A DNA stretch of 64,000 nucleotides, taken from assembly GCA_027919835.1 (NCBI GenBank), contig JANVFP010000034.1, positions 248,001 to 312,000 on the forward strand, in the 5' to 3' direction. The notes below the pieces were generated by a model. It ran no database searches. It worked only from the letters and a program-made list of their open reading frames with translations, and was not told where the DNA came from. Shown piece after piece: positions 1 to 64,000 of the stretch. The translations under genes and the position numbers were made by a program. Source of the DNA: Lentinula raphanica. Its lineage: Eukaryota; Basidiomycota; Agaricomycetes; Agaricales; Omphalotaceae. The number at the start of each line of letters is the position of its first letter. The first letter of the stretch is position 1.

Positions 1-25
1 TAAGCCACACCATCACCCCCATTGC

Positions 26-1156
26 TCAATCGTGTTTGAAAACCCCGATAGGCAATCCGACCACCGCCGCTCTCTCGGAAGCCAGCAGCTCACTCATACC
101 AACATAGTATGCGATAAGCGCCGTAACGATGCCCAGGGCTCCTCCTGCTTTGATCAAGCCGGCAGAAGCATTAGGGGCAGAGGCGACAACAAAATTGCCT
201 GCACCGAGACACATGAAGGTGAGGGTCAGGAAGAAGAAAAGAGCGATGAAGCCGATGTTTTTGCGGAGGGAGGCAATACTGCGGAAGAGAGAAAAAGGGT
301 TAGTTCTTCGATTCGTAGAGGGGGAAGTTGGAATATCAAATGCGATAACTCACAATAGCAAGAACGTAACTGTCATCCATGTCATGAGGAATATTCCAAT
401 GGCGTTCGGTTCTTGTGAGGAAACGTCGGCATAGGCGTCAGCGATACCAGAGCCTGGTATGAGGATGGTAGCATAGGACAGCCAGAAAGCTCCATATGAG
501 GAGAACGCTGCAAGAAACGGCGTTCAGCAAATGTATTTCAGGACAGCAAGGTATTCAAATAACAAGCCGGAACACGGCAATGTGACCGGTCTTGTCGCGG
601 GAACGTGTCTAACAGCGTTCTGGATGCTGAGTCCACCACAGAAAAACATATCAAACGATATGTCCTAAGACTAATGGGGATTCACTAATAACCGGACCAT
701 CCCTCATCATGCGGGGTAACGCAGAGTATGGAGAGTATGCAAAAGCAAAGAAGAAATTTTCTGGAGCTGAGCCTCACCTGTCCCACCGAAAGTGTTGCCT
801 CTGGGGAACTCCCACATCCCAGCCAAGAGCTGAACGAGTCCTCCACAGAAAAGAGCCATACCGACTACCGCGTTCGGCGTAGTGACGCCTCGAGCAGAGG
901 TATTGTACAACGAGAGAATGAGAGTTGTTGATGCGAAAGAAAACAGTCCACTACGATGATCACAACGATCCTTGGTATCAACACAACAGGGACGACGAGG
1001 AATGTAAAATGCTCACAGCGTCCCGGGGTTGGCGAGATTAGATTTGACTGGAGCGTTTCTGTACGCAGCCGCAGAGCCGTTGTCGGCATAATTGCGGGGG
1101 TGGTGGTCGACGCCAGAGGTAGTGGCAAGGGTAGTTCCTTTTTCCGAGTCGGCCAT
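26..1156 (-). CDS. GPR1/FUN34/YaaH (Ato/Ady2) family acetate transporter
   Basis: Multi-exon gene read right to left. The start at 1156 gives MADSEKGTTLATTSG, a hydrophilic N-terminus followed by a tract ending NPGTL, which matches the NPxPL-like signature just before the first membrane span of this family. The next exon (about 910-760) reads ARGVTTPNAVVGMALFCGG then LLAGMWEFPRGNTFGGT, the family's conserved WEF..GNTF region. Further exons give SSYGAFWLSYATILIPGSG and a C-terminus with LTFMCLGAGNFV and ALIAYYVGMSELLA, ending FKHD at 26. Six hydrophobic segments are expected and most can be seen. Members are plasma-membrane acetate/ammonium-linked transporters; substrate here is inferred. All exons lie in the window; splice positions are approximate. 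Confidence 0.85.
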
Positions 1157-2539
1157 GGGGGACAAGAATGAAGCGGGAGTCAAGAGGAAAACAAGCAGAT
1201 TACCTGGCTTTTGTACCCCGGCCAAACCCCGGTTCCCCGCTTAAGCTTCCCCAGAAAATTTCAAATTAAATTGATCTTGGGATCAATATAGATTATCCAT
1301 CATCCGATCAAGTCTGCTTCCCGACCTCCCGCCGTTCTCAATTTTTTCGCTCAACGATATTTTGGCCACTGTTGAACCTTGTGGAACGTTGAATGTTCGG
1401 TACCAGTGGTTGGAGCATTTTATTAACGCTCAAATTATCAGCCGATAGCAGCGTATCATCGTCTGAATCTTGGAAGAGTTGGCAATTCGGACGCCTAGTG
1501 TTTTGTGCCTTACTCTGCCAAGTTATTTCTGAGTCCTCTTGTTCTTCCCGGACGCTACATAAGTAGCCTTGAATCATTTATGTCACTCAGAGCGGCATTT
1601 CCATAGTCTGAACAGGTCTGAACATAACTCACGCCTCACGGTTTGAGTCAGCTTGTCTCCGAATCTTCAAGACGCCGCTGTACAACATAGTATACGAAGT
1701 ATCACATCAAAATGTCCTGACAATGTCCCTTCAGAACGCTTCGATCTTCAGTACATAGTTGGAAGCGGAGACCGTTATCAGGCCAGACCCAAAATCCAAA
1801 ATCCTACGGAATCATTTCTTCAGGTTATCCCAAATCGGGAGTAGGAGGACGAAAACCGAAGATCTGAATTATATTCCCCTTTCTCGGATCTACTTGTGAG
1901 CTGATTCTGGTCATAAAATTATCATGAACCTACATAGCAGAACTCGAGCTCATTTCACACCTCGATTCTTCAAGATGGGTAGTTGGCTTTGAACAACAAA
2001 CGAATAAATCAAATCTGAAGTCGTACAAAGCACTGGCATCAGAGTCTGCATGCTTGCGCGCGCGGCGCTAGAACCTACATTCGGATTGTACAAAATCTTG
2101 TCAAGAGGATGCCGGGTTATGATTCGGATATCAAACAGCGAAAAAGATACTAGCAGTCTCTGAAATATGTAGATGATTGATACTCGCCAATATCTCTGCG
2201 TAACCGTCGAATCACCGTCATAGCATCATGATAGTAGAGTCAGAGGCAGTTTCAACAGATTGAGAACATTACCTATCATGATCGTCTTGAACTATCATCA
2301 ATGCTCGCATTACACTTCATTTGGGTTTTATTATGCAGTTACGTCTGCGGAATATTGTACATTACGGTTGGTCACTAATCATGTCAGGAATTATTCGTAC
2401 TGAGAACGATACGTATCATATAAGGTTCGTCCAGGTCATTGTCCGTTATTAGGTTGTTGAAGTCTTTATCATATCAGCATTGTGTAGTAGTAGTCGTGTG
2501 TTGCTTGGTCGTTTATTTTGTGATTAGGTTCGTGGTTGG
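1157..2539. other. Intergenic, no gene seen
   Basis: About 1.4 kb between the 5' end of the acetate transporter and the 3' end of the kinase. Short open frames on both strands show no recognisable motif, no consistent splicing and no family pattern. The left part presumably holds the transporter promoter. Confidence 0.5.
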
Positions 2540-4151
2540 TTACAATGTTTGTGTTGAAGAGGGAATTCGAGGGGAGGAGGAGTGGAGACAAATCTCCTTT
2601 AGTTTGCTCACAACCTCGGGCATCCGAATCCTATTCGCGGGCGGGCAAATCCAGCAATCATTCATGAGATCCCAAATCCCGCCATCCCCACGACGAGAAT
2701 TGTTCTCTTCCACACCAGGTGGAGGAACGCCCGCATGTATATCATGGATCACATTCGCGTCGCGTAAGCGGAAGTGGTAAGGGACATTTCCAGTTGATAA
2801 CTGTGATAATGAACAAACACATATTACGAGTTAAGTACACCCAGCGTCACCTTCATACGGAGAAACAACGACACCCACCTCATACGCAGTACACCCAAAA
2901 CTCCAAACATCGTTCGGAAGTTGTGGGCGGCAAGTCTCTGATACATCCATCAGGAACTCCGGGCTTTGCCAGCGAATCGGACCAGCCTCGAATACGGAGG
3001 GAGTTATACCTGTGGGCCCGACTAGATCCTCAATGACTTGAGACAACCCAAAATCAGAGAGGATCGCGTGTCCGTCGTCTGCGATTAGGATGTTGTTCTG
3101 ATAATCCCGTTGTATGTCAATACGTTTTGACCAGCGCCGAAAAATGAGCGCCGAAGCGATGAACTTACGCCTTTCAAGTCTCCGTGAACGATGGGCGCGG
3201 GCTTGTGAGTGTGAAGATACTCAAGGCCCTCTGCAACGTCGAGGATCTGTGTGATGAAGGATACGATGAGTATCAAAATAGCGAAAGTTCGATCTATCAC
3301 GCTTTGATACCTACCAGTCTCAACCTATTTGCGTCTGGATTCCTCATTTTCAGATATTCCGAGGCCGAACCATTCTTAAACCAAGGCAAGATAAGAGCCG
3401 GGCGGTTGGCCATATGGTATGACGTTCCGAGGAAGGAAGCGATGTTTGGGTGGTCCAGACGATGCCAAACGTACACCTCTCGGTTGAGTCGTTTTCTCGC
3501 TTTGACTTCGTCGTAGCCTTTGGAGGAAAGTACGCGAATGAGCTTGATCGCCACCTAGAGAGTATGTGATGCCAGAATATAATAATAATGATCAGAGATA
3601 TCAAGCCCGAAACCGGGAATCATACCACATACGGGAAGCTTCTGCGGACCATCAGCATCAGATGAGGTTACGACCAACTCTCCCTGATAGATATCAGAAT
3701 ACCCTCCATGACTGACGGGACCAGCAGATACTGTTCGAACGGCTTGCGTCAAATCAACGACGCCAGCAATCGGTGAGCTAATAGATGAGTTTGGGGTGAT
3801 CGGGACGGAAGATGAAGTAGTAGATGTCCACGGAGAGTCACTGCAGCTGGGCGGAGTCTCGGGAATCTCTTGGATTCCGGCACCTGTGTCTAAAGTCTGA
3901 GTGAAGAAGTCAAAGCTCTTCTCGGCGCCACGAGTACGATCTGATGCAAGCGTGAATGAGCTTCGACTGCTCTTGGTCTTCAAAGGTATAGACAACTGGG
4001 GAAGATCCTGATGCGACGGCTTTTTCACCACGATAGGGATATGCGATGGTGGTTGAGTGTCATTGAGGTCTGCAGATAACGATGATTCTGAGTTGGAACG
4101 CAATAGACGAGGCGACGCGAAATCGTCTGAGGCAGTGGGGTAGTTATACAT
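2540..4151 (-). CDS. Protein kinase, basidiomycete TKL-like (HGDLK type)
   Basis: Multi-exon kinase. The N-terminal ~150 residues are Ser/Thr/Pro-rich and disordered (MYNYPTASDDFASPRLLRS...). The kinase domain follows: glycine loop GGYSDIYQGEL, VAIKLIRV with the ATP-binding lysine, EVYVWHRLDHPNI (C-helix region), YLHTHKPAPIVHGDLKG (catalytic loop, HGD in place of HRD), NNILI and SDFGLSQ (DFG magnesium loop). APE is represented by WQSPEFL, then NDVWSFGCTAYEV, and the C-lobe ends with IWDLMNDCWICPPANRIRMPEVV. The HGDLKG variant is common in the large expanded TKL-like kinase families of mushrooms. All main catalytic residues are present, so activity is likely; targets are unknown. At least five introns; the stop is at 2540. 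Confidence 0.85.
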
Positions 4152-5846
4152 GACAGGCCGAGCGCCAGTCGAGTGTCGAGTGTTTGTAGGTAGGAAGAAG
4201 AGGTATCGAGCCGTGAAATTAATGTACTGAGATTACTTTTAACGATGCGTCGGATATTGGAATTGTGGTTTGCGCTCGGTGACGATGAACCTTAGATCGC
4301 AGCAGAATATTTACCGTGGCTAGAAGGTCACGGAGACGATAGCGCGACTCGGTTCTAAAAGGTGTAGAGAGTTCAATGGGTGCAGGAAAGGAACATGTGG
4401 AAGAGTGAGAAGAGCCCTGATGAAAGGAAAGCCGGAGATTCCGGTGCTCTCGAGCTGTAAATTACCGCTGCGGCTAGCGTTTATATAACACCTGCAGACG
4501 AAGTTTCTCTGGAAGGTGCAGTTTCGCCCTATAGACTGGGGAAATTTCTAGGTGGATTCAATGGGGGTGCCTTGCAAGAAAATAGAAATGATGAATACTC
4601 ACTTTTGGCAGTACCAAGTTCCAACACGGGCGTTCTATCTAGAGACCGGCCGTGCTATACAATCCTTCCCAATCCTTCCCTCCTTCAAGGCAAATCCAAT
4701 TCCACCAAATAGACCGAAAATCACAGGGTGCGCGGCTTCCAGCGGTACCATAAGGTGTTATATCAGGTGGTTATATACACGGTTTGGCAGGTTTGGCCTA
4801 ATTTGACAGGCAGGGCGATGCTATAAGATGCCAATACTGTTTGATTATACAGGAGTTCGAACAGCATTGGTCCTCTATGTTGCAATGTGGATGTTTGGGG
4901 AAGATTCACCGAGATCTCAATTTCGAAGGTTTTACACCAAAGCCACCCGCGGCGAGCCAGGTTTTACAGCTTTCAGAATACTTGGATGGGTGTAGTATTA
5001 GAGCAGTAGGAATGCGTTGTGATAGATGCACTCACCTTCCGAATTAAAATATGGTGACTACGATACTATCCAGGACAAATCCAGGAAGTACTGAACGAGG
5101 TCGAGTTCGGACCTCGTTCAACCGTTACGGTCAACCTTTGGGCCGCGGCGGCTGATGGGCGCTAAGAATTCGATCTAGCACTGCCACTCTTGTGAAGGAA
5201 CTTCCAGGTCTGAAGCTAAGAGCTCTTTCATCCTCTCAGCTTCGTGGGACTCCTGGTACTTACTACGTCCAACCTGAAAGGCTGAAGACTATACATCAAG
5301 TTTACGAGTATTCTGGACACTCATCAGCTTGTTGTATCGCACTTTGGACCTGTTTTACAGCCGCAACAATCGCTACTGATCTCTACTGATCGACTGGTCA
5401 AGATCGAAACTTACCCTTTCCACTCAGTTGGCAGTGACCTCCAAAGAGCTCTGAACAAATGCAGCCTGAAAGCTCCTGAAAGCCGAGCTCCATGCACTGT
5501 GATCTCTCAGTGGAATCACCAGTGGTCATTTTGTGCTATCGGCTGCTATCAATTGCTTGAAACTCCCACTTCAAACTGGAACAAAACAATATCATCGCAA
5601 GGAAATCATGTACGTAGCCACATAAGTCCATAATACAAACAACAAGTTAAGTGATCCATCAGATAGATAAACCTCATGTTGGTCTTTCGCGCCCCCGGAT
5701 TGGCTACTGCGTGTTAGAGATGTGGACTCTGGAGGTCAGTGTTTGAGAGACAAGCTCGCTTTATGTAAGCCCTCGTGCTGCTCTTAACTCAGAACCTCTG
5801 TCTTCGTTTTCGCAGTGTTGCGAACTGACAACCACTGTATACTCCT
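4152..5846. other. Intergenic, no gene seen
   Basis: About 1.7 kb between the kinase 5' end and the 7-TM gene. Open frames up to 84 codons lack recognisable motifs. The only clear structure is the hairpin at 5092-5120. The left ~400 bp should contain the kinase promoter and 5' leader. Confidence 0.5.
5092..5120. repeat. Perfect 11-bp inverted repeat (hairpin)
   Basis: TGAACGAGGTC and its exact complement are separated by a 7-nt loop (GAGTTCG). It stands alone in an intergenic stretch, far from either neighbouring stop codon, so it is not an obvious terminator. Function unknown. Confidence 0.5.
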
Positions 5847-7209
5847 ATGAGCTCGACCACAGATACAGACATTCTAGTGAATCTTGGGAACGAACTTTTC
5901 TTACACATCATCAATTTTATCTGCTTTTCTGTTCTGTACGGTGAGCGTGTTCCACTTGTGAAATAAGACCTCAAACAAGAACTCATTCATAATTTCCAGG
6001 CACATACCTCTTCGCAACATCAATTGCGCTCAAGTTGCTCCTGTAACTATGTTCTCAGACTTCTCAACCCCAAACTCAACTACTTGTGCATCCTAGTACT
6101 TCAAAGCCACGCTCAAGACGGAAATTCGTACTGCTCTCGCTGACGTCTCTTCTTTTTGTCATCAATGTCCTGGATTTTCTCGATACCTTTGTGCCTCTCT
6201 TCATCCTGACCAAGAGAATACTCATCGTTCCATTGAGTGGAGGGCTTCTGGAGCAGTCGACTGTAGCTCAAGCTGATATCATCCTGTGGAGTGAGATATC
6301 TTTTTGGCCAAGTGGTCTTGAGGTACTGATATCAGAACCTTCCTATGCAATGCTGGAGTCTGACAATATATACAGCTTTTCATAAGTGATCTACTTGTGA
6401 TTTGGAGGGCTATAGCAATATGGGATGGAAATTTTTATGTGCAATGGTCACTTGTGACTCTTATGACCTGCAATGGAGGTAAGAAAGGTTTGCATTGTCT
6501 CCCCAAAGTGAAGCTGAGGTATGAATCTCATAGCGGTCAACTTTGTGGGAGCTATTCTATCAGATCTGTCCTCTATAAATCCTATTGGGATTACACAACT
6601 CAATGCTGCATACCTATGCATTTCTCTAGTGATAAATGCAATAGGAACTGGGTTGATAGCTCTGAGATTATGGTATATGGACAAAGTTCTGAACCCACAA
6701 GATGATTGAATCTCAATTAATTCTAGGATATACCGGGAATCTGTGCGTACAATCTTGGGCCAACATAGAGCAACGGCAATGCAGCAGATGTTACTACTAC
6801 TGGTAGAGTCAGGAGTTGTGTTCTTCATGATGCAGGTCAGAATTACTTCGAAGGATATCAGATTTGGACTCATCATATATATTCTGTATACATAGATCAC
6901 AATGGCTGTAATGGCTCTCAAGAACTTCAATCGCAGTAGTCAATCATACTCCTTCCAACTTGCAAATGATATTATGAACCAAATTTTTGATGAGATATGT
7001 GTGAGTCCTTCTGTTTCCACTAAGCTATGTACAGCCTTGGTAATACACCTTCACTATCTGTAATTCAGTCGTTATATCCTGTCGCTGTTGTCATCATGAT
7101 CAACTTTCAAACCTCAGTAGTAGAGGCCACTACTCATAGCGTTGCAGCTCAAGAGCTGGATAGTGGAAACAGGCTCAGCAATGCTGATGAGCTTACTAGA
7201 GATCCTTAA
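5847..7209 (+). CDS. Basidiomycete 7-TM protein, function unknown
   Basis: Intron-rich gene starting MSSTTDTDILVNLGNELF, then a first membrane span crossing an intron (FICFSVLYG / TYLFATSIALKLLL). Later exons give RRKFVLLSLTSLLFVINVLDFL, then FISDLLVIWRAIAIWDGN, a hallmark of the large mushroom 7-TM family (normally ..SDxxLIWRxWVLW..). Next come VNFVGAILSDLSS, LVINAIGTGLIALRLWYMDK, MLLLLVESGVVFFMM and a last span LYPVAVVIMINFQT, followed by a short cytosolic tail ending DELTRDP at 7209. The order of segments matches the family, so I read it as one gene with about seven exons. The family has no assigned function; it is often called a putative receptor or membrane protein. Several joints are uncertain and some decay cannot be excluded. 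Confidence 0.55.
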
Positions 7210-7563
7210 GCTGGTAACTATGTTATGATTACTGTCAGCAATCCGAACAGTGCATGACCGCAGAGCCTCACTTTTCGATGTGTCGATGAAGATTCACAAA
7301 TGTGATTTATTCATTCAAATATATGTAATGAATTCATGCAGCAGATTAGGCAAACCGATACTGTTAATTACTGTGCCAAAACAATTGAAGAGTCTTGGAA
7401 GAGTCGAAACTCGAAGTAAAGTTGTCGAGACGACTCGGCTAGCTCGGCCTGCCCATAACATCAGATAAGATAGTTCCCACGTGCCCTTCGTCAATTTTTT
7501 TTCGTCAACTTGAGAGCCGCACAGTTCTTTCTTCGCTGCTGTTGATCAACGTCGAGCTTTTCC
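7210..7563. promoter_or_regulatory. Upstream region of the Ssz1 gene
   Basis: About 350 bp with pyrimidine-rich stretches close to the Ssz1 start codon (ATG at 7564), as is usual for highly expressed fungal genes. No defined element can be named. Confidence 0.3.
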
Positions 7564-9661
7564 ATGGCCTCAAGTACTCAAAACGGCTCTGCCGATCCCT
7601 CAACAGAAGTATCAAATCTCCCTGATGTTGTAGGAATCAATTTTGGAAATTCTTTCGCGTCCATCGCAGTCTTCACGAAGGTTCGTTCGTTCGAAGCACG
7701 CTCTTCGTGATCTCTCACAAGTTCTCATGGGTCAATTATATCACGATAGGACGGACAAGCAGAATGCATCGCGAACGAAGATGGGGAGCGACAAATCGCC
7801 TGCGCGCTATCTTTCTTCGGTGAGGAAATGGTTAGGTTGATTTGCTGAGATGAGGGAAATCGCCGATGAATTTATCGTTCGTTTTATCTGCAGTATATCG
7901 GAAGTCCAGCAAAGGCCCAACTTGTGAAAAACTCCAAAAATACCATCGTGGGCTTCCGCAATCATCTGGGCTTAAAGTAACGTGGTTTTATAGACATAGC
8001 AGCAGGATTCTACTGATGGATTTTAACGCAGGTTCTCAGAAATCTCCCAGTCGCAATCCACAACCTCCGCACCTATTATTCAACATCCAGATATTCCAGA
8101 TGAACCTGCTTACAAAGTCGCAATACTTCACCCTGCACCTGCACCCTTGCCCAAAAGCACTACAGGCACACCTGCTGCCTCTTCCGCACCCACTCCCCGT
8201 TCAGAACCTATACCAGGCGAGCGCATCCTTACTGTCTCCGAAGTGGCGACCATTTTCCTCAAATCGCTCTTACAATCCGCCGAGGATTTCCTTGGAAAAC
8301 GAGTGCAGGGTGCCGTTATCACTGTCCCTCCAAACTTTACAGATACCCAGAAGGACGCTCTAGAGAAAGCGGCGACGGATGCAGGTATCAAAGTATACCA
8401 ATTATTAGAGGAACCTGCAGCTGTCGCAGCAGTCACCACCGCGGAGGTCTGGAGCTCAACACTCCCTGCCGATCGTACACAATTAATCGTAGATGTCGGT
8501 TCTTCCTCTCTATCTCTATCTCTATTGGCTCTGCGCGAAGGGCTGGCTCACGTCCTTGCATCGACATCCCTGAACTCTACAGGCGGAGATGCCATCGATG
8601 CTAAACTGATTACCTTCTTCGCAACCGAATTCACCAAAAAGACCAAGACACCCCTCACGGTCTGCTCCGAAACCCCCTCCACGGCTGATGCTCGCGCAGA
8701 AGCCAAGCTGCGTCTTGCAGTGGAACACACAAAACGCACTGTCAGTGCTTCACCCGGTGCGGCCACCTGCTCCGTCGAGTCACTCAAGGACGGTGTAGAC
8801 TTTACTGGGACAATCAATCGCCTGAGGTTCGATATGTTGGTTCGGCCGATTTACGATTCTATTGCCCGATCCGTCAGCGAGCTGCTTGCGTCAGCTAATG
8901 TAGACGCGCATCAAGTTGACGAGATCGTTTACGTTGGTGGTACGACGTGCTTGCCTGGTCTCGACGAGCATATCTGCCTCGCTGGTGGATTCAGCGACGA
9001 TATCATCACTCCGTTCAGTATGGGTACCGTCATTGGTGGGGGCATCGGCGACCCTACGACCGTACTTGCTCGTGGATGTGCTTTGCAGGCTGCTTTGATC
9101 GCATCGTTGACTGACGAAGACGAAGAGCTACGGCAAGCGTTTGAGCATGGGTCGGAATTACTCGAAGTAAATACCGTATCGAAGACCCTGGGGCTGGTTT
9201 TCCCTGATGACTCTGGAAACGAGATTGGCGGAACCTGGATACCTCTCGTTCCGTTTGGGACCACTCTTCCTGCCAGGCGGACTGCGACATTCGATATCGG
9301 GCTTTCCGAAGAATCCAAACGGTTCGCGTTCGAGTTGTGGGAGATCACAGAAAGTATTCAAGTCGAAAAAATCATTCCTCCCAAAGAGGAAACTTCTGAT
9401 GCAGATGATGAGGAAGATGAGGAAGAGGAAGACGTCGAGGTTAAGCATAAAACGATAACCAAAGAGTCACTGTTAGGTGCTGCAGAGGCAGAAGCAGCAT
9501 TAGGAATACAAGTGAAGGGGCCATCGAAGGATGCTGGAAAATGGACAACCACCGTCCAGGCAACGCTTGTTGTTACAGCGTCCGGTGCTCTAGAATTGTC
9601 GGTAGCTGAGATTGGTAAAGACGGAGTAGTTGTTACGGTGAATGTAGCTGCCCAGCAATAA
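7564..9661 (+). CDS. SSZ1: Ssz1-type ribosome-associated Hsp70
   Basis: Four exons fit exactly in phase: 7564-7680, 7750-7830, 7894-7976 and 8032-9661, giving 636 residues. The start MASSTQNGSADP leads into VVGINFGNSFASIAVF, the Hsp70 phosphate-1 loop. Then come GAVITVPPNFTDTQKDAL and YQLLEEPAAVAAV, LIVDVGSSSLSLSLL (phosphate-2), STGGDAIDAKLITFF and EIVYVGGTTCLPGLDEHI (adenosine motif). The substrate-binding part is short and the extreme C-terminus lacks the EEVD-type tail, as in Ssz1. An acidic insert (about 415-430 codons into exon 4, DADDEEDEEEEDVEV) sits in the C-terminal half. Ssz1 pairs with zuotin to form the ribosome-associated complex that stimulates the ribosome-bound Ssb Hsp70 on nascent chains. 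Somewhat longer than the yeast protein; the internal PAPAPLPKSTTGTPAASSAP linker accounts for part of this. Confidence 0.9.
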
Positions 9662-10325
9662 GCCTGGTGAGCCTCCCATAGTTTACATTTACATCGCTGT
9701 GTCGGTTCGATAGATTTAGCAATATAACGAAGGCCGGCCTTATGGATGTTGATTCACTGTTCAATGGGACTATTTCACTCTTTCTTTGATCATATCAGTG
9801 TGTCTGGCGTTGTCTGGCATCGCACCGGTGACAATATAAGCTGAGCTTCAGCTTCAACAGTCTTAGGTACATCTTCTTTCCGTATTCTTGTCTCTATACC
9901 GGCCCTGCTCTTAAGCAAGCTTGTAGGGAGACGCTCTTTCGTAGGTTTTCCATCGAGGATCATCAATCGATGAAGGGTGGACCAGTTGATACTGTGTGTA
10001 AATATGGCTGGGACAGACACAGACTGAGACCACAAGGTCGAACGTGTTCAGTGTGCCAGGGTTCACGAATCACCGTTCAGCGAAGCTAACTCAAGGGGAG
10101 TCAAGGCGAATCGCGATCAAGCGAGTCTTAGCGGGTCGCTGCTCGCATCATGATGCATCTGATGCGACGGAACACAGGAATCTCAAAAGCGGACTTGGTA
10201 CATCCATGGTATCATTTTTCTTTTCTTTCCCCCCACCACTTGGATTAGAGCTGGTCTCAATCCGAACGTTGCTGCTCTCAATCACACTGAGTGTTTCAAT
10301 CTCAATAACAAAAGACCTTACAGTC
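9662..10325. other. Intergenic, no gene seen
   Basis: About 660 bp holding the 3' end of the Ssz1 gene and the promoter of the next gene. A minus-strand open frame of 81 codons at 9790-10035 has no recognisable motif and no support as an exon. Confidence 0.4.
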
Positions 10326-11294
10326 ATGCTCTCTCCTCTCTTACTCTTCATTCTCGCCGTGTCTACCATAGGCGTGCAATGTCGGCCAATGCCAATGTCC
10401 CGTCCTTCTGATGTTTCTTCTCCCATATCCACGGCGGCTGAGGCTCACGAACAACTGCCTCTCAACGATAAGGATTGGCACCATATGGGATACATGCTGC
10501 GGGAAAAAGTAAGTTGTTGCAGCCTCATTCTTTGAATCGATTCATTCCAATGAATGGACAACAGATGGACAACAACAAAAAACCAGCCATACCCTATATT
10601 GGCATCTTCCGCGAAGCTCCATTCCATAAGATCGACCCTGGAGAGTATGTGTGTTCATGAACTGTTGTTCTTGTCATCAATTCGCTGATATTATATGAAC
10701 CGTGAAGGGATGGCACGGAGATGGTGAGCATGAAAAAAAATTCCTTCGTTTCTTACGCTGAGCGAATATTGCTGTGGCACAGTTCAAAGTTTACATATCA
10801 CATAAGGGACTTCAAGCTGCAACAGAGGAATTTGAATTGGTAAATCTTGACTCGTTAGGCAAAGACAGGATGCTCAATCGAATTTGGTCTGGTAGTGGTA
10901 CACGCATAATGAGCTGTATCTGTTCGACGCCACATCGTTTCTGAACTCGTTGCGATTGAGTGATGCCGCCCGCGCAGAGTGTCCGGTCCACAACATGATA
11001 ATGTTCGGTCCATCGAATGATGACGAAAGAGAGGAGATGGTGATGGAAGAGCAGAGATGGGAGAAGTTCAAGAGTGCACATGAGACTCAGGTGGTACCGG
11101 TAATTTCTGGTACAGGCAAGTATCATAGTCGTTATCATACATAACTTTCGGATTTACCTCGCACAATGTCAACAGGTTCGAAAGGAGTCGAAGGTGGCAA
11201 AGGGCACTCGAAGGACAATTTTCCAGCCGCAGATTGGAGCTCAGTTGGGATTCTTTTCTACCCCCGTGCCCATGGTCATCATCGTGCCGCTTAG
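10326..11294 (+). CDS. Small secreted protein, function unknown
   Basis: The first exon starts MLSPLLLFILAVSTIGVQCRP, a good signal peptide with likely cleavage near residue 18-20. It is followed by NDKDWHHMGYMLREK at a GTAAGT donor. Later exons read MDNNKKPAIPYIGIFREAPFHKIDPGE, FKVYISHKGLQAATEEFEL and WYTHNELYLFDATSFLNSLRL. The next part is DAARAECPVHNMIMFGPSNDDEREEM, and the C-terminus is SVGILFYPRAHGHHRAA, stop at 11294. The donor of the last intron looks like the GC-AG form (CAG|GCAAGT at about 11115). Roughly 200 residues after processing. I do not recognise a family. The fold of short hydrophobic-aromatic strands and the signal peptide suggest an extracellular or cell-wall protein. Confidence 0.6.
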
Positions 11295-11517
11295 TGTTCT
11301 GAAACCTGTTCCTTTCGGTCACATGAAGAGTAAAACTACCTCGTCGACGTCCGACCTGTCCTTAATATCATTCTTATCATTCTATACAACCACTTTCTTC
11401 TCTATGCGATACTAGTAGACTCAACTAACATTAGAATATTCCCTTCATGTACCTCGTGTAGGTTAACTTCCTTCTTGTTTATTGAAATTGTTTTGCAAAA
11501 TGTCGTACATGATAGTA

Positions 11518-13079
11518 TCATTGAGTATCATCGCCATCACTCGAAGAACCACTCTGTGCCACATCTAGCACTTGCGAGTCTCCTCCCACTTCGTCAGTCT
11601 CTTCTCCCTGTTCCTCTTCCCCCTCGCTCTCGCTCTCATCCTCACTAGATTCCAACAACTCTGCAAAGTCCTGGCCAAGCATCTGCAAAAGATCTTTCCA
11701 GTCAACTCCCGTCCGACAGACTGCCTTTTTCCAGCCTGGTTTGAGCTCGTTGAGAATGGCGCGTTTGTACCATTTCATAGCGTCTCCCACCAGTGGGGTA
11801 GGCACCCATTCAATGGTAGTCTCAGTATCACTGGTCTCGCACCGAATCCAGCGGGTTCGACCTACGATTGTTAGATTGGTAATTGTCGATGACAATGAGA
11901 ACTTTCTTTAGTCGTGCTTGAAACAGCGAAGGCAAAGTACGAGCTCACGAGGTGTTATGCATATGGATAATGACGGACAGCGACTTCCCCACACTTTGAG
12001 CGCTCGGTAGTCTTCGTCCAAGCTGAATTTCCATGATCCAGGTTCATCATGGCCCGCGTTTCGTACAGATAACTTGAACAGGTTTGGAAGACATGATAAT
12101 GCGTGTCTAATCCGGACATCGTTGTCCTAATGATACCTGTAAGCCACAGAGCGGAGACACGAGACAAGACCTTACCTCATCCTCGCGGACGTACACAGAC
12201 GAGAGACTGATGGTAAGTTCCTGCAGCGCCTTGACGTGCCTAGATATGACATCTAGGTGGTCTATGTCCACCACCGGCCACATCAAATCCAGGTCCCTCA
12301 GGCGTTCCATCCGGCCCAAGCTTATCATACAGCTCTCGAAATCGTTCAGTCCCTGCCCCGTCCACTGTCCTGTGACCGATCTAAGCGCATTTTCAGCACC
12401 CAAGACTCGTACATGATGCAGCTCTCCATAAAACTTGACGAGCCCAGTCAAAGCGGTAGGCTCAGCATCGTGAAGGGAGTATCGATGGATTATGACCGGC
12501 TCCAGTGGTTCAAAGTTAAACGCGAGAGTGACTATCTGTTCGCGATGACGGGAAAAGAATTTGAGTAATTGTAGTGATAACGACGCGCTCCAGATCAATG
12601 TGTCTAGTCGAGGGAATGAACATTGGGCAATGGCGTCTTCATATGTATCACGCTCGTTCTTGGGGGGATTGATCGCCAGACAAAACAAGTTCTGTAGCAA
12701 GGGCAAAGTATTCTTCAGCAGTTCGGAATGTTCGCATATACCGCCGCCTTCAGATGACTTTTCTGTGCTGAGATTTATGATCAAAATCGGCAAGAGCACT
12801 ACTAGAAATCACGTACTTGTAGGCTATATGAAGCATCCTGACATAAGAGGCATGTGTCGGGCATGACAATAGCGTCAATAGACATTTGTGGACTGCAGAG
12901 AACGATTGTAGGAAGACGTCGTTGTAGAGGATAGGGATAGAGAGATAATTCACGCCCTTGGAAACTCTGCTCAAAGATGACTGGGTCCTTGTGTCCACGG
13001 CTTTGATGATTTCTGTAATAAGTTCGACAGGAAGAGAAGAAAAACACGCTGGCGAATTGAAGTTCATTCTTGAGAACAA
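11518..13079 (-). CDS. F-box protein, LRR-like C-terminal region
   Basis: Start MFSRMNFNSPACFSSLPVELITEIIKAVDTRTQSSLSRVSKGVNYLSIPILY is a clear F-box (LPxELxxxI...LxxVSKxxxxLxxPxLY). The middle exon (12800-12180) carries hydrophobic repeats typical of divergent LRRs, such as FPRLDTLIWSASLSLQLLKFF, MERLRDLDLMWPVVDIDHLDV and VKALQELTISLSSVYV. A further exon around 12120-11955 reads IRHALSCLPNLFKLSVRNAG. The last exon ends in a strongly acidic tail (ESSEDESESEGEEEQGEE..) with stop at 11518. The protein would join an SCF ubiquitin ligase through Skp1 and select substrates with its C-terminal part. Such genes are massively expanded in mushrooms; the substrate is unknown. A second in-frame ATG lies at 13067. 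Confidence 0.75.
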
Positions 13080-13322
13080 AAACTTTGGAAACTTCCAAGA
13101 AACTTCAGAACAGCTTTGGGGCGGCCCGGAGTAACCCGAAAAGCTGAATAAGCGCTTACGACCTTTCTTCCAGACTCCTTTGAGCGCTTCAAAGCAGTCG
13201 CCGGTGAGTGCATTCTATGGCATGATCCGTCTATAACTAACCCATGGAATATACAGAACTGCTAACATAGAAGGACGAACTCTCTGAATTTATATGGTAT
13301 CCAGCGTTTGAACGGAACTATC

Positions 13323-14603
13323 ATGAAAGACCTGTCATCGAAGTGGATCAAGGTAACAGAACCATTCCCTCACATTCTACTCGTTGAGCTTGCACGGTGC
13401 GTAGCCCATCTTTCTTCAGACTCCTATATAGCTGCTCAATTGGAAGGCTGAGGCTATAGGAGTCCCGTTAATGCAGTTCCTACTGAGTACTTATATTCAT
13501 CATACGCGTTCATGATCTGCAAAGTATCGATCTATATCCTTCTACGTCCACAGATTCTGGAAGGCCTATGGAGCCTTATTCGACTCCATTTCCGAACACA
13601 CCTCTGATGTACGGGCCGTCGTCCTCTCATCCGCATTCCCGGAAATATTCTCTGCTGGATTGGATTGTGCGTTGGAGTATCCCTCGAACGCTCGAGTGAC
13701 TTACATCTATGGTTGGCAGTACTAGAAGCGGGAGAAATTGCCAAAGCAACAGCAGATGCCGACCCCAACTCTACCGATGCTGCAAGAATAGCATTGGACT
13801 TTCAAAGACAGATACAGCCGTTCCAGCAGGCTATTACCGCTCCCGAAAGATGTCTGTTTCCTGTCATCGCAGCGGTACATGGTATGATTGTCGGACTAGG
13901 CATAGACATCATCTCTGCATGTGATATTCGGTATGCCGCATCAAGTACCAAGTTTACCATCAAGGTGAGCTGGTTGCTCTTATGAGTTATACCACGTCGT
14001 CATCTCAACTCTTCACTATGTCTGTCGTGGTGGTCACTGGTAACTTCAGGAGATAGACATCGGCCTTGCCGCAGATATGGGAACTCTAGCCTACTTACCC
14101 AAGATCACCGGAAACATGAGTTTTGTTCGCGAGATGGCTTATACTACACAATGGTTTCCTGCATCTAAAGCAGAGCAAGTCGGCCTCGTGTCGAAGGTCG
14201 TCGAGGGAGGAAAGGACGAAGTCGTTGCGGCTGCATTGGAATTGGCTAAACTTATTGCAACGAAGAGTCCCGTCGCGGTCACTGGCACGAAGAGGCTTCT
14301 CAGCCATGCTAGAGATCATTCGTGCGTTGTTTCATCATGCTGATTGCTCTTGTTTGTTTGTCGAGACTGTACCTTTGACCCCCACTCTCTCTATATAGTG
14401 TTGCAGAAAACCTCGAGTATACGAAGCTCTGGAATTCTGCTATGCTCCAGACAAAGGTATGAGATAACGTGCTCAGTACTCAGTACCTGCCCTTTTCCTG
14501 ACACTCATCGCAGGATATGATGGAAACTCTGACATCGACCAAGGCTAAACGTCCAGGGAATTTTCTGCCCCTAAATTTCAAGTTTGGACAGTCAAAGCTT
14601 TGA
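13323..14603 (+). CDS. Peroxisomal enoyl-CoA hydratase/isomerase, dienoyl-CoA isomerase-like
   Basis: Seven exons fit in phase: 13323-13396, 13460-13486 (a 27-bp micro-exon), 13554-13666, 13720-13964, 14050-14321, 14399-14456 and 14514-14603, giving 292 residues. The crotonase core is plain: ILLVELARSPVNAVPTEFW, AVVLSSAFPEIFSAGLDL (oxyanion-hole strand and acyl-CoA site), ALDFQRQIQPFQQAITAPERCLFPVIAAVHGMIVGLGIDIISACDIRYA and FTIKEIDIGLAADMGTLAYLP. The IDIGLAADMGTL segment with its acidic residues matches delta3,5-delta2,4-dienoyl-CoA isomerases (ECH1/Dci1), which handle odd-position double bonds in fatty-acid beta-oxidation. The C-terminus is ..GQSKL, a canonical PTS1 peroxisomal import signal, so the site of action is the peroxisome. 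The start codon is the first in-frame ATG after an upstream stop. Confidence 0.88.
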
Positions 14604-15662
14604 TTTTTTTTGTTGCTCTATTTATTCAAAGACTCTCATGATACATGTTTTGGTGTCGTTGCACTCGATTGACTTGTAACGCTTGTACTCACGTTTCCTA
14701 TGAGTTATGGAGGACTCCCGGGAAGTGACACTAGTTGGCATCCATGCTTGATCATGGAGATGACCCGCCGTAGTAGAGCGATGTGAGTGATCTTGCAGTG
14801 ACCATCCAAAATATGAACTATGACCTTCTCGAGACGTGTTCCATAGCAATCGTGATACATACGACTGGTGTTCATTCTCCAGTGCGGTAACAACGAGGTC
14901 GAATCGACTAGTCTCATGATCCACTGATACGCCGCGATAAAGTCGGGAGTTTGAACCTTAGTGCCGAAAGTCCTACCTCGACGGCGCTCGAAACGTGCTC
15001 TTGTATCACAGCCCAGTGCGATGAACGGCGCTCTACGGTCGAATCAGATTCAAACCCAATCGGGGAACGTTTGTCGACGAGATGCTGTTCGAGTGTCAGC
15101 TAAGAACAACACTTATCATTTTCAGCTGGCATGGTTTCAAGGTCTGTTGTCTCCCGTAGATGATTGCGTTCCAGTAGTTTGAATGCAATGTTGGCAGAAC
15201 CAACAAGTTACAGCGCATAGCTGTCGAACATGAAGCTTCCACTGCAACCGATTCCATCAGCCTACCGTTGTAATCGATGTTGTCTACAGTCATAACTGCC
15301 AGAACCTGCCGGGATGTAGTACCCTTTAGTGCTACATCATTGAAACCAGACTTTAGGCCGGGCGTTGAACATAGTCCCATTCAGATTCTCTTACACGTCC
15401 TATAGTGCTTGTCCGAGGCCTTCATACTCGCCCGAAAAGCAATGCAATTCAATCACTGGCCTCCGACTAGTAGCCTTCGGTGCTTCAAGTTGCGATTTGG
15501 GCTTAGAGTATAAAACGAGCAACCATCTTTCGTGAAAGCCCCCAAGCCTGGTGCGATCAACTCGATTAACTCTATCGGCTGGACCGATACTATCCTCTCT
15601 CTTCGACTTTTCAAGACCACCTTCTGCTCGTTACTATACAAACTACACTCACACACAGAGAC
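14604..15662. other. Intergenic, no gene seen
   Basis: About 1 kb. Minus-strand frames of 70-100 codons (e.g. 14622-14924, 15096-15380) carry no motif I recognise. The right end is the promoter of the secreted repeat protein, with the sequence tending to C/T-rich before the ATG at 15663. Confidence 0.4.
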
Positions 15663-17430
15663 ATGCGTCCTTCATTACTTGTTGTCTTAATACTTGCTGC
15701 CATCTCAACGGCTGCGCCTGTCGGAGAGGTGGACAGAGAGCACGGCCTAGTCAGGAGGGTGAAATTTCCGAAAATCAGCACTCCGAAACAGAAAGCACCT
15801 CCAAAGATCAATAATCCGCCGCCTCCTCCACCAGTGGCGCCTAAGCTGACACCCCCGCCGAAGGAGGCTCCTCCTCCTGCTCCGCATTCGCCACCACCAC
15901 CGCCTCCGCCTCCTCCACCACCACCAGTTAAGAATGCCCCCCCTCCAGCAAAGCCGAAGACAACTTCGACTACCAAACCCACTCCTACATCTACTTCGTC
16001 GAAGAAGGAGGAGCCTACTACCTCGTCCAAGGGTGCGGAACCTACTTCGTCGAAGAAGGAGGAACCTACTACCTCGTCGAAGGGCGCGGAACCTACTTCA
16101 TCTAAGAAGGAAGAGCCTACTACCTCGTCCAAGGGTGCGGAACCTACTTCCTCGAAGAAGGAGGAACCTACTACCTCGTCGAAGGGTGCGGAACCTACTT
16201 CATCTAAGAAGGAGGAACCGACCTCGTCGAAGGGTGCGGAACCTACTCCATCAAAGAAGGAGGAACCTACCTCGTCGAAGGGTGCGGAACCTACTTCTTC
16301 GAAGAAGGAAGAATCCACCTCTTCGAAGAAGGAAGAGCCTACCTCGTCGAAAAATGCGGAGCCCACTTCCTCCACGAAACATACAGGAAGCGAAACGGAA
16401 TCAAAGACAGCCACGAGCACTCCAGGGGCTGAGGAGGTATGTCGATTTTGTTCAACAGATATATCAAATGCTAAATACACTGTTGTAAATCTAGACTGGT
16501 ACGCCTACCAAGACTAGTCCTGAATCCACCATTACCCCTGCCCCGGAATCTGACCCGACAGACACAGAAACAGATCCATCGGCCACTGATAAACACCATC
16601 ATGTTATGTCGAAGGTCAAGGAGATCTTGACCGAGTTCATCAATGGCCAGTGGGTGACGACTGATACTTACGCCTACCCGACCTCTACGGATTCTTCTTC
16701 TTACTCTGAAGAGACCGGAACGCCGGATGGTTCTAGTCAGGACTTGCCTCCGGACAGTTCTAGTGAAGATGTACCTCCGGATAGTTCCAACGAGGACGTA
16801 CCTCCCGACAGCTCCAGCGAGGACGTGCCTCCAGATGATGGAGATTCTAATGACGTCCCATCAAATGAGAATAGTCCAGAAGACACTCCTTCGACTGGAG
16901 CTGACCAAGGTTCTGGCAACTCGACCAGCATCGATGACCAAAGCACTATCGACGGAGCATCGAACTCGACCAGTAACGGTACCTCGACCACCACCTCATC
17001 TGACGAGTCCAGCCCAGGAGAGGACTCGGATAGCGATAATGGTTCCGCAGCTAATAACGGAACTACTGCTGCAGGTTCCAATACAGTCGATTCTGCCACG
17101 TCTAGCGCAAAGATAGCAGGCCGCAGCGTTCGCAAGTCCACCGGCAAGGGTAGTAGCCATAGCACCACTTCATCTAACGATGAACCTAGTTCCGGTCCTG
17201 AGATGCCTGACTTTGGGATGCCTGACTTTGGGATGCCTGACTTTGGGATGCCTGACTTTGGGATTAACATCGATGGTGGCTCGTCGGATCAGAGCAGCGA
17301 AACTAGTTCCTCTTCCAGCTCGTTTAATCTCACTCCTCCCATCCTGAAGCGATCGAATCATGGCTATTCGAACAGAATGCTGCGACGTTCCAGTGCCGCG
17401 CAGATGGCCAACTCACATCGCGGACTGTAG
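15663..17430 (+). CDS. Secreted Pro/Ser/Thr-rich repeat protein
   Basis: Two exons in phase, 15663-16436 and 16495-17430, giving 569 residues. Signal peptide MRPSLLVVLILAAISTAAP, then a basic stretch (RRVKFPKISTPKQKAPPK), a polyproline block (about residues 58-95), a 14-17-residue repeat of the SSKKEEPTTSSKGAEPT type, and after the intron an acidic Ser-rich part. That part has repeats of DSSSEDVPPDSS, N-glycosylation-like N-S/T sites (SNSTSNGTS) and four exact copies of MPDFG. The end is basic (KRSNHGYSNRMLRRSSAAQ). It is low-complexity throughout, so most likely a heavily O-glycosylated cell-wall or extracellular protein. No enzymatic domain. Copy numbers of the repeats probably vary between strains. 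Confidence 0.65.
15994..16370 (+). repeat. Coding tandem repeat (KKEEPT / KGAEPT)
   Basis: About seven to eight copies of a 42-51-bp unit encoding SSKKEEPT(T)SSKGAEPT, nearly identical at DNA level. Copies differ by a one-codon Thr and by synonymous Ser codons, as expected from recent slippage or unequal exchange. Confidence 0.8.
17203..17262 (+). repeat. Four exact 15-bp coding repeats
   Basis: ATGCCTGACTTTGGG is present four times without a mismatch, encoding MPDFG x4 inside the secreted repeat protein. Perfect identity suggests very recent expansion. Confidence 0.9.
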
Positions 17431-17838
17431 CGTATACATACTTCCAAGCGATAGATACATATTCATGTTCTGTGTGTTCAACAAAGCAGAGAGTCGATAG
17501 TTAGAAAGCGTTTTGTAGTATGTCTTCACAGCTGTTCAATAAATATTTATCGAGTTTCCAAGTCAAGAAATTGGACCATCTCGTCTAAATGATTGTCATC
17601 ACAGTCAGCATGAACTAGGTAAAAAGAGAACTTACCCTAGAGTGAGACGGAAATCAGACAGGAATCTGAATGGAACGCCGAATGCAGCGCCGAGTTTGAA
17701 AGCCTTGAACTCAGCGTGTGCTTTCTTTCAGCACATACCTCTGATCATGAAGCACTTGAGTTTCGGGCGGATATATACTACATGGGGCAACCTCTAATGC
17801 TATCCAAATCCCAACAGAAGACGAGAAGAAACTCCATT
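17431..17838. other. Intergenic between converging genes
   Basis: About 400 bp between the stop codons of the secreted repeat protein (+) and the MFS transporter (-). It contains AT-rich stretches such as AATAAATATTTAT near 17540 that could serve polyadenylation. No gene seen. Confidence 0.4.
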
Positions 17839-20706
17839 TCAAGTTTGAAGTTGATATGGCAGAGAGGTGATCTGTATAGCGGTCTCGGTGCTAGCAGTGC
17901 CAACCTCTGAGATTTTCTCCTTTCGTAAATCATCACGTCGTTGAAGGAGAAAGGTTAGGAACGCGAAGAACACTGTCAGAATGTGATCAGTGAGAAGTCT
18001 ACTTGAAAAGAGGCCACCGTGAAGTAAATTAGGGGAATGAGAAGATAGATAATGGTCTTATCTGCTCCGACTAGACCGCACGGGTCATGAAATGATAGAG
18101 TCAAAACTCACTCATTCCAAAATTGAAGCATGCAGTGGCGATATTCCCCTTGAACACTCTAACATCATCCATCAAGGAGCTGTCAGTATTTGACTGTAGT
18201 ACACACTCACCGGGGCTGTTCCACTTGTGGAAACAGAACACTGCCAGCAGTGATGCAGCGGATTAGATGAGGTGGATGATGTGAGTTGCGCATTCATCAC
18301 TCACATCGGGAGCCAAGCCTGCCGTCGTTTGGATGAGTTCAAGTTTCAAAGAGAAAGAATCATTATCATTACTCGCCTGCATGACATAGGCCCACATATT
18401 GCAAGATGCGACGACAAAAGATCGTTCTAAAACATCGTCAAAGATTGGTTGGCCGGCAGGGTGAGGAACACGTATGGGTAAGATTGCAACGTTCGTGATC
18501 AATGCCTGGCAACTTACTCTCACTATCGTCTCCGGTCAGCTCGTTTGCCCAGGCTAAGATGAGACCTGACATTCCTCCAGTTATTGTTGTCTAACAGTAT
18601 TCAGATATGATTATCTGAAACCGTTGCAGCATATTGCGGTACATACGCACCATATAATACAATGCCCATCTCCTGACAATATCTGTGTATAGAGGCGTAA
18701 CGGCAAGCAAGATACATACAATCATGCTCCATGTCTTCAATGATAGAAGTAGGGTGATGAGTAACAACGACCGGAGATGATTCAAAAACTTGACTTACTC
18801 CAGATAGGATCATAGGAGGCCATCTCAATCCAATAGCATCCGACCACCAGGCCCACAACAACGCTACCATTGTGAGTATGCTTGTTAGCCTGAGAAGAGA
18901 TGCGAAGTGGATACGATTAGACTTGTCTACTCAACTGGATACGATCTGAACAATGTTTTGACCCAAAGGATAGATATTGATTTGTCCCACAGTGTAAACT
19001 ATCCTAGTCGGGGTGTTGAAGCTCTTGAACCAGAAGATCATTGACGTGGCCGGCCCCCTGCGTTGTTGAATAAAATGTACACTGAATTCAATGTTCAGCC
19101 TACGAATCTGGTTTCAATCGAATAAAACTCGGCTCACAGGGGACAAGCGTGTAAATGTGCCACGTTGTGAAGAAACCAAGGAGTTTTCTTTTCGTAAACT
19201 TGGATGGAGGTTTTCTGTTGGCTCTTTCCATACGAGTCTTCGCCAATTCCAGTTGTTTTTCGGTGTACAGCCATTTGGAAGGCCGAGTGTTGTGTGGAAG
19301 GTCGGGCATGATCAGAAATCCAAGCAGAGCAATGGGTATTGTGATTATGCCATCTATGATGAAAAGCCCTAGAAAAAAAGGAGAAATATAATCACACAAG
19401 ACGGCAGGTCAGTACATCAATGACTTGCATTTCCAGCCTGCAAGACCATGTACATCATTCAACCCATCGTAGGCAGCCTAGTGTAAACAATTAAGACTAC
19501 AACCATCCATATGTTAATAAGCCTTAAGGCCTAAAGGCTCACCGTTTGCAAAAAGCCACTGAACATCGGTCCCACAGCGCTCGCCACCTATGACACTTCA
19601 ACATGTCTCTTATTGTGCACAAATGCCACATACTTACATGGAAAATACAAGCTCGTTTGCCAAGCTCATCTTTCTGGTACCAACTGCCTATCACATATTG
19701 CATAGCAGGATAGAAAGTCGACTCTGCAAGACCTATAGCACTAGCCTCAAGTTCTGAGAATCATCCAATCAAAGTTGACCGTACCAATGAAGAATCGAAT
19801 AACGATCAGATGAGTGAAGTTTCTCGATGTGGACAGGAGTACTGTGAGGACACTCCAGAGAACTTCCATGGCAGGTATCTGTGTATAGTTCATTGTGAAT
19901 GTCCTTAGAGCAAATGATCAATGTGGTGTATTACCCAGAGAGAAGGCTTGATTCGAGTAATTAACAGGCTGAAGGTACAAAATCATTAACAAGTCTTTAG
20001 ATTCAGATCGAAGACTAACTAGGACTCGGACTCACTTAGATGGAATTTGTCCAATGACATAACCGCAAGTCCAGGCAGTTGTAATATAGTTCAAGTCATT
20101 GCCGACTCTGAGAGGTGTTCAAAACGGGACTGGAAATCAGCGGTGACAGAAGAAGACAGCTTCACAAGAGAGAACGGACGTACAGATGCAGACTGAAGGA
20201 TATCCGGATGGCATTCGTTTATTCAATTGTTCGAATAGACTCGAATCAGATTACTTACTCTTCTTGCATCCCGGACACATATGCATTCTTCATACAAATA
20301 AACGGCAATCAAGCCAGTAATGGGCACCAGGTAGAAATGATAAGACTAACCGTAACGTTCTGTTGGTCCAGATATGTGGATATATCGGAAAAAAAACAGA
20401 AGACGAGGATAAGTGAGAGTTCAGCATGCTTCCAAGATACGAATTTCGACTTATTTGCTGAGATAGGATAGAAACGCATAAGTTAACAGACATGAATCGA
20501 GCTTGGTCAGAAATCTGCGTTCTTCAGGGCTTTTGTCCCAAGTATCCCTACCCAAACCGATCCGTGTTACCTGAAGTTGAATTACGCATGCTTTGAACAA
20601 AAAGGAGATACCATATATAACTGCGAATGGAGCGTCTTTTCCGACTCGTTGTTGCAGAAAAAGTAGATTCTTGGTCTTCAGCTTGATCCTTTGACGAGAC
20701 GGACAT
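17839..20706 (-). CDS. MFS transporter, Fen2/Liz1/Dal5-like (ACS family)
   Basis: Heavily split gene. The start MSVSSKDQAEDQESTFS (20706) runs through an intron into SYIWDTWDKSPEERRFLTKLDSCLLTYA, the usual cytosolic lead-in of pantothenate/vitamin-type permeases. Then YLDQQNV, NAYVSGMQEDL, LNYITTAWTCGYVIGQIPS, HLIVIRFFIGLAESTFYPAMQYVIGSWYQKDELGKRACIF and AVGPMFSGFLQT. The 12-TM midpoint reads FIIDGIITIPIALLGFLIMPDLP with the TRxxKWLYTEKQLELAKTRM loop. C-half pieces include MVALLWAWWSDAIGLRWPPMI, FKGNIATACFNFGM and a last exon VFFAFLTFLLQRRDDLRKEK, ending PYQLQT at 17839. The family imports small organic anions such as pantothenate, nicotinate, biotin or allantoate with protons. Substrate is not decidable from sequence. 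At least ten introns; several short exons are inferred. Confidence 0.8.
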
Positions 20707-21237
20707 ATCAGCTAGCCTGCTGCCAGTAGACGATAACCCTCGAAGAGATGGGCCTGGAGGAACATGATCCAAACTGCAGGTTTATAAATGAGCTATTGAT
20801 CGATGAATTGAACGAGACAGATGACCGTCTTGCGCGTTTTAGTTGCAATTTGAAGCAATCCCGCAGAGTAATATAGCCCTTGCGGGGAAGTCTTGAAGTA
20901 CATAAGTATCCCTGAAATCAAGGCTCTTGGCAATGTTGATCCAACTCGACCCAACGAACGCCCTCGAACGCCTCGTCGGAACCGGAAGATTCGAAAGTAC
21001 CCGGGGGCATATAGCAAAAATCGACAAGAGGGTTGACTACCATGGCAAGATAACACGAGCGTCAACTGCAAATTCGAAACAGCGTTCAATTCATTGGTAA
21101 GATGACATCGAATTGCACCACAATGTTGCGTGATAATGAATGTCACCAATTCGCGTTATGCCTCATAACATCCATGATCCAGTAGTCAATAGCAGGGGTC
21201 AAGCAATCGACGACTCACTATAGAAGATGTATGCAGA
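20707..21237. other. Intergenic, no gene seen
   Basis: About 530 bp between the MFS start and the stop of the ArAE-type protein. The minus-strand frames at 20793-21149 show no motif. It must hold the MFS promoter and the 3' region of the upstream minus-strand gene. Confidence 0.4.
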
Positions 21238-24200
21238 TTATTGCATTCTTGTACTAGTTCTACTTCCCAATGGAACACTCTCCCTCCTCCCTGCCCCGGC
21301 TCCGAAACCAGTGGAACCAAGACCTTGTATGTGATACTGTTCGCCCACTATCTCCTTTGCAGCAACCATAAGTCTATCCAATCGACCAACGATTCCGAAC
21401 GCTGTTGATACACCAACACAAAACATCCTGAACACGTTATGAACAATGCTTGTCAGTCATAAACAATTGAAAAGCAAAAACTCGGCTCCTTACAAATACT
21501 GTTCATTTTCTAATGTTTCCTTCGTTAAGGTTCTGGGAAGACCATAATCCTCTTCAGCTTCTTTATGTATTACGTTCAAACCATGATATTTCAACATGAA
21601 TCTATCCACGAGCGGACATGGAGTGATCTGAGGTAGCGGTGTTCCTGTCCGAAGGGAAGTAGAGATCATACCTGATATGTGAGAGGTGAGTGGCATGACG
21701 GAGATAGATACGATATGCGTTAACTCACTGATGACCGCTAGAACGTCTCCTTGGAAGTTTGGATCAATGAACCGGGTTCTACTCAGCAATGCCCGCGTCC
21801 ATGCAGGTTCAAGATGCTCTATGATAGAAAGCAGGTGAGATAGCGAGTACGAGATTTGCCTGTATCAACGCATGATCAATCCACATCGGATGCCAGATGA
21901 ATTCAAGGACACACATCTGCAATTCAAACAACGTATGATATCGCTCTTCTGGCCATTTTCCTCTCAATGAAATCTGGAAGTGAAAATTTGAGACTCACGT
22001 TGTGCTGCAGAGAGCAGTTACGAACCTCGTACTTCACATTCACTTTACCTGCCTTCAAGCGACCAAGTTTGCCACGTATCGCAATCAGTCTCGCAACGAT
22101 TGCATGGGTTTCTTCACTATGGCCAAGCGTTTGTGTTGCAGGATCATGATCGCCCGTGTTGTTCTTGTTGCTAGATGAGTTGGCATTTGGTAGCGAGAGA
22201 ACCGCGCAATAGATGACGCCGAGCTCCGCACAAGTTGTAGCGAGGGTGGTTCGTTGATATCGTCGAAGTGTAAAGGCAGGAGGGAAGAACGAGAAAACAC
22301 TGAGCAGGGGATCGAGTTCAGGAGATAATTAGGTCGGAATACGAGACAACTCACAAAGCTGCAAAGACACCGCAAGCTACGAGCAAGAATCGACGCTGAT
22401 CGAATGTAGTATCTAGTCCTGACCCTTAACAATGACTCAAACCAACTTACCCAAGCAACACTCCAACCGACCCCGGGACTCGAGGGCAACGCTTGGAACT
22501 GGTCTTGGTACGAATAACCGATCACCTAGCAAGGGGCAAAATTCATCGACAATCATCCGAGAACCTTGACTCAGAAACTCACCAAAACCGTAGTGACAAA
22601 GAAAATCAATATCCTCATCGGGGGCCCAGGTATATACAACCGTATGTAGAAGAAGAAAGGAAAGCAGACTGCGAAAATTGCCCCTAGTGCATATGGAGAT
22701 GCTTGATGCCCGGTTGTGGGTGCACAAATATACCTGTATGGATATCCGAGCATGAGATTTGCGGCTCCGAAATGTTGAGAGAAAGAACTCACCACATACA
22801 CAGACCGACACCACCACCAAGGAATGTACTGAGAATCCTCGTAAGAAACCCAAAGGTTGTGTCACCACGGAAGCGAGCGGAAGTGAGCTGTGCCATTACG
22901 CTGATGGTTTCGTGAGCGTTTGATGGTTTTGAAGACACTGAACTGAACATACATTCCCCAAAGGAACCGGTTATCTGCCAATGTCTGGTTAAGCAAAACT
23001 TCAATGTCAATAGAACTAGTTGACGACTCACCATAAGCGAACTGCGCCGACCCGCGGATGAAGAATGGGATACACATCAGCGCTGTTCAAGTCATCTATC
23101 AGTACGACACAAGAGAAAGAAGGACAAGATATCACTTGTCAGAACCCCCGCTTTCACGGCATACAACGCATTACCACCCGTCAAACCCACCACACGCTTG
23201 TACACCCACCTGCCCATCAGCTCCCAAACATTACCCGGAGGTAACGCATCTGGGTCTCTCCGTTTAGGATACGGCAACCCCATCCCATACATATTATCCT
23301 CCTCATCTCCCCCCATCCCAATCCCAATCCCATTCCCTACCCTCGTCTCTCCCGACATTTCATCCAACTCAACATCCCGTCTCCGGTCCCTATCAACATG
23401 TTGCACCCGATCAGGATCCTCCTCTTCCCCTTCCTCTCCCTCCGCACCAGTACTCGCACTTCGCCCGACGTTATCACTATCGCTCCACACACCCTTGATC
23501 CACTCCAGAAACAACGCAAAGCTCACGAGGCTCTGAATCTTTGGTGTCCAGACCCGACGATGGCGACGTTCGGGTCGAGTTTCGAGACGGATGACGTGGT
23601 CGAGGAGTTCTCCGAGCATGTCTGCGAATCGCATGAGGTGGTATTGATAGACGTAGCAGTTGAATAGATATCGATGAGAAGGAATTTGGTTGTAGTCGTA
23701 ACTCCAAAGGTTCGACTCATCCGTACCAGTCGGACTGTCTAATGGGTCGAGCGCATCCGTGTACGGCTTGACGACATTCAGCCTGGTCTCTTGCCGGAAC
23801 CGATTCAGCTCCTCCTCGAGGTTTCTTCGAACATTCCGGATTTCAGATACACGTTCTTCCCATTGAAGCCTTTTCGCCTGTTCTCGTCTCTCAAATTTGG
23901 CTTTACTGTTGAGAAGCGCAGAGGTGAAGATTGATTTTGCGAGTTTCCAGGACGCTCCGTCTCTAGCTGCGGCTCCTGAGAACCATGTCTGAAGACAGCC
24001 AGTCGCGGTTTGACATTGCTCGAGAAGCGGAGTGCATGATTCTTGCAGGAGACTGTGTGTTTGGGTGGTGTGGGATTCGGTTCGGGGATCATGCCATACA
24101 TGAGCTTCCAGGTCAAGATACCTCTGGCTCTCGAAGACGCCGACTAGAGTATGGTTACAGAGTTATAAAGACTGCTGTGGTGAATAGAATAGGAAGCTAC

Positions 24201-25545
24201 TCACCAGGGGCATGCGCTGTATGCCGATGACCGTAAGACGATGAAGCTCGATGGTGTCTACCACTGTGATGAAGATGGGCCCGATGAAGGAGATTACTCA
24301 AATGATGATGATGAGGTGGATCACTATGCTTCTCCACAGGCGTACTCGGAGTCGTCCCTGCAGGCGTACCAGGTCTCGTCGTCGCAGGAGTGACCGGGAA
24401 ACGTTCCCTCGTAGGATCAATCAAGGTAAAATATATCATCATCCCATGCGCACGAACAGCAATACGCCGCGCGAGATCCTGAAGTGGCCGCCAATCCCTT
24501 GGACTATACCTCGAATACACCACTTCGGAAGGTAGCAAACGCGCAGCCTGCGCCAAAGGTCCGAGCGCTGCCTCACTTTGTGCGACTGATCCTGCAAGGG
24601 TGTTGATGTGCTCCTTGAACTCTTCCACGCAATCACCACCTGGCGTCGTTCGAAGGAGGGTCATGTGGATAGTAGTGGCCTTTTGTAACGGGGTAAACAC
24701 CGCGGCCACACGTTTGGTGAAGTTGTTTGATAAGGATTCTGGGAATAGGACGATAGATGCCAAGATAGATATTATGGAGTGAAATACCAAGGGGATAAAA
24801 ATAGATCGACCGAGGATGTAGTATGGGTACGGAACCAGGACAGCCGTGGTGAGATTGGTGATTAGACAGATGCACGAGAAGAGTGTAGCGAAGAGGTAAG
24901 GTCCTGGGCCTTGGTGCACACGGATGTATAGCAAGATAGCGGTACCGAGGAAGATGAAGATGGCGAGGATTGCACTAGGGGCGGCTTCAACGTATTGACC
25001 GTTGGAAAAGAGAGCAGTTTGGATGGGGACGGATGTGTCGGTATTGGTACGTGCAAGGTTCGCCAAAAACATCCCTAAACAGGCGAAGCCCCATGTAGCT
25101 GCGACAAAGAGGGAAATGAGCACCTCACGTTCCAAAACGGCAAGAAAGGGGTCGACAGGTGGAGAGAGAAATGCGGCGATTAGTAGCAAGAAGCTGGCCT
25201 ATAGACATCTGATTAATATGCTGTTCGTGTCTGGAGCTGCAGGACACACACCTGGCCTATCCAAACTTGTACAGTAGGAATGATGAACAGGAGTGAAGAG
25301 ACCCATGCGGCCACTGCACATCGTAATGCAAGCCGGATTTTGACCCAAGACCAATTGGTTGGGATCCAAGCTAGGTAAGAAGGCCACGATAGTTGTATCC
25401 GAGTCGAACGTGTCTTATCTAATGATATCTTGGCTTTTTCAACGGAGGAGGTGCTATCGGCTCCAGTTTGATCTTCTGATTGAGAGAAGTGGGTACGGAT
25501 GGCTGGAGGTCGGGAAGCGCGTGAAGACGCTTTGGGCTCTGCCAT
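21238..25545 (-). CDS. ArAE/DUF2421-type multi-pass membrane protein
   Basis: One large minus-strand gene. Start MAEPKASSRASRPP (25545), then WSWVKIRLALRCAVAAWVSSLLFIIPTVQVWIGQ and, after an intron, ASFLLLIAAFLSPPVDPFLAVLER with further spans. This is the six-TM N-terminal half of fungal putative ER transporters (remembered as ArAE_2_N). A cytosolic middle follows (LLPSEVVYSRYSPRDWRPLQDLARRI, then His-rich HHHHLSNLLHRAHLHHSGRHHR). The second membrane half contains NRFLWGMYVQFS, GGGVGLCMW and YIRLYIPGPPMRILIFFVTTVLV, like the fusaric-acid-resistance (FUSC_2) fold. The C-terminal DUF2421-like region includes SRTRFIDPNFQGDVLAVISELTHIVS and PLVDRFMLKYHG, ending GSRTSTRMQ at 21238. Family members resemble aromatic-acid or toxic-compound exporters of intracellular membranes; the substrate is unknown. 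Roughly 1,100 residues with many introns. Confidence 0.8.
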
Positions 25546-26125
25546 CGTAGTGTGTTGAGCAAGAGAGCGGAAGACTTGAGCCTCGTTCTACCACTGCTGG
25601 GAGTGAGTACCGCAGTGAACGAAACCTATACAGACTAGAGATTTCCGAGAAATTTTATAGAACGATACACCAAGGTTGGCTACAACTCGCAGCTAGTTTT
25701 TGTCTGCTGAGCGTTGAGTAAGTCGTGAAGATGTAGGCGGTCGCCTCGAGCTCGGTTGGGGTGAGTGGGCTTTTGTTGAATGGGTGGCATGAAAACAAGG
25801 TGAGAGCAATGACGCACGGATAAAAGAATTTCGAGGGCGCCTATTTCGGCTTCTTATGGGCGAGTGTGAGAACTCAGAATTATATTTCTCCTCTTTCTCC
25901 CTCATGATCAGTTCACTGTTTCACGATTTCTAAGGCTACGTACCTTACTTGAAGGAGACTTCCTGAATTCAAACAACCCCTCATGACTAGAAACTTATAT
26001 CATCCTTTCATCGAAGCATATCTCGCAACAGTCCTTCGCTCAGCTGTGCTTCTGGTTCGGTTGAAAAGTGTGGTAAGTACAAAGTAGAATTTCGAGTACA
26101 GAGTTCAGTCGCAACGATATCTATT
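25546..26125. other. Intergenic, no gene seen
   Basis: About 580 bp between the ArAE-type gene start and the first secreted-array gene stop. It holds the ArAE promoter; nothing else recognisable. Confidence 0.4.
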
Positions 26126-26812
26126 CTACAGCGTGGGTGACAGAGTACCCTCACATCCAGTAGTTGGACTATGACAGAGCCTGCCTTTTTCCAACTCCTC
26201 GTTGGACAGAATAGTATGACTGGTATCAACCCGAAGAGCACCGTTCAAGGGTTTCGCAGCGTCCGACGATTTGTGCAGTGAGGCGGGGCAAGCGTGTGTG
26301 GTGATGCCCAATAGCTTCTCCCTCTGGAAAATCGAATCCGTGATTGTTCTCTCCACATCCACAGACATACCCTTCCCATTCGCCGCCCGAAACAAATCAT
26401 TGATGACCTTCTTGATCCACATGCAGATACGCAACGACTCGGCATCTTGTTGAACGTGCGACAGAGCAGAGGTAAGGTCGACTTCGACTTGCATCCTTGG
26501 ATCAAATATGTGATGCGTAGCTGGATCTGGATTTGTTCGAGTTGTGAAGAAAACTCGATGATCTTTTACTGCCGACTCCGAGTCGTCCAGTACAAGGAGA
26601 TGCCTTTTGACCTGTTCGTTCAGAACGATACCGTAGTACATTCCGCCATTGCGCTCGAGGATGGCAATTCCTATCTCCACCTTGATTTTGCCAGTGGGAA
26701 GGTCGAGCCCAGTTCCATCACTGCGAGGGACAAGTGCTGGCAAAGGAGAAGCAAAGACCCCAAGACAGGTCACAGACAGGACACATCCGGCGAAAAGCTT
26801 GTTGAAGAGCAT
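26126..26812 (-). CDS. Secreted protein, tandem family copy 1
   Basis: Start at the ATG giving MLFNKLFAGCVLSVTCLG, a signal peptide with cleavage near ASPLP (residue ~22). Mature part: LPTGKIKVEIGIAI, GMYYGIVLNEQVKRHLLVLDD, FDPRMQVEVDLTSALSHVQQDAESLRICMWIKKVINDLF and GKGMSVDVERTITDSIFQREK; stop at 26126, 228 residues. The pattern (short beta-rich N-half, then a helix with a lone Cys-x-Trp and VINxLF) is shared with copies 2 and 3. No family with known function is recognised. A likely role outside the cell or in the wall is inferred only from the signal peptide. Strong DNA identity with copy 2 includes the signal peptide and upstream region, so the duplication is recent. Confidence 0.7.
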   Translation of the reverse strand: MLFNKLFAGCVLSVTCLGVFASPLPALVPRSDGTGLDLPTGKIKVEIGIAILERNGGMYYGIVLNEQVKRHLLVLDDSESAVKDHRVFFTTRTNPDPATHHIFDPRMQVEVDLTSALSHVQQDAESLRICMWIKKVINDLFRAANGKGMSVDVERTITDSIFQREKLLGITTHACPASLHKSSDAAKPLNGALRVDTSHTILSNEELEKGRLCHSPTTGCEGTLSPTL

Positions 26813-27726
26813 GATAGTCAAGTGGGGAGCGAACAGTTCTGGTTGATGGGAAAAGGGAATTTCGCGATGACGAGAGCTCGAGAAATATCGCAGGGGAAAA
26901 CAGAATACGGGATACGAGCTGTAGTAGTAGTAGACGTTTCGTGTTGAATGGTAAGTTCGAATCCTTCAAGGATATAACTATCAAGGGAAGAATGATCCTT
27001 CATTAGCAACAATTCCTCGAACGAGCACCAACGGTGGGAGGCGACTGGAAAGTTGAAACTCACTGATGCAGAACAATTTGGGGTAATCTTCGACCAGCGA
27101 ATAAAACCCAATGGGCGTACTTGGAAAAGTTGGCAAATCTGAGAACGTCGTGGTCAGACAAGAGCGCCAGGCAGAAGCGCAGACTCGTTGAAGTTACCTA
27201 CTGGAACGACCTGGTGATGGTTCTGGTTAAGGCAGTTCAGGGTCCTGCGCAAGGGTTGCTTGATTGTTATATCCTTACCTCTATGATAAGATCCGTCGTT
27301 GATAGTAGGTCGATACTGGTCGATATAGGTTGATATCTAGGTTGATATCCTTTGATATCCCTGCATGATCCTTTTTGGCGAATCTCGCGCTCACCGTCGG
27401 GCTCGGCTGTTCCCCCTCCCGCTCCTTGTGCGACTGGAGCCTCCCTCCTTTCCTGCTCGAAGTCAAAGGCTGCTATAAGATGAGCTTCTGGTCAATAGAT
27501 GCTCAGACGCTCGCCTGGGAGTCCCTCTCGATGGATAGATCTTCGAAGTACAGAACTCATTGAACACATCGAAATCTATGTACAGTCCAACTAAGTTTTT
27601 TCCTCAGTCTTGACGTCGATGATAACGTCAGGGTCTTCTTCAGGACTCGAACAAAGTGCCACCGACTCCTCGGATATCTATTCTACAGCTTGGATGGCAG
27701 AGTAATCACATTCAACAGTGCGAAGA

Positions 27727-28323
27727 TTACGACCGAGCGTTTTCCGACTCCTCGTCGGATATGGGGCAAGTCTTGGGGATGCCACATCGTGCTTCCCTTT
27801 CCGTTACCTGTTCCCTGACTGTTTTCTTCACATCCACAGGCATATCCTTCCCGGTGGCCTCCAAAAACAGATAGTTGACCACCTTCTCGATCCAAAGGCA
27901 AGCACGCGACGACGACGCGGCATAGGTCCGAGCACACGACACAGCAGAGGTAAGATCGACCTCGACTTGCATCTTAGGATCGAAGACTAGGTGCGTAGAA
28001 GGATCTCGATTCGGCACGATCTCAATGGAAACTCCTTGATCCTTGACGGCGAGTTCCGACCTCGAGTCGTGCAGTACAAGGCGATATCTTTGGGCCGCCT
28101 CGTTCAGAACGATACCGTAGTCGTACAATATCTCTGGGTGATCGCGCTCTTTACGTCGGCTGATGGAGATCCCTATCTCGACCTTGGTTTTGCCAGTGGG
28201 AAGTTTGGGCTCAGCTTTAGATTGCGAAGGAACACTGCGAGGGCCAAGTGCCAAAGGAGAAGCAAAGACCCCAAGATAGGTCATAGACAGGACACATCCG
28301 GCGAAAAGCTTGTTGAAGAGCAT
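27727..28323 (-). CDS. Secreted protein, tandem family copy 2
   Basis: Starts MLFNKLFAGCVLSMTYLG, almost identical to copy 1 in the signal peptide. Then LPTGKTKVEIGISI, YDYGIVLNEAAQRYRLVLHDS, FDPKMQVEVDLTSAVSCARTYAASSSRACLWIEKVVNYLF and GKDMPVDVKKTVREQVTEREAR; 198 residues, so shorter than copies 1 and 3. The stop at 27727 lies where copy 1 continues, so a C-terminal truncation or shifted end is likely. The Cys-x-Trp and VVNYLF helix is retained. The open frame extends upstream of the ATG without a stop (to 28554), but the signal peptide and the alignment with copy 1 favour the start at 28323. Confidence 0.7.
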   Translation of the reverse strand: MLFNKLFAGCVLSMTYLGVFASPLALGPRSVPSQSKAEPKLPTGKTKVEIGISISRRKERDHPEILYDYGIVLNEAAQRYRLVLHDSRSELAVKDQGVSIEIVPNRDPSTHLVFDPKMQVEVDLTSAVSCARTYAASSSRACLWIEKVVNYLFLEATGKDMPVDVKKTVREQVTEREARCGIPKTCPISDEESENARS

Positions 28324-29128
28324 GATTGTCAAGTGGGGAGCTGTGATGAGACGAATACTAGTGCTGATTGATGGGAAAAGGGAATTTCGCGATGACGAGA
28401 GCTCGAGAAATATCGCAGGGAAGACAGAATATGTGATAGTAATACGAGCTTTAGTAGTAGTAGACGTTTCGCGTTGAATGATCGATTGGAATCCTTCAAG
28501 GATATAACTGTCAAGGAGACAGTGATTCTTCATTAGCAACAATTCCTCAAACATTCGAAAGCGACTGGAAACTCACTAGTGCAGAACAACTTGGGGTAAT
28601 CTTCGACCAGCGAATATAACCCAATGAGCGTACTTGGAAAAAATAGGAAAATCTGAGAACGTCGTGGTCAGACAAGAGCGCTATGCAGAAGCGCAGACCA
28701 AGCGCAGACTCGTTCAATTTACCTACTGGAACAACCTGGTGATGGTTCTGGCTAAGGCAGTTTAGGATGCTGGGCAAGGGTTGCTTGATCCTTATAACCT
28801 CTACGATAAGATCCGTCATTGAGGTTGTTATAGGTTGATATAGGTTGATATCCATCCCTACATGATCCCTTTTGGCGAATCGCACTCACCGAGTCTGGCT
28901 CCATTTGGGCTCAGCTGTTCCCCCTCCTTCCCCCTCCTGCTCCTTCAACCTTGTGGGACTGGAGCCTATCTCCTGTCTCGCTTGAAGTTATAGGCTGTTA
29001 TAGGGTGAGCTTGTGGTCGATAGTAGATGCTGAGACCAGACGCTTGCCTGGGAGTCCCTCTGGGTTACATGGGTAGATCTTCGAAGTACAGAACTCATTG
29101 AACACATCGAAATCTATGTACAGTCTAA

Positions 29129-29869
29129 CTAAGCTTTTTCCCCAGTCTCGATCATACCGTCAGGGTCTTCCTCAGGACTCAAACAAAGTGTCACCGACTC
29201 GGATGTGGCTCCTGGTGACCCGGAGGAGGAACCACACTTGGTGTCAATATGAGGGAGAATGTTTGGAACAGCCTTGCCAGCCGAGAAAGGGGTCGCATAT
29301 TTACTGGGCACGAGAGTGTTCGATCCCAAGAAGTTGCGGGGGCAAGTCGACTCTCGGAACCCCAGTTCGGATTTCTCCCTTGGTTCAATCCACTCCTCGA
29401 TTGCCTTCACCACAGACTTGGGTATATCTCTCCCCTCTGCCTCCTGAACGAGACCATTGACGGCATACATGAGCCAATCACACCTACTCCTCGACGCGGC
29501 ATGATGCTGAACGTGCTGCACAACGGAATGAAGGTCAACCTTCACATCATTCAATCCCAAGTCGATCGCTTGATGGATTGGATCATTCTCGCCTAGTGTT
29601 TTGAGCGAAACCTTATGACCCCTCTGCAAGTCTTTCGTCAGGAGATGTCGTTTGCGAGTGGTGATCTCGCTCAGAACGATCCCGTACACAGCGGGCTCAG
29701 TGGAGATGGTGACCGCCAAATCAACTTCAACAGGGACCGTCCGACGTTCGAGCGCAACGTCGGATTGGGAAGTCGGATCGCGGGTGTGAAGTGGCAGAGG
29801 AGAAGCTAGGAGCCTAGGAAAGGCAGTAGACAGGATGCACACAGCGAAGAGCTTGTTGAAGAACATCAT
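29129..29869 (-). CDS. Secreted protein, tandem family copy 3
   Basis: Starts MMFFNKLFAVCILSTAFPRLLASPLP (signal peptide). The mature part is more divergent: VPVEVDLAVTI, AVYGIVLSEITTRKRHLLTKD, LGLNDVKVDLHSVVQHVQHHAASRSRCDWLMYAVNGLV and GRDIPKSVVKAIEEWIEPREKSE. An extra C-terminal tail (SKYATPFSAGKAVPN.., ending GEKA at 29129) makes it 247 residues. It keeps the C-x-W helix and the YGIVLxE strand. Its upstream region is broken by the giant element at 30324, about 450 bp before its start codon, so its expression may be altered. Confidence 0.65.
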   Translation of the reverse strand: MMFFNKLFAVCILSTAFPRLLASPLPLHTRDPTSQSDVALERRTVPVEVDLAVTISTEPAVYGIVLSEITTRKRHLLTKDLQRGHKVSLKTLGENDPIHQAIDLGLNDVKVDLHSVVQHVQHHAASRSRCDWLMYAVNGLVQEAEGRDIPKSVVKAIEEWIEPREKSELGFRESTCPRNFLGSNTLVPSKYATPFSAGKAVPNILPHIDTKCGSSSGSPGATSESVTLCLSPEEDPDGMIETGEKA

Positions 29870-30323
29870 CAAGTGGATAGCTATGTTTAGACGAATGCTG
29901 GAGATTGATGGGCAAAGGAAAGAGGATGACGAGAGTCTGAGAGTTGGAAAGAACTGTCGGTAACAAAGAATACGGAATACGGGCTGTAGAAGTAGACGTT
30001 TTGCGTTGAATGGTCTCGAATCCTTCAAGGAGTCTAAATTTCAAGAGGTCAGCGATCCTCCATTAACAACGATCTCTCAAACAGTCAAAAGCGACTGGAA
30101 ACTCACTTTTGTAGCGACAATTGGGGTAATTTTCGACCAGCGAATACAACCCAATGGGAGTTCTCTGAAAAGTTGACAAATCTGAAAACGTCAGCGGTCA
30201 GACCTGGTCAGACAAGAGAACCAGACAGAAGCGCAGAATTATTGCCAGACTTACCTGCTGGATCAGCCTGATGGTGGTTCTGGTCAAGGCAGTTTTAGGG
30301 CGCTCCGGGAGGGTGCTTATGGG

Positions 30324-30344
30324 GGTCCGTATTGGACAAAAATA
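30324..30344 (+). repeat. Left terminal inverted repeat of giant element
   Basis: 21 bp, perfect match to the complement of 54108-54128. One to two further bases (G-rich, GG versus GA) may belong to it. Downstream the sequence is A-rich as at the other end. Confidence 0.9.
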
Positions 30345-30372
30345 CATGAAAAAAAAAGTAGCATAAAAACCA

Positions 30373-30720
30373 AAAAATATTGTCGTGATCACACCAAATC
30401 CCAAAAAATATTGTCGTGATCATTACAATGTCCGAAAAATATTGTCGTGATCACGATTGCCGCAAAAAAAATATGATGATCACGATGAAAAAATTTTTAA
30501 AAAATCGTGTGACGTAGATTTATTTTGTTTCCATCGTGATTGCGTTTTTTTTCTCCGATCAGCAAAATATTTATTGAAAACACGGTCACGATCCAAATCA
30601 CGATCACGGTTTTGGCCCAGAACATAATTTGTTTCTGCGATCATGATCTTCAATTTCAGTGTTTTACCTTTTGCCAATTCGATAGGGGAATCACGATCAC
30701 GATACACAAACGAAGGAGCA
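30373..30720 (+). repeat. Left subterminal repeats (AAAAAATATTGTCGTGATCA)
   Basis: At least three near-exact direct copies of this 20-mer lie within 90 bp, followed by shorter variants of the palindromic word CGTGATCACG and ATCACGATCACG up to about 30720. Subterminal repeats like these are commonly transposase-binding sites in DNA transposons. Confidence 0.75.
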
Positions 30721-30786
30721 AACATGTTTCGAAAATTTTCACCTTATCAATTTTCACCTTTGCCCTCCTCCCCATTTCTGGGAACA

Positions 30787-33700
30787 ATGGCTACCTGTAC
30801 TCAATGTCGCGACGAGAACGAAGAGTGGCCTTGTGCTGACTTTCTACAAGACCCTGGTGCCCCAGTAAGTCACTGTACTACTACACAGAGTTAGGTTTGA
30901 ATGCCAATGCCGTCCTAGACTGGGACGTGTGTCTGTGGGCACAGTGAAACTAAACACACACCGGCATTGCCTCCCAAGGGTGCTTGTCCGGCAAGAGCCT
31001 GCAAGGGCTTTGTAGCCCCAGTACGTGCATTTTTGGCATAACGTACCAGTGTTAATGTGCTTTCACAGGTCACTGAGCCTCTGACACCGCGGACACGTTG
31101 TGCGGCCTTCGTTGGCCAAGGGAGCGAGCATTGTGGTGCTCCCTATACTAGTCACCTTAATATGTTACAGTCAGTTTCTATTCTGTGTTCATGACTGGAT
31201 CCACTAAGCTATCCTCAGGCCTGTAACAACTACTAGGGGTCTTCCTGTACCTCCCAACGTCCCTGCACAGCGCGGTACAGGTGCCGTCACCCCTTGGCAT
31301 CCTCCAGCGCTATCAAACACTACACGGTCGGCATTGACGACTAATGAACGCCGAGTGGCGTCGTATCAGCAAGCTGGGCAGCCAGGGACTAGTAAACTCA
31401 GCACAATAGGGCGGCATAAGAGTCGGGGAGTTTCCCGCCACAACTTTACACCGTCTGCTCCTCCCTCTCTCCCTGGGTCCTCGTCCAAGGGCAAAGGAAA
31501 GGGAAAAGCTACAGTTGAACTCACTTTCCAAGTGGTTATCCTACCGGAGTGTTGTCATGTGAGTAGCTTCCGTCTTATATTGCAACTCGATTCTCATACC
31601 ATCATTGGAACAGGCTGACTCCAATGAGAACGCTGACCAAGATAGTGATGATGTGTACCCTTCAGCGGCGGCTATTGTGGTCAAGGAAAATGATGTCAAG
31701 GACCTGGTAGACCGCCTGGCCAGATACAAATTGGTCTTCGAAGTCACTGTGCCTCACGATCTAAACTTATCCGAGGAGATTTACTCCTTCCTCCGTGACG
31801 AGATCCGAAGTCACTTTACTTATCTTGACATTCGACTTACTTTCCCCAAGGGCAAAGTCGGTAGTGACGGCTGGTATGTTATCGATACCATCACCAAGAG
31901 TCGCACCACTGGCATCAGGAAACTCCCCATTCAGTTCAAGAGGCATATCCCTGCCCTCAACAGCAAATCCTTCTTCGAACGTGTGGAACTGACGAATTAT
32001 TTAAAGAAGACAACGGCTGTTCACTCCTACCTTGAAGGGAAGTTCCTCTTCATCTGTGCGTAACACGCTCTGTATTTTCTGGGAAGAAGTTGTGTTAATA
32101 CTTTGATTCCTGACAGCTCCTTCAGCGTCTCCTATGTACCTGGAGGACCACCCTTGCATTGGGTTCAAATTGCTCTACGAGTGGACCATTGAATACCGAC
32201 CTTGCGTTGATGACCCCGAAGAACTCCAGGCTCAGTGCTTGGCCCTGTGTCCATCTAAACGGACGCACATCCTTCATCATCCCTTTCCTAAACATCCTTC
32301 TCGTGATGTCAGTGCCCTTCCTGATCCTGATGCTCCATTGCTCCGAGGGCCCCTTGAAGAGCTAGGTGTTGACGACGACGACGACCGGGACATTCAGGCC
32401 GGCCCCTCAGGGTTAATCACTTTGCCCGAGTCTCTGAATGCTGATGATGATGAGGCTGCTGACATTGCACGAGCAATTGCTCTGTCCATGCAGGACCAGG
32501 TTAACCCTCTGCCTGTCTATCTATCGATAATCACTCACATTGTAACTATAGACTAGCCAAAGGTTGACTGCTCACGATCATTTCTCCAGTGCTGGCGCTG
32601 GTCCCTCAAGAGCTGTGGCATCAATTTCCGCTCCTGCATCGTTCCCCACTACTGGTCGTCGTACACGTCCTCTCAGCCCAGATGAGGTTGAAATTGTTTC
32701 CACCGACACGGTAGGTTTCTTCTGTTACTCGAGACCTGGGTTCATATATTCACCCACATCCTGAAGAATCATGCTCGTCGACGCCGCTTGAACGACGATG
32801 AGCCTGAGCATTCCGTCCCGTGGTTCATAACCCGGCTTCGAGAACATTCGGCACCACGGGGTGGGTCTATCATTGTAGTCACAGCTGACACTACTTTAGA
32901 AGCTGCTACTGCGCTCATCCATGCTTACCTGGCTACATATGCCCACAGCTCAACCACGGTACCTTCGAGTGTCAACCTACCAAGGGACAAGCGTACTGCC
33001 AAGCTTGGCATGCACGTGTACGTGGATGTCGCCATTCTCTTCTGACACTGTCAACCTCACCCTTGTAATGCAGGAACGTTGCTTTGGGGGATGGAGTTGT
33101 GAGATCCGTTCTCAATGAAGCTCTCAGCATTGTCATGGAAGAGCCGATCTGGATAGAAATCACTACAGGGTTGAAAAGTCTTGGGTTCGGTACACCAGTA
33201 GACCAAGATGGATTGGCTTGGATCAAAACATCTGGGACCATACTGGCACTTGGGCTCATTCATCTCGGAACGCTCCCATCGAACCTCAGCCCTGCCTTCC
33301 TGGAGGCTATCATCCATGGACCAGAGTCTGTGGAGGATGTTGCGTTCCTCACGCTCTTCAATCAGTCATGGGCTGCTCATATCCATGAGTGGCCGTTTGA
33401 CCCGAATCAGGAGCAGCCTCCAACGTATGTGGCGGAGCTGGTGAACTACTATACGAATTACAAGGTAAACACGGCTCCCTTGTTAGATCAATGTTCAGTG
33501 CTCACGGTTTTGCAGTTTGCTGAATTCAACGAGCGGTACAAGGCGTTGAAAGATGCTGGCCGGAGGGAGCTACGAGCCCAGGTGCTCTATAAAGCGATAC
33601 TGGACTTCCCACTAGGCTATCCATCAACCTTCGACGACCATCCATACGTCCAAGCCTTCAAAATGGGCTTCAACTTGATGTTCTCTGATGGTACCGACCT

Positions 33701-34356
33701 CATGAAGGCGTTTCCACGCGACACCAAAGTCTTTCTTCCCTATCTGATGCAATCTGTCCCTACTAGTGGTGATTGCATCGAAAAAGAAGGGTGCATCGAG
33801 TGGCAAGATTCCTTCCCTGATCCTGATCGACGACGCTACGCCTTAAAGTGGAAGAGCTGGTTCTACGAGTATCTTCGCGGCACCGGACATGTCTGGCACT
33901 CCGCGTATGCGGGTCTCATTAGTAAAGCCGACGTGGACAAGCATGCTAACGATGCTGGCCTACGTGCTCGTTCATTTTTACTTCATGCCACTGGCTCCAT
34001 GTCGATGCCCCGCAATAATCACAAAATCAAGGTACGAATGTTTGCATCCATGCCATACGGTACGGACCCTCATTGTTCATCCTCGAATCAGGTCAGCTTC
34101 TCCTTCAATGATACGGTTGATGGTGCGGTATGTGCTTCGTCATTGTCACATTTGAAGAATTGTTCTGAGATTCTCAATGAAGCCTCCTCGGGCGGCGTTT
34201 GAAGTGCACGCCTGTTTCTCGGATGTAACGGTGAACATTTGCCAGTATGTCAGAGGCCTTCTGGATGAGACGGTGAAAGATTCCCAGGTAATGTTCGACA
34301 TCTTCGTTCATGGGCCTTTGGCAACGGCAGGCCGCAATGACTTTTCAATGATGTAG
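30787..34356 (+). CDS. HECT-like E3 ubiquitin ligase with UIM, element-encoded
   Basis: Multi-exon gene. N-terminus MATCTQCRDENEEWPCADFL, then TGTCVCGHSETKH and GACPARACKGF, a Cys/His-rich region likely to bind zinc. Next a Pro/Ser linker with a GKGKGKGKA stretch and a globular part (VELTFQVVIL.., VKDLVDRLARYKLVFEVTV). At about 32440-32496 is DDEAADIARAIALSMQDQ, a textbook ubiquitin-interacting motif. The C-terminal ~350 residues match a HECT domain: SVLNEALSIVMEEPIW, ASGT/ILALGLIHLG-type N-lobe, FKMGFNLMFS, then LLHATGSMSMP (HECT TGS.xxP) and AAFEVHACFSDVTV, where Cys would be the catalytic thiol. Inferred activity: ubiquitin transfer. Similar HECT proteins accompany integrase-like genes in some animal transposons (from memory). 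The last exon end is uncertain. Confidence 0.6.
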
Positions 34357-34490
34357 TGTCTATAATGTTCTCGGTGTAGGATCATACCCACAGAACAATC
34401 AATTTCATTATTTATTTATTGAGTCTACATCATATTGTATGTCACCAGGCCTTGTCGCAAGGACAGATCACCTCCACAACCCCAGTATAC

Positions 34491-34526
34491 GAGCGCTAAA
34501 CTGCGTGCCCAAGCACTTTAGCGCTC
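34491..34526. repeat. Element palindrome, copy 1
   Basis: GAGCGCTAAA and TTTAGCGCTC form a perfect 10-bp inverted repeat with a 16-nt spacer. Same family as the palindromes at 34580, 44434 and 53497. Confidence 0.75.
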
Positions 34527-34579
34527 ATTGACCATATCGAGAAGATTTATGTAATCAGGACACAACCATGTGACATTCC

Positions 34580-34613
34580 GGCGCTAAACCACTGAGCCAG
34601 GTACTTTAGCGCC
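34580..34613. repeat. Element palindrome, copy 2
   Basis: GGCGCTAAA and TTTAGCGCC, perfect 9-bp arms; the spacer CCACTGAGCCAGGTAC resembles that in the 44434 copy. It lies 3' of the HECT-like gene and before a plus-strand leader-like sequence. Confidence 0.75.
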
Positions 34614-34639
34614 CGTCTTGTCTGTTTCTTCCACGGTCA

Positions 34640-35050
34640 CATGGGTGATTTGAACGCCTGTTGATCTTTTTCAGCAAGTTCAACCACAAACTCCAGCTCC
34701 AGGCTTAATTGAACCAGTCACGTTGTTTGGTTATCTGTTCCCGCAAAAGAATTGACAAATATAAAGGTTAGTTCGACCCTTTTTGTTTTTCCCCCGTCGT
34801 TTACAGTTAGAAGCTGGGCAGCCTCGGTTACTGCAAACCCTTCCACAGGTTACAGAACCTTTGAGAGCTGCCCTAGCGGTCTTGCTTCTTTCCCTCGACG
34901 ATCCTCTTCTCTTGCCAGTACAGCTACAGGACATCCTCTCAAAAGAAAAGGTGTCTCGGCTCAATGATGTTTCTCACAGCGACGTTTGGAACGATTCCAG
35001 GTTCAGGAAAGATGTTATGCGAGCTACAGGTGTAGGGGGATTGTTTGTAC
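34640..35050 (+). other. Leader-like segment shared with the TET gene 5' end
   Basis: The string CTGCAAACCCTTCCACAG (near 34830) followed by GTTACAG matches the first 3' splice site of the TET/JBP gene (near 44585) in 24 of 25 positions. An open frame follows (LEAGQPRLLQTLPQVTEPLRAALAV.. KEKVSRLNDVSHSDVW) that runs into the 3' end of the opposite-strand gene. It looks like a truncated gene start or a duplicated promoter/leader cassette, not a complete gene. Confidence 0.35.
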
Positions 35051-36342
35051 GGTATGAGTCAACCTCTCCGCTTCTACATAGAATTCTTGCAACTTCCAAT
35101 GTACTGACGGCTGCCGCTGGCCAGCGTCCGAGTCCAAGAGCTTGTCACAGGACAGTGTGTACGGGTACCAGGTCTGGCTCAAATCAACCAACTCATCATT
35201 GGCCACCTGGTTGGCGACGCAACGCCAAAGTCTGCCCAACGCAAGATGTACTTGTCCCAGCCTGTTTTTTTTGTTGGCAAATGTGTTCTCCCGAACACTG
35301 AGAAAATCGTACACGTCCGACAAAAGAATGTCGACTCCATCGACTCTATGGACGACGGTTTGCAGTCGCCGAGTGTCCAGAGAAAAACCATACAGGTTGC
35401 CGATGAAATGGAGCAAGCAATACTGTCGATAGGCTTTGTAAGCAGTGAAACCAGGTACCCGTAGCTGGCTGAAAGCCAACACTTCCTGGTAGATATCTGG
35501 AAACTGGCTTTGTAGAATTTCTACGGGACAAGATGCTGACTGTCGGACTTCAGAGATAACACGTGCGTTATGCATAAGATGGAGCGTCACCTGCATTTGA
35601 CCAACCCCCTCATCCTGCCAGGCTGGATTTTGTTCCTCAACTTCACAAGTCGTCAACCGTGCAACAAGGCTTTGCACACTGAGCTCTAGCCAGGGCGGCA
35701 GCTGAACCTCGGCTGTGTACAATGGTCAAAGTCGTTGTAAAGTGATTCTGGCCAATGCACTTACGAGTTCCGGACGTTGCGAGGGATGGCAAACTTGTAT
35801 CATCCGATGGTGATGCCGAGCTAACTTGAACTGAAAGAGGGCAAAGACTGTTAATGACAAGAAGGATGGAACATCGGTGAGTCATACGCAAGGCTGAGGA
35901 CATTTCGCCATTTTGATTCTCCACCTGCTCCTCACGACATTGCCCATGACTTGGAGGGTCCGCCGTTGGTCCCGCCAGAAGTATTTCAGGTTCTGGAAAA
36001 GGCGCTGGGTGGGGAGGGCCTATGAGAGGATTACAAAGATCAGTGATCGGCAACCCTGGACCAGTGCCATCTTCGTGCTCTGGCTGCTCCTCCTGGACAA
36101 ATTGAACTTGGCCCTGCATTTCATTGGAGAGCAACTGGTCCAACCGAGAGCCTAAAAAGCAATGAGAACTTCCTATGAAAACATTGTTGGAGGTAGTAAA
36201 TCAAAGAACCTGCGGCGTCGTTCGTCCCATAATAGCTTGTCAAAGCTTGGTCTGGCGTGCTGTGAGGCAATTCAGGTGATTCAGATGTGGGGAGCATAAT
36301 ATATTGCTCCATGAGTTCTGGAACAGCAGGTGAGAAGAACAC
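35024..36342 (-). CDS. Element-encoded protein of unknown function
   Basis: Probable multi-exon gene. The main C-terminal exon (35720-35024) reads AEVQLPPWLELSVQSLVARL, HLMHNARVISEVRQSASCPVEILQSQ, LPGFTAYKAYRQYCLLHF-like helices and LLSDVYDFLSVRENTFANKKNRLGQVHLALGRLWRCVANQV, ending TIPLHL. Upstream exons give an acidic/Pro-rich part (QFVQEEQPEHEDGTGPGLPITDL.., PFPEPEILLAGPTADPPSHG). The start near MFFSPAVPELMEQYIML is tentative. It lies directly downstream of the transposase gene on the same strand with about 300 bp between, so a role in transposition is possible. I do not recognise the family. Confidence 0.4.
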
Positions 36343-36653
36343 ATAAAGTAAATAAAAAGAACCATACCTTCACCCGTTGCCTCAGCAGGAACATTAGATC
36401 GCTCACCCTCCAACAGCTGGGGATGTGTTACACCCTGACTTCAGCTCCTTCTGGATCTCGGCACAGTAGGGACTGCTGAGAGCTGACGGTGGGAGCGCAG
36501 ATTCATCGTTGTTATAGAATAAAAAATCAGCAATCAGGGGGCATTTCTTTCAAAAAGCTGATGTAATCGTCTGCGCTAAGTCCGATCAAGTTCGGGCCGA
36601 ACGGCATCAGGCACGGGCACAGCTCTAACATTAGGTGGAATGACTATTTGTAC

Positions 36654-38618
36654 TCAGTTCGATACTGAAATAATACTATGTAGCAATTCAAGTGCCCTGG
36701 CCCACAGCCCTTTGTAACTCTGAACGTCTCTGCAACCATATTCTGGAGCAGCCATCAAACTTTCAACGAATGAATCGAGGTCTTCCTGGTTCTCAAAGGG
36801 ACACGCAAAATCTGGGACCTCTACCAGGGATAGCTGCGGAGGTTGGCGTGTGTTTACAGGGCCCAGCGGTTCCCCATCTTCTCCGTTTGCAGGTCCAAGA
36901 AATTCAGCATCATCTTCGTTGTTTTGCTGGTGGTGGCCAAGGATTTCAGGATTACTGAGATCTTCCCAGTCAACCCCATAGGCATCGATGTTTTCGACCT
37001 CCTCCTCATCGGGTGGTGGGCCTGATTGCCAGACTGGTGCTGACATCCCTGGGGGCCCTCGGAGACCATGCTCCAGTACACCAAAGAAGAACATATCCTG
37101 AGGTGACCTGTCCCTCCCCGCCCCGTGCAATTGCATGGTATGACTGTTCCAGCTCTTGGCCCAAATCAGAGCATCATCATTGATATGCTGAAGGAACAGA
37201 TGATGAAGGAGCCAGATGTGGCAGTCGTCGTCAGGACACAATCCCCCATTCAACTCGAGGTCATGGAACAAATTATACCACTTGATACCAAAAGCTTGAG
37301 TAACATCGCGCCACAGCCGCTCAATGCGAACGTTGTGAACGCTCCTGTTTATCACAAGTTTGAATTGTTGATATTTTTTCATTCAAGCCATCAAATGAAG
37401 GAACTTGCCTGCCCCAGATGTATGAACCACGCTCAGCACCAAAGTTTTCTTCCATATAGCGGGCCACCCCAAGGTTTTCAACCCCATGGTCACCCCGGAC
37501 TCGACTCGGAGTGTTATGCGTTGCTATAGCTTGCAAGAACAGAGAAAGCACTGTATCAGCCCGGTTGTTCCCATTGGCCTGTATGGCAGTGACCATACGA
37601 GAAAAACCATCAACGAAGGCATGAATCACCACTCGCCAGCGTATGAGTGCTAGTAATTGTCGGTCACCGGTGAGCAACGGTAACCATTGGCGAGCAGGGC
37701 GATGGGGATGAACTTACTGTGTTGACCATCATGATGCCACAAAGAATTCGGGCCGCCGACTTGATACCTCCTTCTCTCGATCTGGCGTGACGTGAGGTGG
37801 GCTGGTGCTCCTGTAACTCGCTCATATGAATGCCGAACCCTTTCTCGCGGCACCTGATGCCCCAGACATCTGAGATGGCCTGTGATCATTCGACGACCAA
37901 AGGCAGGAAAGACTTCCAGAATGCCTCCGATAACAGCATCCAGTTCCTCATCGGACAAGGTCGACACCGGTGCCGTGGATGACGATTGATACAAACGCAG
38001 GGTTTCGTGTGTCTCGGGGTGTTCAATAGTCACATACACCGGAGGGCAGCTTTCAACCATCCCGTGTTCCAGGGCTCGACGGCGGACAGTACGAGGAGAG
38101 CAATCAAAGATGGGTGCCAGATGGGTAGGGCCACGCAGCTGAAGGCTTGCTTCCAAAATCACTGGGTTGAGTTCTTTTCTAGGACGCCCGCGCCCCCCTG
38201 TCCTCTGGATCTGGGTAAGTTCGACGGGTGTATGGTCCGTTGTATCTTCAGATCGGTGGGCTGTTTCTTCCAAGGCTGATAGCATAGATTGGACACTGGT
38301 CACCATTGTGTCGTAGTCGTCGGGGTCAAATAAATGCTGATGCTGTATGGCAAAAATTCGTTAAACTTGGTTCCTGATCCAATGAACAATGTTTCAATTC
38401 ACCTGCATTATTGAATCAAGGAACTCTCGTGTAGATGCCTCCTGACGTTGTAATTGGGACACATCGCCGAGTTGAAGGCGAAGTACTTGGGTGACACGAT
38501 GGCCAAGTTCTGTGTATGCAGCGAGTATAGTCCGGACTTGCAGTTCTTCATCAGGCCCCGGTTGAGCGGATATCAATACACCCAGCAGTGCCAGGATCAC
38601 AGGAGAAAAAAGCAACAT
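36654..38618 (-). CDS. DDE integrase-core transposase candidate
   Basis: Exon 1 (38618-38404) reads MLLFSPVILALLGVLISAQPGP.., then REFLDSIMQ. Exon 2 has GRGRPRKELNP (basic, AT-hook-like) and LAPIFDCSPRTVRRRALEHG (helix-turn-helix), ending GGPNSLWHHDGQH. A short intron leads to LIRWRVVIHAFVDGFSRMV, TPSRVRGDHGVENLGVARYM and, across a GC-AG intron (CAG|GCAAGT), SVHNVRIERLWRDV. The catalytic triad is D in WHHDG (about residue 277), D in RGDHG and E in RIERLW, with 34 residues between the last two, the retroviral-integrase/IS3-like spacing. YNLFHDLELNGGLCPDD.. and an acidic tail end at 36654. About 600 residues. The family resembles eukaryotic integrase-core proteins of fungi and fish (remembered as Pfam rva_4). 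The hydrophobic N-terminus looks odd for a nuclear protein, so another start may exist. Confidence 0.75.
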
Positions 38619-38640
38619 TGTGCTTGGCGGGCGCTAATGT

Positions 38641-38840
38641 TGGGCGTTAAACTACTGGGCTCAGCGGATTACAAAGCAAATTACGTGATTTGGGCGTTAA
38701 ACTACTGACCTCAGCGGATTACAAAGCAATCCATGTGATTTGGGCATTAAACTGCTGGCCTCAACGGATTTATAAGCAGAATGTGTCATTTGGGCGTTAA
38801 ACTGCGAGGTTCAGGGGATTGCTAAGCAGAATCTGTCAAC
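38641..38840. repeat. Four tandem 50-bp repeats upstream of the transposase gene
   Basis: TGGGCGTTAAAC or a one-base variant begins at 38641, 38691, 38741 and 38791, exactly 50 bp apart. Each copy continues CTACTGRCCTCAGCGGATTA.. with increasing divergence to the right. The array ends about 20 bp upstream of the transposase start codon (38618, minus strand), so it probably contains its promoter or autoregulatory sites. Confidence 0.88.
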
Positions 38841-38976
38841 TTGACTTCAAACCCACTCAGGAGAATTGCAGTAAATGGTTCAGAAACTGGAACTGGAAAA
38901 TTATATACTAGAATATGAATAAAATACAGATACACAAGCTACCAAACATATCATTGGCTCCGAGATGTCCTTAGCG

Positions 38977-41900
38977 CTACGTACTCGATCGTTCGATCCT
39001 CGACACCACATACTTCCTCCCCTGCACCACTGTTTCCCAATCGTACGACTGAGGTTCGTCGTTACTCCATCGCGTGACCCATTCCTCCACTGTTTCGCCA
39101 TCTTCATCCCACGGCCATCTCCTTTGTAGTCCCTGGCTGTACTGGAGCACTTCTTCTTGTATGGCCTGCTTGACTGCCTCCGGGGTTATTGCCCTGTCCT
39201 CGGGATGCATCCCCGTCTTCGCCCCCTTGACCATTTCGTACACGAGAGTTAGAGCCTGGTGGCAAAGATACATCCGACTGAGATTCTTCAACCGACCATG
39301 CGTTGCAAATGAGTCTGGAGGCCCGGAATATTGAACGATTTGGAAATTGTCTGCTACCCAAGATAGCAGCTCGTTTGCCTGGAGACAGGCATTTTGTGAG
39401 CGAACCGCGAAATCAGGTGGCACCACGAAGTTGGCGGATGCAGTGTAGTCCCCACTTTTCTCTCTGTACCGCCGGACATCCAGGACAGGGATCATCTTCA
39501 CCAAATTTACTAAGGTGAGGAACTGTATGATGTCTTCGAAAGCATAGAAATTTGGGAGATGGACTATGAGGTCACGGCCTGATAGATAATTAGTTGAATG
39601 TCTATGGAGAGGAGGAATAGGTTTACCGTCCTCGCTCTTCGTCCCCGGTGGATCGATGTTCCGTTTGTGGAGGCTTTTGAAATATGTCACGCTGTTGTCG
39701 ATGATAGAATGATGATAGAAGGACATGATGCTTATGAGCCCATCAAATGCGTTGTAATCGGCTGTGTTGGTGATGACGCGTGCGGCAACGAAGTTGTGGT
39801 ACCAGCTATATGCTGTTCTGGTCATTGTTAAGTAGCTATAATAATGGCCACCGTGGCATATAGCTGGCGACGGGGTGAGGACGAAATGAGGCGTGCACGG
39901 TGGCATGACTCTGCACAATTTGTTGAGTTGTTTTGGCAAGCATTGGAACGGGTGTTGAGTACTCACAGCATATCTCCAGGTTCCAAGATGAATCCATACA
40001 AGCCCCACCGCTGGCTGTTATGGCCATCTACCCCAAACCGCGAACCAAACATCTCGGTGCTGGCAAAGTCGGACTCGTGTCTAGGTATCGCCGTTATCCA
40101 ATATTTTGAGCCTGTGTGAGGCATTACCCAGGTCCCGTAGCCTTCACAGTCGACATGGAATTGGTGGAGAGCGTGCGACGTGGCAAAAAGCCCCCAAGAC
40201 AGGCCCTTCTTGTAGACTCGCTCTAACCCAGCCGCGTCGGCATGTTCCTTGGTGCAAATGCCTTCGGGGGGACGCACACACGAAGCTGGAAGGGGAATTT
40301 CGAGGCAATTGACCACCTTGTTGCCCGTAAGCGCGGCTTCTTGAACGTCCCTCAGCGTGCCAAGCGTGTGACAATCGGAAGCCTTCTCACATGTACGAGA
40401 GCCATCTATCAAGCCAGGACGACAATCAAGGATAAACCTGATGAAATTGACTTGCAGGCACTTACCATGCAATGTACGTGACTTCTCCAAGTCACCCAAC
40501 AGTCGTTCGATGTGGTCGTCTTCGTTCACACTGTATCGCTCACGGTCTGCCGCCCTGCCACGTATAAGGAAACCCCCGCGCGCCTGCCGGTATAGTGCAA
40601 GGCGTCGACGGGTGGGCATCACCTCCCAATCATCGACAGAGACTTCCCGAATGGGATAGTCCCCTGGCCGCACCCATTGTGGATTTGGCTCGCCGTTGTT
40701 GAGTATCCGGCCATCTGATTTAGCCTGCGAGTGAATCACACTCATGACATACCGCAATTGGGCAGCGGGAAGTAAAAGCTGAAAGGGATTTCAATGCATC
40801 AATATCGAGAACACAGAGTGAAGGGAAAGACATACATGCGAGAAATAATCATACTCCATTGATCGGGTACCATCATGATGGAGTAGCTGATAGGTCTCCC
40901 GGGACTGCAACTGCAGTAACATGTGAATCAATATCAAGCCAACCCGAGAAGTCAGGACGACTTACTGGATTGTGAGGAATGGATTCATATAAGGGGATCA
41001 CAACCTGAATACGATCAGGTTCAGTCAAACCTTTATTGGTACAGTTGACAGTTGCAGTGCTTACATCGTCCTCCATGTCTTCTTCCTCCTCCTCACTCCC
41101 TTTGTCCTCTGGAGACAACGAACGTCCAGGTTTCGGTGCTACGCGTGCTAGAGCGGCTGCTGTGGCAGCTGCGCCAAGTGCTATTATACGGCCGGAACGG
41201 CGCAGACCAGTTTCCGTGACCTCACTATTGCTTGGTTGGGGTTTCCCGGAATATTCTGTATGGGAAAGAGAGACGGTGAGGACATAGAATCAAGGTAGAA
41301 TGCTTGTGTAAATAGTGAAAGGACTCACCCTCTTCCTCGCTCTCGACCTCGTCCTTGTCCTTCTTTGACTTTTTACGTGGCCTGGGCTTTTTCGGTTTTG
41401 GATCAGGCTCTGGGGCTGGGTCGGGCTTCCCCTTCCCCTTCCCCTTTCCCTTTCCCTTTCCCTTCGGCTTCGGGGTTGGATCGGGCGCCGGCTCATCATC
41501 TTTATCCCCATCATTTCCCGGAGGATCGTCGTCGTCTGAGGGAGGAGGTGAGCTAAGGTCAGACGAAGGGGAAGGGGATCTGCTCGGCTTGCGCTTGGTA
41601 CCGGCTAGAGGCTGAGGATCGCCTCCATTACCCCCCAAGGGTTCTTCATCATTCCCCGGAGGAGAGTCGTCGTCTGAGGGAGGAGGTGGGTGAAGGTCGG
41701 ATGAAGGCGAAGGGGATCTGCTCGGCTTGTCAGCCTCTGGATCCACGTTCATCTCTTCCTCTTCCTCAACATCCTTTGGCCTAGGGTCGGACGAAGGCGA
41801 AGGGGATCTGCTCGGCTTGTCAGCCTCTGGATCCACGTTCATCTCTTCCTCTTCCTCAATATCCTTCATCTCTTCCTCAATATCCTTCATCTCGTTCATC

Positions 41901-44285
41901 TCTGCTTCTGTGCTTTGGGGGGGAGGAGCGGGCAGTTGGAGGCGTTCACCCTGGATCTCGTTCTGCTGCGGGTCTGGTGGGGGGTGTTGATCTTCTTGCT
42001 CGGAGGTGATCTTCCCATCGGTGGGCGGCGGCGGCGGTAGTACTTGGTGCGCACCCTCGTTGCCCGTCAGCTGCTTCTCCGGAGGGGGAGGAGCGGGCAG
42101 TTGGGGGCGTTCACCCTGGATGTCGTTCTGTTGCTGGTCAGGTGGGGGGTGTTGATCTTGTGGCTCGGAGGTGATCTTCCCATCGTCGTCCGGTGGCGGC
42201 GGTGGCGGCGGCAGTTCTTGGTGGGCCCCCTCGCTGCCCGCCAGCTGCTTCTCTGGAGCCGTTTGATTTTCCTTCTCGGCAGCATTCATCTCCACATCGG
42301 GGTCTTTGCCTTGCGGCGGCGGCGGGGGCAGTTCGTGCTTGTCTCCCTCGATCCCCTCCATATGCTGGTCGTTGCCCGTCATCCGCTTCTCCGGAGGGGA
42401 TTGATCTTCGTTGTTGGCAGCCTTCTTCTCCACATCGGGGTCTTGGCCTTGCTGCGGCGGCGGCGGCGGCGGCAGTTCGTGCTTGTCTACATTGAGGTCA
42501 ACCGTTGGTTTTCGACCTAGCAGGGGAGAACCATTATCCTCTGGTTCGGAAATCTCCATGTCGGAACCCTGCTCCTTGTCTCTGTCTGTAACGGTGGGCT
42601 TACCTATCTGTGGAGGGGGGGGCCGTGCTCGAGAAGGCGACTCCTCGTCCTCAACTTCTATCACAAAGGGACGTAAAGGACGCCGGGACGAAGAACCCTC
42701 TTCATTATTGGGCGGGACGGAAGGACCAGGTGTTTGGACAGGATGGCTCGGGGAAGACGGAGATGGGGTTGAAGATGGAGGATGCGGTGGTGGAAGTCGA
42801 GTGGGTGTTTGCGGGTCTAGGGGACGTAGGGGAAGCGAGGAGGGACCGGGCCTGGGGGGATGAGGGCGTTGAAACAGCGGACGTGTAGGAGCCGGAGTTG
42901 TTCCCCAAATCACATTCTCGATGTACTGTGTGTCCCCCACAGGTGATGGGGTCGCTGCTCGAATCATTTCCTCAATGAAACCACCTCCGTCAATCTCAGC
43001 ACGTTTCTCGTCATAATCTGCAGATCACACAGAGCGGTGGGGTAAGCAAAGGTCATGGTGAGGCAGGAAGCGTAGCAAGAATAACATACCATGGCAGAAA
43101 AAGTGGTTGTCCTCTTTGGATACCGTGTCGATAAGGTCCTGAGGAAACTTGTTGACCAACATGTCCATGAACTCATTTGCAGTGATCTGATTTCTCGAAA
43201 CCCGTCGCAGATGGGTCCACATAAACTCCTCCATCTCCTTGAGTACAGTTGGCCGGTCTTCATGGGGTCCGAGAGCATAAGCAAGCTAAACACCTGTCAG
43301 TTCCATGTGGCATCCACAAAAGTATGGTGTATACAAACATGTAACAGGGTCTCACAATGAGAACTGCTTTGCGTGAGTGCGAGGGGTCGGAGCAGCAACA
43401 GCGGTGAGACAGCAAGACTGAGGAAGAGGGGATTTTGGAGGTTGTTAGGTTTGTACGTTGAGCCTTGTAAGATCGATGGTAAAGTCCAAGACCTTGCAAC
43501 GAGGTTGAGGTGGCCATGTGGGAGGAGAGGTAATTGATGACTTACTGTGAGCCTAAGCGCTGCAAGTGATTTGAAAATTGTTGAGATGTCTCAGGATAGT
43601 CAATTCGGGCACCGTGGGCAGTGTCCTGCTCTAACCATGCCAAATGCAGTGCGGCAAAATAAATATTCTGAATGATTTTCGTATACTCCTCCTTTCCTGC
43701 GTAGTGATCGATTTGGTCCAGCATTTGTTGCATGGGATGTAGGTCGGTGTTTGGTGCTGGAGAAGGTTTCTTCTGGTTCCATTTGTTAACGGCCTTACGG
43801 GCCTGATTGACAACAGCAACCCAACCTCCGTCTTTCAGCAACGGCCCCAGCTAAGGTCAATTGGTCACTTGTTCTGAGAACGGTGTAGGGTTCACTATAA
43901 TGGCACTCACCGGTCCTGTCAAGGTGGCTTTCATAACGGGAAGGGGTCCTCTTTCCGGGCCAAAAGGTATCAAAGGCAGCTCGGGATGGGTGAGCACATG
44001 AAGAGCCCGTAGGCCAAGGCAATAGGAGCCAACTGGGGCCCAGTCGGCGTAAGTGAGAGAGCGTTGGGGATTCTGACTGCGTGTGATTACTCCAAATGCC
44101 AGATTGGACGATATCTCATCGCGTTGGTTTCTTAGTAAACGTGCTAAAGGCTGAAAACGCGAGTTGAGGATACATGACAACTCAGTCAGAGGGAATAGAG
44201 TTTTTCATCCACTTACATGGTCCAGGCTGGCAATCTCACTGTTGTGGAGCATAAGATTCAGACCTTCATTGGTAGTCTCACTCAT
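38977..44285 (-). CDS. JmjC-domain protein with long disordered region, element-encoded
   Basis: Read as one large gene. N-terminus MSETTNEGLNLMLHNSEIASLDH, then helical exons (LRNQRDEISSNLAFGVITRS, DGGWVAVVNQARKAVNKWNQ, FMWTHLRRVSRNQITANEFMD). A ~550-residue Pro/Glu/Lys-rich exon (42967-41225) follows with repeats of DKHELPPPPPP, NVDPEADKPSRSPSPSSD and GKGKGKGKGKGKPDP. After short acidic exons comes RYVMSVIHSQAKSDG and the JmjC fold: HALHQFHVDCEGYGTW (HxD iron ligands near 40150), YGFILEPGDML, then across an intron VMPPCTPHFVLTPSPAICHGGHYY (third ligand His in CHGGH). The C-terminus is helical, ending SRIERSST. JmjC enzymes are 2-oxoglutarate/Fe(II) oxygenases, usually histone demethylases; the substrate here is unknown. 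It could be two genes, but the exons join without internal starts or stops. Confidence 0.65.
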
Positions 44286-44433
44286 TTCTTATGGATTGAG
44301 TTGGAATTGTGAGTTGAACGGTGGTGGGGGTTGAAAACGAACTTGAAATTTTCTGAGTCTTAAAAAGAAGCTGACAAAGCAGCCACGAGGCCATGGCATC
44401 TCATGCCGCTTACATCATTATGACTCGTGCATT

Positions 44434-44469
44434 GGGCGCTAAACTACTGAGACCAGCAGTTTAACGCCC
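44434..44469. promoter_or_regulatory. Palindrome in the divergent JmjC/TET promoter
   Basis: GGGCGCTAAACT..AGTTTAACGCCC, arms of 12 bp with one mismatch and a spacer ACTGAGACCAGC. It lies between the start codons of the JmjC gene (44285, -) and the TET gene (44510, +), about 41 bp before the latter. Same motif family as at 34491, 34580, 38641-38840 and 53497, so a shared binding site for an element-encoded or host regulator is a fair inference. Confidence 0.6.
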
Positions 44470-44509
44470 ACCACCCTGTCATTTTTCATCACTACCAATA
44501 CGTCACAGC

Positions 44510-46846
44510 ATGGGGCCTGAATCCCAAGGTGAGTGTGTATGGCTATATGCATGCTATAGTTGTGACTGTGTACATCGCTGCAAACCCCTCCACAGGTTAC
44601 AGCTTTGCCTCGCAGCCGCACTGGTTTCCTACCACTGACCCTCTTTCCTTCAACAGGCAATTATCCTAAGGGTCAATTGCGATCGGGAACTCTACGTCAG
44701 TTTCTGCCCCTTCCTTACCGTTGCCGCAGATTCAGCCTGCGCCAAACTCTCCAGGCCGAGAACCGTGCACGGATGAAAAGAGAGGAGTCGGGAGATTTTT
44801 TGGATGAAGAGGTCGAACTCGAAGAAGAGGTGGAGGTCGTGGCACAGGAGAAAGAGTTGAGCACGGAGGCCTCGGGGATTCCCACCTCCCTTGGAAAGCC
44901 CGCCCCTGTTGGAACTTCCTTCGGCCACAACAAAACCTCCAATCCACGCGTAAAAAACGCACACCAAAAAGCCAGACGCCGTGCAGAAGCTCAAGCCCGC
45001 GAGGCTCAGGGGGGGATCAAACCGGTAGGGGTTCTACGTGCACAGGAAGCTGCTGTGCTTCCAGTCACGGATTTCCAGATGGCATCGCTCCCTGTCTCTA
45101 CCACTGCAGCTGAGGCTGTAACTTTTATGCATAACAAGTGGGCAACTGCCTGAGGCCTGTTTTGCATTACCAAGGGGCAGTTGCCTACCACTCAATAAGC
45201 CTCACTATATCTCACTATAGCAGTGGATGTAATGCATAACAACTTGGGCAACATGTTATGCATAACATATAGGCAAAAACATTTTTCAATATTTTTGAAA
45301 AAAACAATTAATTGTATCTTTTGAAATATCCATTTTTGGAAAAAACTGACACCCCCTATAAGGGGTCTTTTTTTTAAGGTCTATCAATATATCCTCAACC
45401 CCTAACCCCTAACCCAACCCCTAACCACCCTAACCCCTAACCAAACCCCTAACCCTAACCTAACCCAACCCCTAACCCCCTAACCCTTTTTGGCCTATGT
45501 TTGGCACTGAATCAGACCCCTCCCTAATGTTGGGGTTAGCATAGCTAACCCCAACGGGAGGGGCCTGATTCAGTGCTTAATCCCAGTTTAAATATTCATT
45601 TATTGGCTGAGTGGGCAACTGCCCCTTAGTAATGCAAAACAGGGCTCAGGCAGTTGCCCACTCATTATGCATAAAACCTACAGCTACAGGTGACCACTGC
45701 TTGGACAGGCAAGAGGGCTTCCCCTAGTCTCGGTTCAGCCTGGCAGAGCCTAGAAACGCTTCGTGACAAGGAGGGGTTTGAAGTGTTTGACTGGGATGGG
45801 AGGTAAGCCGCGGTTTTGCAACATTGTAATCACAGTTGATACATCCCCTCGCTAGGGCCTGTCATACTCTTGTGGACAACGAGGACATTGTTTGTGGAGT
45901 GCTTGCCGGAGGCCCGAGGGGGTGCGAGTGGGATGAGGTAGCAGAGGATGCAGCCGCCGCTGTGGGAAGTGCATATGATAGCATGACCTTTACCAAGAAA
46001 CAGCTGGAGTCGCGGCGGGGCAAGTTCGCCTCTTGTACCGCTGGTTATTCATACGGGGGCGGCAGGGAAATCGTCGGAAATGTCCGAATCAATGGGAAGA
46101 AAAACAAGGGGGCTATTGAGACCCTCTTGAGTCAGAAGAGCATTCAACGGATTGTTGGCTTTACTCATGGTTCGTGACGTCAGGTATAATTGACCAACCA
46201 AGAAAATGCTTACCTCTCTGCAGATATGTTCAAGACGTTTGCCCATAAACCTTACATGCAATACAAGGAAACAGCTGAGGCGCTCCAAGCTCGCCATCCG
46301 TACCTCCGTCCGACCTCGCACAAGACTCCTTTTGCCGCTACCACTTTCAACATGGGACCCCATTCATTCTCCCCTCCTCACGTCGATGAGGGCAATAACG
46401 CTTGTGGGTGGTGCGTGGTCACTGCCCTAGGACCGTTCGACCCAGACAAAGGTGGACATCTTGTGCTCTGGAACATGAAGTTGATCATTCGATTCCCCCC
46501 TGGTGCTTCCATTCTCTTTCCTTCTGCGCTTGTTACACATTCAAACATCCCCATCTTGCCACATGAAAAGAGGTACTCGATGGTTCAGTACTCCGCTGGA
46601 GGTTTATTTCGTTGGCGATACAACGGTTTTCAATCCGACAAAGCTTTTTTGGCTTCAGCTACCTCTTCTCAGTTGAAAAAGCGCGAGCGGGATCGTCAGC
46701 TGCGCTGGAAGTCCGGCCTTGATAATTTTTCCCGCTGGGAGGATATTCAGAATGGAAATTGGAAGGGTGACCAGGAAGATGGAGGGCCTTCTAATGCTGA
46801 TGTTGATGCTCGCCCCACCAAACGGTTTAAATATCTTTCTCAGTAG
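44510..46846 (+). CDS. TET/JBP-family 2-oxoglutarate dioxygenase, element-encoded
   Basis: A first short exon (MGPESQ, 44510) appears spliced to a long exon with KNAHQKARRRAEAQAREAQG (basic), closed by a GT donor at 45118. A ~570-bp intron containing a small transposon ends at 45689. Then VTTAWTGKRASPSLGSAWQSLETLRDK, GCEWDEVAEDAAAAVG, CTAGYSYGGGREIVGNVR and IQRIVGFTH. The final exon holds AATTFNMGPHSFSPPHVDEGNNACGWCVVTALG with the HxD iron ligands, GGHLVLWNMKLIIRFPPGASILFPSALVTHSN with the distal His, and RYSMVQYSAGGLFRW with the 2OG-binding Arg region. This order matches the basidiomycete TET/JBP family, which oxidises 5-methylcytosine and is known to be spread with KDZ-type transposons. Key residues are intact. 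The N-terminal exon structure is tentative. Confidence 0.8.
45395..45487 (+). repeat. Telomere-like CCCTAA-type repeats, interstitial
   Basis: About 90 bp of CCCCTAA/CCCTAA/CCTAACC variants in irregular order. Their position in the middle of a small TIR element within a gene excludes a chromosome end. Confidence 0.85.
45504..45576. repeat. Long hairpin inside the intronic element
   Basis: GCACTGAATCAG..CCCCTCCC..TTGGGGTTAGC on the left pairs with GCTAACCCCAA..GGGAGGGG..CTGATTCAGTGC on the right, with only ATA as loop and a few mismatches or bulges. It may be a remnant of a smaller nested palindromic element. Confidence 0.75.
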
Positions 46847-47187
46847 CATGACAACCGTCGAAATACACCGAATACTTGAGTTCGAGCTGACAGTGACTGG
46901 ATTACTTGCTTTATTGCAAGGACATTACTGAAAGCCAGGCAAAAAGGGAACAAGAAAATATATATCCAACGGATGAACTACAACTTGGAACAAATATCAA
47001 GAGTATGCAACCATGATAATGTCGGTCCCTTTGACGGTGGACAGCCAATCAATGACATGAAGGCCTCCTGCACCACGTTCAACCAAAATAGACCACCTCT
47101 ATGCATCATCAATAAACGTCCACAGTGCATCTTGCTTCTTGAAATTGTGATGTATAATATCCAACGTCGACGGTACCTGCTACAGCA
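46847..47187. other. Spacer, no gene seen
   Basis: About 340 bp after the TET stop codon. AT-rich, no motif. Its right end (CTGCTACAGCAG before TGACAGCACC) could be a splice acceptor of a lost upstream exon. Confidence 0.35.
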
Positions 47188-47747
47188 GTGACAGCACCAG
47201 GGCGCTCGCGTCCTACTCCTAATGCTTCTGCACCTTTACCTGGTGACTCCGCCTCCGCTTCAGCGTCGACATCCAAGCCACGGAAGAAGCGTGCAAAGAC
47301 GAAACACGACGACAAGTCTTTCAAGCCCGATCCTTCACCTTTTCATTCCGACGATAACGATATGGATGTGGACGATTCGGCGTCTGCATCTGCTGGTCCT
47401 TGGAAGGCAAAGCGAGCGACCAAGAACATCAAAACGGCGATGAAGCAGAAAGGAAAGGCGAAAGACAACCGTGGGGATACCCCATCGTCGAAAAACAACG
47501 TTGATTTCCCAAGTGGATCTGATAATAGATCCAGTCCTTCGCCCCAGAATCAGCCCGAGTCTGCATCAGGCGATGAAGGTCGGCAGCGTAGAAACAGTCA
47601 TCGGCATAATGTGTCGTTTGCACTTGATTCTAATGCTGGCTCATCGTCCTCTCCGAATCCGAAGAGCACGACTGGGGTTTCTGGAAAACCACGCTCTTCA
47701 GCTGCCCGTTCACGCACGCAAAAGCGTCGGGTTCGAACGCCTCATCT
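47188..47747 (+). pseudogene. Basic Ser-rich open fragment, probably captured exon
   Basis: An open stretch of about 180 codons: TAPGRSRPTPNASAPLPGD, SKPRKKRAKTKHDDKSFK, MDVDDSASASAGPWKAKRATKNI, SGDEGRQRRNSHRHNVSFAL, ending RSRTQKRRVRTPHLF. It is disordered and nuclear-like, without a domain. Homology-like content stops exactly where GH20 sequence begins (about 47748), which suggests a fragment joined to the next one and not a complete gene. Origin unknown. Confidence 0.45.
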
Positions 47748-48460
47748 TTTTTCGTTGATCCCACTATCGAGATCATCGTCGATTCTGCTTTCGCAGAGGT
47801 TTCTGATGGACCCGGTCAACCGAGTCTGTTTGGCTTTGCGCAGACGTTTCGAGAAGATCTCATGTCTGTCACCGGGTTCACTGACCTCCCTCAGGTCCAG
47901 AACGCCAGTGTATCCTCGGTCACTTCGTCAACAGTGTTCTTGCCGTTGGGTGTATCCAACTCTTTCAACCTGATGTTCAATGGGGAAATCTCAGGCGAGG
48001 GTTACGAGTTTGAAATTACGGAGAGCGTATATACGATCAGAGGTGTAGAGGTACTTGGTGCTTGGTGGGGTAGGTTTTTCGTGATATCCCTTCCGAACTC
48101 TTGTATCAAACTAACGACGTTTATAGGAACAAGAACACTTCTACAACAAGTGATCCTTTCCATCGCCAGTGGTTCTAATCCTGCTCAAATACCTACCGGC
48201 GTAGGCGAGGATAATCCTGGCTGGGAAGTCAGAGGGTTCATGCTCGATGCTGGGCGTCATTGGTTCGAGATACCATTCTTAGGTCTGTTATGTTTACTTG
48301 ATCAACCACGTAACGCCATGTTGACTGTTCATTCCATTCAGCTGACCTCTGCACTTACGCCTCCTTCTTCAAGCTCAACGAATTCCACCTTCACGCTTCG
48401 GATTTCATCTGGAATCCCTGCTTCTTGTACAACTCTGATAACACATCATGGCGTTTGTTG

Positions 48461-49228
48461 TAGAGATGCTCACGAGTGGCAAGTGTTGACAAGTACTCGT
48501 GAGTTTATTCGTACTCGTGACTCACGAGTCAAGTGTTTTATTTATACGAGTGTACTCGTGGCACGAGTGTATACTCGAGTCATGATCATCAAATTGTATT
48601 GACAAGTACTCGTGCAATTTATTCGCGAGTATTCTCCTGTACTCGTGAGTATTTCTACTATTAACCCTGCACATGACTTTTCTCAGTGGCTATGTGGCTA
48701 TTATAAATTTTTGTGTTAGAGTCACAGCCACTGCCTATTATAATTAATAGGAGAAAAGGAGTAATATAGTCTAACATATGTCATATGTAAGAAAATGTGA
48801 ATGGTGAAGTGGTTAAAGGCGCCGACTCTGGAGTAAGGTCAAGGCCTTCCTTTAACTTCCTTCAGAGTTCAAATCCCCCTCATGGCAACTTTACCTAGCA
48901 GTAAATCTGAATATTGTTCTTGCTTCAAAGCATAATAATACATGTTTCGGTACTGTATATTTATTAAAAGCTATAAAAATTAAGGTAACAAGTATTAAAA
49001 CACTCGAGTGTATTTTTCAATACTCGAGTCTTTCCTCTATATACTCGAGTAGATACTCGAGTCACGATTTGGATAAATTACCTTGAATATTCGTGGCACT
49101 CGCACTCGAGTGTCTGTTACTTAGAAACACTCGAGTATAGACTCGAGTCACAGTTGCTGATTTTGAGTGACGAATATTCGTGTCACGAGTGGCAAGTACA
49201 CTCGAGTGTGCACTCGTGAGCACCTCTA
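48461..49228. mobile_element. hAT-like non-autonomous element, 768 bp, 8-bp TSD
   Basis: TAGAGATGCTCACGAGTG at the left and the complement of TAGAGGTGCTCACGAGTG at the right; flanked by the exact 8-bp duplication GTTTGTTG (48453-48460 and 49229-49236). TAGAG-type TIR plus 8-bp duplication is the hAT signature. The interior has many copies of ACTCGAGTG/CACGAGT words and a tRNA-like segment; no transposase. Its removal restores the GH20 reading through YNSDN..LYTGFRF. Confidence 0.88.
48797..48890 (+). repeat. tRNA-like (SINE-type) segment with A and B boxes
   Basis: TGGTGAAGTGG (48802-48812) fits the Pol III A box and GAGTTCAAATCC (48865-48876) fits the B box, 52 bp apart as in a tRNA with a long variable arm. 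The arms do not fold into an obvious acceptor stem, so it is a tRNA-derived relic and not a working tRNA gene. Confidence 0.45.
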
Positions 49229-49912
49229 GTTTGTTGTACACCGGATTCCGTTTCCAACCTCCCGCTTCCTCGCCGATCTTTGGTCTTGTTCCAGAGCTCA
49301 ATGAGAGCTGGACCAAAGATCAGTTCACCTCTCTTCAAACAACTTGTGCGAACCACGGAGTGAAGATCATCCCAGAGATCGATACTCCTGCGCATTCGCT
49401 GGTGATCCTTCTGGCACCCTGGACCTTCTGAACCTCACATACCCAGAGACTATACCTACTCTCAAAGAAATCTGGAATGCAATCCTTCCATGGTTCACAT
49501 CGGATGAAGTCTCAATCGGCGCAGATGAATACGATGCATCATTAGCGAGCGACTACATCTCATTCGTCAATGAATAGCACGACTACATCGCCAGCACCAG
49601 CGGAAAGTCGATTAGAATCTGGGGAACGAACGAGCCTAGCTCGACCGAATCCATCAACACGAACGTGACTATCCAGCACTGGTGGTTTCCCGGCGGCTCG
49701 ATCCCTGTCCAGCTCATGGACCAAGGCTATAGTATCATCAACTCCGACCAAGTCTTCCTCTACCTCGACGGTAAATTCGCTGACGGCGGTCAGTTCCCTT
49801 GATCACTCAACACTACCCTGCTCTGGTCCGAGTTTTCTACTCCGGATGGATCGACACAAGGCGGCAGGGCACCGAATATCTTCTCATCCACTGATGCCTC
49901 CGTCAACTACCC

Positions 49913-51255
49913 TCTTCAACACAGCAGCACAAACACTGGGGGGCTCTGTGACGTTTGCCCCTGCCCCTCCCGTCTTCTTCTCTCATTCACAGTCCAGCTC
50001 TGTCCAGAACACTCCCTCCGCTCCTTTTGCGGCCCCGAACGCAAATCCTGATGCCCTAGTCGAGCGTGTGATCAATGTTCAAACTTGTCCTCTTTGTCAT
50101 CGGCCGCGATTGAACGCGAAAGCTGAGGTGGACATTGTCACCCACCTTGCTATTTGCGCATCGCAGGATTGGAACAAGGTTGATCGTATCATGGTTGGCA
50201 ACTTTGTCACTGCCAGTCAAGCACAGAGAAAATGGTACACGAGGATCATCGGAAAGATGAGTAGCGGCAACTACAAACTAGGCGCAGTAAGTGTTTTAGT
50301 TTGTTTTCTTATCGTCTTCTATCAACTCACCACGTGTAGAATTCGGCCAACATCATCGTGCAAAACCGCTTGACAGGCCAACTAGAAGAAGAGAAGATGC
50401 AAGTGTACGTGAGACTCGGTATCCGTCTACTCTACAAGGTACTTTCTGTCGAGTGTCTAGCTCGATCAGTCGCTGATGTTTTCGCGTATTCTAAAGGGAA
50501 TGAAGTCTCGTATGGAAGGCTCCCGTGCCCGGAGTCTCCTCAAATCACTGTCGATCAAACAGGGCATCAAGTACGATTCTCCAGACAGTGTTCGGGACAT
50601 CTTGCCCTTCATCGAGTTCCACAAACTCGATATGCGCGAAGTCAGAGATCCAGTTCAAAGTTTCAAAACATTCATTCAATTTTTTTATCGGTAAGCTTTG
50701 ATTCATCTCGCAACTTACTTTGTGATCTAATCTTCCCGCTTTCAGCAAACTCAAACCAGACGCACGCCCTGTTGATTCTCCCTCTGACCCTTATCGTCTC
50801 GTCTCTGCCGCAGACTGTCGATTCATGGCGTTTGAATCCGTGAGCGAGGCAACCAGGCTCTGGATCAAAGGAAGGGAGTTCAGTGTTGGAAGGTTATTAG
50901 GGAATGCATACAAGGTAAGTTTTCAAAAGTATCTCTCTCCCTGTGGTCTAATCATAATTTCGATTCAGGCTGAAGCACAACGATATAACGGCGGTGCATT
51001 GGCAATCTTTAGGCTCGCGCCAGAAGACTACCATCGGTTCCTTTCGCCTGTGGATGGGAAGATAGGGAAAATGACTTACATTTCTGGAGAGTATTATACC
51101 GTCAACGTATGGAAGTTTCGTGACTATCCAAAAAAAATTGCGCTGAACAGTAAATTTTCTCTAGCCACAAGCTATTCGCACTGCTCTCGATGTATACGGA
51201 GAGAACGCTAGGAACATCGTGCCCATTGACTCGCCGCAATTTGGGCATGTTATGG
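49913..51255 (+). pseudogene. Phosphatidylserine decarboxylase 2 (PSD2) fragment
   Basis: Starts abruptly with LFNTAAQTLGGSVTFAP, then VINVQTCPLCHRPRL (zinc-like linker), [53 protein letters not shown] and [17 protein letters not shown]. It goes on with [46 protein letters not shown] and ALAIFRLAPEDYHRF. After GEYYTVN it passes through a disturbed joint to AIRTALDVYGENAR and IVPIDSPQFGHV, then stops. Introns are kept. The N-terminal C2 domains and the C-terminal LGST/GGST autoprocessing motif that makes the pyruvoyl cofactor are missing, so it cannot be an active decarboxylase. Confidence 0.82.
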
Positions 51256-51912
51256 CTGATATCCGACAAACCTTCGTTGATACCTTTGGCAGCAGCGATG
51301 CTCCCCCCAGCAGATATCGTACAAACTCCCATGCGCCATCGAACGCGGGGTTGTCGTCTCCGACTAGGAACTGGCGTCCCTCGTCCAGGAGATGGGGAGG
51401 GTGGGAGTTGAGTTCGTGGGCCATGAGGATACGGTGGGGTTTCATACGGTGGGGTTTCATTGGGCACTGGAAGGCGGAGAGGTGATGCATGAAGGACGGT
51501 TGCTAGGATACGTAGAAGGTGCGTAATTGGAAGTCGTATATGTGTGATCACTCCCTTGTGTTTGGGGGTGTGGTTGGGGAGGGTAGGTGTTAGGTGTAGA
51601 AAGCAGCAGCATAGTTGTCTTGAGTCGGATGGTAGTATTCGTCCCACGTCCAGAGTGCCACCGCAGTGAAACATGTTGATGAGGCTGGGAGAAATAAAGC
51701 TCAGTAGAGCATCGTACTAGCAAGTTGAGAACACGTAGCTTATTGAAATTGATATGTATGTATATTTGATGAGGTTGAACGGCCTGTGTGGCAGTGTAGG
51801 CCTGAATTCTTCAAATATTGACTTCAATATACAAAGCAAGCAAGTCATATAGCAATCATCCTGGCTGAAGTTTGAGTACCAGGATATTTCAGTGGAAAAA
51901 AAAAATCTTACC
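51256..51912. other. No supported gene
   Basis: About 650 bp after the PSD2 fragment. The plus-frame continuation (DIRQTFVDTFGSSDAPPSRY..) is not PSD-like, and a minus-strand frame of 190 codons at 51102-51674 overlaps the PSD fragment and has no motif. A 16-bp direct duplication ATACGGTGGGGTTTCAT occurs at about 51428 and 51445. Confidence 0.35.
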
Positions 51913-52526
51913 TCACTCATTCGCCGCCCTTACAAGCAGGGGGTGTATAAATTCTTCCCAAACCGCAAATATGTCTACCGACGTCTCTGCGACGCGGAAA
52001 CTAAAGATCTCTTGATGGTGTCGTTCGCCTTGTAAGATCGCTTGACTTGAGTGGACAAGTCCGATGAGATAATTTGATATGTACATTTCGGGCAATGCTT
52101 TCGTGGTCTGTCTGTGCAGATCCCTTCGATCAAGAGGTGGGCGAGAGATTCTAACACACAATGAGTTTGGTTTTGGTCGGAACAGAACAAACGTATACCA
52201 GCTCGTCGCCGGTGGGCAACGGGAAGGGTATCCATCCAGATTCGGGTAGGACAAGGACATTGATGGTCCCATTCCCTCCTCCGACGCGCGAAATTACTGG
52301 TCATTCCGACCTTGAAATCAACCCCGTTATCGAGATAGGCGTATAACACGCCGCAGCCATCGGCGGGGGATATTGGCTGCGATTTCCGCTTTTTGTATAG
52401 CGCGGCCAATCGAGTAGGAGACCGTTTGTGCACGAGAGCAGCGTCCTCATTCAATCTGTGATTATATGCGGGCGCCTCCTGCATAAAATGACAAGGGGAG
52501 GAGGATCCTAGCAGATTTTGAGCCAT
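51913..52526 (-). CDS. GIY-YIG/T5orf172-like domain protein
   Basis: Three exons: start MAQNLLGSSSPCHFMQEAPAYNHRL (52526), a basic stretch RLAALYKKRKSQ, then GVLYAYLDNGVDFKVGMTSNFARRRREWDHQCPCPTRIWMDTLPVAHRRRA. An intron follows, then ESLAHLLIEGICTDRPRKHCPKC, an intron, ERHHQEIFSFRV and ..WEEFIHPLLVRAANE. The YxYxxxxxxFKVGMTxxxxRRxxEW core and the following ..AESLAHLLLE.. match T5orf172/MUG113 proteins of the GIY-YIG nuclease superfamily that are frequent in mushrooms. About 150 residues. A nuclease role is inferred from the fold only. It is the last gene before the right end of the element. Confidence 0.7.
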
Positions 52527-53496
52527 ATATGCCTATTTAGACAGGTGGGAGTAAAAGGGGTGTGGCAAGGGAAGGGGGGACCTAGTATTAGAGGTTGATG
52601 AGGGAGGGGAAGGGGGGGAAAGGGAGGAAAGAATGAGAAGTTATCAGAATCAATGCTGTTATATAGAAGAATTCACAGAGCTTATCTGGATAGATGGGAT
52701 CGACTAGATAGATGGGATCGATTGGAAGCTTGCTGAGTCTGAAGTAGACATGCATGCTAGCATATATCGTACATAATGCCTACAGGTACTCTACCCCCCT
52801 CATACAGGTATATAAAGTAACCGTGGCACACGGTTTGTGCTCGCGAAGGAAGCATGAAATCCAGTCTATTGCACGTAGTTACTTTATGTACATACATTAG
52901 AGATACAGTCTTCAACCAAGAGAAACTGATTGACCAGAGTTTTGAACGGGACGTATAGTCAGTCGGCTTTGAGAGTCACCAATGTCCTACTGGCAATGGG
53001 CAGGAATTGTGGCCAGTGGCCGTTCATGTAATGGTGTCCTATGGTGTCGCATTTAGTTCAACATCGCGCTGTTTAACTTGATAATTCTGAAAATAGACAG
53101 CATTGAAGATGACAGGCATATAAGCAGAGAGAATGAACAGGATATAGCACAAAAACTCACGAGGCTAACTTGAGGCGGCATATTGCATTCTACTGAACGA
53201 GTCCTGAATCCTTTCTCCTTCAAAGCCTCAAAGCTCAAATTTCTGCCTCATCAACCCATTCAGCAGCATGAAGAACCCATTCACCATTCAGCTAGAACAT
53301 ATCCTGAGAGTGTCAAAGAGAAAGGGCCAGATTTGAGCGGGAAATCATGCATATATGTTAGGACGAGCTCGAGCATAAAAATTCTATCGGGATTCGACTT
53401 TTACAAACAAGTACAAACTCGGACATCACTCTCTGTCCTCACACGAACCCACTTGCTTCGCTTCGCTCGCAATCACGTGACCCTGGTGGTTATGTA
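52527..53496. other. No gene seen near the right end of the element
   Basis: Nearly 1 kb, A/G-rich near 52560-52640 (GGGAGGGGAAGGGGGGAAAG), later AT-rich. Open frames lack motifs. It may hold the promoter of the GIY-YIG-like gene. Confidence 0.4.
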
Positions 53497-53525
53497 AACT
53501 CACTGAGCTATGTACTTTAACGCCC
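53497..53525. repeat. Element palindrome, degenerate copy near right end
   Basis: TAAACTCACTGAGCTATGTACTTTAACGCCC keeps the right arm and spacer (ACTGAG) of the family; the left arm is shortened. Confidence 0.5.
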
Positions 53526-53642
53526 AGTCACGATTGCCGGCCGGCCGATGTTTTTTTGTGCCGGGAAATCTTTTTTTTTTTTTGGGGGACAAAAATTTTT
53601 TCTCAGTCACGCCGCTAATCACGATCACGATCGTGATCGTTA

Positions 53643-53945
53643 GAGCCCGTTCGGATCGTTCGACATCCCGCTGTGGGATGCCAAGACGGTGGGATGGATG
53701 GCCGGCCCCCTTCCCGTGTCGCTTTGATTTCCGGCGCTAATTGACGATATCACTTATCTGCTATGATAAGACAAGCGCCTACAAGCAGATTTACCTGTTT
53801 TGGTCTGATAAAGGCATTAGATTATTACAAATGCAAGATATGATTAGATATAGCTACTTCAACGTGACACGGCTTGGGTTGCCGGAAGGTCCATCCCACC
53901 GTCTTGGCGTCCCACAGCGGGATGTGGGACAATCCGAACGGGCTC
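53643..53945. mobile_element. Harbinger-like MITE, 303 bp, TTA target duplication
   Basis: Left end GAGCCCGTTCGGATCGTTCG and the complement of the right end GAGCCCGTTCGGATTGTCCC continue as matched repeats (CATCCCGCTGTGGGA, GCCAAGACGGTGGGATGGA) for about 55 bp. TTA stands on both sides (53640-53642, 53946-53948). No coding capacity. PIF/Harbinger assignment rests on the TTA duplication and GC-rich TIR. Confidence 0.82.
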
Positions 53946-53989
53946 TTAATTCCCAAAAATTCTCAGTACACGTTTAACGTTGAAAAACT

Positions 53990-54107
53990 TTCGGCCGGTC
54001 ATCGTGACCGGCGTTTTTTTTTCCGCCGAACGTCGTGATCACGACGATATTTTTCGGTTAAGCAGTGATCACGGCGTTTTTTTTAATTCCACGAAATATT
54101 TTTTATT
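53990..54107 (-). repeat. Right subterminal repeats of giant element
   Basis: In the complement, AAAAATATCGTCGTGATCAC and CGCCGTGATCACTG mirror the left subterminal words, preceded by A-rich DNA next to the TIR. Confidence 0.7.
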
Positions 54108-54128
54108 TATTTTTGTCCAATACGGACC
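54108..54128 (-). repeat. Right terminal inverted repeat of giant element
   Basis: Exact complement of 30324-30344. Host array sequence (GGTGCTGGGCAAGGGTTGCT) begins seven bases further on. Confidence 0.9.
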
Positions 54129-54803
54129 TCAATAGGTGCTGGGCAAGGGTTGCTTGAATTTATACCTCTAGGAGATCCGTCGCTGATAGCCTCTGATCAG
54201 TGATGGCCCTTGATAATAGATATGATGATCATCGATATCGCTCAAATCCTGTTTGGCGAACATCGCGCTCACGGTCAGCCGTTCACGGCTGTAGCCTGTT
54301 CCAGTCTCATCCAGTGTTCCCCTGTGTTCCCCCAGTGACTGAGCTGACTGGAACTGATTGACTGAAGCCTTGATCTGATTTGATGCGCTGGTCCATGCTT
54401 AGTACCGTCGGGCACAGCTGTGCCCCCTTTCCTGGTCGGCCTGGACTCTGGAGCCCGCTTTGCAGATGGGTTATACGCCTTTATACGCTCGCACTCATAG
54501 AATACACGGAAGAGCAGAGATTTTAAGAACTTGAACCTTGAGCTTGAGGCCTTGAGGCCTATACATGTTTGAGACTTGCGGCGATTTCTGCATGGTTGAG
54601 TCACACGTTCGACTGACTGTTGCTCACCGTGAAGCGGCTATTCCCGAAACCCTCGTCATCCGACGCCTCCCTTGCAGATGGTTCTGTCAACTAAGTAGCT
54701 GAACGTCGATACTCATAGTGTACATGAAAGAATCAAGTAAAATTAAAGAATACCATGTAGCTCCTGATAGCTTACACTCGTCGACCATCATTTCAAGCGA
54801 TTG
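54129..54803. other. Remainder of the interrupted host repeat unit
   Basis: GCTGGGCAAGGGTTGCTTGA, GAGATCCGTCGCTGAT and TTTGGCGAACATCGCGCTCA match the sequences upstream of array copies 1 and 2 (about 27250-27395, 28770-28880). So this is the distal part of the third unit, displaced 23.8 kb by the element. No gene seen before the BEM46 stop. Confidence 0.7.
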
Positions 54804-56430
54804 CTATGATCGATATTGTTTCTGCTGTTCCCGCCACTCCTTTCCCACTTCCGCCACAAAGTCACCTATCCTGTTCCAATATCCATGTTGCGCGGTGGTA
54901 TTATCTAGCTTTGCTGAGGAAACACCACGATTCAATGTATGTTGGACACTCACTATGGGTACCTTCAGGAAAGAGAATGAATTGAGTTCGCTCCTCATTC
55001 ACTTCGTCTTCGTTCTTTCCTTCTTGAGAGATAGACAGAGGCGAGAGCCCGAGCGTTTTTCTCGTATGTGGTCTAGCTGAGAAGATCTTACGAAGGTATT
55101 TCATGTGTTTCGGTGGTACCTACAAACGCCTGAGTTGATTCTAGATAGAACACACGAAGACAACTCACTAGTGTATCTGACTGTCCGCTCAATAGCAATA
55201 CATTCATCTCCCTGGGTATACCCTTGTATTCCTTTCCAAGCCCTTTCCCGACTCGAGCAAGCGAGCCTCCACCGCCCTCGAGTACTTGTTTGGCAGCTAG
55301 ATCCAATACTCCATTCGCTGTTTCCAGACGTTCCCTAAACGATTCCTTCATTTCTTTATCATCTTTCTCGCTCGCTCCTCCCGCTGATTTATCCTCAACC
55401 CAAGTTCGCGATACAACGTCAGGAATTCCGATGACTTTACCTGCACTCTCCCATCGTTGATGACAGAGCCACCTGAAAGGGCCGAGAAGAGGTAGAACGT
55501 GAGGGACAAGGAGACGGAGTGAGAGGAACGTGTTTTCGAGTATCAATCCCGAAATCTAAAGCCAGTATGAGTGATAAAGCGCATATCAGATCTGGATGTG
55601 ACTCGTACTTCTCCGGGGAACCGACTAGCCAGATCAATAGAGACTGCGCCTCCTATACTCTGTCCATAGAGAATCTATAATCATGTTAAATGTGCAGCTT
55701 GCGAACGAACGTAGGATCCCGACATACCACTGGCGTATTCCTTAGCCTAGGATCACCTCTCACAAATTCCAACGCAGTGACCGCATCGATAGCGAGTCCA
55801 TTCTCTGATGGTGTTCCGGTTGACTCTCCATATCCACGATATTCAACGCCCAGCACATTACACCGCATGACTTGCTGGAACATCATTCCCAATGGAATCC
55901 TGTGTCCAGCGTTGCCTCCGTTCCCGTGAAACATGATTACCGTAGGCCTTTGCGAGACTAACTGACAATGGTCATGAGCCTAAGCGGGATACACAAGCTT
56001 GAAATGATGCACGAACCTCTTCATCGGACATCTCTGAGTAGCCCGATTCTGTTGCACCTTCTATCGCGCTAATGGGAACTTTGGGCAATGACCTGAATTT
56101 CGTCGCCTTTGAAACCAGATATGACGCTCTAGCCTCTAGTTCAAGAAAGTGCAAAGCATTTCGTACCTTTGGGAGTTCTTTCTTTTGGGGTAGCAGATAG
56201 CATCTGAGAATTTCTCCGTCCTTCGTTTTCAGTTCGACAAGTTCGTGGTGAAGACCATACGATGCTGGCTCGGCCGGTGGTCCGTCATCTCCAATCTGCG
56301 TGAACGCTGAGGGGTAAATCAAGTAGCTCTGTCCGTAGTAGAGAAGCCCAGCGCTGAGAGTTCCGAGACCTACAGTGGTGGCGAACGCGCCTTTGGCCAC
56401 AGTAGTAAGTGAAGGGAAAAAGGAGGACAT
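54804..56430 (-). CDS. BEM46/ABHD13-like alpha/beta hydrolase
   Basis: Starts MSSFFPSLTTVAKGAFATTVGLGTLSAGLLYYGQSYLIYPS, an N-terminal membrane anchor. Then LVELKTKDGEILRCYLLPQK, TVIMFHGNGGNAGHRIPLG (HGxGG oxyanion loop), NVLGVEYRGYGESTGTPSE, ILYGQSIGGAVSIDLASRF (nucleophile Ser in GQSIGG), GLILENTFLSL and LLLSGQSDTLV (Asp of the triad). The last exons give PPKHMKYLRKIF, FILFPEGTHTKLDNTTAQHGYWNRI (catalytic His in GTH, across an intron) and GKEWREQQKQYRS, stop at 54804. All triad residues are present. BEM46 proteins sit at the ER/plasma membrane and are linked to polarity in fungi; the substrate is unknown. An extra ~60-residue insert (DKSAGGASEKDDKEMKES..) precedes the Asp. Five or more introns. 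Confidence 0.87.
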
Positions 56431-56627
56431 GAGGAAATAGCTTCGTTGTTGTCATTGAGGCCGAGGCCTGGGTGCGACGGGAGCGCGGGCCGGCTGACCG
56501 CGCCTTTACATCTCTTAGCGTCTCCTCCGTCGTCTCCTACTTCAAGTTTTCGTCAAAGCCCTCCGCATTCTATGTGTATCTACAAACTACCTTTCTACAG
56601 AAAACGGGCACGACTCTGGATCTGGGC

Positions 56628-57344
56628 TCAGAATGGTTGTCTCATTAAGTATTTGAACAACAATTCCGAATCGATTGGTTGGCCGCAACTGGAGCTCCAA
56701 GTTTTACCCTCTTTTTCCGATTGCGCTTTTTCTACGCCCTCAAGGATTCCCCTGATCCGCTTCTCTACAGCTCCAAATCCGGGGACCGGTTTCCTTTCAT
56801 CGCGCGGCATCGACATTGACAGCAAGTAGTATATCGTTTCGATCATCCATCTGCATCCCTGGTATTGACCGGTTGCCTGCTGCAGCTTTTGGATCGTAGC
56901 TGCATCTGCATTGTCAAGGATGATGTTCTCTACTGCTTCTGGCGCAACCGAGATGCCCAAATCTGCTGTGTCGGCAATCTCTGATTTCCTCAGTTTTCGA
57001 TATGCCAACTCAGTGACTTGGACACGTTCTGCCCGGGCTTTGGTCCAAACATGATAACCGTAGCCGCACTTGAAGACTAGTGAGTCTGTGGAACCCTTCA
57101 TATACCCGACGATGATATATCTTCGAGGATCTGCCATGGGTATCAGTAAGCGCCAAATAAGTAGAATGGTGGTTCCACCTGGGTCAACGATTCCGGGTTT
57201 TACTTCGACTTTTTTAGAAGGACACGGAATTGTCGGATCTCGGAGTTCTTCGGGGGGCGCAGGCAATGCATCTGCCAAGAAGATGTGCAGAGAGAGGATG
57301 CACACGGTGAAAAGTAATACGATAGGGGAAAAGATGGATCGCAT
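56628..57344 (-). CDS. Secreted protein resembling the tandem family, dispersed member
   Basis: Single open frame of 238 residues. Signal peptide MRSIFSPIVLLFTVCILSLHIFLADALP. Then CPSKKVEVKPGIVDPGG, RRYIIVGYMKGSTDSLVF, RVQVTELAYRKLRKSEI and ENIILDNADAATIQKLQQATGQYQGCRWMIETIYYLLSM, ending LLFKYLMRQPF. The order (KVEV strand, GI/VG strand, helix with Cys-x-Trp followed by I.YLL) parallels copies 1-3, although identity is low. Its upstream DNA also has TTCGACCAGCG (about 57545), a word found upstream of the array copies. I therefore place it as a divergent fourth member. Function unknown. Confidence 0.6.
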   Translation of the reverse strand: MRSIFSPIVLLFTVCILSLHIFLADALPAPPEELRDPTIPCPSKKVEVKPGIVDPGGTTILLIWRLLIPMADPRRYIIVGYMKGSTDSLVFKCGYGYHVWTKARAERVQVTELAYRKLRKSEIADTADLGISVAPEAVENIILDNADAATIQKLQQATGQYQGCRWMIETIYYLLSMSMPRDERKPVPGFGAVEKRIRGILEGVEKAQSEKEGKTWSSSCGQPIDSELLFKYLMRQPF

Positions 57345-58258
57345 GTTGGGAAAGAGCGCAACTAGTCAACTGGAAAGTGAATCGAAGATGATTGTGTATG
57401 CAGTGAAAAATGAGATGACGGTAGATGACGGTTCAGGAAAGATTCTGTGGAATGATTGGTGAGGCTGTAAACGAGTCAATGAATGACCTAGATACTTAGT
57501 GGGAACGACAACGTCTCACGGTAGTGTGGAGATTGAAGATGTGATTTCGACCAGCGAAATTTTTACTGAAAGACTTGCGGAACACTAAAGCATCACAGTC
57601 AGCGTTTGTCGAACAATGATGAACGTTTTTCTATAAGGGAGGGACTTATAAGAGGAGCGTGTACTTCACAGTACGTGCTATCGAAAAAATACACGAACAA
57701 ATGGCACCCACCTCAAGAACGAGCAGCTTTTAAAATGTTTCGACCAAATTGAACAAATAATATCAGTCTCGGATGTGGGGTGAAGCGTGCCAGATCAGAA
57801 TACCTACCGAACCAGCGTTGGGGGGAGGGGCCGGGGGCTTTGTGAGGAAGGAGGAAAATTGTGTCCGCTGAGTCTTTTGAAGCATTTTCGTTCAGTCCGA
57901 TTGGACGAGAGATGACAAAAATCATCATTTTTCTCCGGACCAGCGATCAACGGATGAGGGACTTATTGCAAGTTATCATAGACTTCTGAGATTTATCGCT
58001 GGGCAGTGGTGATGGGGGGTGTAAGGAGGTGTAAGGTAACAAGGTTGTAAGGTTTCAACGTTCAACAATGATGCAGCACCATCAGTGACTGCGAGTTCAT
58101 ACCTGTTGAACATGTTAGACTCAACGGTCGTTACAGATTATTGTAGCCTGGCTAGCCGTCTTGATGTTCACAAAAAAAGAGTAAACTCGTTTGTGAAATA
58201 TTGATACCAGTGGTAGCTCCTCGTGAACTGGGTGTAATTTCTTCAAACTTGCTGATGA
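57345..58258. other. Intergenic, no gene seen
   Basis: About 900 bp. Left part is the upstream region of the secreted protein with one repeat-unit word. No supported coding sequence. Confidence 0.4.
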
Positions 58259-58510
58259 CAATTGTAAGCGATAGATAACTTGAAGTATCTCCCTCAAAAT
58301 TGAAATATGCAAGTCCATACACCGGAAGGGCACTGGCATGCGACGTTTCATCCAGGTTTCATCAGGTTCCATCCCGTTTCACCACGATCTTTTCGTCCGT
58401 CCGTCGCCAACTTTAGCATCTTTCATGAGCTTCAACAACTCGACTCGCCTATTTCTTCGTGTTCCTCTCATCGAACCTATCGAACCCGCCATATGTTTCT
58501 TGTGGTGTCT
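58259..58510 (-). pseudogene. Decayed partial copy of the Rab gene 3' end
   Basis: Sequence 58259-58510 aligns with 58681-58870 (shared ACACCGGAA, CGATCTTTTCGT, CTCTCATCGA.CCTATCGA). In the minus strand it still spells AGSIGSMRG like the Rab tail, but the Cys-Cys prenylation end is gone. A partial duplicate without function. Confidence 0.6.
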
Positions 58511-58818
58511 GTTGTTACCTTTTGTCAGACCCACTTTTGGCAGATTGAGAGGTACTTGCGAGACCATTGAATTCTTTGAATGACCTGACGAAGCCTGACG
58601 ATGACTTGGAGATCTCTTCCAGTGTCCACGTTGTACAGGCACAATGCGAACAAGGTTTGGTGGGTCCCTGGAAATTACAAAGGAAATTGTGAGCGACAGA
58701 TAATTCATATATTCCCCTCAAAAATAAGAATATGCATAAAGTAACACTACACCGGAAACTTAAAGGGTATGCGGCAGTTTCATCGCGATCTTTTCGTGTG
58801 CACATCGCCACCTTGCCC

Positions 58819-60623
58819 TCATGAGGTACAACAATTCGACCCGCCCGCTCCTCTCATCGAGCCTATCGAGCCCGCGACACCATTCAGACTATTCAAAGTG
58901 ACAGTCATACCCCCACTCCACGACCTGGCCACACCACCACCTCCAGTCCCCGCATTCCCCTTCACTCTGTTTCCATTTCCGTTTCCATTTCCATTCCTGT
59001 CCGATTTCCTTCGTTTCCTCCTATGATTCGTCCCAGGTATCCTCACATACTCAACATCTTCCTCCCCGTCCCTCCGTTTCTGTTCCTGTTCACTTTCCCA
59101 ATCCCATTGCTTGACGACTCGTTTCGCGACGTATTCAAAGACGTCGTTTACGCCTTCTCCGGTTTTCGCAGACGCGAAGAATAAACGGGGTCCGGTGTCT
59201 GGCGGTGCTTGGACTTCGGTGGAGGAGTCCGAAGGGGGCTCGAGTTCCAAGCGGAGATGGGAATGGGGATGAGAAGAGGAAGGTAAGAGAGGTGGGGAAG
59301 GTGAAGATGGTAGAGAAGGTGTCGAGGATGAACTTGATAGTGAGTTTCTGTGTATAGTATTGTTGTTGTTGTTGTTGTGTGAATGAAAGTGTGAATGTTT
59401 AGAGTGTGAGGGTGATTTGATTGGCGGAGCTGGTGAAGGCGAGTGGGGATAAACACGCCATAAAGGACGAGACGAAGATGAGATGGCAGAAAAGAAAGAT
59501 TCTGCGGCAGAGGAAGACGACGCTAGCGAGCTGATTGAATCGTAGCGTGGCCTGAGGTCACTGCTCGGAGCATGAACTACGTTGGAGAACTCTCTTGGAC
59601 TCCCTCGGTGTTCATCATACTCCTCCCTCCTACGATGTCCGGAATGAGCTGAGTCAAATTTATCCCAGTTGCTAGGCGTCAACGTCACAGCACTTGTGTT
59701 GCCTGCGCTCAAACTTCCCAAGCTACCTGGCTTGCCGGAGCTTTCTATAACCAGAGGTGGGAGAGGTCTGGGAGGATAGGAGCCTGAGCCGGAGGCTAAT
59801 AACAAGTCCGGGGAGCTCCTTGCTGAGAGATAGGGATCATATACGGACGAAGAGGGCGTGTGATAGATGGAAAGTCCTGAGACAGAGCTAGAGGCGTATA
59901 TTGAGCGAGTCAAGTTTGGGTCTGTTGATCTCGAGCGTGATTTTGACCGAGGCTGAGAGATAGACAGAGACGAAGATGGCGACAAGAGCTGATGAGCCTG
60001 CAAAGCTTGCCTTGAGTTGATTCGTGTTGGGGTGGCAGTCAGTTGACTGGCTGATAAAGGGTCGTCAGATTCTTCGCCATTGTCGTGATACAAGTCCGGA
60101 GGAATGAGTGTGTCCAGAAACGATTCGGCCTGGCTAACTGATATCTTTCCTTCGCCCAAATCAACCTTGTTTCCGACAACCACGCAACAGAAATTTCCGA
60201 GCTCGTCGTCCTCCAGAGGAGCGTGAACTTTGAATTCTAGCCACCATTTCTTCAGCGCATGCAGAGTATCGGGAGCGTTGACATCGAAAACCAGCAATGC
60301 AGCATCTGCACCACGAAAGAATGCGGAGGATAAAGAGGAGAAACGTTCTTGGCCTGCTGTATCCTGTTGAGCAAATCGAAATATTAGTTACAAAGCTGAG
60401 ATGGAGATAAGTGATGGCTAGACGTACATACCCAGATCTGCAGCGTCACCATCTCCCCTGAAGCATCGTCAACTTTGACCATCTTGGTGATAAAGTCTGC
60501 ACCGATTGTCGCCCGGTAACCGGTTGAGAAACGTTGGGAGATGTACTGGCCCCGCATACTGGTCTTGCCCACTCCTGCAGCACCGATGACGACGAGTTTT
60601 ATCGTACGTTGGGGGATCATCAT
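58819..60623 (-). CDS. Rab7-like small GTPase with ~300-residue insertion
   Basis: Exon 1: MMIPQRTIKLVVIGAAGVGKTSM (P-loop GAAGVGKT), YRATIGADFITKMVKV (switch I, ATIGADF). Next exon: DTAGQERFSSL (switch II) and AFFRGADAALLVFDVNAPDTL. Last exon: VVVGNKVDLGEG (NKxD guanine motif). Then comes a low-complexity Ser/Pro/His/Asn-rich insert from roughly residue 160 to 470, and the final GTPase strand LFFASAKTGEGVNDVFEYVA (SAK motif). The C-terminus is GGSNCCTS, a geranylgeranylation-type CC. Core motifs are closest to Rab7/Ypt7, which drives late endosome/vacuole fusion. The large insert between G4 and G5, with polyN (NNNNNN) and RNGNGNGNGN tracts, is unusual; it is an uninterrupted open frame, so I take it as real coding sequence. 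Confidence 0.85.
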
Positions 60624-62243
60624 GGCCAGCAGTCAGAGTTTGACGAGACCTATGTCCGTTGGTGCAGCTTCGCTCAGGCGTCCGTGTGCTGATTGTTATG
60701 AAGAGAACTTGGGTAACTGGGTTGAAGTACATTGAGCGCTTCTGAAAGGTGCTCCGGCAACCGGCCGGGAGTTGCCGAATAGAAGGCCGTCAAGCCGAGG
60801 GTCCGGGCCTTCAACTTCATCGTCGAACGCGTCTCTTCAGTATTACTGTCATTGTGTAGCCTTCCTTCAAAGTTTTCCAACATCATCATACTCTACGAGC
60901 TTCAAGCTTCAAAGTTTCAAGGTCAAGCTGTACTACGATCTGTAAGGAGGGATTCAACCTCAAGCTAGCCCAACTATTCGAATTTCGGATTATTGGCCTT
61001 CGGACACAGTGGATAACCTTATAGTACGCGCACGGCACTGGTGTTGCGGTAGTTGGATATCTTAGTGAGCTCCGTTACTTTAGAGCTCAGGCAAAAGTCC
61101 TAATCAAACTCAATGAACGTTAGAATATCGACTACAGCGCCGGACTCACCAGGACTCACCCCTTCTCCATCGTACCCCATTTGCTCTCTATACACAAGCG
61201 AAGGCTGTGAGGACTAGCCAACAACTTAAACCCGTTTGAGCTTGGTTTAGCTCGTTTTCGTGCGAGACAGAATCTCAAGTTTTGGCATTCATCAGCGACG
61301 GAAGGAGGCTTGAAGGCATACATGAATGATGACATCCTGTGCAGGGATTCGGGAACGACAGCAGAGCGCCCAAATGAGATTCGGATTATCCGTCCTCGAG
61401 ACACGACTTCAAGAGCAGAGTATCGAGTCTGAAAATTTTTTTTTGCACCCAAGACCCATGCAGAACTTTGACCCTCTTTCGACCACAATGCAGGCTTGTT
61501 TGCTTGTTTTTTCAGCTCCGAGTCGCGATCGATAGAACACAATGATCATACCCGGTGAAAAAGACCACGAGGTATAGCTCCAATTGTTTTTGAACTTTGG
61601 ACCAGTAAAACGAGTAGGACGATCCAACGGACCCCTGCATCCGACGTCGACAAAGACCAGGACACTACCTGACACTACCCAAAATCTTTCCCCATCTTGA
61701 CGGGAACGAGGGCGAAGGTCGTGCTATTGCCCTGCAGTTCAATATATCTGTTGACATTATTGACACCTCTGCGGCATGTCGATATCGATGGATGAATGGT
61801 TACCACACGAGTTTTGCAGCCCAGGCGCGAACTACTCGTACGAAAAGCATTGTACGTGCCATTAGGTGCCATTCAATAAATTCTGCTTCCGCAGTTGGGG
61901 TGTTTGTAAATGAAAGGCACCGCAGTTTTTGTTTTTGCTGTTTTTCCTGTTTTGAGACGGAAGATCGCCACCCCGAGATCGGACTTTGTGTTTTATGGCT
62001 GCGCTGCAAGACCGAACCCTAAAATCGCTTGTCTCTATAAAAAGACACGTTTATTCTAGGTTTTGTCTTCGTTCCTCCATCCCACTCTCTCTCACCCACC
62101 TCCTTCCTTACTGACCAGACCACTCGTCCTGCGCTAGCGCCTGACTGCATCCCCATATCGATTACCGAAATCGAATACGGTCATTACCACATTCAACTCT
62201 ACTACCGTCACACCGACCTACACCTTCACTAACTATAACAACA
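60624..62243. other. Intergenic, no supported gene
   Basis: About 1.6 kb between divergently placed genes. A minus-strand frame of 128 codons at 61156-61542 (MCSIDRDSELKKQANKPALW..) has no motif. C/T-rich stretches just before 62244 (TCCATCCCACTCTCTCTCAC) look like a fungal promoter/leader. Confidence 0.4.
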
Positions 62244-63074
62244 ATGCCTTCTACAACCGGTTCTGTCGCTAGACTCGCCCTCCTCGTCGAGATCGTCCTT
62301 CCCTTCCTTCTCCTCGTTCTGGTCGCAGCCCCTGCTCAGGCTATCGTGGTACCCGTCCACCATATTCTCCGTCGAGACAACGGTTTCCACCCCGGCGGAG
62401 AGTTCCACGATCATTTCAGAAACGGTAATCCAGGCGCGGGATCTTCCTCTGCTGAGGTTGACGACGCTTCCACGAGTACCGCGGCCGAGGCCACTACTGA
62501 GGCCACTACGGACGATGTCACTGCTACCCCGACCACATCGACGGACACGACTGCAACTGCTACGTCGACCGCTTCTGTTTCTGGAACGACTTATACTGGT
62601 GCCGCCACGTATTACAACCAGGGAGGCGTTGCAGGTATGTTTGAATTTTGGATTCTTTGATCGAACAATTAGCTGTATCGTCATTGCCTAGGTGCTTGCG
62701 GAACTGTCCACACAGATCAAGACTTCATAGTTGCTGTCCAGTCGGCGATGTTCTCTCAAGATCTTTGTGGCAAGACTGTGGTCATCACGAACGATGCGAG
62801 CGGAGCTGTACGTTTACTCTACATATTCGTGCATATTGATTCGATATTGATGCACGAACTTCTTTTCGTAAAATAGCAAACTACGGCTACTGTTGCAGAC
62901 GAATGCCCTGGCTGCAGTACCAGCACTTCGCTGGATCTCTCCGTGGCTGCATTCGAAGCCTTGTCAGACCTGAGCGTCGGTACCTTTGCCAGTAAGTCAA
63001 CACAGGCGTGGTCAGGAGCTTGATTCTAATGGTTTCGGTCTTCTCTTTCAGTCACTTGGGTTCTCGAAGATTAG
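62244..63074 (+). CDS. Secreted expansin/RlpA-like double-psi beta-barrel protein
   Basis: Four exons in phase: 62244-62634, 62692-62807, 62877-62991 and 63052-63074, 214 residues. A hydrophobic signal (LLVEIVLPFLLLVLVAAPAQA), then a Thr/Ala/Ser-rich linker (about residues 75-115) lead to the domain SGTTYTGAATYYNQGGVAGACGTVHTDQDFIVAVQSAMF, DLCGKTVVI, TTATVADECPGCSTSTSLDLSVAAFEAL and SVGTFAITWVLED. The GACG, HTDxDxIVA, CGK, DECPGC and LDLS elements define the barwin-like barrel of expansin-related proteins, cerato-platanin neighbours and papain inhibitors. It lacks the second expansin domain. Likely acts in the cell wall or on plant polymers; no catalysis is implied. Confidence 0.88.
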
Positions 63075-63604
63075 ATGGTCCTTCACATCTAGCTCGCTCG
63101 GGAAACACGCCCCGCTCGCTACGCCGTTGCAGTTTTCTCGTCGCCAATCGGTACGAGCCACATATACAAGCCCTTCTTGGCTGTTGTGTCTCCTATCCTC
63201 CCTCGTTGCCTATCATGCATTCGAGGCTCACATTCTCGACATTCTTTTCACATTTTTCTCTGGTCTTACTGTTGGGTTACTACATTATTTGCGTTCATTA
63301 TTCTCAGTGCCCGAGTGGTACTAAGTTCTCCCTTTACGATACATATTTCTTGCGCCGTGCGCGCCTCTGGCCCTCTTCTGGATGTGTTTCTGACCATCCT
63401 TGCTTTATGCAGCTGTAGTCTGTATTTTCTACAACCACATTGATTGTACACGGTGGCCAGCCACTCTTTATTCTATTGAACCAATAGAAGATTCTGTCTA
63501 TAGATGTGCTCACTGCTCTCGAACAAGTACACTTACGCTGATGTCATCGTACGGCAAAATCAACTAGCGCTAAAATTCGCACACTTGCTTTCCCCGCGTC
63601 TGTC
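63075..63604. other. Intergenic, no gene seen
   Basis: About 530 bp, T-rich, between two plus-strand genes. Open frames here have no family pattern. Confidence 0.4.
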
Positions 63605-64000
63605 ATGGCGACTTTCGCAAAATCATCGTTCAACGCAGCTGTCTATGCAGCATCTAGACCGACGTATCCGAAATCATTGTTCCAACTCATCTTTAACTAC
63701 CACGAAAAAGGAGCTGCTGCATTACCAGGAAACAGTAGCGGTGGCAATCTCTCTTCCAATCCCCTTAAAGCTCGATGGAATACCGCTGTAGATCTAGGTT
63801 GCGGAACAGGTCAAGCGACGACTGAGCTGCATCCTTTTCAACGAGTCATTGGTGTGGACCCAAGTCAGGGTATGGTGCAGAGGGCGAGAGAACACGTTGA
63901 AGAGCTTCTCGGTAATGGTACGTGCTCAAACCTCTTTCCGCGAAAGTGGGTCTCAAACATGTTATTATCCCAGAGAAAACTTCTCAGTTCTCTTTCGTTC
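63605..64000 (+). CDS. SAM-dependent methyltransferase, 5' part
   Basis: ATG at 63605 gives MATFAKSSFNAAVYAASRPTYP, KSLFQLIFNYHEKGA, then NTAVDLGCGTGQATTELHPFQRVIGVDPSQGMVQRAREH and EELLGN up to a GTACGT donor near 63917. VDLGCGTGQ is motif I (SAM-binding) and IGVDPSQGM is the acidic post-I motif. The F..xxYxxxRPxYP start is typical of the class I family that includes trans-aconitate and crg1-like methyltransferases of fungi. The rest lies beyond the window; 63918-64000 is intron or the next exon. Substrate unknown. Confidence 0.82.
   Translation, partial: MATFAKSSFNAAVYAASRPTYPKSLFQLIFNYHEKGAAALPGNSSGGNLSSNPLKARWNTAVDLGCGTGQATTELHPFQRVIGVDPSQGMVQRAREHVEELLGNGTCSNLFPRKWVSNMLLSQRKLLSSLSF

Follow-up and report, generated by a model that had tools for sequence, protein, structure and literature searches.

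Pack-type transposons capture genes, and KDZ transposons, which were reportedly named in a 2014 paper, form a second point of comparison for the element described here. The closest described systems are IS3EU transposons bearing a gene of the TET family, found in rusts (Pucciniales) and in the truffle Tuber indicum (Kojima, 2025; PMC12730594). They have TAYGG..CCRTA ends with inverted repeats longer than 30 bp and carry an alpha-kinase gene, TET lying between alpha-kinase and transposase. TET genes are also carried in Agaricomycetes by KDZ elements (Kyakuja etc.), whose target-site duplications measure 7–8 bp (PMC12730594).

We analyzed a window of 64,000 nucleotides from Lentinula raphanica (Agaricales) that holds a real transposon of ~24 kb. 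The class of element is not new, as it fits IS3EU and TET-bearing members of that superfamily were already described in 2025 (PMC12730594); what is new is a JmjC-like gene beside TET, and an Agaricomycete host. The Lentinula element shares with the published IS3EU elements its 6-bp duplications and a TET gene beside an integrase-type transposase, resembles them in ends that are mostly of TAYGG type, and differs in carrying JmjC-like, GIY-YIG and UIM genes where theirs carry an alpha-kinase. JmjC, HECT and GIY-YIG are not mentioned, and no TET-bearing IS3EU element from Agaricomycotina is reported, in the part of the text of PMC12730594 available to us; titles and abstracts of the open-licence literature searched held no report of JmjC in a TET-carrying transposon. 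With the KDZ elements of PMC12730594 the Lentinula element has in common the host class, and TET genes of its sequence family adjoin KDZ in the L. raphanica genome; it is distinguished from them by their other transposase and their longer duplications.

Ends and copies of the element

The earlier note had placed the ends at 30324 and 54128, on a perfect 21-bp inverted repeat. The repeat stands (two matches in the whole window, at only these two places, versus 0.00 expected), while the true termini, located by inverted-repeat comparison and by the duplication, lie 6 bases further out on each side, at 30318 and 54134. The terminal features are as follows.

30312..30317, unstranded: left target-site duplication GGTGCT, 6 bp, a perfect match to the right one
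30318..30353, + strand: left terminal inverted repeat, 36 nt, 89% identical to the right repeat
30365..30484, + strand: left subterminal repeats, 31-bp units with CGTGATCA motifs (repeat comparison and motif count)
53516..53525, - strand: one GGGCGTTAAA motif within the subterminal stretch on the right (motif search)
54030..54075, - strand: right subterminal motifs (repeat comparison and motif count)
54099..54134, - strand: right terminal inverted repeat, 89% identical to the left repeat
54135..54140, unstranded: right target-site duplication GGTGCT, 6 bp, a perfect match to the left one

Left and right agree at 32 of the 36 nt of the extended repeat in the window copy, and at 30–34 of 36 among the copies compared. 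The mirrored subterminal repeats described earlier are borne out by the 31-bp units of the left end (30365–30457 by repeat comparison), by an inverted pair of 96% identity (30432–30456 and 54033–54057) and by the CGTGATCA/TGATCACG sites, eight of the window's nine falling within the two subterminal stretches.

The same ends delimit another large copy, of 20.9 kb (the second copy), as well as seven short ones in the L. raphanica genome, and all nine two-ended copies have TA..TA termini and perfect 6-bp duplications. TATGG stands at both ends of the second copy and of the C27 copy; the window copy has TATGG on the left and TATTG on the right. By gene models made throughout with a simple splice finder, both large copies hold the same five genes: transposase, JmjC, TET, GIY-YIG and the UIM gene. 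The earlier note had named the search for another full copy, with both ends and core genes, as its own test of refutation, and its proposal passes this test because the second copy has them. The C3 locus was rejected as a third copy: its transposase is arranged tail to tail with a distant JmjC, and the 19 kb examined there hold no matching ends.

The transposase and the placement of the element

34873..38618, - strand: DDE integrase-core transposase (PF24764, E 7e-61; dN/dS 0.16 between the two large copies)

This profile match, together with the catalytic triad D277, D334 and E369 (numbering of the gene model), confirms the DDE integrase-core gene. TA..TA termini are a feature of IS3EU (PMC10045372). 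As such ends occur here with 6-bp duplications and an integrase-core transposase, the element fits the IS3EU superfamily and not KDZ, a placement made by ends, duplications and integrase core. A domain scan of six element proteins (E up to 1) found no alpha-kinase, which is a feature of the published subset and not of IS3EU, and an NCBIfam search gave no match.

A KDZ or Plavaka transposase might be the true mobiliser, with the integrase gene incidental. KDZ is indeed the commoner neighbour of TET in the L. raphanica genome, lying within 8 kb of at least 23 of the 93 TET loci. However, the scan of the six proteins detected no KDZ domain, no KDZ (PF18758) match falls in the window among the 158 listed for the genome, the nearest of these on the same contig being at C34:128410, ~119 kb to the left of the window, and no Plavaka match falls in the window among those listed. 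With duplications of 6 bp against the 7–8 bp of KDZ (PMC12730594), we reject KDZ as the mobiliser and regard this explanation as a whole as highly improbable. The description of an integrase-type, non-KDZ transposon carrying a TET-family and a JmjC-like gene thus holds among the matches listed.

Accessory genes and captured fragments

30787..34356, + strand: gene with a Cys-rich N-terminus and a weak UIM (gene model; public protein P0001; UIM E 0.004; dN/dS 0.31 versus the second copy)
38640..38838, + strand: 50-bp unit carrying motif TTGGGCGTTAAACT, repeated four times in tandem between the transposase 5′ end and the JmjC 3′ end
38977..44285, - strand: JmjC-like gene with KDM2A-like HxD...H and a long disordered region (gene model; KDM2A E 0.068; JmjC_2 E 0.005, under its cut-off)
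44217..46842, + strand: TET-family dioxygenase gene, interrupted by a MITE and in head-to-head arrangement with JmjC (gene models; fold of a relative; HxD, H, R)
45108..45692, unstranded: nested 585-bp MITE with internal telomere-like repeats and an 8-bp duplication ACCACTGC read by eye; absent from the second copy
47211..49900, + strand: captured host fragments, split by a MITE, 89–94% identical to C41:275311-278057 (GH20 gene; Pfam GH20)
48461..49231, unstranded: nested repeat within the captured GH20 fragment (39 of 44 matches fall on this stretch, some being pieces of one copy)
49897..51256, + strand: captured host fragment, 98% identical to C1:1282181-1283541 (phosphatidylserine decarboxylase gene; PS_Dcarbxylase E 5e-34)
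51912..52526, - strand: GIY-YIG (T5orf172) gene, ends approximate and introns placed by eye (profile match; kept in the second copy)
53642..53946, unstranded: nested insert that the second copy lacks, with inverted arms of 57 nt (93%)

The TET/JBP-like gene described previously is upheld by a relative, P0005, which shares 54% identity with the protein of the second copy and whose closest solved fold is CcTet of Coprinopsis cinerea. Models of both large copies have the HxD, the H and the 2OG-binding Arg, and these catalytic residues (Fe(II) triad HxD...H and the Arg) are kept in 44–46 of 47 relatives; a PDB profile search with the TET alignment A1 found no related chain, nor did a single-sequence TET search. 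The product is predicted to act on methylated DNA. PMC12730594 defines a PE type of TET by HxE and an AG type by Asp at the position of CcTet residue 337. The Lentinula genes read HVD in both copies (D in 44 of 47 relatives) instead of HxE. Identity to CcTet is ~12%, and a simple residue offset from the His, rather than a structural alignment, places Cys at the Asp337 position in 46 of 47 relatives. In the window copy the MITE splits the 5′ coding part of the gene and leaves the catalytic parts in place, and the second copy has an uninterrupted model. Because of this interruption, calling the window copy a self-contained anti-silencing cassette was too strong.

For the JmjC gene, the earlier proposal retains weak sequence support: the core HxD...H and a Lys align with KDM2A/JHDM1A, and JmjC_2 scores 16.8 bits under its cut-off of 22. 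A profile of four relatives (alignment A5), searched against PDB to an E of 10, matched no chain. Unlike KDM2A, the element protein has a disordered region of great length, its remaining domains are different or missing, and the alignment reaches just E 0.068. Two of the four relatives, public proteins P0003 and P0004, have no distal-His stretch, perhaps owing to a gene-model error. The product may act on histones.

The gene at the left end had been taken for HECT-like, but resemblance to landmark motifs of HECT domains is no test. HECT (PF00632) gave 16 matches on six contigs in a genome search to E 10, none of them in either large copy, and neither hmmscan nor PDB searches found HECT in the protein, so we do not retain HECT as a finding. 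For a role in ubiquitin transfer there is likewise no support beyond a weak, sub-threshold UIM match (E 0.004 and 0.011). A fold model from two sequences had a mean pLDDT of 29 and was discarded. The dN/dS values listed above indicate that this gene and the transposase are under constraint between the large copies. As to the GIY-YIG-like gene, its hand-spliced query reaches T5orf172 (PF10544) at the cut-off, 20.1 bits versus 20, in agreement with the earlier reading, and MUG113 at 21.0 bits, under the cut-off of 22.3.

Beyond what the earlier note recorded, the element holds the 585-bp MITE in the TET gene, other nested inserts and pieces captured from host genes. The GH20 and phosphatidylserine decarboxylase pieces were rejected as functional cargo because each copies a host locus in part. 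As in Pack-type transposons, fragments of unlinked host genes are joined inside one element; here, unlike there, the captor is large, carries genes and belongs to another superfamily.

Such capture, which at the corresponding place in the second copy involved other host pieces, lends itself to the explanation that TET and JmjC are themselves chance-captured passengers with no role in transposition. The C39 JmjC paralogue has lost its HxD, and JmjC and TET are neighbours at C4, C44 and C51, where none of the listed KDZ, IS3EU-type and Plavaka loci is closer than 30 kb. The captured pieces, however, are partial, 89–98% identical to host loci and different between copies, whereas both copies have full-length TET and JmjC genes. 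JmjC is under constraint against C39 (dN/dS 0.34); between the large copies its dN/dS is 0.86, with few changes. Together with the excess of TET near IS3EU-type transposases given below, this leaves the passenger explanation doubtful.

Genomic neighbours and a possible anti-silencing role

Of the 49 IS3EU-type transposase loci, 11 have a TET gene no more than 16 kb away, versus 2.9 expected if loci were evenly spread, whereas transposons cluster; KDZ and Plavaka loci served as a second control. No JmjC lies near these, which is weak evidence because only 0.6 and 0.4 were expected. Matches less than 2.5 kb apart were merged, the limit for KDZ and Plavaka being 4.5 kb, and both large copies were included, themselves making up two of four JmjC–transposase pairs and two of five JmjC–TET pairs and sharing a block. 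Locus counts are lower bounds, with 92 of 113 transposase and 129 of 154 TET candidates scored and KDZ taken among the matches listed. Within this single genome, TET genes of one sequence family adjoin KDZ transposases as well as IS3EU-type ones. The JmjC–TET block is 95–100% identical between the large copies and the remainder 64–92%, so the block was recently exchanged.

The genome holds at least 93 merged TET loci and 14 JmjC loci, many with no transposase of the three kinds nearby, as might be expected if the pair worked on host chromatin, domesticated or altering dosage, with the transposon as its carrier. Against this, precise transposon ends enclose the pair in each of the large copies, and we consider such host action improbable.

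The most likely account, which we favour with moderate confidence, is a large IS3EU-fitting transposon whose TET–JmjC pair lifts silencing. The DDE integrase-type transposase would recognise the subterminal motifs and the inverted repeats of TATGG type, and insertion would produce the 6-bp duplication; it probably also moves the short, internally deleted copies in trans. Among the accessory genes (head-to-head TET-family dioxygenase and KDM2-like JmjC, putative GIY-YIG nuclease, UIM-bearing protein), we infer an anti-silencing function for the first two, which would lift DNA methylation and histone-based silencing and so allow the transposase to be expressed. More tentatively, the pair might clear DNA and histone marks together as an 8-kb block exchangeable between IS3EU elements, the TTGGGCGTTAAACT sites, which lie close to the right end and next to the genes for transposase, JmjC/TET and GIY-YIG, being element-specific control or targeting sites, in a two-layer, self-addressed anti-silencing system.

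These observations extend TET-bearing IS3EU-type elements to Agaricomycetes. The exchanged block, the uninterrupted TET model of the second copy and the short non-autonomous copies make the idea testable in a relative of the cultivated shiitake. A DNA-methylation eraser on fungal transposons was already known; an added histone-demethylase-like gene would suggest selection to defeat two layers of silencing and, if the pair works as its appearance suggests, would give a transposon a two-layer escape.

Ends, copies and class of the element

The window (C34:248001-312000) belongs to the 49-Mb genome of Lentinula raphanica (Agaricales, Omphalotaceae), and the first gene of the element, the UIM gene, matches the public L. 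raphanica protein C8R42DRAFT_647302. The 21-bp inverted repeats described in the earlier note are perfect and occur nowhere else in the window, but the boundaries drawn from them have to be moved 6 bases outward per side, to 30318 and 54134 (23,817 bp), because other copies show where the element stops. The search for further copies with the same ends proposed there recovered a second large copy (C2:1130336-1151240, 20,905 bp), along with seven short copies that are 1.0-2.2 kb long, all with both ends. All nine two-ended copies, two large and seven short, carry a perfect 6-bp duplication. Shifting the offset within those flanks gave a 6/6 match 4 times in 29,241; C20, C17:408063 and C9, each with one recognised end only, were left out of the count. 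The TAT...ATA ends, 6-bp duplications and integrase core agree with the published descriptions of IS3EU transposons (PMC10045372, PMC12730594).

A tandem pair of short, mutually similar secreted-protein-like frames stands just left of the element (27727-29866), merged into one in the splice-based gene model. The second copy is flanked on both sides by similar predicted secreted-protein-like genes (C2:1129402-1130368 and C2:1152551-1153327).

Divergence and exchange between the large copies

In 500-bp bins, identity between the large copies is 64-92% to the left of the middle and, where they can be aligned, 75-90% at the right end. The transposase (dN/dS = 0.16; C-terminal part 0.21) and the UIM gene (0.31) are under constraint. 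Between about 38600 and 46853, a span that coincides almost exactly with the JmjC and TET genes, bins are 95-100% identical; this block was therefore recently exchanged, via conversion or recombination, between two lineages that are otherwise older. Inside it, dN/dS is 0.075 for TET and 0.86 for JmjC, the latter from few changes (dS 0.0075); against the C39 paralogue, JmjC gives 0.34.

An insertion splits the 5′ coding part of the window copy's TET, ahead of the catalytic region, at the position of codon 224 in the model from the second copy:

45108-45692, MITE, 585 bp, in the TET gene; 82-nt inverted arms, telomere-like CCCTAA repeats inside

In the window copy, the stretch from TET to GIY-YIG contains GH20 gene pieces (89-94% to C41) and a phosphatidylserine decarboxylase gene piece (98% to C1), overlapping by 4 bases, together with a repeat with many genome relatives. 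This ~770-bp repeat (48461-49231) has many genome copies at about 86-99% identity. The same slot of the second copy contains different pieces, from C19:547688 (94%) and C19:1013732 (97%), with two small C8 matches. Since the C19:1013732 source is followed after ~0.6 kb by a HECT match (C19:1016063), that piece probably derives from the front part of a HECT gene in the host.

Gene neighbourhoods in the genome

Merged loci, as lower bounds, number at least 49 for the transposase, 93 for TET, 14 for JmjC, 92 for GIY-YIG, 108 for KDZ and 78 for Plavaka; the counts below are among the matches listed. TET lies within 6 kb of KDZ at 21/93 loci (expected 2.4) and of an IS3EU-type transposase at none (expected 1.1), rising to six within 10 kb (expected 1.8); 11 of the 49 transposase loci have TET within 16 kb (expected 2.9). 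GIY-YIG occurs within 10 kb of the IS3EU-type transposase at 13/92 loci (expected 1.8) versus 2/92 near KDZ (expected 4.0), and therefore looks like an IS3EU gene in this genome.

JmjC lies within 6 kb of the transposase at 4/14 loci (expected 0.17), namely the two large copies, C3 and C39; none of the 14 has KDZ or Plavaka within 10 kb (expected only 0.6 and 0.4). The JmjC and transposase genes at C3 and C39 are arranged tail to tail, which differs from the window, and HxD is missing from JmjC at C39. TET stands within 10 kb of JmjC at five of 14 loci (expected 0.52), head to head in the large copies and on one strand in the other three, which have no IS3EU-type, KDZ or Plavaka locus within 30 kb:

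C4:12-19 kb, JmjC-TET neighbours, near contig end
C44:329-336 kb, JmjC-TET neighbours
C51:176-188 kb, JmjC-TET neighbours, near contig end

Matches to the UIM gene merge into four: one each in the window and C2, and a pair at C6 of which one adjoins a transposase match. Another L. raphanica genome record (EV361DRAFT) includes a public protein that is 98% identical to the UIM protein of the second copy.

A shared motif and the proposed working

The motif TTGGGCGTTAAACT adjoins the transposase and JmjC/TET and occurs again upstream of GIY-YIG, close to the right end:

38640-38838, TTGGGCGTTAAACT sites
44432-44471, TTGGGCGTTAAACT sites
53516-53525, TTGGGCGTTAAACT site

Six matches at ≤3 mismatches occur in the window (expected 0.01). 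The second copy and 5/7 short copies retain the motif's core GGGCGTTAAA, which is also found between JmjC and the transposase at C39; TTGGGCGTTAAACT could be a binding site.

TET-carrying IS3EU transposons have already been published (PMC12730594). The new variant here is the presence of JmjC-like and GIY-YIG genes in such an element of an Agaricomycete; none of the open-licence titles and abstracts listed by the searches describes a TET-carrying transposon that also has JmjC. The mobile ends, the duplications, the copies, the gene set and the constraint on the transposase and UIM gene are established. In the probable mechanism, the transposase would move both the element and its short copies. 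By analogy with CcTet, which is described as oxidising 5mC (PMC12730594), TET may do the same, and the JmjC protein may remove or bind histone methylation, so that TET and JmjC would jointly keep the element expressed.
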